NCBI RefSeq assembly: GCF_001625215.2
Contig: NC_030381.2
Location: forward strand, 55,822,714-55,886,713
Source of the DNA: Daucus carota subsp. sativus
Taxonomy: Eukaryota; Streptophyta; Magnoliopsida; Apiales; Apiaceae
Reading direction: 5' to 3'
DNA: 64,000 nucleotides
This document shows, one piece after another, positions 1-64,000 of this stretch. The position numbers and the translations under genes are program-made. The notes beneath the pieces are model-generated. The model had not been told where the DNA came from and did not search any database. It saw nothing but the letters and a program-made list of their open reading frames with translations. How positions within the stretch are numbered: position 1 is the stretch's first letter; the number at the start of each line of letters is the position of its first letter.

Positions 1-3000
1 TAGTTTTTCAATAGATGATATAGTCTATAAAAGATAAATAAAATAATTAGTCAAAATAAGATGATAAATAAAAGAAAACAGAAAGTATATCTAACCAAAG
101 GGAGACCCTTTGGCTAGATACCATTGGTCAATTTGTTGGATGTGTAAATAATCTCTCATCTCTGTAGTCTGTTATTCATCTTCACACTTGCATTTTGGGC
201 TTCTCCTCTCATTTGCTATATCCAATACAAACCAGCAACTAACTACAAACCCAAATCTTCTTCCTATACAGCTCCGGCTGAAATCTAATACCGGTAATTT
301 TCTCATAAATGGGTTTTTAAATTAGTTTTTATCTATAGTTGGAATTTTATTTTTTCAACTGAATTTTATAATTCGCGCGAGGCCGGAGCGTTGGCCAGTT
401 CGATCTTAGTTCCGTCACTGATTGTAACTGATCAAGACGATTAGCTCATATGATTTTGATTTTTGATATTTCAACTCGTTTTCTATCTTTGTAAAGTTTG
501 TGAAATACAATCTTTACAGGAGTAACGACAACTATAACAAAGTCTTCTTATTAAAGTCTGGTTCACTAGGTTCAGCCCGTTAAATTCGTGATCATAAAAC
601 TGAACCATTATGAAACAGAGCCGAATGAGTGAATATTAACGATTGTTTATTGTGCAAGTAGTGCGAGATTGCTATTGCAGTGGTTCTAACTTCGAATAAC
701 ATAAAAATCAGTGCCGACAAATTATTTTCAGTAATTCTCCCATTAAAACTATTTTCAAAAGGTAGGTTACATATATTGATAGACTATGGATCTTCTAACA
801 ATGAAAGCATCTCGGCCAACTGCTTTTCAACCGTGCAACTATTCTCGTCCATGACCAAGATCGCATCGTCCCATCCAGAGTTAAGAGGCTTAAAAATTCG
901 TATTCAAGGCTTCGTTATTAGCCTTAAATTAAAAAAAGGGATCATATCTCGCCATCATTCCTGTTTTTGCACGGACATTTCAGGCATTTGTTACAAGTTA
1001 TGAAAGTAATAACTCATGCTCAATGCAACTAACGTTAAAGCAAACAACTCGCCATTTATGCATCTGCATTACACACATCACAATTATCCGTAAAATATAC
1101 CCGTTTCGTTTCAAATTATTTGTCCATGTTAACTAACATTATTTTTCTATTTTTCTGAACCATCAATCTCTTGTTATCGAGATCATTTATTATCCGCTAA
1201 GCTATACCCTCTTTTACGAAGGCCTTTAATCTCCGTTCTAGTGGTTGGCAGAATTTGGAGTCTTTCTTTCAGTCGAAAGGGCATGACTTCGGATTCGATA
1301 ATGAGGAATGACCTGTATATTCCCCCACTACAACTAGCTTCATAGAGACAGCATGCTCACACATTCACAGATTCCTTTCTGCAAATATTATACACACTCA
1401 GTAACAAAAGTTGACAATTTTACAACTTAGTCCTGAATTTTGTATAAAATTCATTTCTCCCATTTTTACTTTCTTGAGAAGACAAACAAAAGCGAGTCGG
1501 CGGTAATGGAATTATCTAAATATCTCCCGTCTTTTTCATTTCCTCTGTTTTTTCCCCTCACCACTTTGCATGTAAAGAATCACTTCACCATCATCGTAGG
1601 GACAATGCGTTATCATTACTGTCCTCCATGATCACAAATTTCGGTTTCACTACTTACCGATAATTTAAACACTCACGCATACATGTCATGACATACTTCT
1701 GCACAACCCGAAAAAATCACCCGAACACGATCTTTTCACCTAAAAATGTACTGTAGAAGTAGAACAATGTTGCAGGGCATACATTCTTCTTGATTCAAGA
1801 CAAAGTCAACAAATTAAGGTAATCAAAAAGAAGTTAAAAATGATTTCTCCAGGACAGTAAGTTGTGATTAAACAAGGTTCTGTGGCAGGCTCAAATTGCA
1901 GTAAACAAGTTATTTTCATCATTGACAACTGATGATTGACTGAGAATCTTGGATAAGGATTTTCCCATAAAAATACATTTTCTCTCAAGATCATTTCTGC
2001 AAGTTACCATCATGTTCCTAGTAAAAGACAATATAAAAAGCCATGATCCAGAGATGACTAATTTATCAACAGAAATAAGTTTCAAATTTAAAATTTAGAA
2101 TTTCATCTCTGTGACACCTTGCAGTATATGATTGGTCAGATTTAAAATATACAGGGGGACAATACTGTCACAATAACATTACTCTATTTTGCTCTTTCGT
2201 ACAAATATATCATTTTCAAAGAATCTTTTGTCAATTATATCAAACTAATTAGTAGATCAATAATAGAAGGGTTTATTTAATTATAATAAGACAATTCATC
2301 CTAAAATTTGATTTTTACTAACCGCCCCTCATTATTTGTTTAATCCATCATTAAGGGTATCTTTAGTCTTTACTTAGCTGAGCTCCACTACATTAACCTT
2401 TTTCTGCACACTTTATTATTTAATTCGGTAGAATGATTAGATTAATCCTCTCTCACATTCATTGTGTCTGGACATAATGTCACTAATTGCCAACCTGGGA
2501 TTCTTATTATCGTTCTTGTTTATCGCTAATATTACTCGTTCCATTTCAAAATAATTGTTCATTTTTAATATTTTGCGCATTTTTCAAAATGTATTCATCA
2601 TATAGCTTTGCGAATTATTTAAATTTTAATTCAAAAAATAATTAGCAGAACTATCCAGCTAATACATATTAAAATACCTATGCCAAGAAAACATGACTAT
2701 CACTTTATAACAGGAGTATACTTTTAGCAGCAGAAAACTTGATAGTAATATTGAAGCAATCTCATTGGTAAAACAGATAGAATAAAGTTTAAACCTTTAT
2801 GAGTGCTTCTAAAAGATGAGTTTTTTATTTACTTTTTAATTGCTGCACACAGTAAAAAGCAACAGAAGCTTCTGTGTCTTGTTAATCCATCCAATGAACA
2901 AGAAAACAGTGCTATCAGTAATCAGCCTATCACATATCTCTCATTTAAGTTTAGTTTTTAACAGTTACAAGCAGAAAATGTGGCAGAAATTAAGGAAGGT

Positions 3001-3600
3001 TGACTCCAGCTCTCAAACTAATGTGAGTCTTAATCATACAAGTTAGACTTTTTTACAGAGCAATGGATCCCACTGAGTCCTGATACAGCTGGTTAACACA
3101 CAACTAATGACATGCGTGATGAGATAGCCCAGCGATTAAGATTTAAGGTTCATTCTATGTCGTTCTCAGGTCATGGTCCGTGAATACTATTCCGTGACCT
3201 CTTAAGCTTTACTAAAAATACACACAACTAACAATTATATTCACCATTATGGTGAAAGATTGTGAGGATCTTGTCAAATTGATGGAACATTATTCTGAAT
3301 TCAGAAGGAACAGTGTCTTTTTGCAATAATCTAAGGATTCTTATTATATACTAGTAGTTACAAATTTATCTTGCAGCTGTATGTGTATAGGATCATACAG
3401 CAGATACAGATGAGAAAGTTAAATGAACTCACCAAGAAAATGTAGAAAGACAATATCAATTACTAAAATTACAACTTGTTTGATAACTAATTGGAAAAGA
3501 ATCCCTACATTATAATCTAATGAACAATCTCTTCTTATTATATACAGAGAAGCCTTCTCTCCCCTTGGACTTTGATTTCAGGACCATTAAAGTATGATCA
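1..3600. other. Intergenic, no gene recognised
   Basis: No coding region is supported here. Open frames are short, low-complexity or without family features. Around 1105-1140 and 2535-2580 are short stretches resembling decayed Stowaway ends (a 'tccatttcaaa' type motif), too eroded to delimit. The part nearest 3600 probably includes the 3' UTR of the minus-strand bHLH gene. Confidence 0.6.
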
Positions 3601-3709
3601 AAGCTCAATATTCATGTGGGATGTCTGGTTTGGAGCTGCATTGAATAAAAATCATGAATAAGGCCCTGGCAGAGTGAAAATTATGATACGAGTACTCGAA
3701 TTTGTGGAA

Positions 3710-5712
3710 TTAATCTTTCTTACCAAATCCTGTTTGAACGATGCTTTGTAGATCATCCTCAGAGAACGCAGGGAACTGGACGCGAAGATAAGCCATGGTT
3801 AGGGAAAAAGATTGTAGTGTATGCATTTTATTTTTCCGGATTTAAGTGTAGGTTTTTTTAAAATTTGGCGATTATTTACCTGAGGAAGGCCTTCACCAAA
3901 TCCTTCTAATTGAATGCCAAGGTTGCGGCACAATGTGGCATCTAGTGGCTGCAGTGGTTTATCATGGTGTAGTTGTGAGGTTTGCTGACCATGATAAGCT
4001 GAGGCAGAAGACTCCACTGGGTACATTTGATTCAATATACTCCCATTTGGCTGAAACATCTGCAGATTATAATTTTATTAGAAAATTGGTAAAGTTAGGA
4101 GTTAAAACAGGCTAGTTCTTGGAGTTTTATATACTTACATCCTTGGGGAGAAGATTAACAATGTTAACATTCTGGTTTGAGTTGACTGTGGACAATTTCA
4201 TCGAAAGGAACTGCAAGCAAAATTATAATCTCAATAAGGAATCAAAGATCAATTTCAGAATTGACATCGGGTTGCTGATCGGTTATTCACAAGTATATTT
4301 ACCTCGACCTGGCGCTGTAATGACTGTACATAATTTATAATTTCATCAAGCATCACTGCTTTTCCGGTCACCTAATTTCATCAACCAATTCGCGATGCAT
4401 CCCATATTAGTCATGGCCTAAAAAATGTTTATTCGACAAAAAATGTGCAAAGTTTGAGTCCTTGTGGAATTATACCTTATTGCAACCTGGCACAAGATCT
4501 TGAAGAAGCTTCATTCTTTCACTAATCTTCTCTCTTCTAACCTGATCAGAAGTCGAAATCCAGATTAATTACTACCATTGCCATAAAAAGATTAAATTTT
4601 TCGCAGTAAATGTAAATCGAGTTTTGGTAGGGCTGCTTACTCTTTCTGCTAAACTATGACTGTCAGTGGCTTGACCTCTTCTTGCTCTGACATGAATATA
4701 ATCCTTCGGTGGCTCTGGAGGTTTGTTATCCTGTTTCTTATCCTCTTCTGTAGCTATATTTGTTTCTTCTTCTTTTTTAACCCCACCATTAACATTTTCA
4801 CTTGTCATCTTCGATCTCTTCATAACATTTGAATTCTCTTCACCTTCTGCTACCTAAATTATTAATTCCCCCATCAAGTTCAATAAAAAAACTCAATAAT
4901 TTATTTTTTTATGAGAGAATAATATATGAACAAACCTTTGTAGACTTAAGTAGAGCAGCTTCCTTGGCTTTTCCTCTTGGGAATCCTTTTCTCTTTCTTG
5001 AATTTAACTCAACAGGAGCTGGTAACTCAATATCCTGAGCTGGGATTTGTTCAGAAACCGAAGATTCCTCGTTAGAGCCATTGTCAGACCTCAAATTCAT
5101 CTGGCTTTGAACATAATTCTTGTTCACCATTGGAGATCCATCTGCATTAAGAGAAGGACTACTCGAAACTCTTGGCAAATTTTCGCTTCCCATAAGGTGT
5201 CTACTACGCCTGAATTGAAATTCAGCATTGTTTATCCCAAGTGCGCTTGTTCTGCCGTTCAAACTACGGCTCCCAAAGCACGAAAACTTAGCAGCCCTCT
5301 CCGCGAACCCTGGATCAGTTGGAAGAGCAGGCAGAGCAGAATTCATAGGCATTGGATTGCCTATGAGTTGATTCATCATTGGCACTTGTAGTTCAGGTGG
5401 AGAATCTATAGGTGTATTGTAACACGACGTGTTCGGACTGTTGATGTAACTAGACCTTTGTATGAACTCAGGTGAAATATCACCAGCATTGTTAATACTT
5501 CCAAGCTTTCCAAACAATTCCCTGACTGCAAAATGATCAGTGACAGAATTGGAAGCTGTGGGTGATGAGACCATTGAGCTCAGAGCTGTTTCGTATTGCG
5601 AACACTGTTCCATTGGGTCCTCAAAACCAGGATTGGCTTGGAAGGCATTGCCAAAAGGCTGGAAGTTGAATTGTGGTGAAATCTCAGCATTGAAATAGTA
5701 CTCCTTCTCCAT
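3710..5712 (-). CDS. bHLH transcription factor, bHLH62/bHLH78-like
   Basis: Nuclear basic helix-loop-helix DNA-binding factor of the bHLH49/62/78 (CIB-related) group. Seven exons on the minus strand join in frame with GT-AG borders: 5712-4936, 4853-4641, 4541-4476, 4371-4303, 4210-4139, 4059-3880 and 3775-3710, giving 480 aa. The bHLH domain spans roughly residues 319-375. Its basic region carries the H-E-R triad (His325, Glu329, Arg333) typical of G-box/E-box binders, and helix 2 contains [18 protein letters not shown]. The N-terminal 260 residues are Ser/Asn/Pro-rich, with a basic [16 protein letters not shown] stretch near residues 240-255 that resembles a nuclear localisation signal. The start is ATG 5712 ([10 protein letters not shown]), matching the family N-terminus; the frame stays open upstream but the codon at 5748 is TTG. 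The C-terminus ([18 protein letters not shown]) is also family-typical. The gene looks intact. The exact paralogue name is uncertain. Confidence 0.93.
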
Positions 5713-5826
5713 GTCCAAAGATGTGATTTTGACAACAGGGTATTTCAAGAACTGCTAAATTATGAGACCCCAGATGAGAATTTCCAGCAATGAGTTTCAG
5801 TTTGAGCAGAATTTGAGTTTCTTGAT

Positions 5827-5832
5827 CTACAT
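5827..5832 (-). promoter_or_regulatory. Start-stop upstream ORF (ATGTAG) in the bHLH leader
   Basis: On the minus strand the leader contains ATG followed at once by TAG, about 115 nt before the main ATG at 5712. I found no other upstream ATG between the inferred transcription start (about 6036) and the main start. A minimal start-stop uORF can stall ribosomes and lower translation; its effect here is inferred. Confidence 0.5.
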
Positions 5833-5843
5833 AAACACAGACA

Positions 5844-5849
5844 CACGTG
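5844..5849. promoter_or_regulatory. G-box CACGTG in the bHLH leader
   Basis: A perfect palindromic CACGTG lies about 135 bp upstream of the bHLH start codon, within the inferred 5' UTR. G-boxes are the preferred target of bHLH factors with the H-E-R basic region that this gene encodes, so autoregulation is possible but unproven. Confidence 0.5.
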
Positions 5850-6067
5850 TGGAGGTAATTAACAAGGTTGAGTAAGATGCAAGTATGAGTAGGTGATCTG
5901 ATGGTAATGAGGAGTGAATTGAAATGTGAGATATAATGAATGAAAATTATGAAATGTGGGCTCAGAATGATTGAGGTGAGGGAAAATGCAGGTGAGATTG
6001 TTGCAAAGTAAAGCAGAGAGAGATGCAGGGGAGAAAGGGGGAGCTTATGGATTGGGAATTATCAAGT

Positions 6068-6075
6068 TATATAGG
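6068..6075 (-). promoter_or_regulatory. TATA box of the bHLH gene
   Basis: Minus-strand CTATATAAC sits about 360 bp upstream of the bHLH start. Transcription would start near 6035-6040, giving a pyrimidine-rich leader of about 325 nt. Assigned by sequence and position only. Confidence 0.5.
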
Positions 6076-7739
6076 CCAGAATAAGATGAAGGTTTCTTTG
6101 ACTTTTTTAACTTTGCTTTTTTCAATTATTTTCATCTTCTCCCTCCCTCACACAAACATCCACACGCAATACCTACTAATCAATAATACATCTTATATGA
6201 GCATAGGCACGAACCATGTTGTTGGGTTCGAATCCTTCCTCGCCCATAGCTGGTCCAAAAGTGAAGAGCCTTCTTTTTTTTTGGAGTCGATTTCATGATT
6301 ACAAGTGCATTTAGATCGAGTCCGAATCCTTTCTTACCCAAAACTGTTATGATAAAAAAATATCTTTGTCGATTTCATGATGATAAGTCATTTCATACCG
6401 CACCAAATCAGGATAGTGTTATATATATTTCCATTTTAAGAAGGTGTCGTTTTCCATGGGAAAAAAAATACTCAAATATAATTATATTAATCATTTGGTA
6501 GAATTATATCCAAACATTTATGAATCAATATATATTCAAAGACGGGATCTTAGTTTTCTCCGCAAAACTGACTATATTCGGAGGTAATGGGTAATAATTC
6601 GAGCGGTGATACAGAAATTTTGAATAAAAAAGTACGGAGAGAAAGGAAGGAAAGGCAATCGAAATGCCGGGCCTTGGACGTCAAAGCTTACGAACAAAGT
6701 CGTTCAAATATAATACTGTTGTTACAAATACAGAGTCCTCCTCCCCTGTCATGTCCTTGGAAAAAAATAACACGAATTGCCGAGCTGTTTACGATCTGGA
6801 ATTCGATGTCTTTTTCTGCATTTTTGGCTTTAATCCCCTCGTTAATTTGACTTTATATCCCCTTTCTTTTACCTTCTTTTCTAAATTAAAGTCACTCGAC
6901 ACTAAAAAAGTGATAATCATGTTACCACCTACTTTAATCACTCTTTTATTCGTGTTTTTACCTGATTTTATTTACTAAAAGTGGGAACTTATATTTTTGA
7001 AATGGTGTTCGACATCATCTTCTATAATGTGAGTAACATGTATTAGGTACTGTTTTAAAGATAATTAAGGAATCTTCTAGCAAGCAAAACACAATTCGGT
7101 ATTGTTGTATATTTATGTATGTTATCTTCTTGGATGAGAATTATAATATTCGATAATTTAAACTCAGAATATATAATTATATTTTATTTGAATAATTGTA
7201 TATTATTTTTTTCCTTTATAAATCAAAGACTATTATTAGTTAGTAATTATTTTACTTACTCAATGGAGTGGTAATTACTAATTAGCTGATCATTTCTTCT
7301 TTTATACTCCTTAATTAATTTAGATAATTAAAAATTGAAGTTTAAGCAGCAGTTTCACTCCCCTTTGCTTTCAGTCTTGACTTTGAAGGTGAACAAAAAC
7401 CTATTTTGTATAAAAACATTAATTACATTCTCAATACTTATATATTAATATAAGAGGAAAATGGTTAACGTGTATAATTAGTTAATTAAGGAGTTTAAGA
7501 CAAGTCAATCGTTGCATAAAAAATCTCAGTAATCCGGCTGAACCGGGTTTGGTCGGGTTCACATAACTACCGTGAAGAATGAAAATAAATAGCCGGTGCT
7601 TATATTCATGCAGCTGCTCAACTTTTTAATCTTGAAAACTTCTTACTAATGCTAAATCAAAATAATAACCCATTCCAAGAAGCTGCACCAAGTGATTTTA
7701 TATTTAAATCAATTATTCTTTCTATCCCATTCATATCCA

Positions 7740-8125
7740 TTTTTTCATTGTTCGGACGTATTTTAATACTTATATAAAATATAATTTTATAACTTATTTT
7801 TAATATTTTTTCTAAATAAAAATTTGTTAAGCTGCCGTTTGGAAACATGCATTTCATTTCAGATGATAGGATTTGAGTTGTCATTTCAAATTCTCAATTT
7901 ATATTAATATTTAAATGTATGAATTTCAAATGAGATCCAAATTTCTAAACACGTTATTTGATCAAATCCAGAATTTCAAATGAAATCCTCGTTCCCAAAC
8001 GGGCTATAAATTTTATTCACAAAAAGATTCCAAAATTTATATATTTTACGAAAAAAAATGTTAAAATATGTGTCACATTCCCGTTCCTCAATGTATACAA
8101 CACACCGAGGGAATAGTTACTCCTG
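7740..8125. mobile_element. Decayed Stowaway-like sequence interrupted by a second small MITE
   Basis: The flanks 7740-7830 and 8020-8125 resemble the interior and right end of the Stowaway at 61739-61989 (shared 'atataaaatata', 'cccgttcctcaatgtatac' type stretches). Between them, about 7830-8008, is a segment with inverted ends: GCCGTTTGGAAAC on the left and the complement of GCCCGTTTGGGAACG on the right. It reads as a small MITE inserted in an older one. Target duplications are not clear. Confidence 0.35.
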
Positions 8126-10075
8126 ATATTTTGGGTTCGACACTCCCTCAAAAATTACTCATATAAGCTCGCAATCCCGTAAAACAATGACCATCGCTTT
8201 TATCGTTCTACTCCACTGATCTTGATTATTTGTCAATGAGATTAATAAGATTGTCAACACTGTCTTGATTCTACTAATGAATATGAATCAGTTACTTATG
8301 GACAAAGAATTCTACCAACTAAATTAACTGCAATCACAGAGTTCCCAGAAACACGCTTACAGAGCCTCATAATCTGTGACAAACCCATTTTTTAACTGCG
8401 TTTCTCCATGCATGCATGCCTCGCAAAACCTGATTTGATCTGCAGATTCATGGCAAGTTGATGATGATTCATGTTGACTAATGATAAGCTAGTTGGTTTT
8501 AGATTCATGGAATAAGATCAACATGGGTCACACAAGATAAACAAAACAATTAATTTAAATATTTCTCAATTATTCATTCGCCTTTCTACCAAAACATCAA
8601 CTCGACTCGATCTGGACATTCTTTTTCTTGGCCCTCCGTATCGAAAAAATTTAACGCTTCTGAATCGATATATGATTTGATTCGGTTGGTAATATGTGAA
8701 CATCAAGTCATCAGATGCTACCGTTGCTGGTTCGAATCTGATATCTTGATGAGTATCGGTTAGTTTCTGCAGTTCATGATACGATAAATCTTGATAAGCA
8801 ATTAATCATGATGATTAGGTGATGGTTAAGAGATAATCTGGCTAGATGATTTATCTAACCAACTTCAATAATTGGATTTTGGCTCTGGCACATCGCTAGC
8901 TATTTGTAATACTAATTAAACATTATTACAAACGAGTCAATAAGTTGATTATTATATATGCTAATTATATGTTTCAGTGTTGGTTTTATAAAAGCACGAG
9001 TACTAAACCTAGGTAATCAATGGCCATAATCCATAAGGAGAAAAGCTTAGATGTAATTGATCGGCATATTAAAACGCGTACAGTTTCATATCAATATGAT
9101 GTACATTTGTATTATTTTAATTCTGTCAAAAGATTTCGTATCGATTAAATTGCTGTCTAGTGTTGTTGCTTAAACTTTAATTTAATAATGTCCGCATTAT
9201 AACTATCAATTCACACATTTTTTTTTCTATTTCTCTATAGAAATCGATGATATTTCACTAATATTAAAAATGATAATATAATTTTTTTATAAGGAGTTTC
9301 TTTTTATTTTAGTGGATTATTTTTTATGAGAAAAAAAATGCAACTATTAGTTTATTGTTGTCATCATGAGCTCCGCTCTGTTGAGAGAAAGGTAATTTTC
9401 TTGAGAAAAATATTCTCAAACTAATAATTTTTCAGACCGGGACAAAAAAAAAACTAATAATTTCAGACTAATTTTGGATTCAGGATTGGGGACGGAAATA
9501 ACAATCTCCGGTCTGAAGTGATCCGATACCGGCTTTTCTGCTCACACTCTCTTTGTTCTTTTATTTTTAGGCCCCATTTGCAGAATGAAGATATCGGTGC
9601 CCTTTAAAAGATTCTTGTCTAAAAGGTTCGAGGAGGGTCGATGTTAAGCTATCATCAGTGTGTAGATAAGTGGTGGATATAAACATATTGCAGACGGACA
9701 CGTAATGATTGGATCACATTTTGTCACCATTCTTTAAAAGCACACTACATAAATTCAAAGCACCATCGTTAATATTACCAGCAGCATGGGTAACTGATCT
9801 GATAAATCTTGGACCAAAAGTGTATCGATGCATAATGTGCAGTGCCTTTGGCTTTTGGCTAGCTAGGAATGATGTTGGAGAGGTGACAAAACGTTGGAGT
9901 GTAGATATATCAGTCTAATATAAAATTATATTGTTAAGAAAAGATAAATTTCGTTCAAAAAAAAAGATAGAATAAATATATAAAATTATATTCACTTGAT
10001 TTTAAAGGTCAAAAATAAGTATTCAATCAGATATGACTTCAAATGTTACCCATTTATATGATTTTAAATTTATAT

Positions 10076-10336
10076 ACTCCCTTTCGTCAAAAAATATATT
10101 TTTATATACTCTTTTGTTTTCAAATACTTTACATTTGACTTTTGTGCTCATATTTTTAGGTGCATTGACTGTATAGCTAGAGTTTATATTAATTTTTTTT
10201 ATGAATTGAAGTATAAGATTTATATTTTTATTCAAAAAAAATTTGTGAAAATAATAATTTTAAATATGCAATCAAAACTCTTAGAATTGTGTGTCAAAAA
10301 ATCAAACGTTAAGTATTTGAAAATAAGAGGGATTAA
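10076..10336. mobile_element. Degenerate MITE with inverted ends
   Basis: The left end ('ctccctttcgtc', then 'tttcaaatactttacatttga') is repeated in inverted form at the right end ('tcaaacgttaagtatttgaaa', then 'gagggat'). The hairpin-like structure of about 260 bp suits a Stowaway/Tourist relic. There is no coding capacity. Confidence 0.4.
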
Positions 10337-13189
10337 TTGTCTTTCTTCTTCTTCTTCTTCTGAAAAGAGTTAAATGGTTATTATTATTTCATTTAGATTT
10401 AGCAAAATTGTAAAGTTCATAACAAATTTAAATAAAAAAACAAAAATGCATGGAGCGTAGGTGACGATGTTAAAGAAAGAGATACAAGAAACCGCTAGTA
10501 CTAAATTAAGAATGTGCGTGTGCATGCATGGATTTTGACAATATGATCCGACTTTTAACCACCGTCTACATCAATTCTCAGTCTCTGACCACGCTAACTC
10601 GCTTAAATACATTTATTAACACGGATAAAAACAAACGAAATATCGCAGTCAAAATGATTTCCTGATCATCAATATCAGAAAATGAGGATCTTTATGTCCT
10701 GTTTATCTTAGTTTATTATTAGAATTTTCTTGAATCAGTTCAGAGTGTTATAAATAAATTTTCTACACGAAAACTATAATTCAGAATGTCGGTGTGATGG
10801 TCACAGATATACGTAACAGAGTACACTAGATGAATAAATCAGAATATATATTTTTATATTTTAGCAGATGACATAGATAGTACGTAAAGCTTACTGCGCG
10901 CCTTGCCAGTTTCGTAATAAAGCAGGAGTAGGATGAATACAGTGCTCTAGACAGCCAAAATCTCGAAAAGTGAATCAAATTTAATTGATGAATATAATGT
11001 TCAGTATTTAATAAATGGCCAAAGTTATTAGAAATATTGTAATATTTTTTCTTTATATTATAGTTATATTATTATCTATATTATTATCATATTGTTCAAA
11101 CCAAAATTTTATGTGAACTTTCAATATGCAAGCGATTTAATATTTTTTTACTTTTTTTTGATAATGCAGGCTTATTATATGCCTTACAAATTAGTATCTC
11201 TTCTCATACTTTTCAGATGAGCCAGAGTCGAACCCAAGACAACAGAGGATAAATCCACCACTTGTGCTATTCAATCGTGCTCAGCGGTTTAATATTTAAT
11301 GTATAAGGGTTTGTCTAGTGTGTGCTCGTTGATAAACGCTAAATTGATACATTTAACTTATTTTTAACTTATTTTGATGGTTTGCTTCAAAAAAAACAAC
11401 TTATTTTAATGGTTGGAGTTTTTCAATATTCCATCATTATTAATAAGCAAGAACAATGAATGTATTTACTCCTTGGCACATGGCACATGATAAGCGCTAA
11501 ATTTGATACATTTAACTTATTTTGATGGTTGGAGTTTTTCTATATTCCACCATTATTAATAAATAGGAACAAAAAATGAATTAAATACGTGAAATTTGGT
11601 ATTCAGCATGTGTTGATGTGTTCGCGTGCCCGTGAGCTCCTTCTTTTTCATGTCTTTTTGATAAGCTTGGTATATTGTAAATACTCTTTTAAATACTGTT
11701 TTTATGAAAATATAAATCTTATATTTTCGTTTATGTTTGTTGCATCAAAGACAAAGATTTTTTTTTACAAGTATATTTACTAAGCAAATTCAAACACGTG
11801 TTAAAAAATTGAGTTTGTTATTTCGGGAATTAGGAATTCAGGAGTCAATGTAAAGGACTCTGTGCACAGTGAAAATAAACTTGCTGCATTTTGTTTTCTT
11901 CAAAAAGCAGGAATACATGGTCAGAATTCTACGAGAAATATAGAGCAAGTTTAAGTTCCAATAGATTGAAACATCACGCGTCACGTAAACAAATAGATGC
12001 ATCAATATATAACGTGGAGAGATTAATCAGGTGAAGCAATCACTCAAGTTTACAGAGAAAATTAGTTGTAAATCAACAGTACTGTTCGTAAAAAAATTTA
12101 TGGCGTGACTTGTCGTGTACGTACGTGTATGCAACTTATTAGTAGAGATAAAACGGGCTTATGTTCTGATTTGGTCTGTTCCTTGTCTCGTAAGTAGCAG
12201 AACAAGCATCATAAATGAAGCATTAGAATAATCGTACGGATTTTTAATTTATTTAAATTAATGTTTTTTTAATAAAAAAGAATGCAGAGAGAATCATTGT
12301 ACACCTTCATAAGACAGATGCACAGAGTCGGAAAGGGAACACAGAACAAATACAACTCCACTACTTTGCTTTAATTATTTCAGTTTTTGTAGGTTGTGCT
12401 GATGGGGTGTTCTGTCTTTTGCTCATCTTTATTTAATAAATTTACAGGTAATTGACGGACGGAATTAATTAATTTAAATTATATTAAATACGGTTTTAAC
12501 TTCCACCGCAGGACAAAGGAAGTGTACAGATGGGTAGCTTTAAAATATTAATGTAGCTAGACTACAAATGATGAAATGAAAAATTGAACTGCCTTAAGGT
12601 TGGCGTCAAGTGACCGCAATTATTTTAATATATAGGTGTTAACTTTTAACATAATCTTTAGATATTTTAATTATATAATTTAAACTTTTAACTTAAACCT
12701 TTAAAGACAAAAATATGTAACTAGAATTTTATTTTATAGAATGAAATAAAATGACGATTTTTATGAGAGGGAGTTGTTTAGAAGCGTAGATAATTATTTG
12801 AATGTTAATATTTATTTTTGCATATTAAAAAAGGGAAATGGCGGTTTTAAGGAGGTAAAACCGTAAAACCAGAGGGTGATGAAACAATGTGTAGAGGAAT
12901 AAAAAAGTAATATAAGTGAGAAAAAAGTCATCGGCTATAACCACTGGATCAAATTGTAAGCAAGTAAAGATTTCACTCATCAATATATAAATAGTGTATA
13001 GGCACTAGGCAGGCGTGTTTTAGTTATATTTATGCCAAATTTCTTCGTTCCTAGTCTAAATGCATCTCTTTATCATATTTTTGACTGGCCCGACTCTCTA
13101 AACATATATTGTGATGTGCCGAGTCCTTCGCTTGAAATTGCAGATATTTACTTGTAGTATTCAAAGTTATATAGCAAGATCTTTATAAT

Positions 13190-13345
13190 GCCTCTTTTGC
13201 TCAAATTAGAACTTAGAAGTCATTTTCATCGCAAAGTGTTATAATATTGTTTTCCGGTTTTCCCTCTCCTAGAACTCATTTTAAACTTTTTTTGCCAGCA
13301 ACTTTTGAAATTTGTTTGATAGCTGATGTGGTGGGTTGAAATGGG
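13190..13345. repeat. Dispersed repeat shared with 45115-45245
   Basis: The stretch from 'agaagtcattttc' through 'gctgatgtggtgggtt' reappears in the same order and orientation at about 45128-45235 with scattered differences. No terminal structures were recognised, so it is listed as an unclassified dispersed repeat. Confidence 0.5.
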
Positions 13346-13397
13346 CTGGAATAACATTGTAAAGCCTTGAGCTAAAATGTGACAATGGCCTTGTATA

Positions 13398-13728
13398 AAA
13401 TGCTGGCCCAAGCCCAACCATCCAAGACAGAATGTATGTTATAGCAAGCCCTAGATATGTTTCTCTCCATGAGAGTGAGGAAACCAGGCTTTTGTTGGGC
13501 TTTCTTGTTTTTCCAGGGTGGCTCCCGATACTCACTTAAAAATGCTTAAAGACTCACTTGAGCTAAGGACAAAATGGATCCTCTGGATTTGTATTAAGAA
13601 TGCCACAAAGGCAGTGTAGACAATGCTGGGTGCTGGCCCAACCATCCAGGACAGAATGTTTAGCAAGCCAATATATGTTTCTGTTCAGTGTTCAGGAGAG
13701 AGAAAATAGGCTTTTGTTGGGCTTACTG
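13398..13728. repeat. Imperfect direct duplication with internal inverted motif
   Basis: About 110 bp at 13400-13508 is repeated, diverged, at 13625-13728. Both copies run from 'gctggcccaa...ccatcca' through 'cagaatgt', 'agcaagcc' and 'atatgttt' to 'aggcttttgttgggctt'. The first copy begins with AGCCCAACC and ends with GTTGGGCTT, so its ends could pair. No coding content. Confidence 0.45.
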
Positions 13729-14952
13729 TGATATATTATTATTAATATTTTAAAAAAAATATAAGTTCATCTTCATAATTCGTTTGATATATAAATAGTT
13801 ATTAAAATTATATTGGCATCGATATATAATTTAAATTATTTATCTAATGCATTTTCTTAAATAACACACTAAACAAAAATATTATCATGCACATACTAAA
13901 ATTAATAAGTCAAATTTAATCCCATGTATAACAAAATAGTTAACACCACAAAATCAATTTAATCAAAAAAATTCATAAAGGAAATAATAAATAATTAATA
14001 TCACAAAATTATTTTAATCAAAAAATTTAAAAGATGTTTAAATTTGATAAAAAGAATTATTGCTTGACCGGCACATACAGGAGAAAGACCTACATGGTTA
14101 AGCTGTAAAAATAGAAAAATATTAACCTAAAAAAAACTGCACTGAAGATTGTGTTCAGTTCATAACGGTGATTATAGACTAAAGTTCAGCCGTGTGACAA
14201 GTGTTGCACCGTATATGAGAAATAAACACAAATATATTTTTTTTATCCAAAAAGAATTATGCCTTCGACTTACATGTTTATAAATATCTTTTCTTGATCC
14301 AAAATAAATTACGGCTACTAATTTCAATTCTATAATTATATAAATTTATAGAATAAATAAATAAATTTGACCAGATATCATAATTATAAAATAAAACACA
14401 TTTATAAAAATAATAATCGGCGTCATATATATATAATCCTACTGTACAAATATATATCAACACAAAATTTAAGAGAAGGAAATGAAAAAGTCACAATTGA
14501 AGTTGATAGCACACAAAAGCCTCATATACAAATACATCAACCACAAATATTATCAAGAGCAGAATTTTCAACATCCACTGCACGTCAAAATCTCACAAGT
14601 ATAAAGCTGACAAGGACCTTGATTAGACTCACCAACTTTTTCTTTCCTTTGTAAAAATCATTATATAAAATTTTGTAAATATATACTATTAAATTATGAA
14701 TGTGTCAGAAGAATAAAATAAGTATACGATTTCATAATAGACGATGATAAAAAGACAGAAGCATCTTCTATTGATGCACTTTGTGTCGCGAAAAACACAA
14801 CAATGTCACTAAATAAACACAAAGCCAAAAATCAAAAATAAAGTAGGATGAAAAATACTGGGTAAAAACTTAATACTGCACAAATAGTTTTGATTAAAAA
14901 GTAAATTCTATATTTTAACTCTATTTAGTTAAAACTTATATTATTATTATTA

Positions 14953-15216
14953 TTCCTTCCATGCTTAAGTACTTCCCTTGTTTGATATGTCGGAACTGTT
15001 CATGACATTTGATAAATTATTAATTTATGTCTAATCAATGAGACCAAATATAATCATTGGTGATATTGTTAGATTTGTATTTATGAGTACTTTTAATACG
15101 GTGAGATTTTTATATTTAATATTAATATGAAATTAAAAATATTAATGATCAAAAGTGTGCATTGACAAACGTAATAAAAAGAAACATGAAAAGTATTTAG
15201 GAATGGAGGAGGTCAA
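14953..15216. mobile_element. Degenerate Stowaway-like MITE
   Basis: The left end reads ATTCCTTCCATGCTTAAGTACTT. The right end, reversed, reads CCTCCTCCATTCCTAAATACTT, giving inverted ends about 260 bp apart around an AT-rich core. Target duplications are unclear. Confidence 0.35.
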
Positions 15217-15839
15217 TAATAACTTTTATCATTAAAAATTAAATTTTATAAAATAGTTAAAAAGATTTCGTGGTTATAAGCTAGTATATAAAGGGACTTA
15301 TTACACAGTATTGGATGAATAAACAATCTTCAAACTGTGACTAGCAATGAAATATTATGAGTATTTAATAGCCGAAATGGAACAATGCTGGGATTTTCCA
15401 AGGATTAGTGCACTCCCCTCTTACCCAAACCGGCATTCCACAACTTCGTTTTTAATTTCAATTAATACCTTTATTTTTCACTTTAAATTTGAGATTATTT
15501 TCTTTTTATTTTTAATTCATAATTATTCTCATGAATTCAAGATATATATTAAAGTTAAACAATATATAATTATTTTCTTATTAAAAAGAGTTCTCTATTT
15601 AATTATTCATATCAAATAAATTTTTCCTTGAAACATATATAATAATATTAAATTTTTTGTATAAATTAAGTTTTTAATTAATATTCCAAATTATTGTACG
15701 TAATTTTTAAGTCAAATTAATTTTTAATGAACTATTATTTAATTTTAAAATAACTAAATTTTTATTCTACGAAAAGTTCTTATATATATTTGCAAATGCA
15801 AACAAAGAGTAAATTTTGCTACCCCATCCGCGACAACTG

Positions 15840-16008
15840 TTTATATTTTAAATAGGCATTTTTTGTTTTCCCCCCTTTCAGGTAGCAAACTCGCTCCAAA
15901 GATTCCCATTTCCGAATTGCTCCGCAGCGCAAACTCGCTCGAAAGATTCTCATTTCCGAATTGCTCCGCAGCTCCGGCTCCGATCTTCCTCGTCGGCGTT
16001 TTCTTCAG
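15840..16008 (+). promoter_or_regulatory. Putative promoter/5' UTR exon of the RIP-like gene
   Basis: GC-rich sequence stands out from AT-rich surroundings. A TATA-like 'tttatattttaaatagg' at about 15840-15855 precedes a leader ending in TTCAG|GTCTCT, a plausible splice donor at 16008/16009. The matching acceptor (TTTCAG) is at 17697, 14 nt before the RIP-like start codon. The leader has a 44-bp tandem repeat, listed separately. Confidence 0.45.
15885..15972 (+). repeat. 44-bp tandem duplication in the RIP-like 5' UTR
   Basis: Units 15885-15928 and 15929-15972 start GCAAACTCGCTC and end TTGCTCCGCAGC. They are the same length and differ at two positions by eye. They abut exactly inside the inferred first, non-coding exon. 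Confidence 0.8.
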
Positions 16009-16329
16009 GTCTCTCCCTCCCTCTCCTTCCCCTCTCTCTTCCATATGTGCTATTATGTATCTATCTCGTAATTTTCTCAATTAATTTGGAGTGTCACTAG
16101 CTGATATACTACAATGCGGGTATTTATTACTCTCTCTAGTTTGTTAGCTTACTCTCTAAGTTTACATTTCTATAAGTTTACATTTCTATGTAACATTTCA
16201 CCATGTTCAAGCTCAGGTGATTCATGTAAACTTAATAGTAGTATAGTACTTCAGTTCATATTTTTACATGATATGGAGATTTTGACTCTTCCTAAAGAAA
16301 ACAATAAAGTGATTGAACTTGATATGGAA

Positions 16330-17215
16330 AATGCACAAACTCTGTATCTCTAGAATATTTCATTCAATCTCAAAAATCAAAATGATACATTGTTTAGACT
16401 ATATATAGGCGCATGGCCTTACAGACAACTAACTAAGAGCATCTCCAAGAGCCTCCTTGTTGGCTCCTAAATGTAATATAAAAAATGTGGCTCTTAGCAA
16501 TTTAAGACAAAGTTAAGAGTGTAAACTACAACAATACTCTCTACATCTTTTCTCTATTTCATATTTTATTCATATATTGGGCTTCACTATAACAAAAAAG
16601 AGGAAAAGATGGAGGTTAATGGGAAGGAAGAATTTTTTTATTATGAAAAAATAAGTTGGGAGCAATGTGGTGGCTCTTAACTTTGAGGAGAGAGGAGAGA
16701 GAAACAAGAGGTTATTAGTGATTTAAAGAGCCACTAAGAATCTCTTGGAGCAACATTTTTCCTCTCCCTCCTCAAATCTCAAGTTAGGAGCCTAAATGAA
16801 GAGCCTCTTGGAGATGCTCTAACTAACAACTTGCATATAGTGAAAAGACCTTACTACCCCTAAGCTTAACATAGCTCTCTGTGAGCCAAACACCTTGACA
16901 CTTTAACAACTTAACACCATCTCATTGCGTTACTGCACAACTGTCTAAACACGCTGTCACTTCAACACTCTGACACTCTGTCATTACTCCCCCTCAAGCT
17001 TGGTGTGGTATGCAGGAGTAACACCAAGCTTGTGTAGTAGATAGTTGTGCTGTTTAGCAGTTAACTGTTTTGCAAAAATATCCGCCACCTGAGCAAGAGA
17101 GGGAACATGCCGTGTAACCACATTACCAGAGTTCACCTTGTCACGTACATAGTGGCAATCTATCGCCACATGTTTAGTGCGTTCGTGCTTGTCTAATGCT
17201 TGTTTAGTTCCAATT
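16330..17215 (-). mobile_element. Ty1/Copia retrotransposon remnant (RNase H end plus LTR)
   Basis: Read on the minus strand, about 17205-16984 encodes the C-terminus of a Copia polyprotein: KHVAIDCHYVRDKVNSG, then HVPSLAQVADIFAKQLT, then a stop. A purine tract (TTGAGGGGGAG) and an LTR beginning near 16990 follow. The LTR has a TATA box (CCTATATATAG, about 16400) and extends to about 16330. Everything 5' of the RNase H end and the other LTR are absent, so the copy is truncated. It sits in the inferred 5'-UTR intron of the RIP-like gene, in the opposite orientation. Confidence 0.75.
16437..16819. mobile_element. PIF/Harbinger-type MITE nested in the Copia LTR
   Basis: Perfect inverted ends GAGCATCTCCAAGAG are flanked by a 3-bp TAA target duplication (16434-16436 and 16820-16822), the size expected of PIF/Harbinger elements. 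It is 383 bp with no coding capacity. The surrounding LTR resumes on both sides, so it is younger than the Copia insertion. Confidence 0.8.
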
Positions 17216-17335
17216 GTACTTTTGTATATGCTTGGTCATATTTAAAGGAATTTTTTAGGTCTTTTAGCTCCGGATTGAGTATGTCGTGTAAGTTAACATA
17301 AAATAATATTTACATGGTCATAGAACACTAGCTAC

Positions 17336-17338
<3 letters not shown>

Positions 17339-17385
<47 letters not shown>
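17339..17385. repeat. (TA)n microsatellite
   Basis: About 47 bp of uninterrupted TA dinucleotides in the 5'-UTR intron of the RIP-like gene. Length is likely variable between individuals and assemblies. Confidence 0.95.
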
Positions 17386-17387
<2 letters not shown>

Positions 17388-17711
17388 CACTCATCAATCA
17401 AGTCATTCAATGAAAATTTTCATTTAGTCTGAAATTAAATGCTTAGCTGTTTAATATGTATACCATTTTGGTATGTGATTAGAGCAAATTTTTGAAAAAT
17501 CTATATGTTATAGACCAAGAATATAATTGCACTAGTTATAATTTACTTCATTGTTCATCATGTTCATGTTATATGCATATGCATATTGTATGTTGTTTGT
17601 GGAATATAAGTATTGTCTTATGTATTTATTATATGTGTACAAACTAATCCCGTAGAATCTTAATTATTTTTCATGTTAATTCTATTTTTTGTTTCAGGTT
17701 TTAGGTAGATC

Positions 17712-18566
17712 ATGGTGGATATTGATTTGTTTGTTATTGAAGATAGCACATCTGAGATGCTGGAAAATTTTATCGTGGGTACTAGGAATGCATGGGGAGA
17801 GAAAGTACACGAAGATTATGAAGTTAGAGTTCTCCCTGATGTCGATGAAACTAAGATTAATAGCTTTCAGTTTGTGGACAAGGAAGGTAGTGAGCCTATT
17901 CATTTGGTTTTTTGCCACAAAAATGGTTATTACATCGCATGGGGTAAACAAGACAAAATGATTATATTTAATGACTATAAAAAATGGTTTAAAGTACAAG
18001 AGGATGATGATATTGATAATGATAAATTAGACCGTAAGACTGTAAAGAGAAATGATAAAAGAAGGCAGAAGTCGAAGCAGCCACAACCAGTAGCAATCAT
18101 AACCCACAGATCTAGCTCAGGGGTAGAATTTCACCTTTCCACAGCTCAGGAGTGTGGATTGGATTCAGGTTATATGTGTCTTGAATCTGAAGGAGGTGAC
18201 AGACACACTATTCAGGTAGGTCAACGTGCACTATTACATGCTTTTTATGCATTTCGGAAGCCATTTGCCCCGGGTAAAGATTACAAAAAGAATACTAGCA
18301 AAGCGGCCATGGCAATTATTCATACCTTTTCCGAGTCAATTAAAGATGATAGGATATTTCAGGAAGTGTTACGTCTACATTTTTCTGGTGGTTTTCTTAG
18401 TAGAACGTTGGTTGAAATGGAGAATATGTGGGGTCATAATTCGGAGCGAGCACACAGTTTGTTATCTTGTGTTGGAAAGATCGGTAAGGATGGGAGCATA
18501 ATTGAGTTTAATGAGGAGGAGCAAGAATTTATTGGACATATGAGAATTATTATGAAAAAAAAGTAG
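17712..18566 (+). CDS. Ribosome-inactivating-protein (RIP) domain protein, JIP60-like
   Basis: An intact 284-aa frame with features of the rRNA N-glycosylase (RIP) fold, whose members remove one adenine from the large-rRNA sarcin/ricin loop. The expected landmarks occur in order: an N-terminal FI..R.A segment, RVLP near residue 40, NGYYIAWG at 71-78 (first active-site Tyr), a Tyr154-containing YMCLE, the helix IIHTFSES with Glu208, and EMENMW with Trp240. The Arg normally three residues after the catalytic Glu is Lys211, with the nearest Arg at 214, so activity is doubtful. A charged insert at about residues 96-124 recalls the internal insert of cereal proRIPs. No signal peptide is seen, suggesting a cytosolic protein as for JIP60. 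ATG 17712 lies just inside the exon that begins at 17698. Divergence is high, so the call rests on motif order. Confidence 0.65.
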   Translation: MVDIDLFVIEDSTSEMLENFIVGTRNAWGEKVHEDYEVRVLPDVDETKINSFQFVDKEGSEPIHLVFCHKNGYYIAWGKQDKMIIFNDYKKWFKVQEDDDIDNDKLDRKTVKRNDKRRQKSKQPQPVAIITHRSSSGVEFHLSTAQECGLDSGYMCLESEGGDRHTIQVGQRALLHAFYAFRKPFAPGKDYKKNTSKAAMAIIHTFSESIKDDRIFQEVLRLHFSGGFLSRTLVEMENMWGHNSERAHSLLSCVGKIGKDGSIIEFNEEEQEFIGHMRIIMKKK

Positions 18567-18789
18567 AAAGGGGATGGCGAAGAAGGAGAAGGGAAGCCGG
18601 ATAATGATGTAAAGCATTTAAGGTATGATTTAAGGTATGTTTCAAGACAAATTTTTGCACTTTTTGCCGGAATTTATTTTCAAAGCTTCCGAAATTGTGA
18701 TGATAACCTGAATGTAATACATACCAGCTTGATGTAGTATAGTTTTGGATACTTTGAATCTAATACATACCAACTTTAAATACCTTGCT

Positions 18790-19200
18790 AGGCATCAATT
18801 GGATGCGGTTATAATTAAAGTAGAGGCATCAATAATAAACCCAATTGATTGCAAAATACAAAATCGGATGCTACTTCCAATCCTACCCTGCAAATTTCAT
18901 CTCATTCCTCATTAGTTAAACTGCGTTGTTTATTTGTTGTATCTTCCCGCTTCATCTTGTCCTGCCATCGCACATATCTTTGATTAAGTTATATGTTTCA
19001 TTCACCTGATCTTTTATTCTCTTCATAGTGAAGCAGCTTTGGGTGAACCTATCTATGTTGTGGATGTTATAATGATTGCCAGTGATCTTTGTTGGAACAG
19101 TTACTGATATAGCAGGAGAGGTAGTTGAGCTCAAATTGGAAATCACAAAATTCAAAACTAGTGACAAAGTTGTTGCAAAGCTTTGGGATGTGGTATGCTT
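18790..19200 (+). pseudogene. ceQORH-type quinone oxidoreductase fragment (exons 2-3)
   Basis: About 18795-18895 reads as an oxidoreductase exon 2 (KVEASIINPIDCKIQ type). After an intron, about 19091-19195 reads as exon 3 (TDIAGEVVE, then DKVVAKL), both typical of the chloroplast quinone oxidoreductase homologue ceQORH, a zinc-independent medium-chain dehydrogenase. The NADP-binding and C-terminal exons are not present nearby. It is paralogous to the segment at 21450-21960, including intron sequence. Confidence 0.7.
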
Positions 19201-19384
19201 TGGGATGTGGTATGCTTTAATGATGTTGCCATATTATGTTACTTCTTTGCTTACTGTGGAGTCATCTTCTATTGTATCTAGCTTGACTGTGTTTTATATA
19301 TCTTGATCACTTAGTGAGTTTCGTTAACTGAATGTTGATCTACCAAGTACGTTGCTTATACTAAACACTATATCTTAGGCTATT

Positions 19385-19620
19385 TTTAAGTTGCGACATA
19401 CCTACTAAAGGCCAGCTTGACATTGTGTTATTCCAAAAGCAGTGAAAGCGGATTGTTCGAAGATATATTCCGCAGGATTACTATCTTCTGATTCATCTAT
19501 ATATGATCAATGACTTTCCCCTACTCGATTCTCAAGTTTCCTGTTGCCCTGGTTGTAACTTTATCTGCTTGCTAGCTTTAGAAGCTAGTCCAAATGGATC
19601 TATCATTCAGGAGGGAATCA
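19385..19620 (+). repeat. Segment shared with 39820-40050
   Basis: Sequence from 'gacatacctactaa' through 'gacattgtgttattccaaaagcag' to 'ctgcttgctagctttagaag' recurs in the same order at 39830-40030. In the second place it leads directly into a QORH coding fragment, so this is probably intron or degraded coding sequence of the same gene family. Confidence 0.55.
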
Positions 19621-19664
19621 ATACAAAATCCTGGCTTTCACAAGAATAAGATTCTTTCATGCTT

Positions 19665-20445
19665 AAAGCTGGCATTTAGTTTGTTTTCATGTAAAAAATA
19701 ACAATCCCCCCTAAGCTGTTACATGACCAAGAAGATAGTGCAAACATTTTTTTTTTTTTTTTTCATTTTGTTAACACATGCATGCTTATAAGCTTGTTAG
19801 TCGACTTTCAGTAAAGTAAAAATCATATAAGAGCTCAGATCAGATCTATTTTTCATATTTTTTTCAGAGATATGAAAAATGGCTACTTCTGCTGCTTAGT
19901 TAATGAAGGCTGTTTGGTATGATACTTATGGTGGTGGTGCTTCTGCTCAAAAGGTTTCTTTTTTCTTTTTTGTTTTGAATTTCTTGGATATTCTTGATTT
20001 TTTTTAGTCTACTGGTAGTTATAAGAACAGGGTTTGTTTATGATTATGAATTTTTTTTTAGCTGGCATTTATTTCGTTTTCATGTAAAAATTAACAATCC
20101 CCCCTAAGCTGTTGCATGACCAAGAAGATAGTGCAAACTTTTTATTCATTTTGTTAACACATGCATGCTTATAAGCTTGTTAGTCGAATTTCAGTAAAGT
20201 AAAAATCATATAAGAGCTCAGATCAGATCTATTTTTCATATATTTTTTCAGAGATATGAAATATGGCTACTTCTGCTGCTAAGTTAATGAAGGCTGTTTG
20301 GTATGGTACTTATGGTGGTGGTGCTTCTGCTCAAAAGGTTTCTTTTTTCTTTTTTTTTGTTTTGAATTTCTTGGATATTTTTATTTTTTTTAGTCTACTG
20401 GTAGTTATAAGAACAGGGTTTGTTTATGATTTTATGAATTTGTGA
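19665..20445 (+). repeat. Tandem duplication carrying QORH exon 1 twice
   Basis: Two adjacent units of about 390 bp (about 19665-20058 and 20059-20445) share promoter-like sequence, leader, first exon and the start of intron 1. Each contains a QORH first exon: 19879-19953 with a TAG at its seventh codon (19897-19899), and 20263-20337, which is open and encodes MATSAAKLMKAVWYGTYG. The second copy ends in a good donor (AAG|GTTTCT) and could be the functional one of the pair, but downstream exons are broken. Confidence 0.8.
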
Positions 20446-22510
20446 TGCTTTTTTGATTCAGCACATCTGAGCCCAGATCAGTTTTAAGACTCCTTTTTTT
20501 AAAAATAAAATAAAAATTGATGTGTAAGTAATTGAAGTTTTTGGGATTTGATTCACTCGTACAATTTGTTTTGGATGATCTAGTAACATCTATAAACTGA
20601 TATCAGTTTGGCCCAAGGTTATCTTTGTGTCTGGCTATTTATCAGAGTGTGATTTGAGGGATGTTGTATTATGGAAGGGACGGCGATCAAAATTACCTCG
20701 ACTTTGAACAGTTATTTTTTTGTTGAAAGATCTATGCTTTGTCAGTTAGTCAACTGTAGTTTGTATTCAACCAGATCCAGTAACCCGTAGATTAGCCAAC
20801 CCGATCCAGTAATCCGTATATTAGTCAACCATGGTTTGTATTCAACCCGATCCAGTAACCCATACAAGTAGTAATATCATTCACTTGCATTGTTGATGCT
20901 GCTGGACTGTCACTAGCACGATCATCGCTAAATATGTGAGATTGTTTACTTGCTGACTGATTTGCAATTATTTTAAGCCTGTGTACTGAAGGCAATTAGT
21001 TTCTGGATGGACTGCTATATATTTTGCCAAACTGTCAAAAACATTTCTTTTACCAATTTGTTGAAACAGTCTTAACAGGTCATCTCCTTGTACAAGTGGA
21101 ACTGTAATAAGATTAGCAGATTATGACTTTCCTTTATAACACAATGGCCTTTCATATCATTAACAAGGAAACACTATGACTATCCATATGTTATGTTGCC
21201 ATATAGTATATTAGTCATAACTAAATTGATCGATTAAGTCAAATAGCTATGATTCATAGTAGTCTGTTGTAATTTTGTCTCTACTTTTCCCAAGTATAGC
21301 CAAGGTGACCCTGCTCATAGAGCGGGAGTTATGTTTGTTTTGGTACTCTGATTTACCCATAGTATTTGGGATACATTACACAGAGATCAGATTAACTTGT
21401 GTGCTATCACAACCATTTTAATATTTTATTTTTTGTTGTATTATTCAGCATGTTGAAGCCCCTGTTCCTATTCCAATTAAAGATGAGGTTTTAATACAAA
21501 GTGGAGGTATCAACAGTAAATCAAATTGATTGCAAGATACAGAGTGGAATGTTACGTCCAGACAGTCCTGCAACTTTCCTTTCTTTCCTCATAAGTTGAA
21601 CTGCTTGTGTGTGCGCTATATCTTCCCCCTTCGTCTTGTCCTGCCATTGCACAAATCTTTATTAAAGTATAACTTGCATTCACCGTCATCTTTTTTCTCT
21701 TCATAGTTCATATCGAAGCAGTTTTTTGTATATACCTATTTATCTTGTGAATGTCATAATTACTGCCTATAATTTATGTAGGAACAGTTACTGATATAGC
21801 AGGAGAGGTAGTTGAGGTTGGACCGGAAGTCGCAAAATTGAAAGCTGGTGATAAAGTTGTTGCTAAGCTTAGCAATGTGGTATGCTTTAATGATGTTGCC
21901 ATATTATGTTGCTTCTTTGCTTATTGTGGTGTCATCTTCTATTGGTGTCTATAGCCTGATTGTGTTTTATAAATCTTAAAAAATGTCTAACCTTGTTATA
22001 TTAGTAGGCAATCAATTATTTTACACATTCTAAAACTACAGTCACAAGCATTTAGAATTATGATTCCTTTTTTGAATAAAGATATTATTATCTAGGGAAG
22101 AGTGTAGTATGAATAAAAATTTTGTTGGTCCAATGATTTGACTTCAATTTTTTGCTTTGAGAGGTTGATGGTTTGAAGCTTGTGATCTCTTAAAAGTAAT
22201 CTGCCATTTTGTTATGTCTAGGGCTTTTCTTGGATCCTGCTACCTTTCAATTTTGAGGAAAATTAAACGATAATGTACTTGGTAAAGAAACCTGAAATAT
22301 ATTAGATCCTGTCCTTGTACTTTATCATATCATATTTCGTTAATTATTCATAATAATTCGACAGGGTGCTGGTGGACAAGCCGAGTAGCTGTGGCAAAAG
22401 AAACTTTGACTGTTGCAAGGCCACCTGAAAATTCAGCTGCTGCTTTACCTGTTGCTTGTCTTACAGCTGCGTCAGGAGGTGTGGGTCACTATGCTTTACA
22501 ATTGGTCATT
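20263..22510 (+). pseudogene. ceQORH-type quinone oxidoreductase pseudogene (copy 1)
   Basis: Exon 1 at 20263-20337 is open. Exon 2 at about 21450-21545 starts well (HVEAPVPIPIKDEV) but then carries a stop and frame loss. Exon 3 at about 21781-21879 is good (TDIAGEVVEV, DKVVAKL). Exon 4 at about 22366-22500 has a frameshift soon after GAGGQAE and an internal deletion that joins the VARPPENSAA region directly to the SGGVGHYALQL nucleotide-binding loop. The rest of the catalytic domain is missing. Relative to ceQORH, which reduces long-chain enones at the chloroplast envelope, this copy cannot encode a full enzyme. Confidence 0.8.
20450..21440 (+). other. QORH copy 1 intron 1
   Basis: Non-coding. 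About 20770-20870 contains three diverged repeats of an 'acccgatccagtaaccc' motif within roughly 100 bp. Otherwise I see no feature. Confidence 0.4.
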
Positions 22511-22915
22511 GTTAAAAAAAGTCTAGTTCTTGCTGATTGATTAGCTCAGTTTTAGTTTGTACTTGTAGGCTTATTTCTATGTGTCTATAAGTATAATAGA
22601 GAAGAGAAGAGAAGAAGAATATAACGTGAGATCATATATATTATTATAATCATCTGCATGGGCTTTATATAAGCCAGGAGCATAACTGAAATAGCCCATC
22701 TTCCTAACAAACACTGGTACTATCCAAAACTAATTCAAATCTAATCCTAATTTAATTTAACTAAAAAATTTGGTAAACATCAACCAATTATTAAATAAAT
22801 CTAATTTAAAATAGCATTATTTTAACAGTACTTAAAAGGGCCATTCAAATCTGCTGTTATATTTATGTTTAAACGGGGTATTGAATAAAATTTAAAGGTT
22901 AAATCTTTTTTAATG
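22190..22915 (+). repeat. Direct repeat, copy 1 (partner 26600-27417)
   Basis: The block runs from 'aatctgccatt' through QORH exon 4, the 'gtctataagtataatagagaagag' tract and on to 'aaatcttttttaatgt'. It recurs in the same orientation at 26600-27417 with high similarity, and both copies end at the same point. This copy lacks about 95 bp of exon 4 that the other retains. Confidence 0.85.
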
Positions 22916-23250
22916 TACCAGACTCAAAATTTATAGATGATGAGAATTCATACGTCGTGATATCAATTTGCTTTGCTTCATTGTGTTGTTTAGTATACGT
23001 CAATGGAGTTCTAGTATTTTGAAAGTCTGGGAATGTTCCAACTTCCATATATGCTTTGCTTAATAGATAAAGGGCCATACAACCATGTGATAGTGATCTT
23101 AGGAAGCTACAACAGGTGTGCTTATAATTATCTTGAGAAACTCGTAACACATCATATATGTATGTTATGGTTGCCTAGTTTCTCCCTCTTTTTCTGCTTA
23201 AAAGTTTGCAGGCTGCCTGTTTGGTGATATGGTCTTCAATCCTTTTATAA
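22916..23250 (+). repeat. Dispersed repeat (also 38466-38610 and 53257-53540)
   Basis: The block beginning 'accagactcaaaatttatag' recurs at 53267 over almost its whole length and at 38470 for its first 140 bp. In both other places it lies between TBC-domain exons, so it is probably intron sequence of the TBC pseudogene dragged here with the duplication. Sequence changes abruptly at 22916 where the QORH repeat ends. Confidence 0.7.
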
Positions 23251-23591
23251 CTTAATGACTGGATCTATCCCCAGATGCTCTTTTCTAACTACACTGCATT
23301 GAGGGTGGGGTTAATTGGTAACAAAAATAGTGGTTAATAAATCCCCGAGGGAACATGTGGGGGTAGGGGTGGGTGAAGAAAGTTTATGTGGGACAGATTT
23401 GGGAATTGGGATCTTCACCATGTCAAAATCCCTATTGGAGCTTAATTGTACTTGATTGGAGCTTGTTTGATTGGAACTTAATATGTCCTTATATGATGGA
23501 TGGTCTTTGAGAGCGACTTCCAGGGAATGATAGACTCGAGGTCCATTGCTTGGATAACATGAATGTAATATTGTCTTCTTTTTTTCTTCAG

Positions 23592-25170
23592 GTCAAGGCG
23601 GTGAATGATGCTGTACTCATCTGATAGAAGGCGTTGGCACTTCTAATGTTTTGGGGCTTGAAAATTTTATGAAACAAGTTGTCCAAGGGCGGACTTTCAT
23701 ATGCAGTAGTATCTATCATGGGCCCACAAAGTAGTGGTATGTATCGTATTTTGATAAGTAGCAATGATATGCACCTACTATTTTTGAGGTGCCTAGAGTA
23801 TAGGTTTCATGCCATTTTCTTTTTGATTCCTGAAACAACTAGATATCACTTAGAGTCATGCGTGCCGCGATTTTCCTGTAATTTTTTTTTTTTTGGAAAA
23901 AGTACACTACTCAATCATCTGTTTCATTCTAATTTTACGGAGATGGATGCCTATAGAGGGAGGTATGCATAATAACTTTTTTGTTGGATGACGTTTGAAA
24001 CCCAACAGGTACACACAGGATCTCACGGTATTAATAACAGGTCCCAAACTACGAAAGCATATGGATGGGAAATTGTGCTGGAATTGAGCCTTGTACCATC
24101 ACAATGGATATGGAGGCTACGGATGGAAGAGAACAGGGAGAGGTAGTATGTGATGTCTTATTTGAACTAATATTTTGAAACGATACCTCTGTATTTACAT
24201 GGATCCATTTCGTTTATGACAATCATAATTGACCAGAATCCCTGTACTATACATGCTACTAATTTTTTTGAGTTATGGAGATAGAAGAAACATAATTTTA
24301 TTTGCTGTTACTTCCTCAACTCCCTGAACCTTTTTTTACAGGATGATACTGCATTTGAAAAGAAGAGTACTCTCTTTGCCCTTGTGTTTCAGATATTGTG
24401 CTGATAAATATGTATGTTTGGTCCTAATTTTTAGCACACATTTCTGTATGACATCAGTCAGTAAATACTAATATATATATATATTATATATCCTTTGACT
24501 TAGGTGGTGTGATGACATTGAAGACTGTATTTTAGGTGAAAATAATGTTAAAAGCTCTAATTGTAGGTTGCAAATGCATAAAAGGTTCAACATAACTTAT
24601 GATGACCATTTACAGTTCATGATGCAATTAGTCAGTCCTCGTACAACAACTTTAATGTTTGTCATACGTGATAAGACACGGGTGAGTGTCCTCTCTTTAT
24701 AATATTTGTTATGTCCAGTATTATTAGTTATATTCAAGTTTTCTATATTCAGTAATTGCACACTGCATGTGAAACTATTGTGTTAAAAATACATTATGAG
24801 CTGACTGCTTATCACAGAGTTTTAATGTTTCAATGCTTGAAGCTTCTGGAAAATTTGGCTCCTGTTTTAAGGGAAGATATACAGAAGTTAAGGTGTGTCT
24901 GAATTTTCATATTTCAGATTATTGTTTATGTCAAATTTCTAATCATTCCTTTATTGCAGATATGCGATTCTGTTCCCAAGCAACAAGCCCACAAGGAAAC
25001 CTTACTATGTGAGTTTGTAAATGTCAGTACCCTAACACCTTTCAATATAAAATATTAAATAAGATAACAATTTACTTTTTCATTAGTCATTAGTGTTTGG
25101 TTAAATTTTGTAGGTTGAATTTGTGGGTTTTTCTAGTTACGAAGAGAAGGAAGATCCATTTGTAGATCAG
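23592..25170 (+). pseudogene. RHD3/atlastin-type dynamin-like GTPase pseudogene (5' part)
   Basis: Root Hair Defective 3 proteins fuse endoplasmic reticulum tubules. The GTPase domain can be followed through several exon remnants: GLSYAVVSIMGPQSSG at about 23688-23740, the P-loop continuation GKSTLLNHLFHSNFTEMD at about 23895-23960, a frameshifted QTTK...[16 protein letters not shown] at about 24045-24143, DDTAFEKKSTLFAL at about 24343-24390, TTLMFVIRDKTR by 24680, LLENLAPVLREDIQK at about 24842-24890, SVPKQQAHKE at about 24968-25000, and SSYEEKEDPFVDQ ending at 25170. Stops and frameshifts lie within and between them. Introns are retained, so this is not a retrocopy. The membrane-anchor half is absent. 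Confidence 0.85.
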
Positions 25171-25830
25171 GTACTTTGGAATTCAAATATTCATCTGTAT
25201 TTTCATTTGAGGGGACAGTTGACAGTATTGCATGACAGAGGATGCTAAAATTTATTTTTCTTCTGTTATTGTGCTTTTATGGAAGAAAATACAGCAAACT
25301 TGCAGTTAGCTAAGCAACATGTGTTCATGGTTCTTCGTTATTAGCTATTCAGCTGCTTATTGTAGTAACCAGATTCTTAATATATACGCAACATCTACTG
25401 ATCTACGTAGAAATATAATAAAAGAGATCATAAATAATGTTATCTTTTTATATATATGAAGTCAACCATCAAATAAAGTTTATCCAGATAAGTGGGCATA
25501 CAACCAAAAACCAAAAGGACTGGGTAGCAGAATGAGTTTAGACTGGAACTTTGACGGTAAAAGAATAATGGGGGGACCGAGCTACCACGAAATAGATTTG
25601 CTGATAATGAAATCGTAAGGAGAACCCCCAGATATTATCCATAGCACATAATTTTTATCCAAGATATTTCCAGCTATGTACAAAATTGTCTACTATGCAC
25701 AAGGCTAATATGCATTTGACAATATGGAAGAAATTATCTCTACCATTCATTAGCACATATAGTTATGCATGGATCATTTGTTGATTTAATTTAATTTTTA
25801 TCATCCTGTTTTTTTATGAAAATTTAAAAA
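25171..25830. other. Non-coding spacer after the RHD3 pseudogene
   Basis: AT-rich sequence with no recognisable exon. It could be the next RHD3 intron, cut off where the QORH fragment begins at about 25833. Confidence 0.4.
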
Positions 25831-25832
25831 TT

Positions 25833-26122
25833 TGACTACCCGACGCCAGATGGAGCAGCTCTAAAAAGTCCCTCAGGCTAGAAATATGATGCTGTAATCC
25901 ACTGCGCAGCAGGTATTCCATGGTCTACTTTTGAGCCTCAGTTGAGCCCCAGGGGAAGGTAATTGATATTATGCCAGGTCCTGATACCACATGGAAATTA
26001 GTAAGTGGGAAACTCACATTCTCTGGGAAGCAGATAGTGCCTTTAGTTTTAATCCTAAAAGGGAAACATAGCTCACCTTGTTAAGTTGGTGAAGGAAGGG
26101 AAGGTTATAATAATGGTAGACT
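25833..26122 (+). pseudogene. QORH exon 4 tail fragment, broken by a TE end
   Basis: Nearly identical to 28801-29095 of the longer QORH pseudogene, including the shared in-frame stop after PSG. The frame encodes the substrate-domain stretch with CAAGIPWS, LTFSGKQIVPLVL and LVKLVKEGK remnants. The match ends at 'gtagact', where a TAGGGCTGAGCAAACGG sequence begins. Confidence 0.75.
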
Positions 26123-26123
26123 T

Positions 26124-26590
26124 TAGGGCTGAGCAAACGGTCGGTTCGGTCAAAAACCAAACCGAACCGAACCGAAATAACCGAAAACCGAAGTTTATAT
26201 TTTTGAAAACCGAACCGAACTTGTCCTTTAAACCGAACTTTATAAAAAAGCCTTGCTACATAAATAAAAGAATACATAAATAGAAGATATGAGATCCAAC
26301 ATTTATAAATTAATAACGATTAATATCCATAATTAAAAAGATTAATACACCCATCAAAGTATTCTGCAAAAAATATTACAGTAGACATAGACCATAAGTT
26401 TAGTGTTTTACATCACACTGTTAGCTGTTACACTTACTGAAAAAAACTGTTAACGTCACCACTAGCTAGCTGCAACTCCTCTTCATCAATCCATGGCTGT
26501 TTCACGGATTCATCTGCATTTAAAAAACAAGACACATGTATTATTAGCTAGCTGTTGCAAATATACAACTGGGTAAAACTCAATAATCTG
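26124..26590. mobile_element. Possible hAT-like MITE with CGGTT-type repeats (one end only)
   Basis: It starts TAGGGCTGAGCAAACGGTCGG exactly where the QORH homology stops. About 110 bp of alternating 'aaccgaaccgaac' motifs follow, resembling the motif-rich ends of the hAT-like MITEs at 55797-56510 and 62760-63167. No matching right end or target duplication was found before QORH-related sequence resumes near 26590. Confidence 0.4.
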
Positions 26591-26599
26591 CCATTAAAA

Positions 26600-27417
26600 G
26601 TGATCTGCCATTATGATATATATAGGGCTTTTTCTGGATCCTGCTACCTTTCAATTTTGAATTAAACAATAACCGTACTTGGTAAAGCAACCTGAAATAT
26701 ATTAGATCCTTTCCTTGTACTTTATCATATCATATTTCGTTAATTGTTCAGAATGATTCGACAGGGTGCTGGTGGACAAGCCGAGTATGCTGTGGAAAAA
26801 GAAACTTTGACTGTTGCAAGGCCACCTGAAAATTCAGCTGCTGCTTTACCTATTGCTTGTCTTACAGCTCTCTAGGCTCTTACTGAAACTGTAGGACTGA
26901 AGATGGACAGAAGTGGACCAAAGGCTTATGTCCCTGTAACTGCTGCGTCAGGAGGTGTGGGTCACTATGCTTTACAATTGGTCATTGTTAAAAAAGGTCT
27001 AGTTCTTGCTGGTTGATTAGCTCAGTTTTAGTTTGTACTTGACTACTTGTAGGTTTATTTCTATGTGTCTATAAGTATAATAGAGAAGAGAAGAAGGATA
27101 TAACGTGAGATCATATGTATTATTATAATCATCTGCATGGGCTTTACATAAGTCATGGGCTTTATCTAAGCCAGGAGCATAACTGAAACAGCCCATCTTC
27201 CTAAAACACAATGGTCCTATTCAAAACTAATTCAAATCTAATCCTAATTTAATTTAACTAAAAAATTTGGTAAACATCAACCAATTATTAAATAAATCTA
27301 ATTTAAAATTCATAGCATTATTTTAACAGTACTGAAATGGGCCATTCAAATCTGCTGTCATATTTATGTTTGAACAGGGTATTGAATAAAATTTAAAGGT
27401 CAAATCTTTTTTAATGT
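26600..27417 (+). pseudogene. QORH exon 4 fragment in direct repeat copy 2
   Basis: The exon 4 part at about 26766-27010 encodes GAGGQAEYAVEKETLTVARP and, later, TAASGGVGHYALQL, the Rossmann-type NADP loop. An in-frame TAG interrupts it after the CLTAL segment. It retains the stretch deleted in the copy at 22366-22500. The 3' part (27030-27417) is the 'gtctataagtataatagagaagag' sequence shared with 22555-22915. Confidence 0.8.
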
Positions 27418-27549
27418 GCTATAGTTTGTTGATAATTTTGAGTCTTTAGGTTGACTGATGTTTGAAATTTTCATATTTTGTGGGATTTTTTTTAGATTTA
27501 AGTAGGTAGTTTTCGAGTTTTTGAATCTGTTGGTTGTTGGGGATTTTCA

Positions 27550-29168
27550 GCATGTTTAGATTCCTTTCTGCTGTGCCAAAGAAAGATGAAGTGTTGCTAA
27601 AGGTGAAAGCAGCAAGAATTAATCCATTTGATTGGTAGATGCAGAAAGGGATGCTGCGCCCTTTTTTACCACTCCGAATTCCTAAAATACCGTGTAAGTT
27701 TGATGAAATATAGACTGCCTATTGTGGATCATCCTTTGTTGGATGCTATATGTTCCTTCCAGCTTCCTTGCCAAAAAGCGCAACAGTTTTCATATGATTG
27801 AAGTTTTGCACAATATTTTGCTTAATCTCCAGCTATTTTTGTAGTTCGTACCGCTTGTTTAATATGTATGATTATTGAATGATAAATTATGTAGTAATAG
27901 CTTGTGATGTTCTTTCATCAGCTTCAATACCAACGATGATCAAAAAGAAATTTGTTGAGGGAAAGGCTCTTTACAATTTGACAGACTATTTCCCAGTCTT
28001 TCGTTATTTGCTTTTTTATCAAGAGTGTGATGTGTTATTCTATAGCGGCTTTTGTTTCTTATTGTATATCTTCTTATACCTTCGGGTACTTGAGGAGTTG
28101 AAAATCGGCTATCTCTGTTTGACTTGAGACTTAATTGTTTGTTTGGAACAACAGTAGCTGATGTAGCAGTAGAGGTGGTTGAGACCGGAAGCGAAGTAAA
28201 ACACTTAAAAGCAGGTGACAAATTCGTGGCAATGCTTTGCATCTTTGTAAGTTTCATTTTCTGATAGCTTTCTTTTGAGTTTATGTGCGCAATAGTCTAT
28301 TAGCTGCACAATGAAAGCCAACTATTGGTTATGAAAAGATCACATTTAGCAGTTGTTTGTGTGATTAGTAGTCTACCCAAGTTATAATTATGTGTATAAC
28401 AAGTCCAATGTTGAAGAGAAAAATATGCATCGATGGTTTAGCTGACATGCCTACTCTTTCTATGGTTTGGTGGTATTTAATTGTAGGGAAGTGGTGGTGG
28501 GTTAGCTTAGTATGCTGTGGACAATGAAAAGTTAACAGTTTCTAGGCCATCTGAAGTATCAGCTGCTAAAGGTGCTGGCTTACCTGTAGTAGGTCTTACT
28601 GCTCACCAGACTCTCACCCAATCTGCCGGAGTTAAGCTTGATGCAAGTGGTCAGTGATCAGATATACTTATTACTGCTGCTTTAGGAGGTGTAGGCTTGT
28701 ATGCAGTGCAACTTGCAAAGCTTGGGAACACACACGTGACGGCCACTTGTGGTGCCCCTGTAACATTAGTCTAGTGAAGAGTATGGGTGCTGATTAGGTT
28801 CTTGACCACCCAGCGCCAGATGGAGCAGCTCTAAAAAATCCCTCAGGCTAGAAATATGATGCTGTAATCCACTGCGCAGCAGGTATTCCATGGTCTAGTT
28901 TTGAGCCTCAGTTGAGCCCCAGGGGAAGGGTAATTGATATTATGCCAGGTCCTGATACCACATGGAAATTAGTAAGTGGGAAACTCACATTCTCTGGGAA
29001 GCAGATAGTGCCTTTAGTTTTAATCCCAAAACGGGAAACCTGGCTCACCTTGTTAAGTTGGTGAAGGAAGGGAAGGTTAAAACAGTGGTAGACTCTAATT
29101 ATCCATTAAGCAAAGTTGGAGATGCTTGGGCTAAGAGCATCGATGGCCATGCTACTGGTAAAATTTAA
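27550..29168 (+). pseudogene. ceQORH-type quinone oxidoreductase pseudogene (longest copy)
   Basis: Exon 2 (about 27550-27695) encodes LLKVKAARINPFDW then a TAG. Exon 3 (about 28153-28246) encodes VEVVETGSEV and LKAGDKFVAML. Exon 4 (about 28488-29168) covers YAVDNEKLTVSRPSEVSAA, GLTAHQTLTQSAGVKLDASG, LGGVGLYAVQLAKLGNTHVT, PDGAALKNPSG, YDAVIHCAAGIPWSSF and the C-terminal DAWAKSIDGHATGKI before a TAA. At least four stops and a frameshift break it. No first exon was found upstream. It is more complete than the other copies and may be the source of the fragment at 25833. Confidence 0.85.
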
Positions 29169-29169
29169 G

Positions 29170-30112
29170 ATCTTAGATTGTTTTTCCTGTAGAAACTATG
29201 TGCATAGAGTTGTCCATGACAAAGAACCGTTTCTTTTCTTTAGAGTACGTACATGCGAATTAAGCTATACACTGCTGAAACAAATGATAATTTTTTTTTT
29301 CATCTCTATATTACCCGAAAAATAAAACATTAACAGTTTTAAAAATTAAAATATTTGTGATGTACTACAACGTAAAAATTACATCATTATTTTTTAAAAT
29401 ATAATTTATAATTATTTAATAAATAAATAAAATAAAACTACTATCAATTTAAATTAACAAAATACTTATAAATAGATGTATAATTTATAAAGGCAAAGTG
29501 AAATTCAAACAACAAACAATTATACAAATAAGCATTAATCTTCTTAACAGTATTGTCTTCTACTCCAAAATAAATGAAAATTTATCATGTAGTTAATTAA
29601 AAATTCCTTATAAATGAAAAATGAAAAAAAATAATATATAATTAGTAAAAGAATTACTATTAATAATAAAAAATTACTTAAAAATTGATGATAAAAATAT
29701 ATATCATCTCTACAACTCATATAAAAAGTTTATTTAATTTATTTGAATTAAAATGATATTTATTTATTATTTAAAAAGATATTTAATATTTAATAATAAA
29801 TATGATGCTCCGAGTAATTCGGGTCTAAGTTCGATTAGGTAAATTTTTTTATCGGTGACCGCAGACCCGGCCCAAACCGAAATGGACGGTCCTATCTAGA
29901 ATTACTCATTGCTTGGGAGTTGGGAATATAGAATTACAAAAGAGTTACCGTATGTCGTACCTTCCTCATCCTGTCCGCTCTACTTGGGGTAGTCTATAGA
30001 TTTATAAAAAGTAGCCTAAGCTTTCCGTCACAGCGAACGGTTTTTACCATCCAGACTCCTCCCGCAGACTGATTATCGCCACAGAGACAAGGTACAATCC
30101 TTCTCCTCCAGC
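29170..30112. other. AT-rich spacer before duplication unit A
   Basis: Nothing coding. About 29820-29895 is GC-richer and ends 'ggcccaaaccgaaatggacggtcctat', which could be the right end of another motif-rich hAT-like MITE; no left end was recognised. The promoter and leader of importin-like gene A probably begin near 29940-30110. Confidence 0.35.
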
Positions 30113-30114
30113 AT

Positions 30115-30138
30115 CAGCATCAGCATCAGCATCAGCAT
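30115..30138 (+). repeat. CATCAG/CAGCAT hexanucleotide microsatellite
   Basis: About four units in the leader region of importin-like gene A. At the same place unit B has only one or two units, so the array length differs between the duplicates. Confidence 0.7.
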
Positions 30139-30312
30139 CTCTATCTCCCTCCTCATCTCCTAATCAAGACACCTACATAATTAATTACTAACTTATAATC
30201 TCTGTATCACTAAACAGTTCGGTTTGTTTATAGCTCTACTTTCTAATTAATTACAAACTTATAATCTCTGTATGTCGAAACAGTTCGGTTTGTTTACTCT
30301 CGATTTGGTGGG

Positions 30313-33300
30313 ATGATGGAATGGAATCCATCTCTGAGGATAACAAGGAATCGGCCTGATATGCTCCACAGATATAATCCCAATTTCTATGCTGATCCTC
30401 CCGCCATCGCCCAACTACTTGAATTCTCTGTCAAGAGAAAGGTAACGTTTTTTCCTAGTGTACTGTAGATCCTGAAGCAGTGTTTTAATCGACTGTTTTT
30501 CTTTGCCTCTTAGTTGTTAGAGAGAGATTAGTTGCTTGTTTAACATTGATTCATTGTATTTGGATATACTAATTTTGGATGATCAGGCGGCGCGGGGGAA
30601 AGCTTTGCTATAATGACAACTATTTTGAAAAGAAAATGATAGGTTTAGGGTTGTAATTTGAACCAACTTAAGACTTCAACTGCAAACATCACATTTGTTT
30701 TTATCAGCTCGAGTTGTTTGAGCCCTATGCATATGCAATTTAACTTAAGTTATCATTTTCTCACGGGTCCATCTACTACCTTACTTAATGATTCATGAGC
30801 TGATAGAGATAGATACCACTACATGCAACTTCCCTTTTGGATTCATCAACCAAAGACAAGGAATTTTAAAATAAATAAAATGTTATGTTATAACTTATAT
30901 ATAGTTTTGGACTCTCTTTTCTATATAACACAATCCCCCTTATTTTATTTGCTCTCAAGGCTAATATTGATATTGCAGAAAGACACATTTCGTCACTTAA
31001 TTCGTAAAATCAAGAAGGGATTCCATAATGGCCAGATGGAGAAGATTGGAAAGTGCACAAACGAGTTGGGAAAAATGATTAGAGAAGGTATAAGAATCTC
31101 TACTTTTTCATGTGTTGGTTGACAATACATTGGAAATATATTTTTTTTTCACTTGATTCTTTTTCGCAAACAGATCCGAGGCTGACTCAATATCTTGATG
31201 TGAATTTCCTTCAACTCCTCGCTGAGTTGCTTAAGTGTGAACAATATTCAGACCTCCAGGTTTGTTGTGTTAATGGGTTGTGTTTATTTTCAATGTTATT
31301 TTGTTTCATTTCTGCACAACATGTGTAATATCTTTGTATTCCTCGACAGGTACACGCTGCCACCATCTTTAAACCGGTAGTTACCTTTTCCCTCACCAGG
31401 AAGGATGTTAAGGATCTCGTTGTTATGATTGAACATATAATTCCAATTGTTGTCAGACTTATATGCTTTGGAGTTTATCTGGTGCGGGTGGAGGTAATCT
31501 TTTAAGAAGAAAGAGTTTTTTTTTTTTTTTTGCTTATTTTGTTAATGTGAATATGTTGGAGCCACAAAACAATTATTTTGTTATTTTGTCTAACATGTAG
31601 GCTCTTTGGTTATTGCGCACTCTTGTTTCTGTAATTTCAAAATATGAAGTTGAAGAAATTTTATCCCCAGTGACATCTTTGATTATTGAGGATTCTACTA
31701 GTTTTAATGTGTTACATGCCGCCTCTGCGACTTTGCTAGTTGTTTGTGAGGAACATCCAAATATTTCTCCTGAAAAGGTTATATGTCTGTCTTATGTTAG
31801 TCAATCCTTGTATCTAATTTTACATTCATGTCCATTTTCTTATGATTATTTATAATACATTTTCAGTTGAAGTTGACCCTTCCGGCTTTGATGAAGCTTA
31901 TCGAGTCTAATATATTGATGTTACTGACATCTGGAAGTTGGGGACTTGCATTTTTGTGCGATGGACGGGGAGAGATGATAGTTGAAGATAAATACCTTGA
32001 ATGTCTCATAACTCGTCTTGTTGATCTCATGAAGTAAGTAAATTAGTCATGTCACTTTACAGTTTTATGTGGATAGATTGGATGTCAACTAATTCCTAAT
32101 GTTGATGGTTCAGTGCTGAAGAACGTGTTATGATCCTCTCGGCACTTCATGCAATGGGAAGTGTTGTGAAATGGGGTAGTGATGACGTTATTGAGGTATG
32201 GTGGTGTAATCATAAGTTTCAAGTCAAGACACATATTAGGAGCTCCATTTATATGTGTTCATATATCAATATTCGTATTGGCATTCGTTGGTATGGTGTT
32301 ACATTTCATTGATCAAGTTAAATAACATAAAATTAGAAATAAGTAATAACTCTTGGATAAGTTGCGCTACTAAAAAATCAACATATTTTAAAAACCCGTT
32401 TTCATGAATTTATAAGGAAACATTGAAAGTACTATGTGTCTTTAGCTTTTAGGTTGGGGAGAATCATGTAAGTTAGATTACGTGATCGTGTTGTGTAGAA
32501 AGATTTGATTTTATTTGTGTACAAAAGTTTGATTGTGTTAGAATATATGTATTGCAAGTGGTGAGTTATGTTTTATTTATTTTGAAATCGTGATTTTGAA
32601 TAGAAGCTTTGGCGAATAAGCTACTATCTTTTGTAGAGAACTATATTTTGTAATAGTATTTTATCTTCTCCAAATTACATTGTTGTTTCTATGATATGAT
32701 CATGTTAGATAAAATTTTCACATAAAAGATTTATTTAACTTACTTTTTCTTTTATATTTAGATTATTTAGACACTGTCTGATTACTAGCCTGATACTTCA
32801 CAGCACATGTTTATCGATCGAGTTTTTTATATTTAATCTTCTCAAATTTATTTATTATGTTCTCTTTTTTCTAGATTATAATCAAGGAGGACGGTGCACT
32901 GCTCATCTTTTTAGTCTTGTTAGAAGAAGATGATTTGTACATTGTGAAACAAACTTGTTGGATACTTTCAAACATTACTGCAAGAAAAGAAAAACATATA
33001 CGGGTGAGTTTGGAATTGATTACTCCATGAAGATGCAAACAATTCTATTTGCATGGAAGTTGATTGAAGTTTACATTATATCATGAATTCACTTTTTTTA
33101 CCAAAATATCTTTAAAATTTTAGCTTCCCCACTTATTGTCCCATTTATGTCTTCTAGTATCATTTTAGATATGGGTGTTAATATCTAATATCCATAAATG
33201 CTTTTCTAGGCTATAATTGATGGTGTCCCAGAAGGCAAGTTAATTGACCCCCTTGTCAAAATTATGCTTAATTGCAATTTGAATGATGTAAGAAAGGAGG

Positions 33301-33839
33301 CGGCTTGGGCAATTTCTAATGCTATGTGTGGTGTTGGTATTGATCAGATTGAGTATGTGTTTTTTATGAACTATTTCAATGTTTTATAAAGATTAAAATA
33401 TCAATTTCAATTATCTTTTTCATGTTCATATAAAGATAATGTGTGTCAATTCCAATTTCTTAACAGATGCTTGAGGAATAGCTGCTCTAATATCATTTGG
33501 GCTGATCTGTTGAATTCATTCTCCAGTGATAGATTATTTGTCTTGGTTACTTTAGAAGGTTTACTCAATATTAGAGTAGCGGAAGTCACTTGGATGGGGA
33601 ACCCAGTTGATGCTGTGACGTTGCACTCGTTTTTTGAAAGCATACTCGAAGGCATAGATCATAGGGATTCCTTTATTGTATCTGAGTTCTTCAATGAGAG
33701 TGATGGGTGGACTGTATCTGGGCATTCCTTAATTCCTGAATTCCTCATGTCCAACGACTATGCTCTAAACTTTAAGTTTGAAGATCAGCGGTGTTCGAAC
33801 ATGTTTATAGATTATAATGGTTCGATGGAATTTTGTTAG
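30313..33839 (+). CDS. Importin-alpha-like armadillo protein, copy A
   Basis: Ten exons join in frame with GT-AG borders: 30313-30441, 30979-31087, 31174-31259, 31350-31493, 31601-31777, 31867-32033, 32114-32195, 32875-33003, 33210-33352 and 33467-33839, giving 512 aa. Importin-alpha binds nuclear localisation signals and links cargo to importin-beta. Family signatures are clear in the C-terminal half: CWILSNITA (Trp327, Asn331), KEAAWAISNA (Trp374, Asn378), then LEGLLNI. The N-terminal 70 residues do not look like an importin-beta-binding domain, though KRKKDTFRHLIRKIKKG at 41-57 is basic. In the repeats that should form the major NLS groove most Trp/Asn pairs are replaced. After the ARM region a tail of about 80 residues (FFES, ESDGWTVSGHS, FKFEDQRCSNMF) is not importin-like to me. 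No disabling mutation is seen. A shorter start two codons in is possible. Confidence 0.85.
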
Positions 33840-34069
33840 GTTGTGAATGGATAAAGTGAAGTCTTGTTTATTTGATGCTGCTGCTAAATCAATCTATTCA
33901 ATCATTTAATTATTATAATTTGTTTCAATTTGATGGAGTGTAGCACTTGTCTTATATCATATTGCATTGGTTAGATTTTTTGCCTAATTTTTTGTTAATT
34001 CAATAAGATTGCGTAGTACTGCTATATAACAATATTATATAGATCTGATTTCTTTGGGTGTTTAGCTTT

Positions 34070-34363
34070 TAGGTCTTCGTTACTTTAGAAGGTTTAGCCA
34101 ATATCAGAGTAGCGGAAGTCACTTGGAAGGGGTATCCAGTTGATGGTGTTACGTTGCACTCGATTTTTGAAGGCATACTCGAAGGCATAGATTGTAGGGA
34201 TTCCTTTATTGTACCCAGGGTCGTCATTAACAGTGATGGGTGGACTCATTCCTCATATCTTGAGTTCCTCATGCCCAACGACTATACTCTACACTTTATG
34301 TTTGAAGATCAGCGGTGTTCGAACATATCTCTAGATAATAATGGTTCGATGAAATTTTTCTAG
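34070..34363 (+). pseudogene. Duplicated last exon of importin-like gene A
   Basis: About 34070-34363 repeats most of exon 10 in frame, from VTLEGLANIRVAEVTW to the tail (DQRCSN, NGSMKFF) and a stop. It belongs to a tandem duplication of roughly 520-530 bp (33540-34068 and 34069-34591) that includes the 3' flank. It is absent from unit B. It lacks the first part of exon 10 and is probably non-functional unless used as an alternative 3' exon: 'gtgtttagcttttag' just upstream could act as an acceptor. Confidence 0.75.
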
Positions 34364-34704
34364 ATTGTGAATGGACAAAGTGAAGTCTTGTTTTATTTTG
34401 TTTCAATTTGATTAGAATTTGTTTGATAATAATTTCATTTGTTGGAGTGTAGCACTTGTCTTATACCATATTGCATTGGTTAAACAACATTGAGCTTTTC
34501 GCCCAATTTTCGTTGATTCAATAAGATTGTATATAACTGCTATATAACAATACTATATAGACCTGATTTCTTTGCGTGTTTACCTTTTAGGTCGGAGAGA
34601 ACCACATTAGTTAGGTTATGTGATCGTTTTGTGTAGTGTGTATAGAAATTTGGAGTTTAGTAGAATATATGTATTGCAAGTGGTGATTATGCTTTTGTTA
34701 ATTA

Positions 34705-36040
34705 CTAGTTGATAGCACGTGCCAAGCACGGTTTAAATAAAATTTTAAAATTTGTTATTTATTGGAAGAATAATGTCTTTTTTAATTACATTATTATATT
34801 TTTATTATACCTATTTAAATTGGTATCAATATTGAATCTTGTTTATTTTAGTTCTGAAATACGATAGAAGTTTTATAAATTTGTTTCGTAAATTAAAGTG
34901 TATGAGTTTTGAAAATTAAAACGAATATTTGACGTATGTCTAGAGTTTTGGTTCTTTTATTATATGTTGCAATATGGACAACAAATTATTATTTTTTTTT
35001 TAAGTTTCCATCAAGTCAGTGTTACCACCGTCTTATTCGTCTTTATCGCAATCTTCTAAAAAATATTGAATGATAATAATTATTTTTATTAAAAAATATA
35101 TGACCAATTTTTTTGGTACTTTGGTATCAATATTGAATCTTATTTATTTTGATTCTGAAATACGATAGAAGTTTTATAAATTTATTTCGTAAATTAAATT
35201 GTATGAGTTTTAAAATTTAAAACGAATAATTTCGTTGACATTATTATTTATTGATAGGATATTATATTAATATCAATGAACTCCTTATTTATTTAAAATC
35301 TGAGGCATGATAAAAGATTTATAGAGTTGTTATGTATATTAAATTATTTGAGTTTTAAAAAATTAAAACAAATAATTTTGTCGGTAACATATTTTTATTA
35401 GTAAAATATTGTTATAATACAAAATCCTGTCAATTATTGAATTTTTTTATAATAGTAATAATTGTTAAATAAAAATTAATATGATGATAGCCAATTTTTT
35501 ATATGAATTTTATAGAACTGTTTCATAAGTTAAATTGTTAGTGATTTAACTGTGCGAATTAAATAAATGTTAGATTACAAAATCCTAAACACCATAGAAG
35601 TGTTTTTATAGTAGTATAATAATTTTAACCAATATTGAAATTTTTATTAATAAAATCCGAATCAATATAGAAGTCTTTTCATAATTGTATAATAATAATT
35701 ATAAAATCCTAAAAATGTATAATAATAAGTATAAAATCCTAATAATATAAAAATCTTTTCATAATTCTATAATGATTGTTGTTATTAAATAAAATATTTA
35801 TATTACATTGTCCTAATCAATATTAAACTTTTTAATAATAAAATTCTAATCAATATAGAAGTCTTTCACTATCCTAATGAATATTGAAGTCTTCAATAAT
35901 AAAATTCTATTGAATATAAAAGTCTTTTAATAATAATATAACAATGACTATAAAATCCTAATCAATATGAAAGTGACCAAATTTTGATACTTTTGGTACC
36001 GATGTTCCACCGAAAAGTAGTTTCGCTTATTAATAAAGGA
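34705..36040 (-). mobile_element. Non-autonomous Helitron in unit A
   Basis: Read on the minus strand it begins TCCTTTATTAATAAGCGAA after an A and ends CAACTAG before a T, the A|T insertion rule of Helitrons. A 5-bp-stem hairpin (CGTGC-TTG-GCACG, 34718-34730) lies 9 nt before the terminal CTAG. It is 1336 bp, AT-rich and non-coding. Unit B has the uninterrupted counterpart near 52420-52432 (ttttgataattatttcag), so the empty site is visible. Confidence 0.85.
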
Positions 36041-36204
36041 TATTGATTTCAGCGATTGTGACTATGTCTAGTAAGTTGTTTGTAATTGTTGTGGAGGTTT
36101 TGGGTCACGTATCAAGTAGTGGTATGAAAAAAAGGTTTCTGAATGACGAAGAGTTGAGACCAATGCCATTAGTGTAAGTAGATAGGTTTGGATTTATGTA
36201 GGCG

Positions 36205-36455
36205 GAAATTAGGGCATCTCCAACCATCACTCTAAACTTCATATTTCTTCACTTTTAACTTTATAAATAGAGTAATCAATTTCCAATCATCCATTACTCT
36301 ATCTCTATATATAAAGTCATGCACTATCCTACTATATATATGAAGTTGAACTTGAAGATAAAGCAAAAATTGCTTTATTTATAAAATGAAGTAATGGTAT
36401 AAAGATATAGAGTAGAAAAGGTGAAAAATGGAGATGAAGTTGCTTTATTTATAAA
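36205..36455. mobile_element. Degenerate PIF/Harbinger-like MITE in unit A
   Basis: The left end GGGCATCTCCAACCATC follows TTA. The segment is absent from unit B, where 'ggaaat' runs straight into 'aagtctgatgatg' (about 52624-52630). The right end is eroded, though a TTA follows at the junction. No coding content. Confidence 0.5.
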
Positions 36456-36616
36456 ATCATAGTCTTAAGTCCGATTGTCTGATGATGTTATAAGCAGGTC
36501 AGCTTATGAGAATGACAGCTGATAGTGATTAGGTAATTTCCGAGTACTATGCTGTGTAATTCTATTTTTGCTTGCTAAACTAAAATGTGTACTGTCTCAA
36601 ATTTTATTTGTTATAG

Positions 36617-36736
36617 GGAATGGGGTTTTCTTAGCTGGTTTGTTACTTCCATATATGTGAGAAGAAGATGTATTTTGGCTGATGGTTGCATTACTCAAAG
36701 GAGTTGTTCATGCCCCTATGAAAAGGTTGTATTTTG
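36617..36736 (+). pseudogene. TBC (RabGAP) domain exon fragment, copy A1
   Basis: The frame reads NGVFLAGLLLPYM, stop, EEDVFWLMVALLKG, VHAP, characteristic of the TBC domain of plant RabGAPs, which stimulate Rab GTPase hydrolysis. The TGA at 36658-36660 breaks it at a codon where related sequence is open. It is bounded by a plausible acceptor (TTATAG) and donor (TTG|GTAATT). Confidence 0.8.
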
Positions 36737-36869
36737 GTAATTATTTCAGCTCCAGAACACATTGATTTGAATATTTGATGTTACTATATTCTGTAATTTG
36801 ATCCACAAGCTTGAGAGATGGTCTCATTTCCTAACAGTTTCTCATTTATATATCTACTCTTGCTCATAA

Positions 36870-38410
36870 TTACATTAATATTTAAGTAGTTTTATATCGA
36901 ATAGTTTTATTTCTAAAAGTTATATTATATCTGTAGTTGAAAGATAATATGTAATTTTAATAAGTCATACATTTTAATATTTAATAATATTCACATTCAC
37001 ATATCATAGTCTATTCTACAAAAATGAATTTAAAAATTTTAATGAATAGAATTCATAAAAATTATACTCCCTCCGTCCCGGTCATTTATATACAAATGAT
37101 TTGTACACGGAGACCAAGAAAATATGTAAAAAATGAGTAAAGTTAGAGAATAAATGAGTAAAGTGGTGGACCCATTTATATTTAATTATAGATTTGAGAT
37201 TGTGGGGGAAATTAGTGGGTTTAATAGTGTTTATATTATTATAAGAGGAAGATAGCGGAAAAAAGTAGTAGACGTAATAGTGTTTTATATTATCAAAAGT
37301 TACTATTCTTGGAATGTATAGAAATGATGGGACATCGCAAAAAGAAAGCGGTATAAAATTGACTGGGACAGAGGCAGTATAAATTTTGTTTATTATTAGT
37401 AATATAACATAATTTTGTTTGTCACAGCAACACATCAATCTACAACGCTGAAGGAATCTCTCTATCAACTTAACCTCCAATTGAAAAAATATAGAATTCC
37501 TTTTGTTAAGTTCAACTCTGTAAGACATTTTAATCCTTTTTTATTTTAAGTGACAAGGCAACAGTGTGTTGTGCTTTGAACTCTAATAAAACTATTTATC
37601 AGTAAATAACATAAAACATGCAAAGGCCCAGCAGAGCAGGTTCAAATACAATTAATAAACATATACATACAACATATACATACGTTAGAGTTACCGGACA
37701 CATTTCCTCTGTAATCACTGAATATTGCTCTATCTCCACCCAGCTGATTTTCGATTACCACCATTAACTCTGAGATATAATTCCCAGATTCAGCCACCAA
37801 TCACTATATCATATCGCAAACATCACTAATATATGCTGCAAAAATCACCAATTTATACGACATTGATCACTAAAACCTATCAATATATCATTGTATATAT
37901 CATTAACATTACAAGCTACCACACCTATGCTACCAGAATCTTATCGCCTCAGTTTTTGCCACCATCATCTTAACACCACAGCATCATCACCATCTCAATC
38001 ACCATCACGGCACCTCATTTATACTGATTATCAGCATATATATGTCAGATGCAAATCTCGAGGCGGAGCTCCGGCAAATTGGACGGCTAATCTAGCCGTT
38101 ATCCTGACGATCATGACTTTTCCATTCAGTAGTTAAGAGTTTGTGGTTCTGAGATTTTGGAGAAAGAAAATTAGAAGAAGCAGCGGGAGAAAATAAGAGG
38201 GGTGGGGTTGGGGTTGGGGCGGCGGTGGGTGGCAGGTGGTGATTACAGTGTCAGGATGGCTAGTTGCAGGGGGTGGGTGACTGATTGCAGTGAGGGGTTG
38301 AGTTTGTTTAGTGATTATATTCAAATAATTAGTGATCTTTTTAGTTTTTAGGCTGAGCTTGGTTTGTATTTGATCAACTCCCTATGACCCTATATATATA
38401 TATATTAAAA
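36870..38410. other. Unit A-specific insertion of unclear origin
   Basis: Unit B runs directly from 'gctggtctcattt' to 'actttgtccatcagttgc' (about 53205-53228), whereas unit A has about 1.5 kb between the same points. It includes a Stowaway (37067-37377), a CAT/CAC-rich stretch (37940-38010) and a G-rich stretch (38195-38275). No gene or element ends were recognised for the whole. Confidence 0.45.
37067..37377. mobile_element. Stowaway MITE
   Basis: Inverted ends CTCCCTCCGTCCCGGTCA and (reversed) CTGCCTCTGTCCCAGTCA are flanked by TA target duplications (37065-37066, 37378-37379). 311 bp, non-coding. Confidence 0.85.
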
Positions 38411-38465
38411 CATATGTTCCTTCACTTTGTCCATCAGTTGCAAATAGCATGTGACCATGTCCCTT

Positions 38466-38610
38466 TATTATATACCAGACTCGAAATTTATAGATTATGA
38501 GAATTCATATGTGGCGATATCAATTTGCTTCGCTTCTTTGTGTTGTTTAGTATACGTAAATGGAGTTCTAGTATTTCGCAAGCCAGTGAATGTTCCATAT
38601 ATGCTCTGCA
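38466..38610 (+). repeat. Dispersed repeat copy (TBC intron related)
   Basis: Matches 53257-53395 and 22916-23050, from 'accagactcgaaatttatag' to 'gttccatatatgct'. In units A and B it lies in the same relative position downstream of a TBC exon, supporting an intron origin. Confidence 0.7.
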
Positions 38611-39134
38611 TTTGTGTTTCCATAGAATCCTAAAAGTTGGACTAGTAGTAGCATGAGAGCTGAGTCCTAGCACGAGACCTGTCCATGTCTTCCTCTAGGT
38701 CTGGCAGTTAAGGACTAGCTTCTTACCTGTTACAAGCAATTGAATTAATATTTTGGTTTTATCATATCAGGTTTGATGATAACTTTCAGGTGAGGTCCCT
38801 TTACCTTTAAAATTGTGTTTAGATGGAAAACTAATTCTCTCTGGCTGTTTGGTTGGTATAATTAATTGGACGTGGATGGATACCTATGTATGGAACTGAT
38901 CAGATGTACGAGTTTTTTTTTTTACTGTTTAGTATATGGTGTTGATACCATCTTGCTTTTTTATACATCGTCTTTGGTGCTCACCCGATCTCCGCTGGTT
39001 GCCTGGATATTAAAGTTTTTGATAGTTAATGTACTATTTCTGTTTGTAGTTTTTTGCTTTATGCTTATTCTTCGTTCCCTATTTTCTTCAAAGTGCCCCC
39101 TATCTTGAGTGTTTCTCTTGTTTCTATTTAGTCT

Positions 39135-39275
39135 CGTGGTTGGTGTCAGCAACTTGTTATTGATGAGGTGTCAGCTTCAGAACTAGATATAATTCACAAT
39201 ATTTCTCGCATGTTCCCCTCACATGTTTTTTTCCAGCAAAAACATGGTCCTAGCAGAGGTCCCTTTACAACATGT
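39135..39275 (+). repeat. Short segment shared with 54180-54300
   Basis: The run 'gtcagcttcagaactagatataattca' followed by 'attcccctca'-like sequence occurs in both units. In unit B it leads into an LRR-kinase remnant; in unit A it stops first. Confidence 0.55.
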
Positions 39276-39387
39276 TAAAGGCAAACTCAGTCTATGACAG
39301 ATGTTGGATATGTGCAGGTTATTTGTTAAATTACATATTAGTTTGCCTTTGTGAAAATATGTACCATCTAAAATTTATTTGTTATAG

Positions 39388-39504
39388 GGAATGGGGTTTT
39401 TTAGCTGGTCTGTTGCTTCTTTGTATGTGAGAGGAAAATGCATTTGGCTGATGGTTGCATTACTAAAAGGAGCTCTTCATGCCCCTATGGAAGGGTTATA
39501 TTTG
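39388..39504 (+). pseudogene. TBC domain exon fragment, copy A2
   Basis: Second unit A copy of the same TBC exon (LAGLLLLCM, stop, EENAF, LMVALLKGALHAPMEGLYL). It has the same TGA (39428-39430) as the other copies plus its own small frame losses near NGVF and the Phe-Trp position. Sequence on both sides resembles that around 36617. Confidence 0.8.
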
Positions 39505-39829
39505 GTAATTCTTTCAGCTCCAGAAGACATTGATTTGAATTTTTAATAACACTATGTTCTGTAATGTGATCCACAAGTTTGGTAGCTGGTCTAATTTCCT
39601 AGTAGTTTCAAATCTTTTTATATATTCTTAAAAATTATGTCCCTTTACTTTGTCCTTCAGTTGGAAATAGCATGCTGAAAATATATGATTGTTTGTTTGT
39701 TACTGTCCAGTAGTGTCATCCTCTTATGTGAAACCTGTTTTGAGATTACTTACTAAGCATTGTGCGTTCTTCATCACTTAGCAGGTGCCGTTTACTATGT
39801 ACTGAACAATATATGTTGGCTACTTGCAA

Positions 39830-40285
39830 GTTTCGACACACCTAGTAAGGGCCAGTTTGACATTGTGTTATTCCAAAAGCAGCGAAAAGCGGATTGTTCG
39901 AAGATATATTCAGCGGGAAGGCTATCTTCTGATAAATCTATACTTGATGGATAAGTTGTCCCTCCTTGATTCTCAAGTTTCCTGTTGGCCCTCTTGTAAA
40001 CTTTATTTTCTGCTTGCTAGCTTTAGAAGTTATAGTCAAACTGGTAAGGTTGTGGTTTTGACCCCTGGTGCCGGAACCTTTGCTAATTTCGCCCTGAAAA
40101 AGCTCACTTTCTCTAAGAAGCTGGTGATTCCCTCTCTGGTAGGCTGCAAAGGTAAGAATCTAGAGCATCTTGTCAACCTACTGAAGAAAGGCAAACTTAA
40201 GACTGTTATGACTCGAAATTTCATTTGAGCCGAGCTGAACAAGCTTGGGCTAAGAGCAACGATGGCCATGCAGTTGGGATTTGGG
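39830..40285 (+). pseudogene. QORH C-terminal fragment in unit A
   Basis: About 40040-40228 encodes GKVVVLTPGAGTFANFALKK, LTFSKKLVIPSLVG and LEHLVNLLKKGKLKTVM, the C-terminal region of ceQORH. A TGA and a frameshift follow, then LGLRATMAM-type remnants of the family C-terminus. Upstream, 39830-40030 is the intron-like sequence shared with 19385-19620. It is more diverged from the 28 kb copy than the copies there are from each other. Confidence 0.75.
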
Positions 40286-40289
40286 GAAG

Positions 40290-41560
40290 CTTCTAGTCTG
40301 TTTAACTGAAATATTTGTCGTCATGTGTGATATGAGACAATATAATGTTTGGATTGTAATGCTGCCTTTATCAAGTTTTTAATATCACGTGTGTTATGTC
40401 CGCAGTACATGGTTAAGTCGATACAAACATCTCTTTTGGTTTGAATTCAATTTCATTTAGTAGTTTATGCACGCTTATCTGTTGCCACTCCCTTAATTAA
40501 TGAAACCAGAGAATACATGCTCCAAGTTTCATGTGACCACCACAACCAGTTGCCTTGTTCTCTTCCCAGTTAATACTTAATTGTAATAGCCCGTCTTCTC
40601 AGAATCTGATATAGTGAAGTTGGATCTTCATCGCTCATTTTCCTGCTATGATGATAACTTGATTAATCAAACTGCACATGTTTAGGCTACAGTGTCGAAA
40701 GAGCTACCACTAAGTTGGATCCCATCGACCGCTGCAAAATCACTACTAATGCTTCTTACGAAAAGAAATTCTTAACTCTAGACCCAGTGGTGATCAAAAT
40801 CATCATTTTGATCCTGCAGCTACCAGCGCAACTATTTCACAATATTATCTGTCTAGAGAAGCCACATCTGATTTCTTTAAGTTTACAACATGATCACTCC
40901 CAAACAATTAAGGGGATGTTTATATCAAGGCAAGTAACAGCATTGTTGAACAATTATCAAACTGGCATTAAAATTCAATTTTACGCATACTTTTTTGATA
41001 ATTAGCGTGTCTATACTTCAAAAAAGGCACTTAATAATACCTGATTCCTTAAATGATGTTCACCTGTGGGGAAATTTACTATAATTAACAAACTTTGGAC
41101 AAGAACATAAATTTGATACACAAATAGTATAATAGAAAAAGAGAAGAGAGTATTTCGATACCAGATAGAACCATAATGCAACTCCAAGTACAGAGAAAAT
41201 ATCATCAGACAGAGACAAGGGACTGATGCAGTTTCAGTTCCAGAGAGAAATTGTAGAGATGCATCTGTTGACAGCAAAAAGAGGCAAATGCATAATGTTA
41301 GGGTCTCTATATCGTAGGGGTAAGACTACCTTCTCACTCACTCCGCTTACACTATCTGACAACGGACAATATTGATTTACATGATAACATGATGCTCTGA
41401 GGTTAAGGAGTAATTACTAATCATAAAAATGATGCTCTGAGGTTAAGAAGTAATTAATAATCATAAAATTCATTGATCGGATTTGAAAAGATTAGCAGCG
41501 ATATCAACATCTCATTACAGACGAAAATCCTGACGACAGAGCCTGTCAGAAACACAGATA
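40290..41560. other. Spacer within unit A
   Basis: No recognised gene. At 41390-41465 a unit of about 40 bp ('gatgctctgaggttaag...aatcataaa') is tandemly duplicated. The rest has no recognisable element ends. Confidence 0.45.
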
Positions 41561-41849
41561 TCTAAACCAGATAGTATGACACTACAAAAAAACTTGCTCT
41601 TCCAATTTTTTTTCATAATACTCATAATCACAAAACCTTCAATTGGAACTGAAGAAAGTAGGGATACTACAGCATAGCTAGAACCCTGATGATAATAATG
41701 GGAAACTCAGACATGATATGAACAAATGAGTAGCAGTCTGCGTGATCCAGCTTGCAACATATCAATATCCTGTTTAACAATGACAACTCTAGTTCCAAAA
41801 AAATTCTTACAATGATAAAGGAACAAACGAAGCAAATTCTATTTCAAAA

Positions 41850-41965
41850 AAAAAAATCCTTCTGATGATAAAGGGTGCTGGAACAGGAAACTTGATGTAA
41901 AAACAAAAAAAAAAAAAAAAATCTTATGATGATAAAGGGTGCTGGAACATGAAACAAGAAACTTG
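41850..41965 (-). repeat. Tandem duplication in the DUF6598 gene A 3' region
   Basis: A unit with 'gatgataaagggtgctggaac' and 'aaacttgatgtaaaaa' is present twice in a row, separated by an A-run. The corresponding part of unit B (about 57460-57510) has it once. Confidence 0.7.
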
Positions 41966-42141
41966 ATGTAAAAATTTACTACATTTCAAGTGAAATAGAT
42001 TGCACAGAATACAATTGTATCTTCTAAATGTACTTCAAATTAAATAGCCCAACTCAAAAGCATTTATGCCCAGTCAGACAAGGCTGATATAACAAACATT
42101 GGCTAATAAATATAGTACATCCCCATACTTGCGCTTCAGCT

Positions 42142-43435
42142 TCAATGGGATTTCTCCCTAGATCTCCAACTGACTTCCACTCTGAGCTCACCTTTGCTGC
42201 CGCTAATAGATTTGGTACTTTTCCCATCATCAATAGCATCGAAAACTAGATAGTCTTCAACCATCTTATCAGAATCTTTTTTGCCATCATTATCTTTTCC
42301 ACTCAGGTTGATTTCTAGAATTAGCTGATGTCCCAATGGCACAGCTACAATATCTCTCAGCAAAGGAATTACTATGTCACCGCCGCTCCCCAACTCTATG
42401 AAAATTCCACACTCTTCATTGAAGATGATACTTGAATAAGCAGGACGTTCAATCGCGCTTGTCCTAGCAGCTATAACTCCGCAAAGAACAAATGGATTAA
42501 CACAATTGGTTAACGTAACCTTCAAACATGCTTCCACCGCATTATTAAATATTGCATACAGAATGTTAAAATGTCTAAATCCATCTTCTGACACAAAGCT
42601 TTTTCTGAGAGGGACAGAAAACTTCTCGGGATCGTGATACGGATATTCAAAAGTCAACTTCTCATACGTGAAATCAAACAGATAAAAACCGACTAAAAAT
42701 CCATCTTTGGCACGAATTGATGATGTAATACAACTATTCGGTATTATATGATCCAAAGATTTAATTGGTACATGTGAAGTCTGCTTACTCCTTTGTTGGA
42801 GGCAAAGATGCGCACAGTCTGGGTTATTGTCGTCATTATTTAACATGAGCAGTGTGTTGTTGATGACTTCATCTTCTAGGCCTTGATCCTTGAATAAGCA
42901 TTGGTAACCAGTTTCACTATCCTTGCACACAATTATACCTCGCAAGATATCATCACGGCCTTGATATTGTACCCTGTACACCTCTGCCAATTCCTGATAT
43001 ATGATACATACATCAGCTTTAGATGAAAAACTACATAAATAATACAGTGTGGTCACTACACAACTGATTCCACTTGAACCAAACAGACCCTAATTATATT
43101 TTTCATATAAATACTTGATATTTTTTGAGTAGAAGATAAAAAACAAGTGCATAGGTTGGTTTAACGTTAACCATTAGCTTTTGAATCTTATCAGTAGCTA
43201 ACAATAGGGGATCTCATGTTCTTTGATGGTGTATATCTATATAACCTAATGAAATACAATATAACAAGCTTATAAATCTAATCAGTGGCTTAGATTAAGG
43301 GGCCTCATGTTCATCGATGGTGTATATCTATAATATAATGAAATACAATATAAACAATTAAAACAAAATAGAGATAGCAATCTAAGTCAATTAATCAGAG
43401 ACATCAAATAGGAGTTGAGGATTATAACATACCAT
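42142..43435 (-). CDS. DUF6598 / JIP60-like protein, copy A
   Basis: Intact 284-aa protein of unknown function. The coding sequence is the start codon alone at 43435-43433, the last three bases of exon 1, joined across an intron of about 440 bp to exon 2 at 42993-42142. Residues from about 160 to the end show the pattern I associate with DUF6598 domains: CGVIAARTSAIERPAYSS, then GDIVIPL, AVPLGHQLILEINLSG, YLVFDAIDDGKSTKSI and GELRVEVSWR. DUF6598-type sequence is found in JIP60-like proteins, where a RIP domain precedes it. Here it stands alone with a different N-terminal half (RVQYQGRDDILRGIIVCKD). No signal peptide or membrane segment is evident. Family assignment is from memory of the pattern. 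Confidence 0.7.
43190..43355 (-). repeat. Tandem duplication inside intron 1 of DUF6598 copy A
   Basis: Two units of about 85 bp share 'ctcatgttc', 'gatggtgtatatctata' and 'taatgaaatacaatata'. Copy B has one such unit (about 58680-58770), so the duplication arose after the segmental event or was lost in B. Confidence 0.65.
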
Positions 43436-43559
43436 TATCACTGGGCGAGAAAGAACGTCCCGCTTGTGCCCTAATTTTGCTGTTTGTGGATGGCTCCTTC
43501 CCAAAGCGAACACACTGGTCAATTCCCCTTTTTGGTCAGGAGGCCCGTGCCCAGTTAAA

Positions 43560-45690
43560 AGATGATTTCAGATCAATAAATATGAACAGTTATAATACTA
43601 AAAAAAAAAATATGATTTCAAAATATAAATAAATAATTATATATATATTTACATAAATGGAATATATATTTTCATGTTTTAAATTAAACAAGATTACACA
43701 AGATTAGGTTTTGTTCTATTCTTCTTAAGTTTTAAAACTAAATAGAAGTAGATTTTATATATAATATTTCTTTTACGTTCTAAATCAAATAAAATAAGAG
43801 TTTGTTAATAATAATATATAAGTGAGTTTTATAATTAGAATACGGTTTTGTTCCTAAATCAAATAAAAGAGGTGATACTGAAATTCGTTGTCCCGCTCTC
43901 GTTCCATTCTCTTACCACACCAGTCAACCAATCAGAAAATAAAAATTATTTTAGGAACAATCAGAGATCATCTCTAAATTATTATCTAATTAGAACTTTA
44001 TATAATTATATAATTAAATAATAACAATGTTTCATATTTACTTTAATATAATTTATTAAAAGAGGTGATACTAAAATTCGTCGTCCCGCTCTCGTTCCAT
44101 TCTTTATCTGCCTCCCCAAGCACCATGAATACTATAAAAAATAAATACATAAATTATTATATATAATATCAAATGTATTTTTATTATTCGTTTCTTAGAT
44201 TTTATTATTTCATATTGCAATATGATTTAATAATAATGATTTTATATTTATTTTTTAATAAATTATTATTAAATATTGATTTGTATCGAGTGATTAAATA
44301 ATTAATTTCAAAATATATTCTTATATATTTTAAGTAATTTTAAAATATTGAGGATTTTCGCAAATTCTTGGAGGGATCTTTATTTTCCACTCAAATGAGG
44401 ATCCAAAAGCAAACTAATACAAAATCGACATAGTTGTAAATTTAGAAATCAGGATGAAATTAGATTTTGTTCAAATTTTGAATTTCGAAATTAGGAGCAT
44501 GGATTGTGTTTGGTGATACACGAACCGATAGTCGATATTTTTGTAATATTTGATTGAAAAGAAATATGATTTACTCTATATTTCATTTAATATTATAAGA
44601 GGAGTATTTATAGTTGATTAAATCAGATAATTCATAAAATAATATTATTTTTTGGAAAATGTATACCTATATATGTGTAACAAAGTTGTATACATGATGT
44701 CATCTATATTTGAATTTTATGACAAAAAAATCTATACTTGAATTTATATATTAACAAAATTACTTTTATTTAAAAATAACTGTTCGGTACCTAGCACGGG
44801 TAAATTGCTAGTTTTATTTCTAATTTATGAGTAGTATTAAGTATCCCAAATCCTGCTAACAATATATTTTTTTGTCAAATAACGCATCAAACACATAATT
44901 ATTTTTGTTAGGTGGTTAATATGCATACAGGAAATCTCATTATTATTACTGTAAATTGAACCGCTCGCACGTTGTCACATAGATCTGGAAATATTTTTTT
45001 GGATATTTAGTATTTTTCCTAACATGTTACATTAACAATTTTGAATCATAAATTATTTATTTAATCCTTTGTAAGATTGATACAGGCACCCCGGAAACGT
45101 TCGACTCGCAATGTTGCTCATAGTAGAAGTCATTTTCGCACAGTGTTGCAATAATATTTTATCCCTCTCTTGGAACACATTTTGAAGTTGTTTTTTCAAC
45201 GTTTGAAAATTGTTTCAAAGCTGATGTGTTGGTTTAAAATAGACGGGACAACTCAGTACATCACACGAAAACACGATACGAACATAACACGAAAAACTAA
45301 TGTATTTTATTTTTTGATAAACACATAAAAATGTACGAAAATCAAAATACACGATAAATTTAGTGTTGGATATAATTTTTCATTTTATATATGTGAAAAT
45401 ACACGAATGTATACGATATAAATATATTTTTAAATAAATAAATATATTTTAATGTGTGTGTGTATATATATAGTCTTACTCCAACAGAAACCTTCTTATT
45501 CTACAAACTAAAAACCAAGCCGGAATATCACTAAATTCTAAAGCAAATACCACAAAATTCTTAAACAACCACATTCCCACCTCCACATCCGCCACTACCA
45601 CCACCTTCCTCATCGCGTCCTCCATAACCACCACCACCTCTATGCCGCCCCGCCCATTCCATAATCATCATCTCCATTATTTCTTTAACA
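43560..45690. other. AT-rich spacer between units A and B
   Basis: No gene. A motif 'agaggtgatactgaaattcgt...cccgctctcgttccattct' occurs at 43868-43912 and again at 44058-44103. About 45115-45245 is the dispersed repeat shared with 13190-13345. At 45240-45420 'acacgaaaacacgatac'-type repeats resemble motif-rich MITE ends. A possible Helitron 3' end is at 44808-44811. Confidence 0.45.
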
Positions 45691-45694
45691 ACAC

Positions 45695-46081
45695 CAGTGG
45701 CGGAGCCAGAAAAAATATTCAAGGGGGGCACTTTTAATTTTTCGATTATTCTCAAAATATGTTATTTAATTAATTTTACAAATTCGAATAGCAACTACTA
45801 CAAATTGGAACAAACAGAAACATCCTACCCTTCAAATCTTATTTAAAAACCAACTTGCGACCACAACTGATTTAGACATACAAATCCTAGAGAAGCATGG
45901 TTATGCTGAAACTACTGCTAGAACTGAAATAGACCAAAACTGAGATGATTTCATGGAGAGATTTAATAATTTATCCGGGACACAAATAACAAAACATACA
46001 AGTATTACTAATATGTGGGGCCCACAAAGGGAAACCTGTGGGGGCACGTGTCCCCCAGGCCCCAGTGTGGCACCGCCACTG
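45695..46081. mobile_element. hAT-type MITE 1
   Basis: Ends CAGTGGCGGAGCCAG and (reversed) CAGTGGCGGTGCCAC, with a perfect 8-bp target duplication AACAACAC (45687-45694 and 46082-46089), the hallmark of hAT transposition. 387 bp, no transposase. Confidence 0.9.
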
Positions 46082-46092
46082 AACAACACAAT

Positions 46093-46412
46093 CAGGGACG
46101 GAACCAGAAATTTGGGTTGGGGTGGGCTTGACAAGTGAATAACGAAGAAAAATCTACTTTCATTCATGCTAGGAATCGGAAAAAAATGAAAACTGCACCC
46201 AGTTAATCAGCATTCTCTATTCTATTTTCTGGATCTACTTGATTATATTGATTTTGGACTTAGTTGATAGTGGGTTTGGGCTTACTTAACACACAAATCA
46301 CATAATATATATAACTACTAAACTTTTTTAAGAAAAACTTCCCCGGGCTTAAGCCCAGGAAAGCCCTTCTTTACATCCGTCTCAGGAAAGCCTTTCTTTA
46401 CATCCGTCTCCG
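46093..46412. mobile_element. hAT-type MITE 2, immediately adjacent
   Basis: Ends CAGGGACGGAACC and (reversed) CGGAGACGGATG are imperfect, but the 8-bp target duplication AACACAAT is perfect (46085-46092 and 46413-46420). 320 bp, no coding content. Its left target copy overlaps the right target copy of the MITE at 45695-46081. Confidence 0.75.
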
Positions 46413-46420
46413 AACACAAT

Positions 46421-47067
46421 TTCTACCTCCATCCTCACCAGCCCCATCTTGGTCGTTGCTTCAACATCCTTCAACACTTTTCATACTTCTTTCTCTACCT
46501 CGACTCAGCTTCAAAACGCGGAGGAGCGGCCGCTATTCCGGCAACGCTCCAACCCCCTACTTCGAGCCGCCCAAATCTCTGTTAAATCATCCTTCCTCCA
46601 TCTCGAAAAACTCAACTCGAACCATACTCAGTGTTGTTTATAATTTTAACCAACCTTCTATGGATGACTAAATTTGTCGAACCTCTACATATTTGTAAGA
46701 AATCTGTAGTAAAATTGCACATCATTTATTATCCTATTAAACTAATATATTCTATTTTAACAATCCAAAATATTAATAACATACTATTTTTAAATTATAG
46801 CCAAAGCAAAATGTCTTACGATTAGCCATAGCCGACGCCGCTCAGCGATATATATATTTTGTTTTTAGTTAGAAGCATAAACGACTTGGACAAAATTTTT
46901 AACGCAAACAAAAACTCACCGACTGATCATTCTCAACGCAGACCCAGGCCTTCTTCTCTCCTTGTTTTAGGGTTTATTGAGTATGTAAGTTGTTCTTCTC
47001 TGTGATATACGTAGGTATAACTACAAGTTACAACTTAATTTTATTCAGGGTTCGTTTTGTTTCCAGC
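46421..47067. other. Spacer before duplication unit B
   Basis: No gene supported. The last 150 bp (from about 46920) probably holds the promoter and leader of importin-like gene B; it differs from the matching place in unit A. Confidence 0.4.
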
Positions 47068-47262
47068 ATCCTCTGATTCTCCCCAGCATCCCCCATCTCC
47101 TAATCAAGACACATACATAATAATAATACACATTATTATTTACAAACTTATAACTCTGTATTACTAAAACAGTGCAGTTTGTTTACAGCTCTACCTTTAA
47201 TCCTACCCTGATCCTCGATTTGGTGGGACGATGGAATGGAAGAAAAGGAATCATATTCATCT

Positions 47263-50200
47263 ATGAGGATAACAAGGAATCGGCCTGATATTCTCCGAAA
47301 TTATATTCCGAAATCCTCTGATGATCCCCCTGCCATCGCCCAATTACTTGAATTCTCTGTCAAAAGAAAGGTTAGGTTTTTGAATTAATGTTTTAATTGA
47401 CTCTTTTTCTTTGCCTCTTAGTTGTTAGAGCGAGAAGAGAGAGATTAGCTTGTTGTTTAACATCGATTCATTGGATATACTCATTTTGGATATTAGGCGG
47501 GGAGGGCGAGGAAAAGCTTTGCTATATCACAACTATTTTGAAAAGACCATGATAGGTGTAGGGTTGTAATTTCAGCCCACTCAAGGCTCCAACTGCAAAC
47601 ATCACATTTGTTTTATTCATCCTTGTTTGCGCCCCACAGTGGCGGAACCAGGATTAAGTGTTAGGGGGGCTGAACTCAACCAGAAGATAAACTAAGGGAT
47701 AAGCTGTGTGTCTGTCTGCGTGTCTTAACCATCATGACAGAAAGATTTCCTATACTTTGAAGTCCAGATTAATCTTCATCTGTTCTCACATCACAGATAA
47801 AATTGCCTAACTGATTTGATAACAACTCCATGTCTAGTAAAGAGAAATCCTTTGGATAAAATTGTGTAAAGGCAGACCAGTTTTGAGTTATTGAAACTTG
47901 AAAAATTAATTCCTAGGAACCAAAGAGCCAATACAAAATGGTAGCTCTATGTTTCCTTCTGTAAAACGGTTATCCATCTCTTAGGAAACGGTTACCATAG
48001 CTCTATGTCTCCCTATGTATGTTTCCTTCGTAAAACGGTTTCCTTCAAATAAGTCAATGTGTGCATATGACTTATGAAAGCATGTCCAAAAGCTTTTTCA
48101 TATGGTCTCTTTAGCCAAAATTTGAAGAATATAGAGATGAAATGAACTCCAACAAGCTCCTAGCACCCCTTCAAAAACTTAGGAGCTCTGTTTGCTTCCT
48201 CAACAATGAGGAGCACACTCTCCCTCTTAACTATATTTTTTATTATTTTTCTCATGTACAAAGTACTCAACATGCATGATACAGTTTGTAGGTATACATA
48301 TTTTAATAACAGATATAGATAGGGAGCGTATGTAGGGAATATTGTTGGAGATATCGTGTAATTTTACTTCCTAAATGGTGAAGAGTTGATTGTTTATATT
48401 ATTTTTAGAGAAAAGTTAAGGAGTTTGTTGGAGTTGCTCTGAATGCATGTGTTTGAATATATATGTTAATTAGACTCTCTTTAGACTAAGTGCCTTCTCT
48501 CTTTTTTTTTTTACAATAAGTCCCTCTCTATAATATTTATAATTCAGCGGGGCTAAAAAAAATTATATTGACACCACTAATTCAGCGGGGGCTGGAAAAA
48601 AATATACACTGTTTTTTCCAGGTTAGGGGGGGGCTCTAGCATCCCCTAGCCCCCCTCTGGTTCCGCCACTGGCGCCCCATGCATATGCAATTTAACTTAA
48701 GTTATCATTTTTGCCCTGTTTGAAGGCTCCCATCTACTACCTTAGTTAATGATTCCCAAGCCGATAGAGGTAGATTTTACTTCACGCAACTTCCCTCTGG
48801 ATTCACCAACCAAAGATAGGAAATTTGAAAATAAATAACATGTTATGTTTATAGTTTTTGGCTCTTTTTTTTTTTTATAACAAATCCCCCTTATTTTATT
48901 TGATCTCAAGGCTAATATTGATATTGTAGAGACACACATTCATTCACTTAATTCGTGAAATCAAGGATGGATTCCATAATGGCCAGATGGAGAAGATTGA
49001 AAAGTGCACTGACGAGTTAAGAAAAATGATTACAGAAGGTATAAGAATTTTTACTTTTTTATGTGTTGGTTGGCAGTACATTGCAAATAGATTTTTTTCA
49101 CTTGATTTTTTTTCACAAACAGATCCGAGACTGGCTCTTTTTCTTGATGTGGAGTTTCTTGAACTCCTTGTTGAGTTGCTTAAGTGTGAACAATATTCAA
49201 ACCTCCAGGTTTGTTGTGTTAATGCGTTGTGTTTATTTCGAATGTTGTTATTTTGTTTCATTTCTACGTAACCTGTGTAACATCTTTGTATGCCTCGACA
49301 GGTACACGCTGCCACCATCTTTGAACCAGTAGTTACCTTTTTCCTCTGCAGAAAGGATGTTAAGGATCTTGCTGTTATAATAGAACGTATAATTCCAATT
49401 GTTTCGAGACTTATATGCTTTGGAGTTTATTTGGTGCAGGTGAAGGTAATCTTTTAAGTAGAAACAATATTTTCTATTTATTCTGTCAATGTCAATATGT
49501 TGGAGCCACAAAACATTTATTTAGAGATTTTGTTTATCATGTAGGCTCTTTGGTTATTGCGCTCTCTTGTTCCTGTAATTTCAAAATATGAAGTTGAAGA
49601 AATTTTATCCCCAGTGGCATCTTTGATTATTGAGGATTCTACTAGTTTTAATGTGTTACATGCCGCCTCTGAGACTTTGCTAGTTGCTTGTGAGAAACAT
49701 CCAAAAATTTCTCCTGAAAAGGTTGTATGTCTGTATGTTGGTCATTCCTTGTATCTAATTTTTTATGCATGTCTGTCAATCCTTGTATCTAACTTTACAT
49801 TCATGTCCATTTTGTTATAACTATTTATAATACATTTTCAGTTGAAGTTGGCCCTTCCGGCTTTGATGAAGCTTATTGAGTCTAATATATTGATGTTACT
49901 GACATCTGGAAGTTGGGGACTTGCATTTTTGTGCGACGGAAGGGGAGAGATGATAGTTGAAGATAAATACCTTGAATGTCTCATAACTCGTCTTGTTGAT
50001 GTCATGAAGTAAGTAAATTATTCATGTCACTTTACAGTTTTATGTGGATAGGTTGGATGTCAACTATTTCTTAATGTTGATGTTTCAGTGATGAAGAACG
50101 TGTTATGATCCTCTCGGCACTTCATGCAATGGGAAGTGTTGTGAAATGGGGTAGTGATGATGTTATTGAGGTATGGTGGTGTCATTAAAAGTTTCAAGTC

Positions 50201-52098
50201 AAAGACACATATTAGGAGCTCCATTTATATGTATTCTTATATCAATATCGTGTTGGCATTCGTTGGTATGGTGTTACATTTCATTAATCAAGTTGAATAA
50301 CATAAAATTAGAAATAACTCTTTCATAAGTTGCGCTACTAAAAAATCCACATATTTTAATTATACCGTTTTCATGAATTTATAAGGCAACATTGAAAATA
50401 CTACTCCCTCCGTCCCATTTAATTCTATACACTTTCCTTTCTGGGATGTCCCACTCAATTCTATACATTTCAAAACTTTCCTAAATTAGTTAATGGGTCC
50501 CACCACTTTCTCACTTTTCTTTCCTTTTCACACTACTTTTTACTCCCCTATTACTCTTTTATATATTAAAAATTAATGGGTCCCACCACTATACACACTT
50601 TTCTTTCTCTTTCCCATTATTTCATACTACTTTATACACTTTTCTTAGTCTCGGTGCCCATTTCATATGTATATTATTCAAGGGGACGGAGGGAGTATGT
50701 GTCTTTAGCTTTTGTGTTGGGGAGAATCGTGTAAGTTAGATTACGTGATCGTGTTGTGTAGAAAGATTTGATTTTATTTGTGTACAAAAGTTTGACTTTA
50801 ATAGAATATATGTATTGCAAGTGGTGACTGTTTTCGTATTTATTTTGAAATTGTGATTCTGAATAGATGCATTGGTGAATAAGCTACTATCTTTTGGAGA
50901 GAACTGTATTTTGTAATAGTATTTTATTTTCTCGAAATTACGTTGTTGTTTCTATGATATGATATGATCGTGGAAGGATGACCATGAAATTAGATAACAT
51001 TTTCACATAAGTGATTACAATAGAGTTTAACTTACTTTTTCTTTTATATTTAGATTATTTAGACACTGTCTGATTACTAGCCCGATACCTCATAGCACAT
51101 GTTTGTCGATCGAGTTTTTCATATTTGATCTTCTCAAATTTATTTATTATGTTTCATTTTTTCTAGATTATAATCAAGGAGGACGGTGCACTGCTCATCT
51201 TGTTAGTCTTGTTAGAGGAAGATGATTTGTACATTGTGAAACAAACTTGTTGGATACTCTCAAACATTACCGCAAGAAAAGAAAAACATATACGGGTGAG
51301 TTTGGAATTGATTAATTTACTCCATTGAAGTTTACACTATATCATGAATTCACTTTTTTTACCAAGTATCTTTAAAATTCTAGCTCACCCACTTATCGTC
51401 CCATTTACGCTTCTAGTATCATTTTAGATATGGGTGTAAATATCTAATATCCATAAATCCTTTTCTAGGCTATAATTGATGGTGTCCCAGAAGGCAAGTT
51501 AATTGACCCCCTTGTCAAAATTATGCTCAATTGCAATTTGAATGATGTAAGAAAGGAGGCGGCTTGGGCAATTTCTAATGCTATGTGTGGTGTTGGTATT
51601 GATCAGATTGAGTATGTGTTTTTTATGAACTATTTCAATGTTTTATAAAGATTAAAATATAAATTTCAATTATCTTTTTCATGTTCATATAAAGATAATG
51701 TGTGTCAATTCCAATTTCTTAACAGATGCTTGAGGAATAGCTGCTCTAATATCATTTGGGCTGATCTGTTAAATTCATTCTCCAGTGATAGATTATTTGT
51801 CTTGGTTACTTTAGAAGGTTTACTCAATATTAGAGTAGCGGAAGTCACTTGGAAGGGGAACCCAGTTGATGCTGTGACGTTGCACTCGTTTTTTGAAAGC
51901 ATAGTCGAAGGCATAGATCGTAGGGATTCCTTTATTGTACCTGAGTTCGTCAATGAGAGTGATGGGTGGACTGTATCTGGGCATTCCTTATTTCCTGAGT
52001 TCCTCATGTCCGACGACTATGCTCTAAACTTTAAGTTTGAAGATCAGCGGTGTTCGAACATGTTTATAGATTATAATGGTTCGATGAAATTTTGTTAG
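47263..52098 (+). CDS. Importin-alpha-like armadillo protein, copy B
   Basis: Ten exons, each matching copy A in length except the first: 47263-47370, 48930-49038, 49123-49208, 49302-49445, 49545-49721, 49842-50008, 50089-50170, 51167-51295, 51469-51611 and 51726-52098. The product is 505 aa with no stop or frameshift. The start differs from copy A because of a small insertion near 47244: the ATG at 47231 is out of frame and ends at a TGA overlapping the ATG at 47263, so 47263 is chosen. Like copy A it keeps CWILSNITA and KEAAWAISNA but lacks most other groove Trp/Asn pairs and a recognisable IBB. Exon 10 encodes the same private tail, with about eight substitutions in 123 residues. Intron 1 holds a 1-kb hAT element and intron 7 a Stowaway. 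Confidence 0.83.
47637..48671. mobile_element. hAT-type element in intron 1 of importin copy B
   Basis: Ends CAGTGGCGGAACCAG and (reversed) CAGTGGCGGAACCAG, with a perfect 8-bp target duplication GCGCCCCA (47629-47636, 48672-48679). 1035 bp without a transposase. Unit A has the uninterrupted site near 30717-30735 (gagccctatgcatatgc). Confidence 0.92.
48147..48442. mobile_element. Smaller MITE nested in the hAT element
   Basis: Near-matching inverted ends: AACTCCAACAAGCTCC on the left and, reversed, AACTCCAACAAACTCC on the right, extending to GAGC on the right. They enclose about 295 bp within the hAT element. The end motif resembles the GAGCATCTCCAA ends of PIF-type MITEs. No clear target duplication. 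Confidence 0.45.
50404..50695. mobile_element. Stowaway MITE in intron 7 of importin copy B
   Basis: Ends CTCCCTCCGTCCCATTTAAT and (reversed) CTCCCTCCGTCCCCTTGAAT flanked by TA (50402-50403, 50696-50697). 292 bp. The empty site is intact in copy A near 32431-32439 (agtactatgtgtc). Confidence 0.92.
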
Positions 52099-52902
52099 GA
52101 GATAAAGTGAAGTCTTGTTTATTTGATGCTGCTGCTAAATCAATCTATTCAATCATTTAATTATTATATTTTGTTTCAATTTGATGGAGTGTAGCACTTG
52201 TCTTATATCATATTGCATTGGTTAGATTTTTTTGCCTAATTTTTCGTTAATTCAATGAGATTGCGTAGTACTGCTATATAACAATATTATATAGATCTGA
52301 TTACTTTGGGTGTTTAGCTTTTAGGTCGGAGAGAATCATTAGGTTATGTGATTGTGTTGTGTAGTGTGTATAGAAATTCAGATTTTATTAGAATATATGT
52401 ATTGTGAGTGGTGATTATGCTTTTGATAATTATTTCAGAGATTGTGATTTTAAATAAGCATTGGCAAATGAGCTACTATGTCTAGTGATTTGTTGTTTTG
52501 TAATTGTTTTGGAGGTTTTGGGTTACGTATCAAGTAGTGGTATGGAAAAAAAGGTTTGTGAGTGACGAAGAGTTGAGAGCAGTGCCATTAGTGAAAGTAG
52601 ATAAGTTTTGTTTTTTGTGGCTGGAAATAAAGTCTGATGATGTTATAAGCATGTCAGTCCTTGAGAATGACAGCTGAGAGTGATTCTGTAATTGTCCGAG
52701 TATTATGCTGTGAAATTGTATGCACCTGCCTATTGCTAACCTATAAAGTCTGATGATGTTTTAAGCAGGCCAGCCTTTGAGAATGACAGCTGAGAGTGAT
52801 TCAGTAATTGTCCGGGTATTTTGCTGTGAAATTATGCATTAATATCCAACCTGGCTATTGCTAACCTATCTCCCTCTTTACAAGCTTTCGATGTGTATAC
52901 AT

Positions 52903-52903
<1 letters not shown>

Positions 52904-52934
<31 letters not shown>
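52904..52934. repeat. Poly-C run
   Basis: About 31 consecutive C residues in otherwise AT-rich DNA, about 70 bp before a TBC exon fragment. Such a run is rare in plant DNA and difficult to sequence, so its length should be doubted. Confidence 0.9.
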
Positions 52935-53002
52935 ACAATGCACTTGAGACTTTTTTGCTCACTAAAGTAAGAAGGGTACCATCTAACTTCTATTTGTTAT
53001 AG

Positions 53003-54013
53003 GGAATGGGTTTTTCTTAGCTGGTCTGTTGCTTCTTTATATGTGAGACGAAGGTGCATTCTGGCTTATGGTTGCATTATTGAAAGGACCTGTTCATGCG
53101 TCTATGGAAGGGTTGTATTTGGTAATTCTTTCAGCTCCAGAACACATTGATTTGAATATTTGATGTTTCTATATTCTGTGATTTGATCCACAAGTTTGGG
53201 AGCTGGTCTCATTTACTTTGTCCATCAGTTGCAAATAGCATGTGACCATGTCCCTTTATTATATACCAGACTCAAAATTTATAGATTATGAGAATTCATA
53301 TGTTGCAATATCAATTTGCTTCGCTTCATTGTGTTCTTTAGTATACGTCAATGGAGTTTTAGTATTTCGCAAGCCAGGGTGTTCCATATATGCTTTTGCT
53401 TAATAGATAATTGGCCATACAGCAATGTGATAGTGATCTTAGGAAGCTACAACAGGTGTGCTTATCTTGAGAAACTCGTAACAGATGATATTTGTATGTT
53501 ATGGTTGCTTAGTTTCTCCCTCTTTTTTAATACATATCTTGTCTAAAACAAGTCTTCTAATTATCATTAATTACCACTGTATTTCCCATTTCAATTTCTA
53601 AATTACTCTTGTTTTCTGGTTTTGGGGTAGCCAGGATTGCCTTTTGTGCAACAATACCTTCGTCAATTTGAAGAACTAGTACATCAGCAAATGCCAAAAT
53701 TAGGAGAACATTTTACTCAGGAATTGATAAACCCTAGTGTGTACGCAAGCCAGTGGTTTATTACTGTATTCTCGTAATCTTTCCCATTCCCTTTGGCTCT
53801 TCGAATTTGGGATGTTTTACTTTATGGAGGTGAGTAATACTAGGCAATCCCACTTCACTAATACATAATCGTTTCATAAAAAAATTGAGTAACCAAATGA
53901 TAGAGCGCTGATGGTGGTTTGAAGTCTAAAACAGCTGCACTGATCGGGGTGTGCAAATTGTTTTTCAAGTTCAGTTGGCCCTTCTGATATATTGCCATAG
54001 TGGATATGATCTG
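53003..54013 (+). pseudogene. TBC (RabGAP) domain pseudogene, copy B
   Basis: Three exon remnants in order. 53003-53121 reads FFLAGLLLLYM, stop, DEGAFWLMVALLKG with the TGA at 53044-53046. 53631-53829 reads GLPFVQQYLRQFEELV, MPKLGEHFTQELINPS, YASQWFITVFS, a stop, then FPFPLALRIWDVLLYGG. About 53947-54013 reads GVQIVFQVQLALL and CHSGYDL. Together they cover the central and C-terminal TBC domain. The catalytic Arg-finger region upstream is missing. The first exon is shared with unit A, the others only with unit B. Confidence 0.85.
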
Positions 54014-54284
54014 GTGAGTTCTTAAGATTGTTGTACTTTACCTTTAAATTTAGATTCTTGTGTTTGATAGGTACGATACTTTTACTGTTTGTAGTATTTG
54101 CTTTATGCTTATTATTCATTTCCTATCTTCTTCAGGGTGCCCCCTTTTCCGAGTTTTTCTCTTGTTCCTCTTTTGTTTGTCTTGGTTGGCTGCAGCTACT
54201 TGTTATCTCTGAGACGTCAGCTTCAGAACTAGATATAATTCAGATATTTCTTGCACATTCCCCTCAATTTCCTTTTCCAACAAA

Positions 54285-54600
54285 GGAAATTTTTGGAAGG
54301 TTCTATTCCAGATTCTTTCAATATGGGTAAACTGAAGTTTCTTGGTTTTTCAGGTAATAAGACCTCTGGCAATATACCTCCAGAGCAAGGGCAACTTTCT
54401 TCAGTGGAGAGTATTTTCCTTGGATAGAACGATCCTAAAGGTGAAATCCCAGCAGAGTTTGGGAATCTCACTAATCTCAAGTGCCTTGACTTGGCTGTTG
54501 GTAATTTTAAAGGTATAGTTCCACCCAGATTGGGGAGGCTGGAGCTACTTAGATACAGTTTACCTGTACAGGATCTAATTTCAGCGAATAAAGATGTCGA
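54285..54600 (+). pseudogene. LRR receptor-like kinase fragment
   Basis: Reads as leucine-rich repeats of a plant receptor kinase: EGSIPDSF, KLKFLGFSGN, SGNIPPEQGQLSSVESIFLG, a stop, then [19 protein letters not shown] and [10 protein letters not shown]. The pattern resembles the extracellular domain of PXL/MIK-type kinases. There is no signal peptide, membrane segment or kinase domain nearby. Confidence 0.8.
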
Positions 54601-54689
54601 CATATGGTAAATTTTGGTATGCGCCTCCATGCCATTGTTCGTTTTCTTATCTCTACAGAGAGATGAGTAATTGAGTATGGCAGGGTTGA

Positions 54690-54971
54690 ATTCCCTCCGA
54701 TTTAATTCCATACATTTTTTTTATCACTTTCACTGCTCGACACGCACTTTAATGCTTATACAAAATATAGTTCGATAACTTATTTTTAAGATTTTTTGTG
54801 AATATAAATTTAATGTTTATTTTATTGAAAATTATTTATAGTATTATTCATTGTATTACATTGTACTTACCGCTTGTTGGCTCTAACTTAATTTTTGTAT
54901 ATACATATACATATCAAAAAATTTCATAAATATAATAAGTGAGCTTATATCTATTTTTTATGGAATATTTA

Positions 54972-55024
<53 letters not shown>

Positions 55025-55690
55025 GTCAGTAATTTAGAGGATAAAAATTAGTAACATATTTTTATATCATATATTTTTTCATAAAGAGTATGATTAATTC
55101 TTTTGTTTATTTTTCTGACAAAAAATATAAAATCCTTTGTTAATGTTATTTGTTCTAGCAAGAAAAAATTAATATGATTTATGATTATTTTAGTATTTGT
55201 GTATCTAACTAAAGTTATCGCTTTGGTTGAACATTATAAATTTACATAATTGTTTAACATTCTTTATAAGTTGTAATGTTCTTATTGTTAAATAATATAT
55301 TATGTTTTTTTGTAAAGACATAAATTTTTCACATAAAATATACTTTTTTTTACTTAAATTATTATTCTTATGTTTCTCTTAATTGTTTTGATTTTCAGGA
55401 TCTTGGATAGAGACTTCATGGGTAATCTTATTCAGACTTTAAAGTCTTATTATCTAAATATCCGGAGATATCTTGCGTATCTTTCGGTTATATGATAAAC
55501 TTTGATGGCGGAAAGAAATCTCTGTTGCGGCTTATTGTATCTATGATATATACAACTCATCCACGAGTATGTAGACACTGACAAAAAAATGTTCAATATT
55601 TATATATAAAAAAATCTTAAAGTTAAGTTGAACTATGCTTTACAGGAGTATTAAAGTGTGTGCCGCGTTTTCGTTCCTGATCGTATCTAT
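54690..55690. mobile_element. Stowaway-like element split by about 0.7 kb of AT-rich DNA
   Basis: About 54690-54835 resembles the left and middle of the Stowaway at 61739-61989 ('ctgctcgacacgca', 'aaaatatagtt'). About 55590-55690 resembles its right part ('ctttacaggagtattaaagt', 'gtgccgcg'). The (TA)n tract 54977-55021 and non-coding AT-rich sequence lie between. No outer TA ends are clear. Confidence 0.4.
54977..55021. repeat. (TA)n microsatellite
   Basis: About 45 bp of alternating TA in AT-rich non-coding DNA. Confidence 0.95.
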
Positions 55691-55796
55691 TATTATGCGA
55701 GAACAATTTATTTATCCTGAGCAGATTTATTCTATGTAAGAAGACTACCCTGTCCCTGCAATCCTGCTTTGTATATATACCTGAGCACATTTATCC

Positions 55797-56510
55797 TAGG
55801 AGTGATCAAAAAACCGCCCACACCGCATAAACCGCCCGCACCGCACCAAACCGCACCACAAAACGCGGTTTTTAATTTTCATGGTGCGGTTGCGGTTTGA
55901 ATTTTTCACAAACCGCGCGGTGCGGTGTGGATTGCGGTTTGACATATTAGTAGTGCGGTTCAAACCAAACCGCACCGCAACGCAATATTATTATATATAC
56001 ATATATATTAGTGATTGTCAAATAAAATTTATTATACATATATATTATTTATAATTATATTATATATGTTTGTTAAATCTCTTCAAATAATAGTTAATTA
56101 TTATTTTATCAATCTCGCATTATTATTATACCAAATTTGTATGAAATGATTATATTATTATAATATGTCTCTTAGTAGTTAGTACTCGTATTTATTATCA
56201 TATTTACATTTTTGCTTGTGTTATTTTAGTAGTTGTTGTAGCTCTGGAATGATAAATATCATATAAATTCATTACATGCAAAGTTTTTAATTATTGTATA
56301 TTTAAATTTTATTTCTAACTTCAACTAAAAATATTTATTCTTAAGCATACAAACCGCACAAACCGCACCGCACCGCACCACACCGCATTTTTGTGGTGCG
56401 GTTTACGCGGTTTTTGTGCTAGCGTGGTGCGGTTGCGGTTTGAGTTTTTAGTCAAACCACATGCGCGGTTTTAGCAAAAAACCGGACCGCCCGCACCGCG
56501 ATCACCCCTA
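55797..56510. mobile_element. hAT-like MITE with GCGGTTTGCGGT-type repeats
   Basis: Ends TAGGAGTGATC and (reversed) TAGGGGTGATC, with a perfect 8-bp target duplication ATTTATCC (55789-55796, 56511-56518). The outer 180 bp on each side is packed with 'aaaccgcaccgc'-type motifs in opposite orientations, so the arms can pair. The core is AT-rich. 714 bp, non-coding. Confidence 0.88.
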
Positions 56511-56519
56511 ATTTATCCC

Positions 56520-57070
56520 GTGTAAAAAGACTACCCTTTCTTTTTTTTTTTTGTGGCTGAATAAAGACTACCCTTTCGCCTCCAACCCTCCTGAGTATAA
56601 AATTAGTACCCTACCCTTTGGAGCTACTTTCGGGTCAGCCTCCTCGGACGCAGTAATCATCTCTTTCCGTGCTTATGCTCGACTCCCTCCCTCCCTCTTC
56701 CACCCACAGTAAAATACTAATTTTACCTTAGGCTCAATCCACTCTCTGCCTACTGGCTCTATCATCCCGTGCATTGCTTGCTTTATTCTGATGCTGCAGC
56801 TAGGGGTTTTCGTGAGTATATTATTCCAGTTAGAGCAGTCACGTCAGATCTGTTAGGAATATGACTTCTTCCGGTGGCATTTCATCTCTCCCTCTTTTGG
56901 TCCTCACTTCTCCATATCTGTTCCTTAACCTCTCTCCATATCTGCTGGGGAAGAAAAAACAATCGCGTAACTTCTATTTAACATGCTTCTGCGGAACCTA
57001 GAATGCTTTCCGTATTAACTTTGATCGGTGATGGCAGTAATCTCCGTGGAGTTCCTTAACCTAGAATGCG
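56520..57070. other. Unassigned spacer
   Basis: Somewhat GC-richer and CT-rich (for example 'ctccctccctccctc' near 56683), like a leader or promoter, but no coding region of recognisable family follows. Confidence 0.35.
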
Positions 57071-57075
57071 TCACT

Positions 57076-57260
57076 TTGGCTGGATATAATTATCAGATAA
57101 GGTAAATAATTAGGAACAACATAAAGTTGATTAGCATCTTCTTTGGTTAGCATTAACAAAACTTTATAAACAAAGAAAGTAGTGTAATTAACATTACATG
57201 ATTGAGACATCTTTTTCCAAACTTCTCATCAGACTCGAAACGAGACTCTTTACAAAACCT
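57076..57260. repeat. Three-copy repeat downstream of DUF6598 sequences, copy 1
   Basis: The run 'cagataaggtaaataattagga', 'acataaagttgattagcatcttcttt', 'aacaaagaaagta' and 'acatgattgagacat' recurs at 59338-59430 (continuing at 59576-59700) and 61665-62085. Here it has no Stowaway, so it shows the empty site of the 61739 element. Confidence 0.8.
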
Positions 57261-57622
57261 ACAATTGGAACTCAAGAAAGCATGGACACTACAGCATAGC
57301 TAGAAACCAGATGAGGAAACTGAGACGTGATATGAAAAAATGAGTAGCGGTCTGGGTCTACCAGCTTGCAACATATAAATGTCCTGCTTGACAAAGAAAA
57401 CTCTAGTTCAAAACAATTTCTTACAATGATAAAGGAACAAACGAAGCAAATACTCTTTCAAAAAGATCTTATGATAATAAAGGGATCTGGAACAGGAAAC
57501 TTGATCTAAATGTGCTTTAAACTAAATACAGTAGTCCAACCCAAATCATTTATGACCAGTCTAGGCAAGGCTAATATGAGTACTGGTTTAATTTAGTACA
57601 TCCCCGTACTTATGCTTCAGCT

Positions 57623-58850
57623 TCAATAGGAGATAGATCTCCAACTGACTTCCACTTTTAGCTCACCTTTGCTGCCACTAATAGATTTGGTACTTTTCCC
57701 ATCATCAATAGCATTGAAAGCTAGATAGTGTTCAACTATCTTATCAAAATCTTTTTTGTCATAATCATCTTTTCCACTCAGGTTGAATTCTAGAATTAGC
57801 TGATGCCCCAATGGCACAGCTACAATATCTCGCGACAAGGGAATGACTATGTCACCACCGCTCCCCACTTCTATGCAAATTCCACACTTTTCATAGAAGA
57901 TGAGGCTTGAATAAGCAGTGCGTTCAATCACGCTTGTCCTAGCAGCTATAACTCCAGAAAGAACAAATGGATTAACACCATTGTTTAAAGTAACCTTCAA
58001 ACATGCTTCCACGGCATTCTTAAATATTGCATAAAGAATGTTGAAATATCTAAATCCATCTTCTGACACAAACCTTTTACTGAGAGGGAAAGAAAACTTG
58101 TCGGGATCATCATACGGATATTCAAAAGTCAACTTCTCATACACGGAATCAAACAGATGAAAACCGACTAAAAATCCATCTTTGGCACGAATTGAAGATG
58201 TAATACGACTATTCGGTATTATATGATCCAAATAATCAATTAGTACATGTGAAGTCTGCTTACTGCTTCGTTGGAGGCAAAGATGCGCACAGTCTGGATT
58301 ATTGTCGTCATTATTTAACATGAACAGTGTGTTGTTGATGACTTCATCTTCTAGGCCTTGATCCTTGAATAAGCATTGGTAACCAGTTTCACTATCCTTG
58401 CACACAATTATACCTCGCAAGATATCATCACGGCCTTGATATTGTACCCTGTACACCTCTGCCAATTCCTGATATATGATACATCAGCTTTAGATGAAAA
58501 ACTACATAAACAATATAATGTGGTCACTACACAACCGATTCCATTTGAACCAACCAAACACACCCTAGTTATATATATATATTTTGAAAGAACCCTAGTC
58601 ATATTTTTGACATAAAATTGTTGTACTTAATATTTCGAGTAGTAGAAAAAAACCAAGTGAATAGGTTGGTTAACCATTAGCTTTTAAATCTAATCAGAAG
58701 CTTACAATAGAGGATTCTTCGATGGTGTATATCTATAGACTATAATCTAATGAAATACAATATCAACAATTAAAACAAAACAGAGACAAGAATGTAAGAC
58801 AATTAATCAGAGACATCAGATAGGAGTTAAAGATTACTCTAACATACCAT
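57623..58850 (-). CDS. DUF6598 / JIP60-like protein, copy B
   Basis: Intact 282-aa paralogue of the gene at 42142-43435. The start codon again forms the last three bases of exon 1 (58850-58848, ATG|GTATGT) and exon 2 is 58468-57623. Domain features match: SGVIAARTSVIERTAYSS, then GDIVIPL, AVPLGHQLILEFNLSG and KGELKVEVSWR. The C-terminal five residues differ from copy A through a short change before the stop. Substitutions are scattered and conservative, with the frame preserved throughout, which suggests both copies were selected after duplication. Function is unknown. Confidence 0.7.
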
Positions 58851-59084
58851 GAATTATGATCACTGGGCAAGGAAGAACGCCCCGCTTGTGTCCTAATTTT
58901 TCTGTTTATGTCCGATGGCTCCAAACTAGTTCCGTACGCGAAAAACCTGGCCAATTCCCCCCTTTTTTAAGTGTAAAAGGAAAGTTGGATATATGTAAAT
59001 TGACAAGAAGTGTGATAGTTCAAGCAAGTAACTCTCCTAATCCTTCGAACTTTGATTATTAAAATACAAACGTTTGACTTAGTT

Positions 59085-59690
59085 CAAAAGAATAGTTTTC
59101 ATTTAAAATATAAAATGAGATTATAAATAAGTTGTCAGAAAGGTTTGAATAATTTTTGTTTATAAATTAAAAAATCTAATTATTAAAATAAAAGAAATTT
59201 TATTAATAAACCTTTTTACATATTAAAATTTTAAAAATTTCACAATAAAATGCAAGTCCTAAACACCCTCAAAAAAATAACGTTTCTAATTTAAAAAACA
59301 CAAAAGAAGCACTTTCGCATTTCCTCCCAAATAATTTTCAGATAAGGTAAATAATTAGGAGCACCATAAAGTTGATTAGCATCTTCTTTAGTTAGCATTT
59401 GCAAAACTTTATAATAAACAAAGAAAGAATTTTTTTTTTTTTTATTAATATGACTTATAATCTTACAAAGTGAGTATTTTTTCTCAAATATTTTCGAGAT
59501 GAATTATAATCGAACTCAAAACATGTGGCTGTAAAAGCTCTTTATCACTGTGCTATCTAATCGTACTCAATAAAGAAAATAATTAACGTTACGTGATTGA
59601 GATATTTGTTTTGAGCTCAACAAAGAAAGTATTAACGATACATGATTGAGACATTTTTTTTGAAGTTTTGAATAGATTGAACTCGAGACC
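59085..59690. other. AT-rich spacer with repeat copy 2
   Basis: About 59338-59430 repeats the sequence at 57076. An A/T-rich insertion at 59430-59575, with a motif ('gaactcaaaacatgtgg...atcactgtgctatctaatc') like that at 11215-11280, separates it from the remainder. Confidence 0.45.
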
Positions 59691-59854
59691 CAAAGCCTTT
59701 TCTGAGAGGGAACAAAGAACTTCTTGAGATCATGATACAGATATTCAAAAGTCAACTTCAAACATATAAAACTGACTAAAAATCCATCTTTAGCTCGAGC
59801 CTCGAATTGATAATGTAATACAACTATTCGGTATTATATGATCCAAAGATTTAA

Positions 59855-61056
59855 TCAATATACTTATATAAAGGAGAAGCGAGAGGCGTGTAGGTGTCGC
59901 CTCTCACATCACTATGTTTTATTTTTCTAATTTTCTGGAATTTTTGGATCAAAAATATCAAAAATTAGAACTACTTTTTTTAGTTTCGGGTATATTAGTC
60001 AATATACTTATATAAAGGAGAAGCGAGGGGCGTGTAGGTGGCGGCTCTCACATCACTATGTTTTATTTTTCTAATTTTCTGGAATTTTTGGATCAAAAAT
60101 ATCAAAAATTAGAACTGCTTTTTTTAGTTTCGGGTATATTAGAAGCAAATTTCAGAATCTGATTTTGTTTCAGATTATTTATGTAATATAGTAGTTTGAA
60201 AGTTTTATTCTGATTTTGTTTCAGATTATTTAATTATAGGAAATAGTGGAACAAACTACCTTTTTTAGTTTCGGGTATATTAGAAGCAAGTTTCAGAATC
60301 TGATTTTGTTTCAGATTATTTATGGAATACAGTAGTTTGAAAGTTTTAATATGATTTTGTTTCAGATTATTTAATTATAAAAAAGAGTACCACACAAGTC
60401 TCTCTGCACCTATAAATAACCTAATAGATTGTAGGGGTTTGGATAATTTAAACACAACTTTCTCCCTCAATATCACAACTCTACCTCTCTGTAGCGATAG
60501 TTTTATTGCTTGATTTCTAATTCGGTGGTGTCGTTCTCCTCCAACGATAACTGAAAGCTATTTATATAGTATTAAAAAAAATAAAGGTTGTTGCAAGCAA
60601 AGGTTGTTATAGATCACTATCTGAATTGAAAGAGGGGAAAAGAATATGTATTTTTGTTGGTTATTCTTTTATAACATTTGTTTTGTTCATCGTACATAGG
60701 GGTGTGCATTCGGTTAACCGAAACTGAAATCGAATTTTTTTTAGTTAACCTAAACCGAATTTTATCAAAATCCTCTGCCAAAAATCGAACCGAATTTATT
60801 CGGTTTTATAATCGAACTGAAATTTAAATTTCGGTTATTACCGAAAACTGAATTTATAAACCGAAAATTTTAAAATATATTTGAAAATGTGAAATTGTCC
60901 TTCACAAATATGAAATCGGCAATTTTACATTATTACAGATTCAAGTAGATCAAGTAGCAACAAACTATTTACGTCTTTAGACCAGAGCATATTCAGACCC
61001 GAGCAGTCTGCTGCAAAATCTTTATCGACCGTCACAACACGGGGTTTCTCAACTAG
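59855..61056 (+). mobile_element. Helitron in the DUF6598 fragment
   Basis: Begins TCAATATACTTATATAAAGG after an A and ends TCTCAACTAG before a T. A short hairpin (CCGT-CACAAC-ACGG, 61029-61042) lies 10 nt before CTAG. These are Helitron hallmarks. The first 144 bp is tandemly repeated, so a second TC start is present at 59999. The interior also has 'cggttaaccgaaac'-type repeats at about 60705-60870. No Rep/helicase gene; non-autonomous, 1202 bp. About 17 bp of host sequence is missing at the right junction compared with the intact genes. Confidence 0.8.
59856..60143 (+). repeat. 144-bp tandem duplication of the Helitron 5' end
   Basis: Units 59856-59999 and 60000-60143 are almost identical and begin CAATATACTTATATAAAGG. 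The 'gtttcgggtatattag' stretch that closes each unit appears again near 60265, and 'aatctgattttgtttcagattattta' also recurs, so the region is repetitive at two scales. Confidence 0.85.
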
Positions 61057-61099
61057 TATGCTTACTGTTTCGTTGGAGGCAAAGATGCACGCTGGCATG

Positions 61100-61660
61100 T
61101 GAATTTTCAGATTTATATATGATACTTTCTCATCATTTATTTGAAAATATTCGAATTTATATACGTGTTATTCAAACCAAATACGCGAAGTCTTGAAATA
61201 TCGGTACAATATATAATATGACATGTTATATGACATCAAATATGTGTACATTATTTAGAATAAAAGTATGAACATCAAATATGCGTATATTATTTAATTA
61301 GAATAAAAGTATGTGTATACTATTGTCATTATATTATTCATGCAGGTAAATCATCTACATACACGTTCGAAGGTGGTACTCCTAAATAATTCAAGTACAA
61401 TAATTTATATTCTTTTAAGTCGATTAAGCCAACACCACCATTCTCACGCGAATCCTATGTTTTTATCTTCAATTAAAAATGGTTAAAACGAAGAAAGACC
61501 AGCCGCAGCCAGTCCAGATACTGCTACATAAGTTGGTGACTGATAACGAGATGACAACTAACTTCAACAAAGCAGTCAAATTTTGTTGTACAAATGTTAT
61601 TAAGAGTCAAGATTCATCCTCCTCACAATTATTCTCTGTATCCTCCTTTTGCTCAAAATA
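61100..61660. other. Unassigned spacer
   Basis: AT-rich with short internal repeats ('catcaaatatgtgtacattattta' at about 61235 and again, modified, at 61275). A short open frame at 61479-61661 has no recognised family features. Confidence 0.4.
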
Positions 61661-61664
61661 ATTA

Positions 61665-62085
61665 TCAGATAAGGTAAATAATTAGGAGCAACATAAAGTT
61701 GATTAGCATCTTCTTTAGTTAGCATTAACAAAACTCTACTCCCTCTGTCCCATTTAATTGTATACGTTTCTTTTCAACTGCTCGACACGCATTTCAATGC
61801 TCTTATAAAATATAGTTACGGAACTTATTTTTGAGATTTTCTTTTTCTGAATAAAAATATAACATCCAAACTTTAATTCAGAAAAAGAAAATTTTAAAAA
61901 TAAATTACACAACTACACTTTACAGGAGCATTAAAGTCCGTGCCGCGTCCCCGTCCCCCAATGTATACTACTCAGGGGGACGGAGGGAGTATAAACAAAG
62001 AAAGTAATTAGCGTTACATGATTGAGACATTTTTTTTCTGAAGTTCTGAATAGATCGAACCCGAGACTCTTTGTAAAAAGGTTTG
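61665..62085. repeat. Three-copy repeat, copy 3, carrying a Stowaway
   Basis: Matches 57076-57260 on both sides of the Stowaway at 61739-61989, and continues through 'gattgagacatttttt' to 'cgagactctttgtaaaa'. Confidence 0.8.
61739..61989. mobile_element. Stowaway MITE
   Basis: Ends CTCCCTCTGTCCCATTTAAT and (reversed) CTCCCTCCGTCCCCCTGAGT flanked by TA (61737-61738, 61990-61991). 251 bp. The related locus at 57160-57172 lacks it (aaaactttataaacaaag). Confidence 0.9.
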
Positions 62086-62089
62086 TGGT

Positions 62090-62755
62090 TTTTTTCCGAT
62101 TTATAAAGGAGAATGAAATGATGAATAAGTTTGTGCAAGACAAATTGACCCACAGTCTGCAACCTGTATGGACAAGACACATGCATGCTGCTTAGAATTC
62201 ACAAACACATGCCATCTTTCTTTTACAAGTGTGGGCTGTGTATACCACAAATAATGATATCCGAAATTATCTCAAGACATAATTAAAATTTATATTATAA
62301 CTTTTCATATTTTTCAAGAAATGCTTCTCGATTTTTAGAGCAAATAATTTCATGCAAATGCATATTGTTGACTACGGAAACGAATATCATAGGTAGTTTA
62401 ATATAGGATTTTTCTTACGTCAACCAGCTCAACTCGAGACTTATTATTTCTGATAACAAAACTTAGAGTTTATTATCAGAAAAGTAATAATTCCTCCTTA
62501 TTTTTTTTATATAATTTTTATATATTATTTAATAAATATTTTAAAATTTTACAAAATAAAAGTTTATAAATCATTTTAGATTTTAAGTTTGAATAAAAAT
62601 CTAACTATTATATTTTTATTAAAATATAAATTAATCTATAAAATAATAATTTGTAGAAAATATAAAATACATGTCAAATATAACTCCAAACATATATACT
62701 CCGAGAATGGGAGGAAATATTCGACTAGAACTGTGGTTTCAACTTTCAAGGTTAA
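62090..62755. other. AT-rich spacer
   Basis: No gene or clear element ends. Confidence 0.4.
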
Positions 62756-62759
62756 AAAG

Positions 62760-63167
62760 TAGAGCTGTAATTCGAGTCGGGCGGCTCGCGAGCTCGCCCG
62801 GCTTGAACTCGTTTAAGTGGGCTCGGCTCGGCTCGTTAAACGAGCCGAGTTGGGGCAAAGGTTTTGGCTCGTTTAATTAAACGAGCCGGCTCGACTCGAC
62901 TCGTGAAATTAAACGAGCCGTGTTCAGGTAGAGGTTTGGGTTCGATTAAGTGTAAAATTATACGAGCTGGCTCGCTCGACTCGTTAAAACCGGTTCGTTT
63001 AGCTAAACGAGCCGGCTCGACTCGACTCGTGAAATTAACCGAGTCGAGTTCGGGCAAAGATTTAGGCTCGATTAGTTAACCGAGCCGGCTCGGCTCGACT
63101 CGATTAAACTTGGCTCGAATCAGACACGGCTCGAAACTCGCCCGACTCGACTCGAATTACAGCCCTG
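62760..63167. mobile_element. hAT-like MITE with GAGCCGGCTCG-type repeats
   Basis: Ends TAGAGCTGTAATTCGAGTCG and (reversed) CAGGGCTGTAATTCGAGTCG, with an 8-bp target duplication TTAAAAAG (62752-62759, 63168-63175). Nearly the whole 408-bp interior consists of 'ctcgactcg', 'aaacgagccgg' motifs in both orientations. It lies about 360 bp upstream of the U-box gene start, so it may affect that promoter. Confidence 0.85.
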
Positions 63168-63527
63168 TTAAAAAGCGATTTTACAACTTTTGAAAAGGAG
63201 AGAGACAGGTGTAACAAATACATCCTTACGCGTAGTATATCGAAGATTCAGCCGATAAAATTCAATAGATGCGTCCTCAACGGACCACTCAGTGTGACCC
63301 CACACTTCACTTCCACAAAAACACACACTTATAAGTTATACTTAACTCATAAGCACACACACTCGTAGCCCTTCTTCCCCCCAAAGCTAAACAAGCCCCC
63401 ACCCACCCCCACTGATGAATTATATCAGAGAGATGAGCAAAAAGATTCAGTTTTTCTTGGAAACAACCCAAAATTAGAGTGGCCCATTTGGTTTAATTAT
63501 TATCTTGACCACCAACTAATAATCTTT

Positions 63528-63827
63528 ATGGCCAAAACTGGGGTCTTTGATACTCATCCAGCCATGGTTGCTAGGGCTAAAGAGCTGAAGAAGGAGTTGC
63601 AGAGGTTGGTTAAGTCTATTGTTGATGAAGATGGTCTTTTGTTTAGCTTGGGAGATGTTGATGGAGCTAAGGAGGTTTTGTCTTGTTTGAAACAACTTAA
63701 AGTGGAGGGCTCATCATTGTGTTTGAAATTGAAGGATGGAAGTGATTCTTTGGGTTTTCCTGAGGAGTTTTGCTGTCCTATTTCCAAGAAGCTTATGTTT
63801 GATCCTGTTATTGTTTCTACTGGTCAG
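63528..63827 (+). CDS. U-box E3 ubiquitin ligase, PUB9-like, exon 1 (truncated by window end)
   Basis: The first exon encodes 100 residues. MAKTGVFDTHP begins a helical N-terminal (UND-like) part with LKKELQRLVKSIVDEDG, followed from about residue 76 by the start of a U-box: GFPEEFCCPISKKLMFDPVI. U-box proteins transfer ubiquitin from an E2 to substrates; PUB9-type members have ARM repeats after the U-box. The exon ends at GGTCAG|GTTTGT, in phase 0 just inside the U-box, where relatives also have an intron. The rest lies beyond the window. The start fits the family N-terminus. The leader region from about 63380 is pyrimidine-rich. Confidence 0.85.
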
Positions 63828-64000
63828 GTTTGTGTTTTTACTGACATCTATTTTGGTAATTTAAGTTTTTGTTTTGTTTTTAGTTTAGGTGTATTTAATA
63901 TTTATGCAGTTGTGTGATTTTGTTTGCTGTGATGAATTTAAATTGTTGTCTGTGTTTCTATGCATGTTCTTTGGTAGCAATGTATTCTTTAGGGCTTTTT
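63828..64000 (+). other. Intron 1 of the U-box gene (partial)
   Basis: T-rich, intron-like sequence after the donor at 63828. No acceptor is needed before the window ends. Confidence 0.7.

Follow-up and report, generated by a model that had tools for sequence, protein, structure and literature searches.

Within the window, a 64,000-nucleotide stretch of carrot (Daucus carota subsp. sativus) chromosome 1, we found two intact importin-alpha-derived genes arranged in tandem on the forward strand. Gene A (30313..33839) and gene B (47236..52098) are each divided into ten exons by nine GT-AG introns, encode proteins of 512 and 514 amino acids respectively, and share the exon layout of the canonical carrot importin-alpha genes. 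Homology to the ARM solenoid of importin-alpha was clear (best PDB match, E 1.1e-34). The model of A (exons at 30313-30441, 30979-31087, 31174-31259, 31350-31493, 31601-31777, 31867-32033, 32114-32195, 32875-33003, 33210-33352 and 33467-33839) agrees in every letter with the deposited carrot protein DCAR_0105176 (P0001). That of B (47236-47370, 48930-49038, 49123-49208, 49302-49445, 49545-49721, 49842-50008, 50089-50170, 51167-51295, 51469-51611 and 51726-52098) is two residues longer than its isoform P0002 ('importin subunit alpha-2-like isoform X2'), the difference being the use in exon 4 of another donor site, 6 nt upstream. The start of B must be placed at 47236, because exon 1 differs in length by 11 nt between the genes and the ATG matching that of A (47231) is therefore out of frame. 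A splice-aware alignment using a canonical template recovered exons 4 to 7 of A, all borders being identical, and exons 5 to 7 of B exactly, together with parts of exons 3, 8, 9 and 10 of A and of exons 3, 4, 8, 9 and 10 of B; two pieces near the start of B were at odds with the gene model. The last exon of A is partly duplicated at 34073..34363 (forward strand, 81.7% identical over the aligned stretch), outside the gene. The DUO1-type motif WAACCGY was matched once in the 1 kb upstream of A and not upstream of B, a result uninformative on male-germline expression under DUO1.

Importin-alpha normally carries both of its NLS grooves in one molecule, with the major site dominant. The preliminary description of this locus held that the two proteins lack the IBB domain and have a degraded major-site array at ARM2-4, and both statements were borne out. 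No Pfam IBB match was obtained in A, including exon 1 (30313..30441), which occupies the IBB-encoding place of canonical genes, and none of the six IBB matches of the genome falls within the window. A search for an IBB remnant in exon 1 of five proteins gave scores equalled by 13, 13, 147, 3 and 45 of 500 shuffles, a weak test. Arm_3 (ARM10), which PMC9699179, in the passages concerned, links to CAS binding, was matched in neither A nor B; the last exon of A (33467..33839) encodes an ARM9 that is degenerate and a C-terminus specific to the family. Among 33 scanned proteins, IBB and Arm_3 were each matched in five, and five canonical controls were included. The genome-wide matches amounted to 6 for IBB and 8 for Arm_3, and those at C8:27777858 and C3:6008153 were left out of gene modelling.

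The Trp/Asn pair of ARM2 (exon 4 of A, 31350..31493) is replaced by Thr/Pro in both proteins. Of the ARM3 pair only the Trp is left (Trp/Thr in A, Trp/Ser in B), and ARM4 has lost both residues (Ala/Val in A, Glu/Val in B); in A these two repeats are encoded by exon 5 (31601..31777). There is no Trp in residues 5 to 158 of A or 1 to 160 of B, so ARM2 cannot be rescued by shifting the alignment. The same losses extend to relatives: in a table of 29 rows (A, B and 27 related records), Trp was found in 0/25 rows at ARM2 and 0/28 at ARM4, and counterparts of the major-site residues G150, T155 and D192 in 0/26, 0/25 and 0/25. At the sequence level the major NLS site, defined by the ARM2-4 Trp/Asn pairs and the P2-lysine pocket, is thus gone, with the ARM3 Trp kept. 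Across the family ARM3 retains its Trp in 21/26 rows and its Asn in 9/25, so that in some relatives the loss of the major groove may be incomplete. A different exon model that would restore the major site was considered and rejected, given the lack of any Trp before ARM3, of a canonical array in the three forward frames of 31100-31860, and of ARM2 and ARM4 Trp in all rows scored at these positions (25 and 28).

The minor groove is partly retained. The Trp/Asn pairs of ARM7 and ARM8 are present in both proteins, as first described, in exons 8 and 9 of A (32875..33003, with Trp327/Asn331, and 33210..33352, with Glu371/Trp374/Asn378) and of B (51167..51295 and 51469..51611); the Trp was found in 27/28 family rows at ARM7 and 28/29 at ARM8. 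We mapped groove positions to mouse numbers by aligned position and scored the seven minor-site "KR clamp" residues of ARM6-8, taken from the list in PMC12871931 and the description that Pang and Zhou give in PMC3946659. All seven are present in A and B, and each is kept in 26-29 of 28-29 family rows, the exceptions being P0031 (ARM7 Trp), P0017 (ARM8 Asn and Gly), P0018 (Gly), P0003, P0006 and P0008 (ARM8 Glu), and the truncated P0030 (ARM8). The claim that the minor site is retained therefore stands for the ARM7-8 pairs and the residues clamping P0'-P2', but not for the groove as a whole. The ARM5 Trp is kept in A and B, and neither residue of the ARM6 Arg/Asn pair is (Arg 3/29 and Asn 0/29 in the family); the counterpart of mouse T328 is absent from all 29 rows and the Glu of the P8' pocket from all 28. 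Given these losses, affinity at the minor site may be weak. In addition, the ARM6 loop (exon 7 of A, 32114..32195), which carries Gly292 and Asp294 of the P1' pocket, has gained a family-specific residue beside that pocket, Trp291 in A, which is Trp in 27/29 family rows, Cys in the other 2/29, and a gap in 12/12 other importins.

Homology searches, in which 7996 candidates sharing most words were scored, yielded the 27 related records; 24 have a named source and all of these are Apiaceae, so that, within that scope, the family is so far seen only in Apiaceae. Family members were sorted from non-members by alignment and groove pattern. Records P0023, P0032-P0034, P0039 and P0040 were either non-family or not fetched and were excluded, and P0022 and P0035-P0038 were used as other importins. 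The combination of lost and kept residues was found family-wide across the table, which includes partial models and, in the pairs P0011/P0005, P0012/P0010 and P0029/P0024, probably one Apium gene annotated twice. For the tree and the counts of changes we used 21 of the 29 rows, dropping P0009, P0011, P0012, P0020, P0021, P0024, P0029 and P0030. These 21 rows split from 12 other importins with 100/100 support, with a warning from the tree program that long branches (the family and P0022) meet. The tree, in which the family stem is long, singled out no parent among the canonical importins. A third carrot relative, on C4, contains in-frame stops, and short matches were also noted on C7 near 40426690. 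An origin as a retrocopy is excluded by the nine retained introns. Among the open-access papers listed for importin alpha with Apiaceae, carrot or Apium graveolens, for the minor site or the IBB, and at the top of broader searches, covered mostly by titles and the starts of abstracts, none dealt with such a family, which is weak evidence of absence.

The A-B dN/dS ratio is uneven along the genes. The preliminary description had named a dN/dS near 1 as grounds for abandoning its reading; for the whole gene the A-B ratio is 0.63 and not significantly below 1 (p 0.07), but neutrality is clearly contradicted in exons 6-9 (0.14, p 0.0008, from uncorrected proportions). The ratio is 0.69 for exons 1-4 and 1.01 for exon 10, the changes in exon 5 are 7 nonsynonymous and 0 synonymous, and exons 8-9 reach 0.07 (Fisher p 0.008, uncorrected proportions). 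The whole-gene value is consistent with a carrot pair that is decaying toward pseudogenes while relatives elsewhere remain functional, as are the in-frame stops of the C4 relative, the displaced start codon of B, and the ARM3 Asn, which within the 9-row subclade of A and B is absent only from these two. Such decay is nevertheless very improbable in view of the frames of A and B, which are open over all ten exons, as the preliminary description had stated, and of the constraint on exons 6-9. For the same two reasons we rejected a pseudogene pair as the main reading, the whole-gene ratio not being decisive.

Constraint on the kept minor-site residues is measurable. Together the seven clamp columns change 4 times on the family tree, where the mean for a single local column is 3.55; 1/100,000 random sets of local columns were as slow, and 0/100,000 drawn over the whole protein. 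Alternatively, ARM7-8 could be conserved because it contacts other proteins or forms a folding core, in a cargo-independent scaffold that binds no NLS-like peptide. The C-terminal repeats are slower overall (3.27 mean changes per column in ARM8 and 3.92 in ARM7, compared with 5.37 in ARM2), and the loss of the T328, ARM6 and P8' counterparts would also suit a scaffold of this kind. However, neighbouring columns of that stretch change faster than the seven, and the equivalent positions of ARM2 and ARM4 vary freely, implying that the fold does not need them. We consider this explanation unlikely.

The canonical plant importin-alphas, rice importin-alpha1a (in the PDB) and five carrot genes with IBB and Arm_3, share with A and B the ARM solenoid, the intron layout and the minor-site KR clamp, whereas A and B lack the IBB, Arm_3 and the major groove and have a Trp inserted at the P1' loop. 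Identity between A and the five canonical rows of alignment A2 is 22-28%. Arabidopsis IMPA8 is likewise divergent and without an IBB, according to the relevant part of PMC3659281, where section 5 and Table 1 give the Trp/Asn pairs of ARM2-4, 7 and 8 as kept and ARM5 and ARM6 as changed. This pattern is not that of A and B, in which ARM2 and ARM4 are lost. Human KPNA7 is also a divergent paralogue, but in contrast to A and B its IBB works and its NLS-contact residues are identical, as stated in PMC2929220. The IBB-less Drosophila duplicates (alphaKap4, 5, 6, 2A and 2D-2H) are, in the portion of PMC8645118 dealing with them, lineage-specific and subject to gain and loss; several are retrogenes or partly processed, unlike the tandem A and B with their nine introns. 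The same portion treats IBB-less importin-alphas of S. cerevisiae and Drosophila as functional in nuclear transport and suggests beta-independent transport. By analogy with the proposal for the fly male germline, A and B might enter the nucleus by themselves and carry minor-site cargo as importin-beta-independent adaptors. We find this distinctly unlikely, as Arm_3 is gone too and recycling should fail.

We lean slightly towards an account in which a DNA-level duplication of importin-alpha, with introns kept, gave rise to a family of minor-groove-only peptide binders with no importin-beta docking. Having lost the IBB, the ARM2 and ARM4 pairs, the P2-lysine pocket residues and Arm_3, and having retained the seven residues that clamp a Lys-Arg dipeptide, with a Trp inserted beside the pocket, these proteins would use ARM6-8 alone to bind short peptides of the KR type, whether nuclear localisation signals or basic motifs resembling them. 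Neither importin-beta recruitment nor CAS recycling would be possible, and the proteins would act by holding their ligand or competing for it rather than by classical import. Judged from sequence anatomy, a trap, competitor or scaffold is probably their role, and it fits better than an adaptor because both the IBB and Arm_3 are absent.

A second carrot gene pair presents the mirror image. L049 and L050/L051 are importin-alpha-derived like A and B, and the six IBB matches of the genome all lie away from them, yet they keep the ARM2-4 Trp/Asn residues and have lost the Trp at ARM5, at ARM7, where it is Arg, and at ARM8, where it is Cys. They also keep Arm_3, and group with the canonical L047 (99/97), not with the A/B family. 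Evolution seems to have split the grooves, with a minor-site clamp in one set of proteins and a major-site array in the other. It is conceivable, though rather doubtful, that Apiaceae evolved an expanding family of importin derivatives that have one groove and an additional Trp by the minor-site P1' pocket and trap nuclear localisation peptides of the KR type, either from factors of the plant itself or from microbial or viral proteins targeted to the nucleus, and that in carrot the two grooves of the ancestral protein now reside on separate IBB-less proteins. As natural single-site proteins, these genes offer a test of the minor site acting alone, and they suggest that the fold of importin-alpha is open to reuse for NLS binding outside import.

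Carrot chromosome 1 (C1, 56,320,272 bases) is the source of the window, and the two importin-alpha-derived genes within it, A and B, are tandem duplicates. Gene A (30313-33839) has ten exons, nine GT-AG introns and 512 codons, and its protein is identical in every letter to P0001, deposited for Daucus carota subsp. sativus. Gene B (47236-52098) also has ten exons, with 514 codons, and the predicted 'isoform X2' P0002 equals its protein minus two residues by use of an alternative donor. Because exon 1 of the two genes differs in length by 11 nt, the ATG of B corresponding to the start of A is out of frame, and the frame is restored by an ATG five bases downstream. Importin-alpha sequences from PDB match the gene A protein (best E 1.1e-34). 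The exons of A measure 129, 109, 86, 144, 177, 167, 82, 129, 143 and 373 bases, a layout common to the five carrot genes carrying both the importin-beta-binding (IBB) and Arm_3 domains, in which exons 2-10 span 91-109, 92, 132, 186, 164, 79, 129, 128 and 367-379 bases; their first exon has 198-213 bases in four models (one incomplete) and was not recovered in the fifth. Judging from this shared layout, the family copies were born by duplication at the DNA level; an origin through RNA was ruled out, since the exon layout of canonical genes is retained. At the 209 columns that do not vary among nine canonical proteins, family members retain the residue in 37% on average.

Divergence between A and B falls along the gene. 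Synonymous divergence is 0.21 in exons 1-4 versus 0.045 in exons 5-10 (Fisher test on synonymous differences, p 0.0001), and introns 2-4 differ at 33/273 sites versus 25/456 in introns 5, 6, 8 and 9. Comparison of 30246-34704 with 47135-52432 gave the same picture, divergence dropping from about 10-15% across the exons and introns of the 5' part to about 1-3% in exons 9-10 and intron 9. Gene conversion of the 3' half would be a likely explanation. Introns 1 and 7 show 53/495 and 41/666 differences and contain large insertions in B. The first, of about 1 kb (47640-48680), has inverted GGCGGAACCAG-like ends and is a dispersed repeat with at least 86 matching pieces (40 scored candidates of 336); the second (50404-50695) has inverted CTCCCTCCGTCCC-type ends and resembles a short DNA transposon. 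A partial tandem copy of the last exon of A lies at 34073-34363, and no second copy of this exon was found beside B among the matches listed in the window self-comparison.

The preliminary description had proposed that both proteins lost the major groove (ARM2-4) and kept the minor one (ARM6-8). Three protein searches yielded 27 relatives, and the lost and kept residues proved largely common to the family. Fifteen records come from Heracleum sosnowskyi and 9 belong to Apium graveolens, two species that share the family Apiaceae with carrot; 3 further sequences of 1572-1898 bases were taken for spliced transcripts on account of their uninterrupted frames of 477-544 codons. Importins of other organisms that these searches also retrieved were not counted as family members. 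The tree places 21 family rows on one side of a split (support 100/100), behind a long stem, with 12 others opposite; long branches meet at this stem, which makes the exact relation to the importin P0022 and to the parent uncertain. The Heracleum records lie on contigs of three sizes with partly adjoining locus numbers, as would be expected of tandem arrays. The members found in carrot are A, B, one last-exon fragment and a relict, L068 (G000:C4:15753397-15757568), which belongs to a second subclade like Heracleum P0016. The frame of L068 is interrupted by stops, of which there are 5 when P0016 serves as template, 4 with P0019 and 1 to 3 with four others; the Trp/Asn of ARM7-8 can still be read. 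Overall, the history looks like birth and death in a fast-evolving family.

Groove residues were counted in a table of 29 rows (A, B and the 27 relatives), gapped rows being set aside per position. Trp and Asn are present in 0/25 and 1/25 rows in ARM2, 21/26 and 9/25 in ARM3, and 0/28 and 0/28 in ARM4. Counterparts of the major-site residues G150, T155 and D192, which we take to form the P2-lysine pocket, occur in 0/26, 0/25 and 0/25 rows. Trp of ARM5 remains in 8/28 rows, and Arg and Asn of ARM6 in 3/29 and 0/29. At the other end of the array, Trp and Asn are kept in 27/28 and 28/28 rows in ARM7, and in 28/29 and 27/28 in ARM8. In mouse importin-alpha, G323, D325, W357, N361, E396, W399 and N403 hold a KR pair at P1'-P2' according to a passage of Pang and Zhou (PMC3946659), and a passage of PMC12871931 names the identical seven. 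Their counterparts are found in 27/29, 29/29, 27/28, 28/28, 26/29, 28/29 and 27/28 rows. Among further residues named in these passages, S360 (27/28) and V321 (25/29) are retained, and T328 (0/29) and E354 (0/28) are not. In the loop after ARM6, the prevailing family sequence is GSIVRWGSD, with GSVVKWGSD in both A and B, one residue longer than the GNVVTGDD of canonical P0036. The inserted position is Trp in 27/29 rows and Cys in 2/29, is a gap in 12/12 other importins, and lies beside the P1'-pocket residues Gly and Asp in the sequence. As the counterparts of the P8' Glu, T328 and the ARM6 Arg are replaced, specificity past the KR pair would be expected to differ.

The kept clamp columns are among the slowest. 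When changes were counted on a tree of 21 family proteins with a length of 8.2 changes per column, all seven together underwent 4; 0/100,000 random seven-column sets from the whole protein and 1/100,000 from the same stretch of repeats were as slow. The eight major-site columns accumulated 45 changes, equaled or exceeded by 5059/20,000 random sets, and evolve like average columns. Between A and B, dN/dS only partly bears out the earlier argument against pseudogenes: it is 0.63 over the whole gene (p 0.07), 0.69 in exons 1-4 (p 0.26) and 1.01 in exon 10, with 7 nonsynonymous and 0 synonymous changes in exon 5. In exons 6-9 it is far from 1 (0.14, p 0.0008), and exons 8 and 9 together have 1 nonsynonymous and 4 synonymous changes (0.07, p 0.008). 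Constraint is thus centred on the minor-groove region and is not visible elsewhere between the two copies.

Loss of domains accompanies loss of the groove. In a Pfam-type scan of 33 proteins, of which 28 were family rows and the other 5 canonical controls, IBB and Arm_3 (ARM10) each matched 5/33, the matching members being unnamed by the scan; in precomputed domain lists, both domains are present in the five controls and absent from all family rows. The carrot genome has 6 IBB and 8 Arm_3 matches, none inside the window. The opposite groove loss was found in L049 (G000:C8:1023500-1031500, minus strand) and L050/L051 (G000:C2:13179000-13196000, plus strand), two importin-alpha-like genes in which Trp/Asn of ARM2-4 are present and the Trp positions of ARM5, ARM7 and ARM8 hold Leu, Arg and Cys. 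They have Arm_3, with no IBB nearby among the genome-wide IBB matches, and cluster with the canonical carrot locus L047 (support 99/97); they form a lineage separate from the A/B family.

Other features of the window include DUF6598 open frames at 42145-43089 and 57626-58483 (both minus strand, stretches 89.6% identical), an open frame at 17709-18563 that matches the ribosome-inactivating-protein family with 26.5 bits against a cut-off of 21 (E 5.5e-6), and one at 63369-63914 with a partial U-box domain at the right window edge. Repeated pieces at 25832-29094 and 39806-40225 (25832-26122 and 28802-29094 being 95.6% identical) resemble a quinone-oxidoreductase-like gene; no Pfam match was found in the two pieces tried.

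Several importin-alpha derivatives have been described. A passage on Arabidopsis IMPA8 (PMC3659281) reports no IBB and the pairs of ARM2-4, 7 and 8 present; IMPA8 thus shares the missing IBB with the A/B family but retains the ARM2-4 pairs. PMC8645118 discusses several IBB-less Drosophila duplicates, many of which are retrogenes, in the context of conflict in the male germline, and KPNA7 retains its NLS-contact residues according to a passage of PMC2929220. Among the literature matches listed, there was no report of a derivative with the minor-site clamp only. Homology to importin-alpha, the domain and groove losses, the kept clamp and its constraint can all be read from the sequences. Going by importin biology, a protein without IBB would not be loaded onto importin-beta, one without ARM10 would not be recycled by CAS, and the retained KR clamp would still bind a basic peptide. 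Taken together, these expectations would most simply make the family members peptide holders, acting as a trap, competitor or scaffold.
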